A DNA stretch of 64,000 bases from the NCBI RefSeq assembly GCF_032854445.1, contig NC_088297.1, positions 22,889,127-22,953,126 of the forward strand. Direction: 5' to 3'. Origin of the DNA: Liolophura sinensis (taxonomy: Eukaryota > Mollusca > Polyplacophora > Chitonida > Chitonidae). Below the pieces are notes generated by a model, which saw only the letters and a list, made by a program, of their open reading frames with translations, was not told the origin of the DNA and did not search any database. The number at the start of each line of letters is the position of its first letter. Positions within the stretch are counted from its first letter, which is position 1. This document shows positions 1 through 64,000 of the stretch, in pieces. Both the position numbers and the translations under genes were made by a program.

Positions 1-2000
1 CGGTCACTCTGAGAACACACTGGACCACAGGCTAAAGCATGGGATACACGGTCACTCTGAGAACACACAGGACCACAGGCTAAAGCATGGGATACAAGGT
101 CACTCTGAGAACACACAGAACCACAGGCTAAAGCATGAGATACACGGTCACTCTGAGAACACACTGGACCACAGGCTAAAGCATGGAATACACGATCATT
201 CTGAGAACACACAAAACCACAGGATAAAGCATGGGATACATGTCACTCTGCCAAAACACAGGACCACAGGCTAAGGCATGGCATACACAATCACTCTAGG
301 AACACATAGGACTACAGGCTAAAATATAGGATACACGGTCATCCTGAGAAAACACAGGGCTACATGCTGACACAAAGGACTACATGCTGAAACAAAGAAT
401 ACACGATCACTCTAGGAATTCATAGGACTACAGGCTAAAGTATACGATACACGGTCACTCCGAGAAAACACAGGACTACAAGCTGAAACATAGAATACAC
501 GATCACTCCAGGAACTCATAGGACTACAGACTAAAATATAGCATACACAGTCATTATGAGAAAACACAGGACTACATGCCATAACACAGGACTACATGCT
601 GAAACATAGCATACACGGTCACATTACAAGCACACAGGACTACAGTCTAAGGCATGGGATACACGGTTACTCTGAGAACACACAGAACCACAGGCTAAAG
701 CATGAGATACACGGTCACTCAGAGTAGGAATACAGGCTAAAACAAAAGATACATGGTCATTCTGAGAAAACACAGGACTACATGCTGAAACACAGGCCTA
801 CATGCTAAAACATGGGATACACGGTCACAATACAAACACACAGGACTACAGGCTAAAGCATAGGATACACGCTCGTTCTGAGAACACAAAGGGCCACAGG
901 CTAAAATATTGGATACACGGTAATTCTGAGAAAACACAGGACTACATGGTTAAACACAGGACTACTTGCTGAAACATAGGATACACGGTCACATTACAAG
1001 CACACAGGACTACAGTCTAAGGCATGGGATACACGGTTACTCTGAGAACACACAGAACCACAGGCTAAAGCATGAGATACACGGTCACTCAGAGTAGGAA
1101 TACAGGCTAAAACAAAAGATACATGGTCATTCTGAGAAAACACAGGACTACATGCTGAAACACAGGCCTACATGCTAAAACATGGGATACACGGTCACAA
1201 TACAAACACACAGGACTACAGGCTAAAGCATAGGATACACGCTCGTTCTGAGAACACAAAGGGTCACAGGCTAAAATATTGGATACACGGTAATTCTGAG
1301 AAAACACAGGACTACATGGTTAAACACAGGACTACTTGCTGAAACATAGGATACGCGGTCACATTACAAACACACAGGACTACAGGTTAGGCATGGGATA
1401 CACGGTGACTCTGAGAACACACAGGGCAACAGGCTGAAACATAGGATACGCTGTCACTGTGAGAACACACAGGACCACAGGCTGAAACATATGATGCACG
1501 ATCACTCTTTGAACACACAGGACCACAGGCTAAAGCATGGGATACACGATCACTCTGAGAACACACAGGACCACAGGCTAAAGCATGGGATACACGGTGA
1601 CTCTGAGAATACACAGGACCGCAGGCTAAAGCATGGGATACACGGTCACAATACAAACACACAGGACTACAGGCTGAAACATATGATACACGGTCACTCT
1701 GAGAACACACAGGACCACAGGCTGAAACAGGCTAAAGCATGGGATATACACAGGCTGAAACATATGATACACGGTCACTCTGAGAACACACAGGACCACA
1801 GCCTGAAACATAGGATACATGTCACTCTGAGAACACACAGGACACACGCTAAAGCATGGGATACTCGGTCACTCTTAGCATACACAGGACTACAAGGTGA
1901 AATATGGGATATACTGTGACTCTGAGGACCACAGGTTGAACACACAGGACCACGGGCTGAAACATATGATACACCGTCATTCTAAGAACATACAGGACTA
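1..2000. repeat. 48-bp minisatellite with higher-order structure
   Basis: About 40 diverged copies of a 48-bp unit built around ggatacacggtcactctgag and accacaggctaaagcat. Within it a block of roughly 370 bp (about 605-974) recurs almost unchanged at about 975-1344, so the array has a second, longer period. As 48 is a multiple of 3, short open frames appear on both strands, with a 16-residue repeat on the minus strand. They break often and show no domain, so I do not call them genes. The array runs off the left edge. Confidence 0.95.
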
Positions 2001-2004
2001 CCCT

Positions 2005-2334
2005 TTTCCATACGTAATATCAGGTTACACAATTGCCTGACATTCTTGTTTAACCATGTGATATCATTCTACTGACTTGTCTGTCAGCCACCCATAGGCC
2101 ACACCTGATTTTAGGATACTCATTTGATTAGGTACCTGTGATACTAGGTTAATCACTTGTCTGGTAGTCATCGCCGTGCCAAACGTGATATCAGGTTACT
2201 CACTTGTTTAACGGTCATTTTCTTCCCACACGTGGAATTAGGTTATTCACTTGTCTGACAGCCATCCCAGTTCCTCACGGGATATTAGGTTTCGCATTTG
2301 CCTGACATACACCTTGTGATATCAGGTTACTTAC
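2005..2334 (-). repeat. Degenerate array derived from the EGF-exon donor edge
   Basis: Reading the minus strand downstream of the exon at 2335-2460, the last exon bases and the donor (CTGTCAGACAAGTAAGTAAC) recur about every 60-70 bp. Four or five diverged copies are visible; their donor positions read GTGAAT, GTGAGT, GTGATT, ATGAGT and GTCAGT. Each copy also carries a block like CCTGATATCAC. The array begins directly at the real splice site and merges with the 48-bp array on its left. Confidence 0.8.
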
Positions 2335-2460
2335 TTGTCTGACAGTCTTGCCCGTCAAATTCTGGCTCACATCCTGTCCTACAAATATCTGCGCCACAGT
2401 AGATCTTGTCTGTGCAATGGCAATCCGCCCCACATCTTGTGGGATTTTCCGGATTGCAGT
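2335..2460 (-). CDS. EGF-like domain exon of an unidentified multi-cysteine gene
   Basis: An isolated 126-nt exon (42 codons, phase 1 at both ends) between an acceptor TTTAACAG and a donor GTAAGT. It encodes a cysteine-rich segment starting DCNPENPTRCGADCHC, then CRTGCEPEFDGQDCQ. The eight-cysteine spacing resembles the EGF repeats of MEGF/CED-1-like and scavenger-receptor proteins, which are often one exon each with symmetrical phase. No other exon of the gene was found to the right, so the other exons probably lie left of the window on one or both sides. An orphan or dead exon cannot be ruled out. Confidence 0.7.
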
Positions 2461-2539
2461 CTGTTAAAGCAATGAACAAGAAGTCAGTGGTGTGCTGGGT
2501 GAGGTTCTCTGCTGTATGTGGGAGATGTGGATGCTGGAG

Positions 2540-2602
2540 GTGGGGATGCTTGGGATGGGGGGTGGGGGGTGGTGGGGGTGGGGGTGGGTTGGGGGAGGGG
2601 TT
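2540..2602 (+). repeat. G-rich tract, possible G-quadruplex
   Basis: Runs of three to six G separated by single T or short spacers, in the intron just upstream (minus strand) of the EGF exon. Four or more G-runs in a row fit the usual quadruplex pattern. The C-rich complement lies on the transcribed side of the minus-strand gene. Confidence 0.6.
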
Positions 2603-3074
2603 AACCACAAGCCTCTCATATAATTGTCTCATCCTCAGTATGTTAATAACAGGCGTAATATTTGAAGTTTTCTCGTTTGGAAATGAAATGACCAGACCTC
2701 CATGGCGGATGTCGGTCCAGTGTCAAAGTGGCCGACTTATCATGACGGATCTCCCTGTTTCTGGGATTTCCCACACCTGATGATGTGACCGACATCAACT
2801 TACGGGCTTATTTACAAGTTACCCAAGAACTAGTCAATTTTCATTTAAGATATTTAAGATTAAATACTTTTCCGGGAATTTGAAATTCCATTTTCATTAG
2901 CATTTTGAAAATTATATTCTGTGCAAATTTGTTGTTGTCTATTGTTTATGATGGGTCAAATGAATACGTCGACTGCAGGGTATTAATCTTTTTATGTATT
3001 GCGGTAGGAGTTCCTTCCCATACGAACAATTTTCAGAGAGTACCTTTCCGCATTGCAAAGTAAGCAGTATTGTA

Positions 3075-3306
3075 GCATTATTTTTAACTTATTTGATTGG
3101 TGCTGTACGTCAATATTTAGCTTACACCACGGTGGCCAGCAATATGGTGGGCGGAAACTGGGCTCAGGAGAAGCCCATGACCATCCGCAGGCTGCTAGCC
3201 GACATTACCACGTACAGCTGGATAGGAAGTCAGCATGAGCTGAACTCACACCGACCGCACTAGGGGGAAGTTTCAGGGTCAGACACGCTAATCTCCTTGG
3301 CCATGA
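3075..3306 (-). mobile_element. tRNA-derived SINE (family 1), nearly full length
   Basis: Reverse copy of the commonest SINE here. In element orientation it has a tRNA-like head ending in a B-box (gagttcagctcatgct here, diverged), a middle block near ccgcaggctgctagc, and a 3' end close to caccaatcaaataaata. Heads in better copies have an A-box like TGGCCGAGAGG and a B-box GAGTTCAAGTCC, suggesting a leucine- or serine-type tRNA ancestor. Confidence 0.85.
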
Positions 3307-4534
3307 AGCATTTCAGCATATGCTTAAATATATTTTATGTATGTTCACAAAAAAAGGGTTGAAAGGACTGAAATACAAATCTTGTTGATTAAGGTCCTTT
3401 TGTTATTGCTTGTCGCCACAGATGTTTGGAAATTGAATGTTTTAAAATCCATCTATGTAGACGTCAAAAGTGCATAACGCCATAGGCAGTTTATGTTTAT
3501 GTAAAAGAAAAAAGAACATTTCATTAAGAGTGGTCAATTAATCAAATGCAAAAGGGTAAAATGTGACAAGTTCATTCATTCGCTATTAGTGTCGAAACCA
3601 TATATCCCTCAATATATACATAGGGTTCTAAGCTATTACATCTATTGTTTTATTGGGGTCCATCTATTCCAGGGATTCTAATCCATATTGTTCAGTGTGT
3701 TTTCCTGGTTCAGCCCCTCAGTGGGCGTGCACGTTGCTACTTTTGAAAAAAAATAAAAGTCAAAAAATATGTATAGCAAGAATGGTTTGCTCGCCAAAAC
3801 ACGTGTACGAAACCTTTGCAGGTCGGGAAAACTTGACACTCGTGGGCCCCATGCACCACAACTTTCCCCTAGAGCCGTGCCTTCAAACAATGAAAACTAT
3901 AGTTCAAGGTTATTTTATAGAACATTTAGTCCTCCCTCAGCTCTCTACATGTGCTCTATTATGTTAACTAACTATACTTGATCGGCGCTTAACAACATGT
4001 ATGCAAGAGCGTTTTCTTTTATACGACGGCGGGCAGCTCTGCAGGATGTGAAAGCCTGTTTGCAAGGGTAAACTACCGCCCGTTGGCAAGATACGGATGA
4101 ACTTTCCCACATGTAACGTACAGACACGCACTTAATAATGTTTGAAGAAAGTTGTCATCATCGAACGTTAAACTGTGCAAACGGGCGCACGAGCATCGCG
4201 GAGGGATTATTGTTACTACATCCCTATGAACGGTGAAAATCGCTGACCTGAGGTTAGAAACCGACAAACCGTAACACCTACATGTAACAACTGAAAGGAA
4301 ACCACTATGCCACGTGTAGATCCACTTTTGCATAAATTAATATAATATAATTATAACTATTCGGGCATAAAAACTAGTTTCGAACTAGTTCTCCAAAGGT
4401 CCCAGCAATCAGTCAGGAATTTAATTGCCCTTTCCAAACAACTTTTTTGGGAGAAATGTACATAAAAATATAAGGGTCATCAAGAGATATAAAATATGCC
4501 CCAAGAATGTTAAACAAAAAAAAAACAATTTCTT

Positions 4535-4770
4535 GTTTTGGTAAGTGAGTGAGAGAGTGATGAGGGTTTAATGTGGTACTGAATAATTTTTCAGTCATAT
4601 GTTGAAGGAATCCTTAGAGTGCATGTAATGTGCCTCCTTGTTGCAGGACGGATTTCTACAGCTCTTTTATCTAGTGCTGCTTCACTGAGACGATTTACCA
4701 AAGGCAACTACGCCGCCCCACCCAAGTCATTATACTGATTCGGGTCAACCAGTCGTTGCACCGTTCTACA
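4535..4770 (-). mobile_element. SINE family 2 fragment
   Basis: Shares the series tgagtgag, tttaatgtggtact, tttttcagtcatat, gtaatgtgcctccttgttgca and tagtgctgcttcactgagac with the copy at 41222-41565. The tRNA-like end is missing or too diverged to see. Confidence 0.75.
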
Positions 4771-5629
4771 AGAAAAACATTAAGATTTACCTACCTTGCG
4801 CATAGCCCATCGACAATGACGTCACAAAGATAAGAATAACTAAAACACAAGACGTCATCATTATGTTCTCGCCTCACTTTTCTCGAAGTGTTAGAGCTAA
4901 CGATGCTAATGCCTGTCGCAGCTGCTACGCCTACATACCAAGTGAGTGTGATCGGGCCTGTGCACAGGGTTTACTTATGTTCGATTACGATGTATAAATA
5001 GGCTTTGAAACATGAACGGCAGTCCCAGGCAGAATTCATGCCTAAAATATACGGGAGAACAAGGAACAAAGGGACAAAATATAAAAGAGCTATTTCAGTA
5101 GGAAAACAGCTGAATTGTGTATTGTGCAATTTTGTGATATAAGTGTTGGCCCACATAAAAGAATTCCAGGCCTTCGAAACCATATGAAAGGAACCCAGCG
5201 AATGAATGATTTATGAGCGGACGAATGTTTAACTTGGCATAAAAGGTCCAAATGAAACGGGGATTTCCCTTATGGTTCTGTGATATTACATGTTAATGGA
5301 TGACAGGAAAATAAAAGAAACCGTGCAAAAATACTCTTTTTAAAGCGACTCACTTACTTAGGTAGGCTACTGCTTGCTGAAGAGCCTGACTATAGCCACG
5401 GAAAATGAATTTCAAAGAAAAGCCCCATAACTGCACCTACATTACCCTTGCCTGCACTAAACTATGTCCCCAGTTTTTGCATACGATAAGTTTTCATTTT
5501 CCCTCTGACAGAAGAAAACAACAATGACATTAAATCAGTGAAATAGTCTGAAATATTAATGCAGACTCTCCTCTGATTTTGTCAGTAAACATACCATAGA
5601 CTACTTAGCCAGTCGCCCAGTCCCTTCCA

Positions 5630-5935
5630 AGTGCCTCTAGTCAGCTAGCAACACAAGCTCTACATGTGGATATGTTGAAAGTTCATATTCTTGCACAGAA
5701 AATCATTTTTCTGACTCATTGTGTTAAACTGCATCAGCTCGGTTTCGACGGCAAGAACTCATAGATTCGGAAAACGTCATAATTGTTAGTTGCATGCTCA
5801 ATATTAGGCGGACTTCAGCATGTTTTGTTGAAGGGTGACACCAGTTACCTAAACCGCTATGCCGAGTTTAATGCAAACCCTGTTTCTGACACTGCCCTAT
5901 TTGATATTATTCATACGTTTTAGTATACTATAATC
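5630..5935. repeat. Dispersed repeat, first of two copies
   Basis: Aligns by eye with 55790-56098 over about 300 bp. Shared blocks include gctcggtttcgacggcaaga, tgaaagttcat, gacaccagttac and ctgacaatgcc/ctgacactgcc. No open frame or terminal repeat is clear. It is probably a nonautonomous element or part of a larger transposon of unknown class. Confidence 0.7.
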
Positions 5936-7167
5936 TAGATAAACGAATTTTACAGACATCTGAATATAGCTGACTGGCTAAGAAAGAATAGAACACAGAA
6001 GCTTACCTGTGCTACTGTATTGATATCCCATATAGGCGACATAATGAATAACGTAAGATATAGGCTGCTCTCAATGTTGTTAACAAAGGAGAGTATACGG
6101 TATTAGCTCCCGCTCCCCCCCTCCCTCCCTCTTTCCCTTTATTCTTTGTATTGGGTCACACTTATGGGACAAATATATATATCATTTCTTATGAGACACC
6201 CTATATTGAAAACTTTTGTCCCTTGTTTATTTATATATTTTATTGTTGGTTAGCGCATACCCCAGAATCTTTCATTTATAGGATGATAGTTAGTGTTGAC
6301 AGCTGAGGCCATGGAGGGACTGGATAGAACCACACTGCTTTGGGAAATTAAGAGCAAAAATTTCGCGTATATGACATAAGCTATATTCAATTTCGTACAA
6401 GGCATATGGTATTCAGTCTGAACAAAACGACCATAGAGGCGTCGCCGTCTGAGAAGTGAGAGTGGGGAAATAAAAACAGTCGAGTAACTCCCATCAGGAT
6501 TGCTTCACCAATGGACGATTTTTCTGTTCGAAATCTGTTATCGCTAAAGGTGAGAAACGGCTGTCATGCCCGCCTAGGAATGTTTACACATAGAATTCTC
6601 CTGCGCTAGAGTTGGTTTTGGTTACAGTGGAGATCAGGGGTGCATTCTATTCGTCGATCTGACCGCCACTGGTGACGGACTCAGTGGCCACCGGAGGACA
6701 CAGTGGGACGTTCCAATGTTCCGGAAGTCAATACACGCCACCGACTCTGCCGACGTCAGACTGGCGCCACCTTTCTCCTTCAGTGGCCAATGAAACGACA
6801 CGTCAGTTGCCACTACTTGCTGCAGTGGCCACTAGGGATGGAATTGAACGGACCGCAGGAAATCAGTCATGGACATGTGTTTTGCCCATGCTTTAGGAAA
6901 TGCCGCTCAATCCTGATAAAGACCAAACAACCACAGTGTAAGAGCTACATTTATAGTTTAATGTTTTCAGCAGTTACATAAATATACAGATACATGTAAA
7001 TAGAAGCATATTAAATTGTTAAACCGTCTTCCATGTTGAAGAAGACTGAGGCAAACTGTAACAGTTTTCGACAGCAACAGCACCTGTGTTAAATTGTGTG
7101 TACTTATGTGAACTCTGTGAAGCTGATTGACAATCAATAATACCTAGCGAATATATATGACACAATG

Positions 7168-7290
7168 TTGACACGTGTACCTGTACCATCATGTTAATGT
7201 CGACACGTGTACCTGTACTATCATGTTAATGTCGACACGTGTACCTGTACCATCATATTAATGTTGACATGAGTACCTGTACCATCAGGT
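7168..7290. repeat. 32-bp tandem repeat, about four copies
   Basis: Unit gacacgtgtacctgtaccat followed by catgttaatgtc, with a few changes. It lies in intergenic DNA and nothing coding is visible around it. Confidence 0.9.
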
Positions 7291-8025
7291 TATCTTTACA
7301 CCTGAATTTTATCAATCCAGAATATGTGTGTTAAACTCAATCTCTTTGTCTCTATCCACACTGTTTTGTAATTTTTTCAGTAATTTATCTATGCGTGAAT
7401 CTGCAATAAAGACTATTCATGCTGCAGAACTAGGCATGGCCATATAATGCCCTAAAGTCCTTTGGGGTGAGCAGCACAACATCCTGTTGTATCATGTAAC
7501 CTGTTAAACCTGTTAGGGCAACCGTACTTGATCGCAATAACAATAACATGGACGACCAAAAAGGTTTCACAAAATGCTTTTCAGAGCAGACTAACGAGGA
7601 CAAAAATTCAGGAGCTAAAAAAAGTCTGCGAACTTAAGAAGTATCCGAAGGAAAAAGGTGTCATGTGGACCTCAGGAACAGAGTAAGACAGGTAACCTAT
7701 AAACTTATGTCAACAATGGTTGACTAACGTTTTTGACAAAGCACATGACAGGATCGTTTTTACCTTTAGAGACAAAAGAGCTCTAACTGGAAAAGCCCTT
7801 AACAAAAGTTCCACCTTCGTTTAATGATGTAGTGTAAACTTTACTGAATCACCAAATTTTTACTTTGTTTGGTTGTCTTCTCTGTTATATACTTTGCTTG
7901 CCGATGTTAGAAGATAGACAGCTAAATTGTATGTGTGCTTTGCCACTGGGAAAACTTTTAAAAAAACACAAAGAGGCATTTCGGATTTATTTTATAAAGG
8001 CTACTTTGTATGTACTGCGGCCCGT

Positions 8026-8180
8026 ACGTGTACTCGTGGAAATCCCACGACCAACCTTCCCACGTACGGCCGGAGAGAAAGCCAGCATGAGCTAGACTTG
8101 AACCCACACCGACCGCCTAGACTCCTAGGACAAAGAGGGACAAAGCTGGCGTGCTAACCCCCTCGGACACGGAAGCCCCT
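8026..8180 (-). mobile_element. SINE family 1, 5' half
   Basis: Reverse copy containing cttcccacgtacggccggag, ccagcatgagctagacttga and a diverged A-box end (gaagcccc). The 3' half with the AAATA tail is missing. Confidence 0.85.
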
Positions 8181-9400
8181 GTTTTATACAATTTTTAATA
8201 AAACTATCTAGAGAGCAAATTATATAGGTTCTTTGTCTTTGAAATTTTTTTAATATATACTTTAGAAAAAAACAAATGAAAAGACAAAACACGTAAGCCT
8301 AGAGTGGGGTCAAGACCCCACTCTAATAGGACATATCAATCAATCCGTTTTGCGCGCAGCCTGCTCTGGCACTTTAATCAATTCATCGTAAGTGTTCGTG
8401 ACAAAAAAAAAAACAAAAAAAAAACAACAAAGACGAAATGGGTCAATGGAGTTTTGTGAAAGTAGTCTTTAGTTTGTAAACGCGAATGGGATTGTGTCAT
8501 CAAATCATTGTGGTCTTTTATCACGCGTGGTGTCTAAATGCGAATGTTTTGATAACAATTTTAAGACTGCTCCGAACAATCAAAGAATAATAAAACCATA
8601 TCTGAGACAAAATATCTTCCTGTGGACACACTGAGAGCTCTCCTTATTATTCTTGTAAGAAGAAAGTTTTTTCTATCAAGTAATTTGCTCGGTGAAAGTT
8701 CATTGGCTCTTCTTCAACAAATATCGCATTGTGCTATCTTAATCAGGGTTTATATGGATGCTCAGCCGGGTTTGAACGATTTAAGCCGATTGATTGATTG
8801 ATTGATGGCGGTGATTTAGTATGAACGCATCAGTCGACAGGGGGAAAGCAACTGAAAAACAACAAAACATGTTTTTTTGCGATTTTCACATTTCTACGGT
8901 GGTATCACATTCGGGGTGTCCTGCTACGGCAGACCGCTCTCAAAGTCAACGCTTACAACCCCGCCACCAGACGATCACGCTTAGGACACCAGACTTGACA
9001 CCTATCCCAATCACATGACACAGACACTGGGTTGAACAGCAGGCCTATCTGGCCTAACTCCTTTGATATCTGATATCTGTGATAAATTGCTGTAGCGCTA
9101 GGCTTCAAAATAACCAGTACTCACTGTTGAAATAGGGCTGAGGTAGCGGTAGCTCTGCATGGAAACTGAGCATGCTTGACAGGGCGTAAATGCTGTAGTT
9201 ATTCGCTGTTATTTTGTTGAGGTTAGCCTTTCTTTGCGTATGGTCACTGATAGCGTCCATCTTGTCCATCTTAGTGACCCCATCAAGGGTGCGAATGAAA
9301 TTAAAGATGGAATCTGCGGAGTGCGCCGAGGGCGCAGAAGTCACGGTTTAAATAAAACCGCGTCCTTCATTACCTCCGCGGCCCCAGTAAACGCGTGGAG

Positions 9401-10434
9401 CATGAAAGGGACGCGGATCCACAGGGTCGCTAAGGTCGCGGTGTAAAATGGACGCTATCAGCCACTATATTTAACATGAAAGGGACGCGGATCCGAGGGG
9501 TCGCTCAGGTCGCGGTCAAAAATCGACGCTATCAGCCACTATATTTAACATGAAAGGGACGCGGAACCGGGGGGTCGCTCAGGTCGCGGTCAAAAATCGA
9601 CGCTATCAGTCACTATATTTAACATGAAAGGGACGCGGATCCACGAGGTCGCTAAGGTCCCGGTGTAAAATGGACGCTATCAGTCACTATATTTAACATG
9701 AAAGGGACGCGGATCCACGAGGTCGCTAAGGTCCCGGTGTAAAATGGACGCTATCAGTCACTATATTTAACATGAAAGGGACGCGGATCCACGAGGTCGC
9801 TCAGGTCGCGGTCAAAAATGGACGCTATCAGCCACTATATTTAACATGAAAGGGACGCGGATCCACGAGGTCGCCAAGGTCCCGGTGTAAAATGGACGCT
9901 ATCAGTCACTATATTTAACATGAAAGGGACGCGGAACCGGGGGGTCGCTCAGGTCGCGGTCAAAAATCGACGCTATCAGCCACTATATTTAACATGAAAG
10001 GGACGCGGAACCGGGGGGTCGCTCAGGTCGCGGTCAAAAATCGACGCTATCAGTCACTATATTTAACATGAAAGGGACGCGGATCCACGAGGTCGCTAAG
10101 GTCCCGGTGTAAAATGGACGCTATCAGTCACTATATTTAACATGAAAGGGACGCGGATCCACGAGGTCGCTAAGGTCCCGGTGTAAAATGGACGCTATCA
10201 GTCACTATATTTAACATGAAAGGGACGCGGATCCACGAGGTCGCTAAGGTCGCGGTCAAAAATGGACGCTATCAGCCACTATATTTAACATGAAAGGGAC
10301 GCGGATCCACGAGGTCGCTAAGGTCCCGGTGTAAAATGGACGCTATCAGTCACTATATTTAACATGAAAGGGACGCGGATCCACGAGGTCGCTAAGGTCC
10401 CGGTGTAAAATGGACGCTATCAGTCACTATATTT
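9401..10434. repeat. 74-bp satellite, 14 units, with a six-unit higher-order period
   Basis: Exactly 14 head-to-tail 74-bp units, each beginning catgaaagggacgcgg and ending cactatatttaa. Two main subtypes alternate, one with cgctaaggtcccggtg and one with cgctcaggtcgcggtc. The subtype order of units 2-7 recurs as units 8-13, giving a 444-bp higher-order repeat. Copies are nearly identical, so the amplification is recent. Just outside, near 9243-9262, is an inverted match to the unit segment atggacgctatcagtca. Confidence 0.97.
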
Positions 10435-10661
10435 GCGGGAGCGGAGAACTAGTTGGTCAGTCCTATCCTTTGTATGACGGTTTGAGCGCTGATATGTGAC
10501 CATTTGCAAACAATATGGTTCAGGAGCTGATGTAATATTGTGTCCTAGGTAACTTTTTAAACATATTTTGAGAATTTTGCTGCATAATTGTACATTTGGA
10601 ACAATTTTCTCATGATTATTGTATGTCAGTGTTTTATCATTTTAAGGGTATATTTTAGAAC

Positions 10662-10682
10662 GGTGGGGGGGGGGGGGGGGGG
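10662..10682 (+). repeat. Poly-G tract
   Basis: An uninterrupted run of about 19-20 G bases. Length is likely polymorphic or poorly assembled. Confidence 0.9.
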
Positions 10683-10854
10683 CTGACTGGTCATTACATT
10701 TACCTGAGTATTGCGTCAGATTTCTGTCAATTTAGGCATATGGACCTGTGTTCACTGGGTTCTATTTTCTTGACATTCTCAGGAAAACGGTACCATATGG
10801 AGAAAACCCTAAAGATCACTCGCTATTCTCCCGTAGTCGCGGGCTGTTGCCTCG

Positions 10855-11140
10855 TGAACGTGGGGTTTTGTGATTGTCACGATGTGGGATAGTATTTTGT
10901 AATTGTCACGACGTAGGATAGTATTTTCTGATTGTCACGACGTGGGATAGTATTTTCTGATTGTCATGACGTGGGATAGTATTTTTGTGATTGTCACGAC
11001 GTAGAATAGTATTTTCTAATTGTCACGACTTGGGACAGTATTTTCTGATTGTCACGACGTGGGATAATATTTTCTGATTGTCACGAAGTGGGATAATATT
11101 TTCTGATTGTCAAGACGTGGGATAGTATTTTCTGATTGTT
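10855..11140. repeat. 29-30-bp minisatellite, about nine copies
   Basis: Unit near gattgtcacgacgtgggata followed by gtattttct, with single-base variants. It directly precedes a second, unrelated array. Confidence 0.93.
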
Positions 11141-11154
11141 CACGTTATTTTTCA

Positions 11155-11505
11155 CGTTCACTGTCATTCATCACTCCACCATTCCATATCCTCGGCATTC
11201 ATCACTCCACCATTCCATACCTCTGTCATTCATCACTCCACCCTTTCATAGCTCCGTCATTCATCATTCCTCCACTTCATACCTCTGCCATTCATCACTC
11301 CACCATTCCATACCTCTGTCATTCATCACTCCACCCTTTCATAGCTCCGTCATTCATCATTCCTCCACTTCATACCTCTGTCATTCATCACTCCACCATT
11401 CCATATCCTTGGCATTCATCAATCCGCCATTCCATAGCCCCATCATCCAACATTCCTCCATTCCACATATAGCTCCTTCTCTCATCACTCTATCACTCGG
11501 CTGAT
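11155..11505. repeat. 31-bp minisatellite of C/T-rich units
   Basis: About eleven copies of cattcatcactccaccattc plus catacctctgt, with a longer repeat of several units visible (the block at about 11220 recurs near 11310). Open frames of about 120 codons on the plus strand come from the repeat, not from a gene. Confidence 0.93.
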
Positions 11506-11929
11506 CAAGTGCTTCATCAATCGCATCAAACCTGGAGTCACAGCTTACTCTGGGAAACGTGCCAGACGTGATAAGACAGCTGTAATTAATACCTACTTAA
11601 AAACAGCCTAGGTCACCTTTGCACATGTGCGATGTCGTCCATCCGATGTTCCCTGACAAATCCAGAACGCATGTGACAGATGTTATTAACACTCTGGTTT
11701 CAGTCATCTTGCCCCGTGTAAACAGCAGAGAGTTCGACAACCTGCATGTTCCACGAGCCCGGATAATGTTTAGTCAGGTCACCTACATAATAACTCGCGG
11801 ACAGATGATTCAACAAAACAAAGCAAACTTCTCAAGAGGTCATTATGGATATAATCACGTCATTTTAGTTATGTTAACATGAGGACACGTGTGTGTTATT
11901 GATTTCGTTTATATGAAAAATGCTGTATG

Positions 11930-11936
11930 TATATAA
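11930..11936 (+). promoter_or_regulatory. TATA box of the amylase gene
   Basis: TATATAA lies 50 bp upstream of the amylase start codon. A start of transcription about 25-30 bp further on would give a 5' UTR of about 25-30 nt. Short leaders and TATA promoters are usual for digestive enzyme genes. The assignment rests on position and sequence only. Confidence 0.55.
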
Positions 11937-11985
11937 CGCGAATTTGAAACACACACATAGCTTTATCATCTGAAGACAATCAAGG

Positions 11986-12019
11986 ATGTGGCTGACGATA
12001 GCTCTGTTGATTGGATCAG
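11986..12019 (+). CDS. Amy: Amylase exon 1: signal peptide
   Basis: Encodes [11 protein letters not shown] and the first base of a split glycine codon, then donor GTTCGT. With exon 2 the secretion signal reads [18 protein letters not shown], hydrophobic with a likely cleavage after the small residues. Chosen because it is a short ATG exon in the right phase (1) beneath a TATA box. No competing start was seen in the 2.8 kb before exon 2. Confidence 0.8.
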
Positions 12020-15000
12020 GTTCGTTCATTTACGAAGTATCAGTGTAAGATAAAGAATAATTTCAATGCGGTGTCTAAATTTCCCGCCCATCCAAAATAC
12101 AACTCGGGTTCAAGCTGGAATGGCCAATCTTATGAGTTTAATATCAAAAAGCCCTTTCGACAGTCAAAATTTGAATTAGGATTTTGCGGCTTTTGGGTCC
12201 AAAGAATTAAAATTTTAAGAATTTCATCAATGCTATTTTAAGACAAATGTGTCAAAATTTAAGTTCCCATTACCCAAAACTAAGTATTATGACATGGTTC
12301 ACGTTGGCTTCCTCTAGGGTCGAAGATGTACTTTACTTTAGCCAGGAAGGGTTCGTCACTCACTACATTTATTCGAATTCTTTAATTCCAAAATGTGGGT
12401 ATTTATATCTTTCCATGAGACATGCCATCCTTTTTAAGCGGGAAATCCAATCGGTGTTCAATCCCGATTCCTGTCTTGACTAAGACATCAAATACTGGTA
12501 ATCTTCGCACTGCCTTGCCTTGGTGTTCTTGCCTTGGGGTATAGGGCAAATACTAGATGGGGCCTCCATGGCCGAGAGGATTATCACGTCAGCGCGAGGT
12601 AATGACCCAGGAGCCTCCCACCAATGAGGTAGTTCTGAGTTCAAGGTTAGCTCATGTTGGTTTCCTCTCTGGCCTTACGTGGGAAGGTCTGGCAGCAACC
12701 TGCGGATGGTAGTTGTAATTTTGGTAAAGATAAGTGGTCGGCGGTGCTCTCCATTCTGGTCTCACCAATATGACATACATGTACACTGTGAGAACGTTTC
12801 CCAGTGACTTGACAACAGTCAGTGGTTTACTCCGTGCACAGACCGCCACCGTGTAAATCAAATGAGTATTTGAGTATTGCGAAAGAATCGCCCTTCATCG
12901 GATATCTGACAAACTTCTTGCAATCAAACTGGGTAGAGTTTTAATCGTCTGAACCGACAAAGTGACTCAAAAGATTGTTATAAATTAGGGGCATGATATT
13001 ATGTGACGGTAACAGAGTTTATGTTTAGTAGCCAGTGAATTCAAGCTCTCGGATAGAAAGGCAAACGTTACTAGGTCTATTGCTTCCCGGATGTTTGACA
13101 ATTCATTGTATTCTCTCACACGATTATTTAGAAATGGATAGAGATGTGACTAGTTAACTCTTCTACACAATTGGGTCTTTTAACGTGGCTTTTAATTTCA
13201 GCGTTAGTTCGGTCACATTACGACCATGCTTCTTTGTAGAAGACTAGTTCCGGAAACAGATAAGGTCATAGAACGTTGGGATTGAAACCAAGAAGACTAC
13301 ACCATTAAAAGGCGATTGATATCCCGCTAGCAAAGGAGTCGCGAAAATTGGAAAATGCTGTACAAGCGAATCGGCCCGTTATATCTGTGGTAATTCCTAC
13401 ATTATGATCCTAATAATTCTCGCACAATGAGGTGATATTAATTCAGAATTACACCTATTTAGTATCACGAGAAACTTTCGTCGCGTACACCTTTTGCACT
13501 TCGAGGACAGCACAGACGATCCAGACTGGTTAAGATAACCATTCAGAGCGGATGTGGAGGCTGAGCCGGTAAGATTGTCAACCGGTTTCAGACCACATAA
13601 CTCTTACAGCGCATGTGCCGCTCTCTACGCTCGCTTTACATCACTGCCACCAATACTGTAATAGACAAGCTTGACCTTTGAAGTTTATATGACACACGCG
13701 GGCTTGCTTAGGCTTATCCTCATCACTGTGTCCTCGCGCGGATTTATTTAATTAACTTTCATAATTAAAATTGTTTCAAATGTCGGCTAGAATCATGTTG
13801 TACATACTATATATAAAGAGAATGTATTCCTGTCACTTCCTGTCTCATCACCGTGACCCTAATTATGTCTGGTCAAAATTTGCTGTTGGTGGCACTGATG
13901 TGATGCGATCGTAGAGAACGATGGATGTAAAGAGTATGCTCAGAGCTAAGTAGAGGTCTATGGATAATATGCTGACAAATGCATCGTCGAGGAGAGATTG
14001 CAAATATCACTCATAAGACTGACAGTATTCTGATAGTACGTTTAAACACTGGACAATTTCATGACGATGACTACAAGCTTGTATTTTGTTTTACTTCTAA
14101 TACATTTTTGGTTGCGATGAGCAGAACTGTTGGAGGCTTTGTTCTTGTTTGTTCTTTCTGGTGGTGATGGTGGGAATGATATACATGTTGATCTTGAGCG
14201 TGGGGTGCAGTTTTGAAATGTGCATGCGTCTTACGTTTTGATCGCACACTGGTGATTTTTTTTTGTCGCTTGAGCATTTTTATGCGCTTATTTTGTCGTT
14301 CTCCGCAAGTGTCCAGTCTTCTACACTAGACGTCTCTGCGTATACCCGTTGACAGAGAACGCAATTTTCGCTTTATGCCATTGTGTAAAAATGGAATGTT
14401 TACACTAGAGAATACGTCGAGAATCGATGCACTGCGCGATATGTGGTTGAGATTCAGACGAGACTTGGTGGAGAAATGATCAACGAGGCGAGATTCGAGT
14501 GAGGGCGAGAGATTTAGTGGAGCACACGAGATTTAGACGCAAACGCGAGATTTGCATGGAATTCTCGACTGAATGTAACTGTAGCCTGGTTGGAATCTCG
14601 TTACGATGTCTTGTTGTCCTTATGTCGACATAGTCTCGACTAAACCTGGCAGTGTCGTTCGAATATCGTTGTTACTCGTTTAGGGTAAGTATGTGAAAGA
14701 CAATATGCCAGCATCCAACTTCCATACCAGACAGCTATATTGTTGACGTTTTTCTGAACCAAGTATGTGTTTTTATCAAAGTGTTGTATTTCAGGATGTC
14801 TGGCTGGGGCCCAGCACAGCACCAACTGTCCCCCGGGGCGTCACGTGATCGCTCACCTGTTTGAGTGGCGGTGGACGGACATAGCGGTGGAGTGCGAACG
14901 GTTCCTGGGACCCACAGGTTACTGCGGGGTGCAAGTAAGATGATCAAACAATTAAGCGGATCAATAATTTTTGAGAAATCAATCGATTGATACTTTAACC

Positions 15001-18000
15001 GAACAAGCACAGTTCATGCTTGAATTTGAACCACACAAGAAATTCTCTTTTTATATTTCTTCATAGTACGTGGGAAGATCTGCAGCAACCTGCGGATGGT
15101 CGTGGGTTTTCCCCAGGCTCTGCCCGGTTTCCTCCCACCATAATGCTGGCCGTCATTGTATAGGTAAAATATTCTGGAGTACGACGTAAAACACCAATCA
15201 AATAAATAAATATTTCATCATATATTTTCAAGCCATGAAAATATATGTGTTAGAGAAGTTACAATATATTATTGTATATCTATACAGACTTTATACAGTA
15301 TTCAACGCTCTTTACTTCAGCTTACAGCATATCGTGAAATTACAGAAATCTTGAACAACGCCGAGGATACTGCGGTCACAGTGATAAGGCAGGAAGTGAT
15401 GTCAGAAAATACAGACAATCCGTCTCAACTGTCTCTAATAATAATTTATACACATGCATTCTCTTTATCCAGAGGGGACATCCGTGGCTTGGTCGCTGTG
15501 ACTTAAAGTCCAGCTCATGGCGGCTTCCTCTCACACCGTACGTGTGAAGGTCTGCCAGCAGCCTGCGGATGGTCATGGGTTTGTCTCAGTCTCTTGCGAG
15601 TTTCCTCCCATCATAATGCTGGCCGCCGTCATATAAGTGAAATATTCTAGAGTACGGCGAAAAACATCAAATAAATAAATGGATAAAACATTATGTAGAG
15701 TATCAACAACACAATTCTAACCAAAACCTTAAACAATTTTATCGATGAATCCTGATTAAACAAGTCCGCGTGAGGAGAAAAGTGATGCGGCTAAGCCTTA
15801 ACAAGTGCGTCTCACAGGCTCCTAAGTCTCAGAGGCTTTCGCAGACGATCTGTCACTGTGAGCAGGTTGGCAATCGACCTTGGGGACAGGGGGACCTTTT
15901 CCCATCCAGTTGCAATTGGCCCTTTATGAAAAAAAATTAAGTTCTACACGGAATTGCAATTAATAACCACTGTCGCCCAATCATTCAGTCCAATCAGCCT
16001 GTTTATGTGTCTGTTATTACCGCCCATGTTGATTGTTTCGTTAACTGCCTTATTCCTGGAGTTCTATGGAATAACTTCAAATAACCGTGATCTTGTAGGT
16101 CTGAAATGGTTTTTGCTGAAAGTTTAAACCATTTATGTGGCTTATATGGCGGTTGAAATCTGAAAGATGTTATATTTAACAGCAACTGAAAGAAAGTTAA
16201 TAGATAGGGGGGAAAAAACTGGGCCGGATATGATTACGAAGAAATGTATACTGGCAGGCCAGTATGACATTCGATGACAAACAATAAGGATTAACAACGA
16301 CAACAATGAACCAGGATAATAACATTTTCGTGACATACCGGAACCAAAGGCTTAACATAGCCCAAAGTACAGATGTTTAAAATAATGAAAATTTATTTCA
16401 TAGATGTCATGGACAGATAGAACAATTTATTCAGTTTATGACTGAAAAAACCGGGTCGTCGATGGTTAAGTTAAAGCCGTTAACCAGGTAAAAGAATAAC
16501 ACACACTTTTAACCTCCACAATAAGAGGTCAGGGATGGGTCTGCTACGCCTTTTTATATAGAGACCCTCCTCCTGCTCAGGAGATATTATGATAATACAT
16601 GCGTATAATCAAACGTCTTTGAAAAAAAATAAAACAGCCTTGATTTTTTCTTAAAGGAGAAGAAAATTTAAATATCAATCAAATATCATTGAAAACAGTA
16701 TGCATTTCCTTGCAGGTGCAGACCATAAAATTTCGAATATGTACCTCAAGTTAATAAATTATAAATAAAGTCAGCGCCAAAATCCGATGTCAGCGACTCC
16801 ATTTTGGCCTGAGAACTAGTCCTGAAGTCTTCTGTGTTAGGGGAGAATTGCTGTCGGAAACAGCCGAAGTGCAGTTCGTACATTTCCGGTGGAACTCTTC
16901 TCCCCAGAGGGTAGCGAACAGTACAGTTCGTTTTCCACTTGGCGATCGGGAAATCGGAATGTTGGGTGTGGGTGTCGAGTCTACACAGCAAGCCGGCAGT
17001 TTTAACGGCTACCATTGGCTGAGAGGCAACACACCCCAAGCATAAAATATAGGGTGTTAAAGATGGAGGACGCGATGGACACAGCGATTTATGCCAGCTT
17101 TGCCGTTTTCAGGCTTTACGTGTATGGCGAGGAAAAATCGCAAAATGATGCAGCAGGCACCACCAGATAGAAAAAATGTGTCATGTTTTTAAGTTTTCTT
17201 CCCTTTTAAATGTTCATTGATAGTTGTTAGCCATCTATACAACATTGTATGTTTCAAACATATACGGACAAATAGTAAATATAAATCTCACCATCTTGGA
17301 ATGGTGTAAGGCTTGTTTTATGTATTACACATTCTGTGTTCAACTTTTTATGTATAGGATTGTGCTAAATAGACTTGTATTTCTTATTTGTGTTTGTATT
17401 TATGAGCCGTGTCTTCTAATAACCGTTATCTTTCATGTGTTTATGACATACATGTATTTGTCACAATACTGAGGCGCGTTGGCCACTGGAATGAAAAGTG
17501 CTAATATTATGTATATAACTGCATTGCATCGATTCCATGAACGAGACAACGTATAGGGCCGATTATGAAAGGGGGTTGTGCCCATTTCACTTCCCCAGCA
17601 TCTGACTGGTCTATCTCTCGGAAACATATGATGTCAGTCTTTGGCTCCGCCCTCAGAAACTATAATCTGGTCATGTGATCATGCTATAACTATTGCGTAA
17701 TATGTTCAGTGTCTCGTTTCATCCAGCACTTACAAAATTTGCTAGGTGAGGTTTCGAAAGGTATGAACTGTGGAGTATAGAGATATTCCCGCTACATAAA
17801 TACATAATGAAATTAATATCTCCTTGGCTTACGGCGCATGGCATGACGTAATTGGACAAATTTTCTCGCTTGTTGCAGATCTCTCCCCCTAATGAACACC
17901 GGATAATTCCGGAAATTAATTTTGATATCCCGTTCAGCCGCTTCACCCCCATAACCCGACCCTGGTACGAGAGATACCAGCCCGTCAGCTACAAACTTAC

Positions 18001-21000
18001 CAGTAGAAGCGGCACCGAGGAGGAACTCAGGGATATGATCAGACGCTGTAACGACGTCAACGTCAGGTATGTGACGTCATTAGGACGATAGACAGGTACG
18101 CACTATGTGGACGCCAGGTACATTACGTCAACGTCAAACACATGACGACACAAAGACGATAGACTACAGCAATGTCAGATACATTACATCAACGTCAGGT
18201 ACACCACGTTATGGTCAGGTACATGACGTCACAAGTCGGTAGACTTCACTAGTTACACTACATATACGTCGTTCCGCGCCGGTTCTTTCCTCGCTCTGAA
18301 AACAGCATGACACTATTATTGAGTATTATGCAAGCTGTGGACGCTTGTTTTCAGTTCAGGGCGGTTGCGTTGTATTTTGCAACGAGCGGTGTGTATTTTG
18401 CAATGTGCGGTGTGGTGTGTATTTTGCAACGTGCGGTGTGTATTTTGCAGCGTGCGGTGTGTATTTTGCAACGTGCGGTGTGTATCTTGCAGCGTGCGGT
18501 GTTTTCCTCCAACTTTTGCTCAGTTTCGTCTTCTCATAATCATGACTACTGTGATAAATTATGGGAAATAATCGAGACAATGGCGTCAAATACCAGACAA
18601 ATATATAGACACTACTTTGAGCCGAAAGCAAAATTAATCGGAATACATCAATGTTGGCAGAATCTACGTGGACGCCGTCATTAATCATATGGCCGGTGAG
18701 AACGCTTATGGAACCGGAAGTGCCGGAAGTATTTGGAACTCTGCATCTCTCAGCTTTCCTGGCGTGCCCTTTTCAGAGCACGATTTCCACAGCGGGTGTG
18801 GAATCGAGAATTATGGTGACGCGTACCAAGTGCAAAACTGCCGGTTGGTCGGATTGGTCGACCTTGACCTTGGCAAAGATTACGTCCGTGGGAAAATCGC
18901 CGATTACCTAAACAAGTTGACGGCCATGGGCGTGGCCGGCTTTCGCCTTGACGCATCAAAGCACATGCATCCAAACGATTTGATGGCAATACGAGCCAAA
19001 CTGCACAACCTGAACACCACTTACTTCCCGGCGGACAGTAAACCTTTCATATACCAGGAGGTTATCGACATGGGTGGGGAGGGTATATCGTCTAGCCAAT
19101 ACGTGGGTGTGGGTCGGGTGACGGAGTTTAAGTATGGTAAAGAGCTGGCACGGTTTTTTCGCGGTAACGTTCAGCTGAAACACTTGTCTGGCTTCGGGGA
19201 GTCCTGGGGCATGGTGCATTCCAATAACGCTGTAGTGTTCGTGGATAACCATGACAACCAGCGTGGGCACGGAGGGGGAGGCAACATCCTGACGTTCAGA
19301 GACTCACGCCTTTACAAAATGGCGAACGCCTTTATGCTGGCCTGGCCGTACGGCTTCACCAGGGTTATGAGCAGCTACTCGTGGCCAACACACTGGGAGC
19401 GCGGAAAGGACAAGAACGACTGGATCGGCCCACCGGCGTCTGGAAACCGCGTTCAAAATACCCTGGCTGTGACCATAACCGCGCAGGGCGAGTGCACCGG
19501 GGACTGGATCTGTGAACATCGTTGGCGTCAAATTGCAAATATGGTCGCTTTCCGGAACAGCGTGACGGGCCAAGGAGTCGACAATTGGTGGGACAACGGC
19601 GCGAACCAGGTGGCTTTTGGGCGAGGCGATAAGGGCTTCCTGGCCATTAATAACGACGGTTTCTGCATGGTTACCGAACTTGACACAGGGCTTCCGGCTG
19701 GCACTTATTGTGACGTCATATCCGGTGAGTTCAGAAGAACGCACTGTACCGGAAGAGTGGTACGCGTAGGGCATGATGGGAAAGCGTTGATGGATGTGGC
19801 CAACTGGTTGCCAGATCCCGTCCTAGCTATTCATGCAGGTGAGTAAATAATTTGTCAAGTTAAAACTGTATTTACTTATTTATTTCTGGGGTTTTTACCG
19901 ACAGCGCGCGATACAGATTGATGGATGCCTCAGTGCGTTGTACATAGCTTTGTTCAGTGGCTTCGAAGCCGTAAAAGTGACATGGTGGAAAAAAAATATT
20001 TTGGACGAGAAAAAAAATTACATAGTGAAAAAAACAATTTTGGGAGAGGAAATTGTTTTTCATAACCCCTAACCTCAAGGCCCCGACTTTTAAACAAATT
20101 TTATTTTCACCATGTCATTTTTCACTGCTCCGTAGGTGCCTAACTATGTCCGGCTATCTTCTGTCTTTTGGCTGATAAACCTAGTGTTCAGTGTTCAGTA
20201 CATATGTAAGATTTTTCCTTTGGGTCCAGGGGCTTAAAAATTCCTGCTATACGCCAATATTTAATTTTGCACACAATAACGTCCTGTACAAACATACTTA
20301 TAGATTCAGCCAGTAACTCTGTGGGTATATTCTTAGCATTATGTGAAGTTCTGTGAAGGACTGTGTGTGTGTGTGGGATGGTGGGGGGGGGGAAGGGGTC
20401 ATTTGTTAGACCTGAATGTTTCCTCTATTTGCTGATTGAATCTTATTTGTATTTGTATCATCTGGTTTGTTGAGGAGAGCCTCTGTAGTGGCCACTGGAT
20501 ATGGGCTTTCCTCGATATAAATATATGAAGCTGTGAACTAAAACATACACCGATAAATACGACAGCTGACAAAATAATAAGCGAAGTGGCAAATTCTTGA
20601 GTAAAATTAACTGAATAAATAAGTAAATTAAAATCACTAACACCGCTGTTTTTATGATAGTATTACGGTTGGTCAAGTAAACCTTCCTGGCCAAGGACAG
20701 TGGTATATTCCCGTCATTTATGTGTCCATTAGCCATAAATCTGGCCTCTATCAAAGACACGTATTTTGTGACATTATGCAGCTGTAACTACTCGGCACTG
20801 CTTGCCTGCTGAACAAATATGCTTCAGCCGGTATGCATACCGTATGGCTAATCTTATAGTCCTTTAGAATTACTCTGGTTCTCCAGCTATTGTAAACCAC
20901 TAAAATCAGGCGTCTTTTTGTAGTTGTATTTTGTATACATTTGCAGGATCGCGGATCAGTGACTCTGTTAGCCACGGCGCCGAGGCGGGTACACCTGACC

Positions 21001-24000
21001 TAAGACGTACGGTGATCCTCATAGAGAAGCAGACAACCCCCGGGCAGGACATCTTCATGAGGGGCGGGATTGACCACGCCCGGCGCCCAGGTGAATATCA
21101 TTGTCCGTCCGCCTTAATCTCGCGATATTACAGTTTCACGCGGTTTGGCTACGTCACACTTTGCATGGTTTAGGTTTTGAGAAGAAACTATGGAGGTGAA
21201 ATGAGCCGGTCTCATTAAACAGCCGCGTTATTACAGAGGTGAAATGGGTAGATCTCAGTAAATAGGTACGTTACTATGGAGGTGAAATGGGTATATTCAT
21301 TAAATAGCTACGTTACTATCGAGGTGAAATGGGTACATTTCATTAAACAGCTACGTTACTATAGAGATCAACCGGGTAGATCTCATTAAATTGCTGTTAC
21401 TGCGAATATTATCAATCAAGAGCTTTCCGCTTGAACTGATAAGTCATCACTGAACTATTCACAAAGTGAGCCACCAAGGACCAACCCTCCGTCGATCAGG
21501 TGGCAGACTCCAACACAGCGACTTGAAGTGGGAACGCTCATCCGTACAGGGTTAATGATTTATCAAAGCCTTTTAGGACTTTCTGCGATAGCGCAGCTCG
21601 CGGTTAACGCGCATTTAACCCGCTGTATTTGTAAGGAAAACATGAATCTAAGATTAAGAGTAAGTTGCACCTCGATACAAAGCTCTAACTCAAACACAGA
21701 ACTAAGTCTCACCTTTAACTTAAGGCCCAAAACAAACTTTTTAGTTAAAAATGGATACATTTTTAATTTCTGACTTGTGCCAAAGGACGTAAAGTTTACT
21801 CTGTTCTACCACTTGGGGATAATTTTAATTGCTGTTTTTTTATGCACGAATCGGTCGTGATCACTTATTTTATACACTCTCTTCGTTCTTTGGTACGTGA
21901 TGTTGAACGTGTTTTGGAAATTGATTTTGAGATTATTGACCCGGAATGTCCAGTTTGACAGAAATACCAATTTCTGTTTCGACGCCTAAATTCACAAAAC
22001 TTTGTGCGGCAAGTTTTCGTTGTAAATGACTTTGTCGTACGACACTTTAAAGATAGCACGACGTCATTTAGCCTCATTTGACTCAAATTTGATCATTATG
22101 ACGAGGCTTTACTGTACATGTGTCGTTTGTGTAGTCTGCAAGCAGAACCCAGTTGAGTGTGCGATCCCAGTGAGGTATCGACCTATTGGAACGGGTAGCC
22201 ATTACCAGAAATACATCGACTGGTGCAAGGGGGACCAGATGCTCGACTGGGAAGGAGCGGAATCCGGACAAGGCAAATACGAGAACATGTCACCCCACGG
22301 GTCCCCCCTGGTCTGGACAACAAATGACGTCACTAGCTCTGCTTATCAAAGCGTGAACAGGTGAGTTAGAGATGGCTTTAAATAATGACATTCTAGGTTC
22401 ATTTATAATGAACATTTTAGATGTTAACAGCTACCGGAAACTAACTGTAAACGCAGATGTGAAGTGATATCCAGCATATTTGCCTTAACGATGTATATAA
22501 ATGCTCCTAACAACATATGACAGAGGGGTAGGGGTTAGGTGGACGGGAGGGGGGGATTTTGAACTTGAATTGAAAACTTCATCAGAAGTTCAGATAATGA
22601 TAGATTTGTTTTAACGAAAATAGTCTTTTAGGATATATTCAAAGGAAAAGAAAACACTAAACAGATGAAAGACCATTTAACACTGTGTACATTTGATTTT
22701 TTTTAGAATTTGTCTAACTGACTTAACTGCATTTAAAACATGGGATTGTATGGTGGTCTGTTTGGGACCCCGGGGTATCAGTAACGTCACAGTAATATTT
22801 TTGGCTTGAAATAGTTCGTTTCCAGGACAGAATGTTGAATGCATTCATAGCTTTAAATGAAGATGCGTTTTGAATGATGACATATAGCAATTTATGTGTG
22901 TAAAGTTGTAAATAGCTGAAGTGACATCGCTGGTCCCAGTATAGTCAGAAAAGGCCACCATAAAATCCAACGTTTTAAATGCATTTTACTAGGTCGAAAA
23001 CTATTCTAATAAATAAATCATAAATTCCCGGACAATATTTAATGGTCTTTCGTCTTACACGTTCTTCATGCTAGTGTGTTCTTTGTCTTTAAGGCAAATG
23101 CAAATCAGCCTGCGGGGCACCTATTGTCACCTGCTTATTTTTTACCCAATTTTGTTACCCCTGCTGCACAATGATCGACGGATAGCTTTCAAACTTTGGG
23201 TCGACTAGGTCGCGGCTGTGAACGTTTGCGAGCGGCAAAGCTGGTTTTTGTGGGTCATGTGCTTCGTTGGCCATAATGAATTTCGTGCAAAACATTTAAA
23301 CATTTTCTTCTTACGAAGCAATGGACGGATTGCATAAAAAATTGGACTGGCCCAAGTTACAATAAGTTTGAAAGTAAGCATTCTCTTACGGTAAAAACTC
23401 TGGAAGTTCGTCGTAGGTGGAATATATGACGTCAAAGATAGTACCCAATTAGAAGATAACTTTTGTGTATTCTGGTGTATTTTGGGCCGATGATTCTGAA
23501 CTTGGTTTTGTTTTTTGTTTTGTTTACATAATTTATTTGACTTTTAATTACACAAATGTAAAACCCAGAAAGGTGAAACTTGCACCAAACTGTAGCCCGA
23601 GATGTATTCTTTTCTAAGTAACACTGATTTGAGCCACGACAGTTTTCTACCTAGAACTGACTGCACACCACTGTCCCTGGATCTTTGATGAATACTGTTC
23701 ATATGGCCCAGATCAATGAATTAACCTGTTTAATATAGGACAATTTGACATGGACTTTGTTTGTACTCAAAGGGATTTGACCTGACAGTCAACCTAGAGG
23801 TGCGAATTGCCGTATTAAAGGAAAATAGCCTACAATTTGTAAACGTTACCTATCTTATAGTACACAAAATGGCCAAAATGTCAACCCAATTCAAATGTGG
23901 AAGTTGACCAGACAGCTCTAACTGTAGTTACAACAGAAACTACCCGCTGCTCGGCGTTTGCATACGCGCATTTGTAGTTATGAAGGCTCAATGACCTAGG

Positions 24001-27000
24001 AGCCTCTCACCAATGCGGTCGCTATGAGTTCAAGTCCAGCTCATGCTGACTTCCTCTTCGGTCGTACAACCAAAATATATGAGTAAAATAATAATTGAAT
24101 TTTCTCATATGAAATAATGATATTAATGTGGCTGAACATGCATACCACTGAATGAATGTATGTAACCTAAAAAATATATATGCCCTAAATTTCGCTTGGT
24201 ACAATGTCATACCACCACCTGCATCTTGCACTTTTCTGGACAACACATCAAAAAATCAACCTAGCATAACCCCCATTTTCTGTGGTTGCTGGAAATGAAG
24301 TCATGTTGACAAAATTGTCATATATTTTGACCAGGTGCAAAATAAAAGTGCAGAAATTTACAGTGCGTCAACAAGCTAAAAATGTCTGCATGGCAATATT
24401 ATCAAGCCAGAGCTCCTTCACTCTTCAGTTCGGAGACAAATCTTGGACCCATTTGCCTGAATTGCGCATGTGAAAGGGGGCCGGGATAAAGCTGAGCAAA
24501 TGGAGAAGAACATCAGTGTGCCTCAGAGTTCCGTGTATATTCTGTCAACCTTGGACCGTGTAGCGAATACAAAAATAGCATTCATTACAGACAACGTACT
24601 CAGGAATGTACAGAAGTAAATACCTGTTATGAGTATAGCAGGTTATTACAATATTTTACATATGAACTCACAAATAACCATAAACAAGCAACTATAGGAA
24701 TATCGTCTTTCGTACTCTATCAGTGCCGTGACACACACTAAAAGCCTCAATAGTGGTATATTTACATTTAATACTCCTCAAACCGGTTTTACATTTCGCT
24801 GTGTGCCTTTATTATGAACAATTGCAGTTGTGTCGGCTTGTGACAATGTTACCTATAGAAAGCTTACAAGTTATTGTCTTATTGTGCTCCATCCATCAAA
24901 CACATTGCCTAAACCACAGCTCGTGAAATACGCAACCCAGTTCGTGAACACTGTTTACCGCAAACAATGAAACTGATGTCGTACCCACCGAAGAAAATAT
25001 TTGCGCCACTTCGAAAATCAGCATAGAAGGCACAAGTTGCAGCACATCCTTTATGGTTTTAAAACATCCCAGATTTACTCCGACTTTATAAAACTATATA
25101 TCCGCTCCAGGAGATATGTCACAATAAAACCGGTCAAGTCACCTGAGCAAACTTGGCGGTTACACTTCCCACGCCGCACGAAATGCACGGCCACCGGGCA
25201 AGGGCCGCTAACCACACCACACGACCAAGGGCCGATAACCAAGCACATGACCAAGGGCCGATAACTCATCCACTTTGCCCACATCATGCAGTCAAACGAC
25301 GACCAGTCACACATGTGTAACCTTAACAATTTTTCAGTCACATGACAACGAGGAGCCATTAGGCGTCTTCATGCAGCAGAGGTAGCCCATGCCGCCAAGG
25401 TGCTCAAGTGTCATGCCGAAGACACCAAACATGGCACTCCACCCCACATTATACTGACACCGGGCCGACCAGTTATGTTTCCTTGCTCTAACTTCTCAGT
25501 GTTCAGGGAAACATGACACAGCAACAAGTCCTATTTGTACCGGTAAACCCCAACCAGGGTTTCATCCCGGGTCTCCCGGCTTCGAGGCGGAGGCTCAAAC
25601 CATTAGGCCACCGAAGCCGTTTGTATCCTCCTGTATACACAATCTGATAACATACCAGTATGTATCAGCTTGTTTTCTTGACCACGAAACGATATATTTA
25701 GTTAACAGTTACACGAAGTGTACGATATCAGTATTAATATAAAGCAAAATCAAAACAATTTAACAGCTGTAGAGTGCACCTACCAAGGGGACACAACTCT
25801 GCACTGGTCTTGAAGCATTCTGAAATGTACCTACTGCCACCGTTGAGTTTACATCTCAAATATGCTAGAGATCCATGCTTTTTATAACAGTGACGTCGAA
25901 AGCGAGGCTCGTGCATTACATCACCTGATCTCGGATGACTACATGTACTTTCGCCTTGTCTAAACAACTGATGAACGTACCAAACTGTTGAGCAGTGCGC
26001 TATTTACAGGCATTTGTGGGTGTTATTATCATCTCCGTCAGGGCTCAAGCTGACCCATAGCAATTTAAATATATTTACACACTTAACACTTGATTTTGGA
26101 TAATAAAATTCAAAGGGGATACAACAACAGTTAACGTGGGTTCGTCACTGTTCTCGACGCCGGATGACCCGTGGCATAAGCTGATATAGGCCTATAAGAC
26201 TTTTACCATACCCAGTCGATTAGACTGCAATGACATCTCTTTTCTCACCTTCTGCGGTTACTTCTTCGAACTGTCTTTCGTGAGTGCCGCCATGTTGAAT
26301 AACTTAATATTCCTTGTCTAATACGTGAGTAAATAGTTCTTTTTTATTGTGGATGTTTTTGATTAATTCGGATACAGGTAGGTGCTTGATTTTTATACCA
26401 TTAGTAGAGATTTAGAAACAAGGAACTGAAAATACTTTTTAAATGTCTGTTACTCAACTATCAACCATTATCTCCAAATTGTGGCGGGAAATCACCCCGC
26501 TGATGGTGCAGATCTACAAACGATCCTTGTCTAGGTACCGTAGGATTACGTGGAAAGGCGCGTGAATTCGAATGGGCTTTAAGGATAAGGAGTATTCAAT
26601 CGGACAGAACAAGGGAAATAACTCTTTGGTAGTGAAACAGTAAAATAACTCACTCACTCACTCCATTTACACAGTTTCCACAATATAAGTGCAAACTAGT
26701 TTCTGCAAAACGTCAGAAGTTAACACTGATTAACCTGCAGCATGTTGCGAGTGACAACAATCTTACGAGACGTACTCAATAAGTTTGAGAATTACTTCTT
26801 CTTCGCGCGACAAACAATATGGCGTCTTGGCGGGATTACATAATGCCGGGTAACAGAGTAGACTTGTCAAACGCAGTTACAAAAATATATCTCTTTACAA
26901 CAGTAAATCATGTCCACTAAATATAAGTATTTTGAGAGAATATTGGTCACATATTTAGCAATCAGACATCAGGCAAAGTGTGACAGTACATACACTCGGC

Positions 27001-28253
27001 TATTACCTTAAATACTCGGAAGAATAAACAGACTCGTGTCCCTTGCCTATTTGTAGTTATAACTGAGATTACTGGCTACATAATGTTGCTATGCATTGCT
27101 CTGTTTCTACTTATAACTCAGATTACTGGCTACTTGATGTTGCCATGCATTGCTCTGTTTGCGTGTATGACGGAGAGCAGCCTTCTATCAAACAGGTGTT
27201 TACCTGTAGAGCCTACTGATGTATTGGTAGTTATAGAGGAATTTATCAAATATTTAATGTTGAAATGAATTGCTCTATTTCTAATTATTGTAAAAATTAC
27301 CACTTGATGTTGAGACATGATACTCTATCGTAGTTGTGATGGAAATTACTGCCTATTTGATTTTAAGACAGGATACTCTGTCATTGTTATGGTGGAAATT
27401 ACTGCCTACCTAATACTGACACGAAGTGCTCTATTTGTAATTATGTCGAAAACTACTGCCTACTTGATGTTGAGAGAGGATACCCTATTGTAGTTATGGA
27501 GATTACTGGCTACTTGATGTTTAAGATGACGCCGAAACTCTTGTGACGCCAGCCGCCATGTTAGTCGCCGTTATTGTTAGATGGTGGATCCCTATAGGCT
27601 GGCGACAACGATGTTTCCGCATAATCGTAAGCGCCAGTGGATTGTTCCATTTCTAGGTATGGTGACAATTACTGGCAAATTGGTGTTGACACGGATTCCT
27701 CTGTGTGTAGTTACAGTGGCAATTACGGGTACTTGATATTGACATGGATTGCTCTGTTTTCAGCTATGGTGACAATTACTGGCTTCTTGATGGCTTCACG
27801 TAGTTTTTGCTCTATTTGCAGATATGGCCGCAGTTACTTGTACTTGATGTTGACATGGATTGCTCTGTTTGTAGTTATGGTGGTAGTTGCTGGCTCCTTA
27901 ATGGATACTTGCTTTTTTTTTGCTCTGCTTGTAGTTATAGTGGTAATTATTGGGTACTTGATGTTGATGTTGATTACTCTTCTTGCAGTTATGGTGGCAG
28001 TTACTGGCTTCTTGACGTTGACATGGATTGCTCTAAGACGGAAAACGGATGGTTTGAGGTGAAGGCTGTCATAGCGAGTAGGAATGGAACTGAAGTCACG
28101 TGGGAGAGTAATCTCGTGCATAGCTCTGCAAATCCCGCAGGATCTGCCAGAGAGACACTTCCAGGCTGTTCGGCAAATCACATTGTAAAGTGTGGTAAGA
28201 TAAATGTGTTAAAATTCGGAAGACCCGACATCAAGATCAACAATTTCAGCTGA
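11986..28253 (+). CDS. Amy: Secreted chloride-type alpha-amylase (GH13) with C-terminal extension; whole gene
   Basis: Hydrolyses internal alpha-1,4 bonds of starch and glycogen; a secreted digestive enzyme. Coding exons: 11986-12019, 14795-14934, 17879-18066, 18661-19838, 20947-21090, 22135-22360 and 27989-28253. Junction phases (1,0,2,1,1,2) agree at every joint, and the sum is 2175 nt, or 724 residues plus stop. Catalytic residues are all present: D218 in [10 protein letters not shown]254 in IYQEVID and D319 in [10 protein letters not shown]. Chloride ligands are present too: R216, N317 and R355. The glycine-rich loop is GHGGGG. Residues after about 513 form an extra domain, which I recall from bivalve and other invertebrate amylases. 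Typical animal amylases are about 490-510 residues. I see no break, so the gene looks functional. Confidence 0.95.
12558..12720 (+). mobile_element. SINE family 1, 5' half, in amylase intron 1
   Basis: Starts ggggcctccatggccgagag (A-box) and has a B-box-like gagttcaaggtt, then ctggccttacgtgggaagg. The 3' half is missing. This is one of the clearest tRNA-like heads in the window. Confidence 0.88.
14795..14934 (+). CDS. Amy: Amylase exon 2: start of the mature enzyme
   Basis: Acceptor TATTTCAG, donor GTAAGA. Encodes the N-terminal barrel strand with [20 protein letters not shown] and ending [10 protein letters not shown], the standard opening of animal alpha-amylases. Ends in phase 0, matching exon 3. 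Confidence 0.95.
15066..15215 (+). mobile_element. SINE family 1, 3' part, in amylase intron 2
   Basis: Contains gcaacctgcggatggtcgtg, tttcctcccaccataatgct and the 3' end caccaatcaaataaataaat. The tRNA-like head is missing. Confidence 0.9.
15300..15477 (+). repeat. Dispersed repeat R3 next to a SINE
   Basis: Matches 43818-43985 in cagaaatcttgaacaacgc, cggtcacagtgataaggcag and atgcattctctttatc. A further partial relative lies at 13605-13680 (ctctacgctcgctttacatc). In both full copies a family-1 SINE follows in the same direction, so the two may travel as a composite. Confidence 0.6.
15478..15686 (+). mobile_element. SINE family 1, head-truncated
   Basis: Contains aaagtccagctcatggcggc, gcctgcggatggtcatgggt, catcataatgctggccgccg and the (AAATA) tail. 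The A-box end is weak. Confidence 0.88.
17879..18066 (+). CDS. Amy: Amylase exon 3
   Basis: Acceptor TTGTTGCAG, donor GTATGT. Encodes ISPPNEH through [19 protein letters not shown] to CNDVNV, a hallmark stretch of animal amylases lining the substrate groove. Phase 0 in and phase 2 out. Confidence 0.97.
18067..18245 (+). repeat. Degenerate repeats of the amylase exon 3 donor edge
   Basis: The exon ends AACGACGTCAACGTCAG then GTATGTGACGTCA. Downstream, the elements acgtcaacgtca, gtcaggtac and catgacgtca with gacgatagac recur several times over about 170 bp, with GTCAGGTAC repeatedly recreating a donor-like site. Copies are diverged and the period is irregular, so this is the weakest of the exon-edge arrays. 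Confidence 0.6.
18360..18505 (+). repeat. 21-bp minisatellite in amylase intron 3
   Basis: About seven copies of gtgtattttgcagcgtgcgg(t). Each carries TTTTGCAG or TTTTGCAA, so several copies look like splice acceptors about 150-300 bp before the real one at 18660. Confidence 0.9.
18661..19838 (+). CDS. Amy: Amylase exon 4: catalytic core and domain C
   Basis: Acceptor TGTTGGCAG. The 1178-nt exon carries [12 protein letters not shown], all three catalytic acids and the chloride and calcium site residues, then the C-terminal beta domain. The frame stays open through the donor CAG/GTGAGT to a stop at 19846, so an unspliced form would end HAGE, giving an amylase of the usual length. The strong donor and matching exon 5 favour splicing onward. 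Confidence 0.97.
20947..21090 (+). CDS. Amy: Amylase exon 5: start of C-terminal extension
   Basis: Acceptor TACATTTGCAG, donor GTGAAT. Encodes a linker, then [20 protein letters not shown] and IDHARRP. This matches the first part of the extra domain I recall from mollusc amylases. Phase 1 in and 1 out, 48 codons. Confidence 0.85.
21188..21395 (+). repeat. 43-bp tandem repeat in amylase intron 5
   Basis: Four or five copies of gaggtgaaatgggtagatct followed by cattaaacagctacgttacta. Not derived from a neighbouring exon as far as I can see. Confidence 0.85.
22135..22360 (+). CDS. Amy: Amylase exon 6: C-terminal extension, middle part
   Basis: Acceptor TTTGTGTAG chosen because only it keeps the phase from exon 5; donor GTGAGT. 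Encodes [15 protein letters not shown], then [20 protein letters not shown] and SPLVWTTND. Rich in tryptophan and aromatic residues, as in carbohydrate-binding folds; binding itself is inference. Confidence 0.85.
23985..24067 (+). mobile_element. SINE family 1, B-box fragment
   Basis: Contains ggagcctctcaccaatgcgg, then gagttcaagtccagctcatg, the best B-box of the window. Both ends are truncated. Confidence 0.8.
25325..25620 (-). mobile_element. SINE family 2 copy
   Basis: Shares tttttcagtcacatgacaac, atgccgaagacaccaaacat, ttatactgacaccgggccga and the B-box-like gtttcatcccgggtctcccg with the copy at 38026-38364. In reverse orientation the tRNA-like end lies at about 25560-25620. Confidence 0.78.
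27030..27988 (+). repeat. 54-bp array derived from the amylase exon 7 acceptor edge
   Basis: About 15-18 diverged copies of a unit made of a short pyrimidine tract, the AG acceptor and the first 46 bases of exon 7 (TTATGGTGGCAGTTACTGGC and on to GATTGCTCT). The exonic GCTCT of one copy joins the TTTGTAG of the next, so exon bases serve as its pyrimidine tract. AG acceptors survive in at least nine copies, for example near 27709, 27762, 27820, 27874 and 27934. A break with other sequence lies at about 27530-27640. The last copy is the true exon start. Confidence 0.92.
27989..28253 (+). CDS. Amy: Amylase exon 7: end of the C-terminal extension
   Basis: Acceptor TTCTTGCAG. The split serine codon AG/T with exon 6 gives [20 protein letters not shown], then NGWFEVKAV and [19 protein letters not shown], stop TGA at 28251. 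A donor-like GTAAGA at 28195 could lead to a further exon, but the read-through end is simplest: it completes the domain and makes the full CDS a multiple of three. Confidence 0.82.
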
Positions 28254-28283
28254 TTGTTGCAAACAAAAGCGAGAAAAAAGGAA

Positions 28284-28289
28284 ATTAAA
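28284..28289 (+). terminator. Possible amylase polyadenylation signal
   Basis: ATTAAA, 31 nt after the stop codon. It would give a very short 3' UTR. No AATAAA lies nearer on this strand. Confidence 0.35.
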
Positions 28290-28328
28290 CAAAAAGACAC
28301 CGCTTGAAAACTACAACGTTTTTATAAC

Positions 28329-28438
28329 TTTATTGTTAAAACGCGTTTTAGGGTTGTCGAATGAAGATGACCCATTTTAAACATATAAGAGCATAGATGG
28401 TAAGTCCACCAATATTCGTGTATGTATATTGATTTATT
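28329..28438 (-). terminator. Possible polyadenylation signals of the Ig-receptor gene
   Basis: Two minus-strand AATAAA hexamers, at 28433-28438 and 28329-28334, lie about 0.87-0.97 kb beyond the stop at 29300. They are within 45-155 bp of the possible amylase signal, so the two genes end tail to tail with little or no spacer. Confidence 0.4.
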
Positions 28439-29299
28439 TAATTAATGTTTAATTCCTTAGACAAGAACTGTTCTTATACGATAGCCGGAAGTAAACCACC
28501 AGATTTTGGTGAGGGAACCGGCAGATTTTCTTTTCACAAAAGGTGGCGCTAGTGTGACCTAGGACTTGCACGTCACATGTCTTTCGTTGCGCGACACAAG
28601 ACATGTTGAGTACTGCGGTTTCATCTTCGATGTACATGTATTTGGTTTACCCACTGTGACGTCATCGCGCTGTTGACGCTCTTGACGTGGAAAGTCCAGC
28701 GTCACTGAAATGACGCAAAACGCCCCACTTCGGACATCTGCCGCTATCTCATTCTTCTTACTTAAATATAATAAAAGACTTCCAGCACAGAGAGTAAACC
28801 CTGAACAGCGACAACAGTGTGATAATTGGCAACTGGTCACACGTAACGGGTATAATACAGCCTCTTAATTGTCAGTTTACCTCAGTTAGATATTATTCTA
28901 ACTTTTAATGTAAATGCTTAAACAGAAAATTACACACCTCCTAGCAGAAAACCACTGCCTGTCGTTTTTCGCAGGATACTGTCACCCACAAGTATCCTGT
29001 CATTTACGGAGTTTTCAAGTAAAATGACGGCAAAAAAAAAATGACATAAAGCAAGGATAGTTAACAGTTTTGTGTGGAAGTGTCACGAGAGAAACAAATG
29101 GCTGAACAAATGTTCAGTATCACATCAGTGTGTGCGGGCATATGCGGTTTTCTCTCAATTTACGATAATGGCTGGATAGTCCAGCTATATATTACTTCAA
29201 ATGCAAACGAAAAAGGGAAATAAAACTAAAAAAAAAAAACTGGGAACAAGACGCTCCCCATTCTTCCAGAGACGTACTGAGTAATTTCAAGGACAGGAG

Positions 29300-48380
<19,081 letters not shown>

Positions 48381-48687
48381 CCTGCAACCTGTCCTATACC
48401 CTGTGCAGGAGTCACACCCTAATCCTTCCGATTACCTGAAACAAAAAGCAAATACTGAAGGGAGCGAGATTAACGTCAACCAAACCACGTAGCTTAGGTC
48501 GTTTCTTTAATAGAAAAGAAAACACAAAAATGATGCCAATATCAGATGAAAACTTATTTGCCAATATGATCTTCAATATTTTTTCGAATTTTTCTTTCGG
48601 GTGAAAAGGGTATTTCAAAAATTTTTCCCAAAAAGCCCCACATACAAAACTTATTTTCAAGAGTCTTTTTCTCTTTCAAGAAAAATG

Positions 48688-48893
48688 GTTAGTCTGCTGG
48701 TGAATCCTTACTGAGACCCCACATACATCCTATCACATGACATTGATCAGCTTTTTGAGGTTAGCCTGCTGGTGAATCCTTACTGAGACCCCACATACAT
48801 CCTATCACTTGACATTGATCAGCTTTTTGGGGTTAGCCTGCTGGTGAATCCTTACTGAGACCCCACATACACTTGACATTGATCAGCTTTATG
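48688..48893. repeat. About 77-bp tandem repeat, three copies
   Basis: Unit with ctgctggtgaatccttactg, agaccccacatacatcctat and gacattgatcagctttttg; the third copy has a short deletion. Lies in the gene's 5' noncoding region. Confidence 0.92.
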
Positions 48894-49129
48894 ATGCCAC
48901 CTGAATAAGAGGAATATATGGTTTTGGATGTGTTCCACGAAAAAACACTTGTGCATACCAGCCCTTAACGCTCGGCGAACACTAAACTCCACGTCGAGTT
49001 TCAAAAGTTATGGTTTAAATGGTACTTTGCGTTGTTTTTATGCAAATATTAATGAATGCGCTGACAAGACAGCATTCCAAGTAATTCTATCTTTATTTGT
49101 TTCTATAATTCTGCTTATGCCATGGTGAT

Positions 49130-50450
49130 TTATTGATTTGATTGGTGTTTTAAGCTATATCTCAGGGATATTTTGATTTAGTATAGCAACCAGTAAAATG
49201 TTGGGAGGATGCATGCCGGACAGAGCCCGTGGGTGACACAAAACCATCCACACGTTACTGCCAGACCTCCTCACAGCATGCCGGACACAGCCGGAGGGTG
49301 ACCCACAACCATCCACAGGTTACTGACAGACCTCCTCACAGCATGGCGGACAGAGCCCGTGGGTGACCCAAAACCATCCACACGTTACCGGGAGACATCC
49401 TCACAGCATGCCAGACAGAACCCGTGGGTGACCCAAAACCATCTACATGTTACTAACAGACCTTCTCACAACATGCCAGACAGAGCCCGTGGGGGACCCA
49501 AAACCATCTACATGTTACTAACAGACCTTCTCACAACATGCCAGACAGAGCCCGTGGGGGACCCAAAACCATCCACACGTTACTGCCAGACCTCCTCACA
49601 ACATGCCGGACAGAGCCCTTGGGTGACCCACAACCATCCACACGTTACTGCCAGACCTTCTCACAGCATGCCGGACACAGCCCGAGGGTGACCCACAACC
49701 ATCCACACGTTACTGCCAGACCTTCTCACAGCATGCCGGACACAGCCCGAGGGTGACCCACAACCATCCACACGTTACTGACAGACTTCCTCACAGCATG
49801 CCGGACAGGAGCCCGTGGGTGACCCACAACCATCCACACGTTACCGGGAGACCTCCTCACAGCATGCCGGACAGAACCCATGGGTAACCCACAACCATCC
49901 ACACGTTACTAGCAGGCCTCCTCACAACATGCCAGACAGAGCCCGTGGGTGACCCAAAACCATCTACATGTTACTAGCAGACCTTCTCACAACATGCCAG
50001 ACAGAGCCCGTGGGGGACTCAAAACCATTCACAAGTTACTGGCAGATTTTCTCACAGCATGCCGGACACAGCTCGAGGGTGACCCGCAACCATCCACACG
50101 TTACTGCCAGACCTCCTCACAGCATGCCGGACAGAGCCCGTGGGTGACCCACAACCATCCACACGTTACTGACAGACCTCCTCACAGCATGCCGGACAGA
50201 GCCCGTGGGTGACCCAAAACCATCCACACGTTACTGCCAGACCTCCTCACAGCATGCCGGACAGAACCCGTAGGTAACCCACAACCATTCATATGTTACT
50301 AGCAGACCTCCTCACAACATGCCAGACAGAGCCCGTGGGTGACCCAAAACCATCTACATGTTACTAGCAGACCTTCTCACAGCATGCCGGATAGATGCCG
50401 TGGGTGACCCAAACCATCCACACGTTACTGGCAGACTTTCTCACATATTC
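49130..50450 (-). repeat. Satellite grown from the centre of a SINE
   Basis: Begins as a reverse family-1 SINE (gatttgattggtgttttaag, then about 49190). Its segment cggacagagcccgtgggtga, cccaaaaccatccacacgtt, actgccagacctcctcacag then repeats about 19 times with a unit near 65 bp. The unit equals the SINE stretch gggcagagcccgggggaaac to gcagaccttccca. Variants form patterns of neighbouring copies, so growth was stepwise. The far SINE head is not seen at the right end. Confidence 0.93.
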
Positions 50451-50454
50451 TTCT

Positions 50455-50456
50455 TC

Positions 50457-50511
<55 letters not shown>

Positions 50512-50540
50512 TACTATTATTACTACTATTAATATTATTT
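50455..50540 (+). repeat. (ATT)n microsatellite
   Basis: About 75 bp of attattattatt with a few ACT interruptions, directly after the SINE-derived satellite. Confidence 0.96.
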
Positions 50541-51299
50541 TTATGAGCTCATAACCATGGCTGAAGTATGTGCTAAAGTTACATACGCGTGTACAGTTTG
50601 CAAAGGTGCAGCTCAGAGAACATTTTTCAATGAGTTTTAGTTTTCAATGAGGTGCCCGCCCGTGTATGTTTTCAGCCTCTCTAGGTGTCATGTGCGTGCA
50701 TACCTGTATTGTGAATGATGAGCGCGACATCCTGTTCCTTAACACAGCTTTAAATAAGAAAGTTTAAACGGGATATGACAGGTTCATATCCACAAAAAGG
50801 ACTACGCCTACAATGAACATCCAAACTAGGTCATCAATAGTGGAGTTTCGAGTGTTAATTCTTATATCGTTGAAGGTAGAAAAAGTCATAAAATAAATCA
50901 GAGTTGACTAATGATAGAGAAAACTGTGAAGATGAACGTTTGTGATCTTGAAGTTTCTAAACGAATGGGGTGTCATTTGTGCCTCTAGAAAAAGGTGAGA
51001 AAGGTTATTAGTAAGTCAGTTTCAACGAAAGTTGCCTAACATTTTTTACCAGTCACATGACACATGAGGACTGTTTTTACCTCTGACCACAAAGATTTCC
51101 AAATTGAAACTGCCCTATTCACAGCCAGTGTCAGTAACATCACCCTTTTGTTAAAGATGTTTTAAGCCTGGGCAAAGGTTTAAAAAGTATATAAAATATA
51201 ATCAGTTAAACATGAACAATAAAATGAGGTGGTTCAACCATAGCTTCTGTAAACTCTTTCCTTTCATAAAAATGGCATATCATATTTAACATTTGAGAG

Positions 51300-51890
51300 A
51301 TTAAGAGTAAAATACATGGTAAGAGTAAAAGACATGGTATGAGTAAAAGACATGGTATGAGTAAAAGACATGGTAACAGTGAAAGATATTGTATGAGTAA
51401 AAGACATGGCATGAATAAAAGACACGGTAAGAGTAAAAGACATGATGTGAGTAAAAGACACGGTATGAGTAAAAGACACGGTATGAGTAAAAGACATGGT
51501 AACAGTGAAAGATATTGTATGAGTAAAAGACATGGCATGAATAAAAGACACGGTAAGAGTAAAAGACATGATATGAGTAAAGACGTGGTAAGAGTAAAAG
51601 ACATGGTAACAGTAAAAGACATGGTAACAGTAAAAGACATGGCATGAGTAAAAGACATGGCATAAGTAAAAGACATGGTATGAATAAGAGACATGATATG
51701 AGTAAAAGACGTGGTAAGAGTAAAAGGCATGGTAAGAGTAAAAACATGGTAAGGGTAAAAAACATGATATGAGTAAAAGCCAAGGCATGAATAAGAGACA
51801 TGGTATGAGTATAAGACGTGGTAAGAGTAAAAGACATGGTATGAGTAAAAGACATGGTAAGAGTAAAAGACAGGATAAGAGTGAAAGACA
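51300..51890. repeat. 18-bp minisatellite, about 33 copies
   Basis: Unit gagtaaaagacatggtat with variants. As 18 is a multiple of 3, all frames stay open and give minus-strand open frames up to 239 codons of low-complexity, hydrophobic repeats. I regard these as by-products. Confidence 0.95.
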
Positions 51891-52311
51891 TAGAAAAGAA
51901 ACCATATTTTGGGTATGTTTTTCACGTGAAAATAGTTTTCTCGGATGAGCTAGGGAAATAATATTAATAATTACATATTATATACTATAACTATAATTAC
52001 GTAAAATATATTTAGGCGTACAAACTTGAAGAAAATTGCATCAGATTGCTTCACTAAAAAGGCTATATATAGTGTTTGACTACCATAGAACTGAACAATC
52101 TGTAGCCAGTATGAAAACTAATTTAGAAACATTTACTGTTTGAAACAATGTTGAAACGGAGTTTGCTAGTGGTGAGGTTTATTAAACTTAACTTGATTCA
52201 ATTTACATGAAATGATGCAAACACTATATATTAGTTCAGCAAAGAAAGGACACAAAAATGAATATTATTGTTTAATAAATATGTGACCTAATGAAGTCCA
52301 AACAAATGTAA

Positions 52312-52530
52312 TTCTCAAAAAAAATAATCTGTTCGATTTCACAGAAAGTGAAACATTATTCTTTTAAACATAATACATATATTCTATTTATCCAACATAA
52401 ACATTCCATTAGCCTAACAGGATATTATGTTGAATATGACACAACGCTGTCTTCTAATAGCAGAATACATTCTAGCATCACTAAAACAGCAGCCTCTCCG
52501 TTAAAATGAACAGGCTATTTTTGGGGTGTA
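52312..52530. mobile_element. MITE-like element, diverged copy
   Basis: Related to 55121-55353: ctcaaaaaaaataatctgtt, ttcacagaaagt, aatagcagaatacattctag, cgttaaaatgaacaggcta. Its ends are diverged. Confidence 0.65.
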
Positions 52531-52712
52531 CCTGATGCATGTACTTGCACATATTACATCATTACTTTGTACTAAACAAATCAAGACACGGAATTTTTCT
52601 TATGAGGGGTTCTAGTATTAACTGTAAAAAGAACATGACATTTTACAAAGACAGGCTAAAGATTTATTTATTTATTTGTTTGTTTGTTTATTTGTTTATT
52701 GTTTTATTGTTT

Positions 52713-52832
52713 TGTTTATTTATTTGATTGGTGTTTTACGCCGTACTCAAGAATATTTCACATATACGACGGCATTATGGTGTGAGGAAACCAAACACAG
52801 CCCGGGGGAATCCTACGACCAGCAGTTCAAAG
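52713..52832 (-). mobile_element. SINE family 1, 3' part
   Basis: Reverse: tttatttgattggtgtttta, cgccgtactcaagaatattt, catatacgacggcattatgg, agcccgggggaatcctacga. Truncated in the middle. Confidence 0.9.
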
Positions 52833-53027
52833 AAGCTACATACACTTGTCCAATTAACTATGTAATTAATTAATTAATGATACACAACATTAATTGCTTC
52901 AGCTGCATAATACACACCTTGCGGACAGACCTCAAGCGGGTCACTCATGACACAAATATGTACAGCTAGCAGCCGAACATCACCCACACACACCTCAACA
53001 GCCAATAATATACCGGAAGTCTTCTTC

Positions 53028-53172
53028 TCCGATCGCACCTAGGAAGGTCTTCCAGAACCTTACGGATGGTCGTGGGCCTGCCCGGTTTCCTCCTACCATA
53101 CTGATGGCCGCCGTCGTATAAATCTTCTTGAGAACGACGTAAAACACCAATCAAATAAATGATTAAATAAAT
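53028..53172 (+). mobile_element. SINE family 1, 3' part
   Basis: Forward: aaggtcttccagaaccttac, cctgcccggtttcctcctac, ggccgccgtcgtataaatct, caccaatcaaataaatgatt. Confidence 0.9.
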
Positions 53173-53444
53173 CACACCGGTAATCCAAGGCTTTCATCAT
53201 AAGGAGATATTTCTGCCCCCAATGGTTATGTTACATTTTTTGTAGCACCTGAACACAGTGTTAAGCAGGTAGTCTCTCCCTAGTCGTGGTAAAAACTGCT
53301 GTTAGGCTTCTAATGGACACATTACCCATCATGCTATATACCGTCCTCTCTAAGCTCACAAACAGACTTTTCCCACTGTTAATGTTCCTGGACAGGCTCG
53401 CATAACACTTGGTATCCTTCGTAAGATCCACAGTGTTCTATAAT

Positions 53445-53775
53445 GTACATGTACTCACTAATTATATACAATGTACATGTACTTACTAATTATATATACG
53501 AGGTACATTAACTTACTAAATATATATACAATGTACATTAACTTACTAAATATATATACAATGTTCATGTACTTACTAATTATATACATACAATATACAT
53601 GTACTTACTAAATATATATGCAATGTACACTAATTTACTAATTATATATACAATGCACATGTACTTACTAAAACTTACTAAATATGTATAAAATGTACGT
53701 GTACTAAATATACTAATTATATATATACAATGTACATGTACTTACTAATTATGTATACAATGTACATGTATATCA
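53445..53775. repeat. About 32-bp AT-rich minisatellite with palindromic core
   Basis: Ten or so copies of atatatacaatgtacatgta then cttactaatt. The core TGTACATGTACA is a partial palindrome, so each unit can fold back. Confidence 0.9.
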
Positions 53776-54979
53776 GTTTTTGTATTATTCATATCTGTCA
53801 GTTGTAAATGTATACCTACCTTTGCGTGACAACACGTTAATTTTGAAGTCTCATTTACACTACGTGATCAGTTAAGTCTGCCCTGTAAACGACACGTAGG
53901 TTCCTCACATCTGGAGACTGTTAGGAACCGTCTAAACTTTCGTTTATCAAACAGTACCGTCACCTTTACGCGCAAAATGGACTGGACAGGTGATTTAAAC
54001 AGGTGATGTCCTCCAGACAGGTAGGTCTACAATTTCATCAACGACATAGAGTACAGCGATGCTTATTTACGGTACAGTTTGAAGGTAATGGCCCTGCTTG
54101 TTGTTAATACCGGGCTGTACTGGCTGTATCTATATTGTATCAACAATGTGCATTCAGTAGACATGAAGTGTTATGTCCATCATAGTCCCTGCTCCTTTAG
54201 TACGACTCTCAGGTCACGCAGAACTACGGATATCCACTCGGTGACATCTACAATACACTGAATAGTCTGTTCTGAAACCGACGCTTCATAACTGGAACAG
54301 TCAGTACAGCTGGGTGCTAATGTTGCATACACATGAACAGCCTGCGGAGTGGGGTTAGTTAGACACTGGGAATGTCAGTCTGACTCAGTTGTGCGGAGCG
54401 GGGACATCCTGAATCTCGCTGACTCAGTACCCCAAACAGGACACATGTACCCACATGTAAACGCCGCAGGAAGGTTAGCCCTTGCCCCGACATTGCGTAA
54501 TCGTTTTAGGTGGCCGAAAATGAGTACCATATATCGGGCCCAAACAGAACTGTCGCATATAGAAGTGAAGAAGGATTATCAAAATCGGAGCTTTATCCCA
54601 TATAGGAGCAAAGGAGGCATGCTAGACTATAAGAGGGCGGAGCTTTTATCCATATATGGACATTAAGGTCCAAACAGTATACTAACCACAGCTATGCACG
54701 CGCCGTATTTCACAGGAAAGCTATTAATCAGCAAAAACGTATCGGCGGGGCTTCAGTACTGAACTTAGACAGGGAATTTGTTGATTCTATCGCTTTCACT
54801 GCTTTTATGGTTGCCCCACATAATAAGTCATCGACAGTGCTCTTGAGGTCGTTTGCGCAGGTATTATGTTCGTAGAAAGCCTTTTATATCGTCTAATATA
54901 GTATGGATATGGGCAAGTCGCATTTGAAAAAGTTTGTCAATAATTTGCAAAAAGTCAACGGTTTATCCCTGGACACACT

Positions 54980-55070
54980 GCTTTCCTCCACCCAGTGTCC
55001 AAGCCGCCATCCTATAAAGTGAAGAGTACGTATGACGTGCAAGAACAATCAAGTTAAAATAAATAAATCG
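54980..55070 (+). mobile_element. Diverged SINE family 1, 3' end
   Basis: tttcctccacccagtgtcca, gccgccatcctataaagtga, and caatcaagttaaaataaata resemble the family 3' end. Weak match. Confidence 0.5.
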
Positions 55071-55120
55071 AATAACTCAATAACAACTACGATGTCGTGT
55101 TTATCTCCCACGGTGTACGT

Positions 55121-55353
55121 ACACTCAAAAAATAATCCGTTCAATTTAACAGAAAGTCTGTTGTCTGAGTGTTGCTAAAATGTATTCTGCCGTTCCAACA
55201 GATTATTCCGTTAAATATAGCACTAATATTCTCTTAATTCAACAGAGAATTCTGTGCCATTACTTTATGGCACTTTGTTATGTTATAACAACATAATACA
55301 TTCTGGTATCAACAGTTTTTCGGTTAAAATTAACATATTAATTTTGTGAGTGT
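55121..55353. mobile_element. MITE-like element with short inverted ends
   Basis: Starts acactcaaaaaat and ends attttgtgagtgt, inverted repeats matching at about 12 of 13 positions. AT-rich, 233 bp, no coding capacity. A related copy at 52312-52530 supports mobility. The target duplication is not clear. Confidence 0.7.
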
Positions 55354-55789
55354 AACTTTTTTTCCTGTTCATATATTGTAGCCAACGCATTCTCTCTCTG
55401 CTGATCACGGAGTTGAACACCAGGTCCAATGTCATTTTCAGCAGTTTGTCTTTCTACAGTACAATTTCCTTTTTTCTTTTCTCTTGAAATCACAATCGCA
55501 AATTTCGGGATCACTTTCCTCGTCACAGTCACATGTCTTTGTATGAAGTTTGGCTGCGATTTTTCGACAAAAAACAATTCTGCTGAACCCTTTCCATGCA
55601 GTTACAAGTGCGAAATACCGAGATAAGCTAACAAAATTCAAAAAGTCAAAATGAATTCCTTTCTCCAGTTTATATAGCCACTGTGCGTGACGATGCTGTT
55701 TCTTTTAAACGATCGCCCATTTTCAGCTCTCTTTAAAAAATCAGTCATATTCGTTACAAAAATTACCTTTAGTCAGTGACACGTAACAC

Positions 55790-56098
55790 CACAGCCTCTA
55801 CACATGAATATGCTGAAAGTTCATACTCTTGCAAAGAAAATGCAATTAGAACAGTTTTCTAATTCATAATGATAAATTGTACAAGCTCGGTTTCGACGGC
55901 AAGAACTCACTTGTCGCGGGTGCATGACGTCATAATGTATGCACTTCGAAAACGAACGGTATTCTGGATATTGGGCGGAGTTCAACACGTTTTGACGGAG
56001 AACGACACCAGTTACCCAAACTGCTATATGGATTTACCTGTAAATCCTGGTTCTGACAATGCCATATTTGAAATTGTTTACATGTTATAGTACAGTAT
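55790..56098. repeat. Dispersed repeat, second copy of 5630-5935
   Basis: Same direction as the first copy, with gctcggtttcgacggcaaga, gagaacgacaccagttaccc and ggttctgacaatgcca. Ends near the same relative point in both copies. Confidence 0.7.
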
Positions 56099-57335
56099 TT
56101 CCTTAACAAATGAATTTTATGTTATATCTTTCCTATGATCTCACGGCAGTATGATTTTAGAGTTGGATGGAAAAATCAAAAACAATTTAGTCTATTCGCT
56201 GATACAGTGTAGGCTATGTTACTTTGTAGAATTTGCTCGGTATCCGATTGCTGGTAAAACAAATTAATCAATCAACAAACTGCTTGCTACAAGGTTTGTT
56301 TTTGTCTTTCTTCTTCATCTTTCACTTGCTGTCATAATGGAGTAACTGATTTATGTACCGCTTTCATTTCATACATGCACGTTCTATCCGCGCGCTGAGG
56401 GTTTCGTACGTCGTCGATAGATCGATTCTAGCTGGGTTTGCTATCAGTGATGAGTTCAATCGGCTTAGCGAACATGTACATCTGAAATTTTCCGCACGCC
56501 TATAGTCTATAGCTAAAGCCTCGTTTTCTTTGGTTGTAAAATAGTGTCGCTCAAAACCGGACTAACGTACTACGACTTGCGTCTGCCAGCTACTACACGG
56601 AATTCCTCGCAAGAAGGGTGCCAAGACTCACTCGACTTGCGTCTGCAATTAATCGTGTTCGGACTCTTTTGTCATGGAATGCCAGAGTTTTACCATGACT
56701 TAAGCCACGTCAAGACTATCCAACATCGTTCAACGTTTGTTGACTCAACAGCAAGTTGAATGCTGTTTTTTAAACAAACTTTTGAAATAAATTTGAGGGA
56801 AATTTCCATCTTTCTCTCCAATGCATGAGACACAGTGAGTTCTTTTCTTTATGTATTTATAATCTTCAGAGAGAGTGTTGCACAGGCAATGGTATTTTTC
56901 CATACTCCTGTATCAACGAAACTGTCTCATCGTCAGACCAGTTTCTCTCTTTCACCTTTGGTGCACCATTTTTCTCAGATCACATGCCTTACGATGGTCA
57001 CGTTATTTCTACACGACCGCTGATTGGCTACTTTCACTAAACTTGACTCAACTCGTTGACAAAAAATATACATGCGGACTTCGATTCAAAAAAGTTAGAT
57101 GTTGTTGAGTGTTGTTGAACCAAGCTAAAGAACCCGTTCAGGCTACTCAACATGGCTCAACTTGTTGACTGAACTTCAAGTTGACTCTTGTTGAGTCAAC
57201 AAAGGTTGAGTGATGTTGGATAATCTGTACGGGGCTTTAACCTTCTTAGCGGTTCGGTAACGGTTGATAATTCTGGTTTTCTGTTTCTGGAGTAAAACTA
57301 CGCCTACATATATTACACAGATAGTGCCTGCCGTT

Positions 57336-57407
57336 GGGTGAGACATCAGGAATTGTCAGCTCCAGAATACCACTTCTCTCAAGCTGACAATTCCTGATGT
57401 CCCACCC
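57336..57407. repeat. Long hairpin (26-bp arms, 20-bp loop)
   Basis: Arms 57336-57361 and 57382-57407 are reverse complements at 25 of 26 positions, centred on catcaggaattgtcagct. No second copy was seen elsewhere in the window. Confidence 0.93.
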
Positions 57408-57919
57408 CGCTGCATACACCTTATGTTTTATTATACCGAATAAAGAGTACCTTTACTAGTTGTAATTTAAATCGCCGAATTTGTACGTCTAAAAGGGAGC
57501 TATAACCACCGCCTGCTTGTTTACTTTACGAACAAGCAGACGCCAACGACCTCTCTAAGGGAGATAACTGCTGTGGAATAAACACACGTGATCGTTGGAT
57601 ATTAGCACGAGATTGTTGGATATTGCCTCATGAGCGTGGGATGATACTTTGTGAGAGTGACGCTGCATTCCTTGGCGCTCGTGATCGTTGAACATCAGGT
57701 TTTGCGGAATATCATGTGGCCGTCTCTCGACGGAAACCGAGAATTACCCTATTAAGGTATAATAATATTTACTGTTCATTGTGATAGAAATTCTGGGTCA
57801 ATCACCAAAAAAAAAGAAACAAATCAATTAAACAAATCGAACAATTCAATGAATGACCCATTCCCAACTCCATGATAAGAGAAAAAGTATTACACCGCCC
57901 TTCAAACAAAATTGTTCCA

Positions 57920-58150
57920 CTTTCATTGGACAGCAACGGTCATGTGTATATTCCTATAACCCACAGCCAAAGCCATGCGTTCTGTTGAGTAGGTTATCTC
58001 CCTTAGCCCCGTTGTGAAACTAGTGACGTAGCTGAAGAGATTCGCCAATACATAAGCCTGGAGCTGAATTTGATTGCTCTTTAGCAGGAGAAATTCGTTA
58101 CACGTTTACTCAGTGAACATGTAACTAATAATAACACTGTGTCAAAATAA
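57920..58150 (+). repeat. Dispersed repeat R2, copy 3
   Basis: tttcattggacagcaacggt, gagtaggttatctccctta, gtagctgaagagattcgcca and catgtaactaataataac match copy 1 at 42690-42925. Confidence 0.75.
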
Positions 58151-58522
58151 TCAACGTATTTGAGGCAAATTTCGTAGTGTGATAGCAGGCAAATGGTCAC
58201 ACGTGACGATTGAACTCGGCATCAGTTCAGGTTATATTTTCTCAAACTTGGATCCATCTAGTTGGCCTTAAAAACGAAGAGCCAGATTCACGGTCCTTCG
58301 CAGGAATCACTTTGGGCACTGTGGTGACACGGTAGGTGATGTTGTTGGTGGATATATAACTGTTCACAGGGTCTTCATGTCAAAAAAAGTGTCCGCATCG
58401 CTCATAGGGCCGTTTGTGTGGTCTGCCATGAAGTTCACTGGACATCACTTCCAACAGTATACGTATACAGCACGCTCTGTATACGATGGGTGACTTACAC
58501 CGTACCCTCTGATGCATGTCTC

Positions 58523-58705
58523 TATTTATTTTTAATTTGATTGGTGTTCATATATAAGAAATTTCACTTATACGATGGCAGCCAGCATTATGGTGGCAGG
58601 AAACTGGGCATAGCCCTGGGGACCTACGACCATCCACTGGTTGTTGGCAGACCTTTCCACGCTTCACCGAGAATGAAGCAAGCATGAGCTGGACTTGAGA
58701 TCAGA
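58523..58705 (-). mobile_element. SINE family 1, diverged
   Basis: Reverse: tttgattggtgttcatatat, cacttatacgatggcagcca, gcattatggtggcaggaaac, agcatgagctggacttgaga. The head is missing. Confidence 0.88.
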
Positions 58706-61564
58706 TATAAAGCTGTTCTCGTATGGTACATTTATAAAGCATATATATAAATATGTCCTGCCAAATATGTCAGTTGTCAAAATGACATTTTTTGACCTCA
58801 TTTCGAGTTTTACGCACCACCAAACCCCTTCTAAATTTAACCCAAACAAGTTCCCATGACATGCTCACATGCTTTTGCGCCAGGGCTAGTTCCTTTGCAG
58901 ACAAACCAAATGTACTTGTCAGGCAAAGATGAAGTCCGTTCAACAGGAAACACACTACTCTAATTCCCTAAACCTTTTCGCATGTGAAAGATCAACTTTT
59001 AGTGCAATTTGTGCACATTCACCTGTATAATTTGATTTTGAAGGTAAAACTACATTGGTTAGATAGATCAAGTGTAATTGTATCTATATAGAATAATGCC
59101 TTTAAAATATGTATGAATAAACACCCTTGCAAACATGCGAAACAGTTTGAGAATTACAGAATATGCCATAAAGGACAGAAGGAAATCACAAAAACTCCGA
59201 AACTAAGAGTTCTATGTTAGTTTATTTTTTCATCTTTAAAACTGTCAAAGGTGAATCAACAGTCTATACTGTTATATATTGGTAGATTAAAAAACAAACA
59301 AAAAAAAAAAAAAACAAAGTGTGCTACTGCCCGCAAGGCATGTTTCTATTTACAATCGTACGCTGTCATCCCGTCTTATTTCTATCAAAATAGAGCTCTG
59401 AATTTTAACAGCACGGCACTGTATCTAACGCAGCACTAAAGGTACATATTTAATACAATTTCAAATCGAAGTAAAACGCAATAATTCCAACTTGCCAATG
59501 TATGTGACGAGGCGATGACAAAATGGTAGATGTTATATACACTTTCATTTACATGTCTGCATGACCACTCACTGAGCTTGGACCTGTGAACGTGTCGCGG
59601 TGATTGGCTAATTCAAATGACAAATAAAACTTTAACAATTCATGCCAATCACGGCTCACGTTCAGTGCGACCAATCAGGCGGGGCCTTGCACGTAGAAAA
59701 ACGTCAATTACACAGTCAAACTGGTAATGATTGGTTAACTTCATAGTTCGGGGAAATCTGAGAATGGCAGCGTACACTATATGCAGCCAATGACAACACT
59801 CTACAAGCTTATAGTGTAACAAAATATGAACAGCATATTATAATGAAGACAAAACATAGATTCTATACAAAAATGCTAAAATATCCGTGTCAGGTCCCAC
59901 CTTTCGCACGTGTATAAAATAAATACATCACCTAGAACATAGACTATATATATAAATACACGGAGGGCATATAAAACGACCTGACTCCAGACACGCAATG
60001 AGCAGAAACATTAAAAACCATCTATAATAGACAATAACTAAAGCCACGAGTTTGATCTCCAGGACTAGGGACAAACATATATAAGAGTATAGGTGTATAT
60101 GTTGTCGCCCTGAGGCAATCACCCTCTCCATGAAAAAGGTAACGTTTTTTTTTTTTGTCAAATTCAACACAGATTACAATGGGCTCCATTTTTGTCTGTC
60201 ATCGTCACGTTTAGTCATTTGATGACACGAGACGAATGAACTAAAAAAAAAAATTAAAAAATAACAAAAAGAGGCTAACATTATTTAACTACTACACACA
60301 TGGGACACAAGCCACTATACATGCAACATGACATCCTCATGGAAACAGGTGAATGCACATTGCACTAAGACAAAGATGATGTCTGCTTCATCTGCCACTA
60401 GGAGGCATGGCTGTGCAGCGCCCCCTGGTGAGAGCTTACTGCTACGGGACAAAAAAAAGCACAGCGCAACATAAAGAGACCACAAGCTGTCACTAACGTA
60501 GCAACTGCTCCAATTCATTATGACAAGTGTAATTATTCATAAAAAAAGACAATCAACATGGAATGAATAGTTAAAAGAAATGTAAAAAAAAATATATTGA
60601 AACACAGAGAGTTAAACATCCTCAAATTCATGGGAAAATGAAAAAGTGAAAAAAAAATGAAAAAAAAAAAACATAACAAAGTAGAAAATACCACAGTATG
60701 AAATTTGTGGTAGTTACATTTAGTCCTTGTATTCTGAAGCATCAAATCGTTTAGATGTGGACAGACACATTGCCACATCAAATGTACGATCCACATTCAG
60801 AGGGGTTGGAGATGGTAATTCATGGAGAAATGTACATATGATGAGCAGAAGTGAACAATGGTCAGAAAATTATCAAGGAATTTACAGATAACCTTGATTG
60901 GTTTACAATACTCGAGACTCTCTATCCAGCTGAGATTGAAAAGAGAAGCTCCTCAAGAGTTAGCAAAACTTTCAAACTGGTGGCCATATGTACAGGATCC
61001 CTTGGAAACCCATACCTGTGCCCACAACCTAATACAAGTCTGGGGGTACAATATTCGATGATGTGCCACGTACCAGACCAGGTTAGCTGTTGGAAGAGCC
61101 AGCTTCCTCCCCGACAGATTCCAGAGATCACATCTCGCCACATCTCAGATGCTGCCAGGGTAAGTTCTGCAGCAGCATATCAAATGACTTTTCTTTAGAG
61201 AATGCAATAATTAAAAAAAAAAAAAAAAAGACACTAAAGGCCTACTGTTTATCAGGAATGTAGAAAAAGACAGGGTAGGTCAATGCTGGACTGACCTTGT
61301 AGACGGCTGAAAACCTGAGGAGTTTTACAGTATTTGTGATTAATAAATGAATGCAGGGGAGGACAATCCAGTCATTTCCCTACACGCACGCACCTTATTC
61401 ATGCATGAAAAAAACTTGTGCATTTATCAATTTCATTAGTCCTTAACGCCGTAGTCAGTTTCAAGAGTGGTTGCCACTCACTTTGAGGACAGTAGTCACC
61501 TTCACTGGGGTACAAAATCCATTCTCATTTAGTGAGAGTTGTTTTTTCTGCATACAGCATAATG

Positions 61565-61700
61565 AATTTATTGCTTGGCCATTTCGGGTTTAAAACGTTT
61601 ATAGGTATTGGCCATTTGGGGTTTTGAACGTTTATAGCTATTGGCCATTTGGGGTTTTATAGGTATTGGCCATTTGGGGTTTTGAACGTTTACAGGTATT
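61565..61700 (-). repeat. 33-bp repeat and AATAAA signal in the paralog's 3' flank
   Basis: Four copies of attggccatttggggttttg plus aacgtttatag. A minus-strand AATAAA at 61567-61572 lies 1.36 kb past the paralog stop at 62931 and is a candidate polyadenylation signal; the repeats would then be the end of the 3' UTR. Confidence 0.55.
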
Positions 61701-62930
61701 GGGGGAAATCCCCATAATGTGAATGATTAAAGCTTATGTTCTCAATCAGAAGCACATATGGCTCGTCCATTTGTGAAGAAAAGCATATTTATGCTATCTG
61801 AAGATACAGTATTTATGACAACACAAGTTAAGTGTGGAATGATTCGAGCAACAATGTGACATTGTTTAAAGACAAGGCATTCAATTTATCATTATCATCA
61901 AGAGTTCTCTCCCTTTTGCATTGAATATTAACATTCCTCAGAACAGGTGAAAAAAACGTCACTCACCAATGTGAGATGTTTATGTGTATATGAGCAGATA
62001 CTGAGAGCTATGGAATTACACAAAACATCATTCATTTTGTCTGTCCAAACATCATCCACAGACATTAAAAGATCAGACTTTATCATCCCATAGCTCACAA
62101 AGATAGTCTTCAGACAAGGTTTGAGATTTAACATGAACCATTCAAAGTTACACATATTTGTACATGTAATCTAAACTTTTCTTCTTCACTACCATATATC
62201 TCCAAATGCATGAATGAACAAAATAAATGCTTAAACAATTCATTAGTTAAATGTTTTTTCTGGACACTTGATGAAAACTAGCTGTGGGTCTGGTTGAGAA
62301 AACTGCATAGCCTTAGGATACAGACAAAATGACGTGATGAGCTCTAAACTTCTTACCAGTTCTCATGAATATGTATGATCTACATGCATGGATAAAAACT
62401 GTTCTCACTTGTCACACACAATGTAAAAATCTCACTTGATACAATCACCAACATTGTGACGAGCAGATGTAAAGGAATTTGGTTTTGCCACAACTCTCTT
62501 ACAAATATCGCACATTGTACGTGAATGATTTGAAATACAGTATATCATCTTAGGATCAAAATTCTGGTGTAATATACAACTGCTAGTGATGATGTTCTAT
62601 CTACCTGTGGGTTTATCTTGGATTTACACACAAGCCCACCTGAACATCCATATCCACTCATGTTTTCCTTCAAAAACATTTGGTTTTGAACAACTGTGAA
62701 AACCCACTCATTTCTTTAATTATCCTAAACATGTCAGTACTTTGACAAAGCAAATTTTTTTCAATCCACAACACACTCATCGCAAGAAAAAAAAAAAAAA
62801 AAAACACAGAACAGAGAAACCAAACCCCTGGAGCAAAAATGCTCGTCATTCTTCCAAAAAACAGGTTACAGCTGTTTGAGAATATTAAGGCAGCTTCCAG
62901 AGAAGTATTGAGCAAGGTCAAGGGCGGATA

Positions 62931-63126
62931 TTACACTGTCGACTGGTTCATATCCCGTCCTTTCCGCCCGCCATAGTTGCCAATAAAAGAACCGTCTTCG
63001 TTGAACTTGCTAGAGTCGGGTTCCCCATACTCATCCAGACTGTCAGTGTCGCCCCCTAGTGGTGGGTCATTGGTAAGAGATACCTGATCCGGGTTTCCGT
63101 AAGGCTTTTTCTCGTCGGGGGCATCA
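62931..63126 (-). CDS. Last exon of a paralogous neuroglian-like receptor
   Basis: Acceptor TTCTCTTTAG, stop TAA at 62931-62933, 196 nt, the same size and phase as exon 13 at 29300-29495. Encodes DAPDEKKPYGNPDQVSLTND, GGDTDSLDEYGEPDSS, FNEDGSFIGNYGG and ends GRDMNQSTV. FIGNY matches the FIGQY ankyrin-binding motif of L1CAM, neurofascin and neuroglian; STV is a class I PDZ ligand. The 3' flank also resembles that of the first gene (cttctctggaag region). The other exons lie beyond the window. Confidence 0.93.
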
Positions 63127-63314
63127 CTAAAGAGAAAAAAATTAATAAATTACTATAAAAAATAAAAAATCTAAGTAAAAACAACAAAAGAACATGCAAT
63201 TCCATTATGACTCAGCAAGGGCTAGTGATTCGACAGCCACTTGTCTATTCATTTGGCTGCTTCCTTATACATCATTCTGGATAAAATTAACACACCAAAA
63301 TATTCAGCTCCTTT

Positions 63315-64000
63315 CATTTGTGTTCTTACACTCTGGACAGGTCTGACTTGGCTATTCTAACTAGATTACATACATCCAGGACAGATCTGACTTGGCTGTT
63401 CTAACTAGATTACATACATCCAGGACAGGTCTGACTCAGCTGTTCTAACTAGATTACATACATCCAGGACAGGTCTGACTCAGCTGTTCTAACTAGATTA
63501 CATACATCCAGGACAGGTTTGACTTAGCTGTTCTAACTAGATTACATACATCCAGGACAGGTCTGACTCAGCTGTTCTAACTAGATTACATACATCCAGG
63601 ACAGGTCTGACTTGGCTGTTCTAACTAGATTACATACATCCAGGACAGGTCTGACTTGGCTGTTCTCACTAGATTACATACATCCAGGACAGGTCTGACT
63701 CAGCTGTTCTAACTAGATTACATACATCCAGGACAGGTTTGACTTAGCTGTTCTAACTAGATTACATACATCCAGGACAGGTCTGACTCAGCCGTTCTAA
63801 CTAGATTACATACATCCAGGACAGGTCTGACTCAGCTGTTCTAACTAGATTACATACATCCAGGACAGGTCTGACTTGGCTGTTCTAACTAGATTACATA
63901 CATCCAGGACAGGTCTGACTTGGCTGTTTTAACTAGATTACATACATCCAGGACAGGTTTGACTTGGCTGTTCTAACTAGATTACATACATCCAGGACAG
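63315..64000 (-). repeat. 44-bp array in the paralog's last intron
   Basis: About 15 nearly identical units of catccaggacaggtctgact plus cagctgttctaactagatta cata. It is the same family as the array at 29735-30720 (cctggacaggtctgactcag, ctgctctaactagtgtac). On the minus strand each unit has CCTGTCCTGGATGTATGTAA, a donor-like site. It runs off the right edge, where the paralog's exon 12 should lie. Confidence 0.95.

What the first reader, a model, noticed from the sequence alone, without database searches (positions are those of the whole stretch)
2005..64000. Exon-edge minisatellites: introns repeatedly filled by copies of the neighbouring exon's border and splice site
Six intron arrays (2005-2334, 18067-18245, 27030-27988, 29735-30720, 35690-36062, 37560-38830) abut, or nearly abut, an exon. 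Their units resemble that exon's last or first bases plus its donor or acceptor. They involve three unrelated genes and both strands. Five are donor-side and one acceptor-side. A seventh array, at the paralog (63315-64000), has the unit type of the exon 12 array. Chance arrays would not keep including splice sites. A process that starts at exon borders, such as slippage, repair of splice-linked breaks or re-copying of RNA, is inference. Selection for decoy sites is another possibility.
Basis: partly seen in the sequence, partly recalled or inferred. Interest (0 to 1): 0.88.

Follow-up and report, generated by a model that had tools for sequence, protein, structure and literature searches.

The report
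Exon-border minisatellites ('mirages') in a chiton
In a stretch of a chiton's genome, several introns contain tandem copies of the edge of the neighbouring exon together with its splice site, a kind of repeat previously named 'mirage' in amphioxus; it matters as a possible raw material for new introns and altered splicing, seen here in a mollusc.

Summary
All six arrays contain diverged direct copies of the adjacent exon edge with its splice site (five 5' sites, one 3' site; three genes; both strands). Each matches its own border best of 38 (scores 31-88; next best 21-23), and 0 of 200,000 shuffled assignments reach the observed sum. The window is very probably Liolophura sinensis, a chiton. 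The seventh array is homologous to the fourth, in the matching intron of a paralog.

The phenomenon is known: such repeats were named "mirages" in amphioxus Adh3, globins and PGBD5 (PMC3087553, PMC3902484). Ten paper searches, most with capped lists, listed none from a mollusc. Best reading: DNA-level tandem duplication across a border, tolerated because the exon-proximal site still defines the exon, then amplified by unequal exchange while selection holds the exon copy. Arrays span borders more often than random placement predicts (5 of 13 against 0.77 expected, P=4e-4, post hoc); whether through birth or better survival there is unresolved. The own-genome search did not complete.

The parts
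2335..2460 (-). Predicted cysteine-rich (EGF-like by eye) exon 'GA' whose donor border is repeated in array R1
   Evidence: Translation and splice signals; no Pfam or PDB hit, so exon status is inference
2005..2334 (-). Array R1: about 47-bp units carrying the last ~11-25 exon bases, donor and intron start; abuts the exon
   Evidence: Rank 1 of 38 borders, score 44 against next 21; 4 matched copies, GT kept in 4 of 4
17879..18066 (+). Alpha-amylase exon AM2, source of R2
   Evidence: P0130 residues 57-121
18067..18245 (+). Array R2: degenerate copies of the AM2 donor border; abuts the exon
   Evidence: Rank 1 of 38, score 35 against next 23; TRF finds only 39 bp of it
27030..27988 (+). Array R3: about 54-bp units carrying the acceptor and the first ~46 bases of the last amylase exon; acceptor-side
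   Evidence: Rank 1 of 38, score 60 against next 22; AG kept in 6 of 9 matched copies
27989..28250 (+). Last amylase exon AM6 (C-terminal extra domain), source of R3
   Evidence: P0130 residues 637-724, 100%
31089..31167 (-). L1/neurofascin-like exon NG11, source of R4
   Evidence: P0123; splice sites
29712..30736 (-). Array R4 in NG intron 11: units with CCAGGG-TGTAAGTACAC plus non-border sequence
   Evidence: Rank 1 of 38, score 31 against next 22 (29712-30720); 10 GTAAGT against 0.33 expected by shuffling
30759..31024 (.). Dispersed repeat lying between R4 and its exon
   Evidence: blastn finds 14 other aligned stretches in the window
36063..36206 (-). L1/neurofascin-like exon NG8, source of R5; its last 56 bases are unit 0 of the array
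   Evidence: P0123; unit alignment
35690..36062 (-). Array R5: 65-bp units, 56 exon-derived plus 9 donor/intron bases; five full copies 80-85% identical to the genuine border
   Evidence: Rank 1 of 38, score 88 against next 22
39024..39209 (-). L1/neurofascin-like exon NG6, source of R6
   Evidence: P0123 covers 39025-39090; the rest by P0122 homology
37560..38830 (-). Array R6: 34-bp units with about the last 20 exon bases, mostly plus GT; donor beyond GT lost
   Evidence: Rank 1 of 38, score 34 against next 22
38956..38978 (-). Single exon-proximal copy of the NG6 border with intact GTAAGT
   Evidence: score 41
38022..38358 (.). Repeated sequence (in pieces) interrupting R6
   Evidence: blastn finds 4 other aligned stretches in the window
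63315..64000 (-). Array R7 in the homologous last intron of the neighbouring L1-like paralog; 44-bp units, TRF 95% matches
   Evidence: Homologous to R4, score 274 against null maximum 31
62931..63126 (-). Last exon of the L1-like paralog (P0122)
   Evidence: tblastn 98%

Best explanation
These are 'mirage'-type exon-border minisatellites in a chiton. Inferred steps: (1) a DNA-level tandem duplication (slippage, template switching or break repair) copies a short stretch spanning an exon-intron border; (2) it is nearly neutral, because the exon-proximal splice site still defines the exon and everything beyond it becomes intron; (3) slippage and unequal exchange multiply, homogenise and shuffle the copies, while purifying selection keeps only the exon copy fixed, so the array stays anchored to the exon and recognisable for a long time; (4) copies decay without coding constraint, and some retain usable donors or acceptors as latent alternative sites. 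Shown here: the match of each array to its own border, direct orientation, contiguous exon|intron junctions in the copies, lack of coding constraint in R5, and homologous arrays in the matching introns of two paralogs. Inferred: slippage and exchange as the engine, anchoring as the reason for the excess at borders, and normal splicing in vivo.
For: Own border ranked first of 38 for 6 of 6 arrays and 0 of 200,000 assignment shuffles. 6 of 37 borders with direct intronic copies beyond all nulls. Copies carry exon and intron parts contiguously. R5 copies differ from the exon about equally at codon positions 1, 2, 3 (18/95, 15/90, 23/95) and 1 of 5 has an in-frame stop. R4 and R7 are homologous in matching introns of two paralogs, while the other 20 of 21 array pairs score 18-26, near their shuffled controls. 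Annotated L. sinensis proteins use the genuine borders at the five mirage junctions inside the two annotated genes (sequences; mapping; splice sites). The same anatomy, including 5' and 3' borders and retention of AG/GT in many but not all copies, is described for amphioxus.
Against: No RNA reads, polymorphism or second haplotype were available, so neutrality and normal splicing are untested. Random tandem duplication alone predicts fewer border-spanning arrays than seen (5 against 0.77 expected). R5 keeps +1 to +8 invariant in 5 of 5 copies (column permutation P=0.01), which neutral decay does not predict, though it is one array examined after the fact. Similarity of R5 copies to the exon is nearly flat with distance (0.85, 0.82, 0.82, 0.83, 0.80), so a gradient expected from continual reseeding by the exon copy is not evident. 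A BLASTX survey of amylase introns in 55 species, molluscs among them, reports no trace of intronised duplicated exons in its putatively youngest introns (PMC3096672, passage), though such a search may miss short border copies.
Confidence: 0.82

Rival explanations
1. Exon borders are active birth sites: splicing- or transcription-linked DNA breaks or R-loops at splice sites start the tandem duplications.
For: Excess of border-spanning arrays, 5 of 13 against 0.77 expected, P=4e-4; donor borders hit more often than acceptors, 5 of 18 against 1 of 20 (borders as).
Against: The window was chosen for this feature; the donor bias is small and I did not test it formally; non-spanning arrays also sit near borders (2521-2601, 60 bp from the border GA_3ss; 44992-45185, 19 bp from NG1_3ss); survival of anchored arrays predicts the same excess.
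Confidence: 0.2
2. The copies are selected as decoy or alternative splice sites that tune splicing.
For: R5 keeps GTAAGACA in 5 of 5 copies; the 4 R1 and 5 R5 copies score within the range of this window's 17 true donors then scored.
Against: R6 keeps a complete donor in 1 of 21 matched copies; R2 keeps the GT in 3 of the 5 repeat sites scored and in 1 of 2 aligned copies; annotated proteins use the genuine borders.
Confidence: 0.1
3. RNA-mediated re-copying (reverse transcription or reverse splicing) makes the copies.
For: Units include splice sites.
Against: Copies are contiguous exon|intron DNA in direct tandem; I saw nothing in spliced form but made no dedicated search for it; unspliced pre-mRNA cannot be excluded.
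Confidence: 0.03
4. The host introns themselves arose by Rogers-type tandem duplication of exon sequence, and the arrays are the remains.
For: Proposed for amphioxus globins (PMC3087553). R2's second-best border is the opposite end of the same intron (AM3_3ss, score 23; uncorrected p=0.016).
Against: The opposite border does not match for R4 (NG12_3ss, rank 37 of 37), R5 (NG9_3ss, p=0.96) or R6 (NG7_3ss, p=0.61), nor is it among R3's three best. R1's opposite exon is not in my annotation. I did not compare intron positions across species.
Confidence: 0.06
5. Chance or artefact: ordinary intronic minisatellites that happen to resemble exon edges.
For: The window holds 34 merged arrays covering 13.5 kb, and it was chosen after inspection.
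Against: R5 alone is 80-85% identical to the border over 65 bp in five copies.
Confidence: 0.02

Closest known systems
'Mirage' minisatellites of amphioxus (Adh3, Canestro et al. 2002, seen only as cited in PMC3087553; globins BflGb6 and BflGb9; PGBD5 and troponin C in PMC3902484)
   Same: [quoted passage not shown] genuine borders used.
   Different: Host is a mollusc, not a cephalochordate; six arrays at 38 examined borders in 64 kb; diverged arrays, two of them split or set apart from the exon by repeated sequence; homologous arrays in paralogous introns. Length and somatic instability reported for amphioxus could not be tested.
Intron gain by tandem duplication (Rogers model; Drosophila cases PMC2891723 and potato RdRp PMC4974935, passages read)
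   Same: Tandem duplication of short genic segments, including segments crossing an intron-exon boundary.
   Different: Here no new intron or exon is evident; arrays enlarge introns on one side.
Introners and other intron-generating transposable elements (PMC9860276, search listing and start of abstract only)
   Same: Repeats carrying splice sites inside introns.
   Different: Each array here is made from its own exon; arrays do not resemble one another apart from the paralogous pair.

Membership tests
Mirage minisatellites | Tandem repeats whose unit spans an exon-intron boundary | tested here: met
   6 of 6 arrays, own border first of 38; contiguous junctions
Mirage minisatellites | Both 5' and 3' boundaries can be affected | tested here: met
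   Five donor borders, one acceptor border
Mirage minisatellites | Many but not all copies keep AG/GT | tested here: met
   Matched copies, the flank of the genuine border left out: GT in R1 4 of 4, R2 1 of 2, R4 6 of 7, R5 5 of 5, R6 18 of 21 (full donor in 1 of 21); AG in R3 6 of 9. R2 by motif: 3 of 5 sites scored; a sixth, shifted site listed was left out
Mirage minisatellites | Regular splicing of the mRNA is not disturbed | tested here: inconclusive
   Annotated proteins P0123 and P0130 use the genuine borders, but no RNA reads were examined
Mirage minisatellites | Copy-number instability between haplotypes and in soma | not testable with these tools
   No second haplotype or reads held
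Mirage minisatellites | Concerted evolution inside the array, edges excluded | tested here: inconclusive
   R7 is homogeneous (TRF 95% matches); R5 shows at most weak two-unit periodicity (lag 1: 0.80, 0.72, 0.80, 0.78; lag 2: 0.82, 0.75, 0.88) and a decayed far unit (0.60)
Rogers-type intron gain | Duplicated AGGT-bearing segment supplies both ends of the intron | tested here: not met
   For R3-R6 the opposite border does not match beyond chance; R2 marginal (AM3_3ss, score 23, p=0.016); R1 not testable
Introners | One repeated element family in many introns | tested here: not met
   20 of 21 array pairs score 18-26, near shuffled controls; only the paralogous R4/R7 pair is clearly related

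The most novel reading that the evidence does not exclude
Exon-border minisatellites are not an amphioxus oddity but a recurrent bilaterian feature. In the chiton about one examined exon border in six carries one, because splice-site borders either nucleate tandem duplications or preserve them through anchoring to a selected exon copy. They would then be a standing, long-lived supply of duplicated splice sites from which new introns, shifted intron ends and alternative exons can be drawn.
Probability: 0.3. Interest if true: 0.78.

Novelty: new member of a known kind. Interest (0 to 1): 0.56.

Why it matters
Mirages were discussed in the papers I read as a possibly general cephalochordate feature and as a route to intron gain. 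Finding them in three genes within 64 kb of a chiton suggests that the phenomenon arose more than once or is broadly overlooked. A mollusc genome could then offer many independent arrays for testing whether exon borders attract tandem duplication or merely preserve it, and whether duplicated splice sites are used. Gene annotation is affected too, since arrays can carry several credible donors beside the real one.

Tried and rejected
Chance resemblance was rejected by the border-assignment and intron-null tests. Amphioxus as the source organism was considered because of the mirage literature and rejected: predicted proteins match Liolophura sinensis. A shared mobile element behind the arrays was rejected: arrays are unrelated apart from R4/R7 (two further pairs, R1/R5 and R2/R3, exceed the best of 40 shuffles by 2 and 4 points, and the real pairs were scored on both strands but the shuffles on one). 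Inverted copies were looked for; 1 of 37 borders exceeded its null, by one point, taken as chance. Conservation of the donor core was tested column by column in R5 only; in the other arrays I only counted what the copies keep. Tracing whether the mirage introns are old positions failed: the amylase intron survey (PMC3096672; outline with abstract, part 1 of 2 of the Results and found passages read) gives positions in figures that are not held and leaves out the C-terminal domain. Naming the gene of the exon at 2335-2460 failed. An earthworm paper on intronic minisatellites (PMC12783039, passages) and a gastropod haemocyanin intron paper (PMC7931591, passages) described no exon-border arrays in what I read. 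Of the chiton genome correction note (PMC12441733) I saw the listing and outline only. The founding amphioxus paper (PMC117041) is not held, so it is cited through PMC3087553.
Full report
WHAT WAS CHECKED. The finding claims that six intronic tandem arrays are built from the border of the neighbouring exon, splice site included. I first fixed the genes. A protein predicted from the minus strand between 29.3 and 45 kb matches 'neurofascin-like' of Liolophura sinensis (P0123: 100% identity over 57% of my query) and, at 77%, 'neural cell adhesion molecule L1-like' of the same species (P0122). Pfam finds Ig domains and the Bravo_FIGEY intracellular region. tblastn places the P0123 exons in the window, and the last exon of P0122 at 62.9-63.1 kb. 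The plus-strand gene is an alpha-amylase: P0130, 'pancreatic alpha-amylase-like [Liolophura sinensis]', maps onto seven exons from 12.0 to 28.25 kb, the mismatches lying where alignments run past exon ends (the first exon, 12 residues, has E=0.051). P0122, P0123 and P0130 are all listed with a contig of 27,489,247 bases. L. sinensis is a chiton. The third gene contributes one predicted minus-strand exon, 2335-2460, with no family hit.

IS IT REAL. Twenty-one exons give 38 borders, 18 donors and 20 acceptors. Each array, with the border's own 60 bp masked, was aligned locally to all 38 borders: the own border is first in 6 of 6, with scores 44, 35, 60, 31, 88 and 34 against next-best scores of 21-23; 0 of 200,000 random draws of six borders reach the observed sum, and 1,000 shuffles of each border reach at most 24-30. 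The margin is smallest for the 29.7-30.7 kb array (31 against a shuffled maximum of 29). In an earlier run with 37 borders, the other 24 merged arrays in the window gave 0 of 24 with the nearest border ranked first; one (60635-60671, A-rich) ranks its second-nearest border, 15.7 kb away, first. Taking each border against the 1.5 kb (or less) of intron beside it, 6 of 37 beat all of 248-270 null scores in direct orientation; three others have uncorrected p between 0.015 and 0.04 (NG1_3ss, AM3_3ss, AM4_3ss); in inverted orientation one (NG10_5ss, 23 against 22) exceeds its null. In one search the acceptor of amylase exon 5 was misplaced by 11 bp and the donor of the first amylase exon was missing; one search has both.

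ANATOMY. R5 is the clearest. Its 65-bp unit runs from exon base -56 to intron base +9; five full copies follow the genuine border at 80-85% identity. The exon-derived part shows no coding constraint: 18 of 95, 15 of 90 and 23 of 95 differences at codon positions 1, 2 and 3, and one of five copies has an in-frame stop. The first eight intron bases are invariant in 5 of 5 copies; a column permutation gives P=0.01. The smaller Fisher value printed there treats the copies as independent, and I do not rely on it. Among matched copies, R1 keeps GT in 4 of 4, R2 in 1 of 2, R4 in 6 of 7 and R6 in 18 of 21, of which only the copy nearest the exon has a full donor; R3, on the acceptor side, keeps AG in 6 of 9. 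By motif, R2 keeps GT at 3 of 5 sites scored. These matches were found by similarity to the border, so the counts lean towards kept sites. R4 is separated from its exon by a dispersed repeat, and R6 is interrupted by other repeated sequence. R7, in the last intron of the paralog, is homologous to R4 (274 against a null maximum of 31 in 285 draws), so the array was present before the two genes separated or was later converted between them. The paralogs' last exons differ at 5 of 23 fourfold sites; if the array is ancestral, such arrays can persist for a long time. The other 20 of 21 array pairs score 18-26, near their shuffled controls; two (R1/R5 and R2/R3) exceed the maximum of 40 shuffles by 2 and 4 points.

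IS THERE AN EXCESS AT BORDERS. In the two annotated gene spans there are 13 merged arrays; if their founding units were placed at random, 0.77 would span a border, against 5 observed (P=4e-4). R1 and R7 lie outside these spans and were left out. This is a calculation made after the feature had been noticed, in one window, with unit lengths read from the arrays (47 assumed for R2) and with the slightly misplaced amylase exon 5 border; it suggests an excess but does not establish one for the genome. The whole-genome search that could have settled it did not complete (14 identical requests).

HOW IT PROBABLY WORKS. Copies are direct, tandem and carry the exon|intron junction uninterrupted, which points to duplication of DNA rather than re-use of spliced RNA. 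A duplication across a border leaves the exon-proximal splice site in place, so the exon is unchanged and the rest becomes intron; inside an exon it would usually be harmful. Slippage and unequal exchange then multiply the copies. Selection holds the exon copy, which anchors the array and keeps its origin visible. That anchoring, rather than any special chemistry at splice sites, is my preferred reason for the excess, but I could not separate the two, and R5 shows no clear gradient of similarity away from the exon. All of this paragraph beyond the first sentence's observations is inference.

WHAT IS KNOWN. Tandem repeats spanning exon-intron boundaries were named 'mirages' in amphioxus Adh3 (Canestro et al. 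2002, seen only as cited), were described for two globin genes (abstract and passages of PMC3087553) and noted in PGBD5, Adh and troponin C (a passage of PMC3902484). Those authors report that regular splicing is not disturbed, that many but not all copies keep AG/GT, that arrays vary in length, and that such repeats might give rise to new introns. The chiton arrays meet the anatomical criteria. Splicing in vivo and length instability remain untested. Against generality, a BLASTX look for duplicated exons in amylase introns of 55 species reports no trace of intronised copies in the youngest introns (PMC3096672, passage), though it may miss short border copies. Ten full-text searches listed no mirage outside cephalochordates; most lists were capped, I judged by titles and opening lines, and the library lacks most subscription journals.

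VERDICT. It is a new member of a known kind, in a phylum for which I found no report. The useful open question is whether exon borders give birth to these arrays or only preserve them.

Noticed in passing
41758-44972 (minus strand): The database protein P0123 starts inside exon NG6, although five upstream Ig-coding exons (NG1-NG5) with good splice sites lie in the window; the gene model looks truncated at its 5' end.
   Followed up: partly
20947-28250: The amylase has an extra C-terminal domain also found in Lingula and, among 120 listed of 195 hits, in several molluscs, sea urchins, Branchiostoma floridae, and amylases and other proteins of marine bacteria.
   Followed up: partly
30759-31024 and other places in the window: A dispersed repeat (SINE-like by eye) with 14 other aligned stretches in the window (blastn).
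   Followed up: partly
1-1998: A large 48-bp minisatellite with higher-order structure lies directly beyond R1; the nearby exon border GA_5ss ranks only 15th of 37 against it.
   Followed up: partly
35690-36118: R5 units 1, 3, 5 and 0, 2, 4 seem to alternate in their -1 base, hinting at two-unit duplication steps.
   Followed up: partly
18067-18660: R2's second-best border match is the opposite end of the same intron (AM3_3ss, score 23), marginal.
   Followed up: no
51209-51977: An 18-bp minisatellite of about 33 copies leaves long stop-free frames on the minus strand, the longest 741 bp; probably only a result of a stop-free unit.
   Followed up: no
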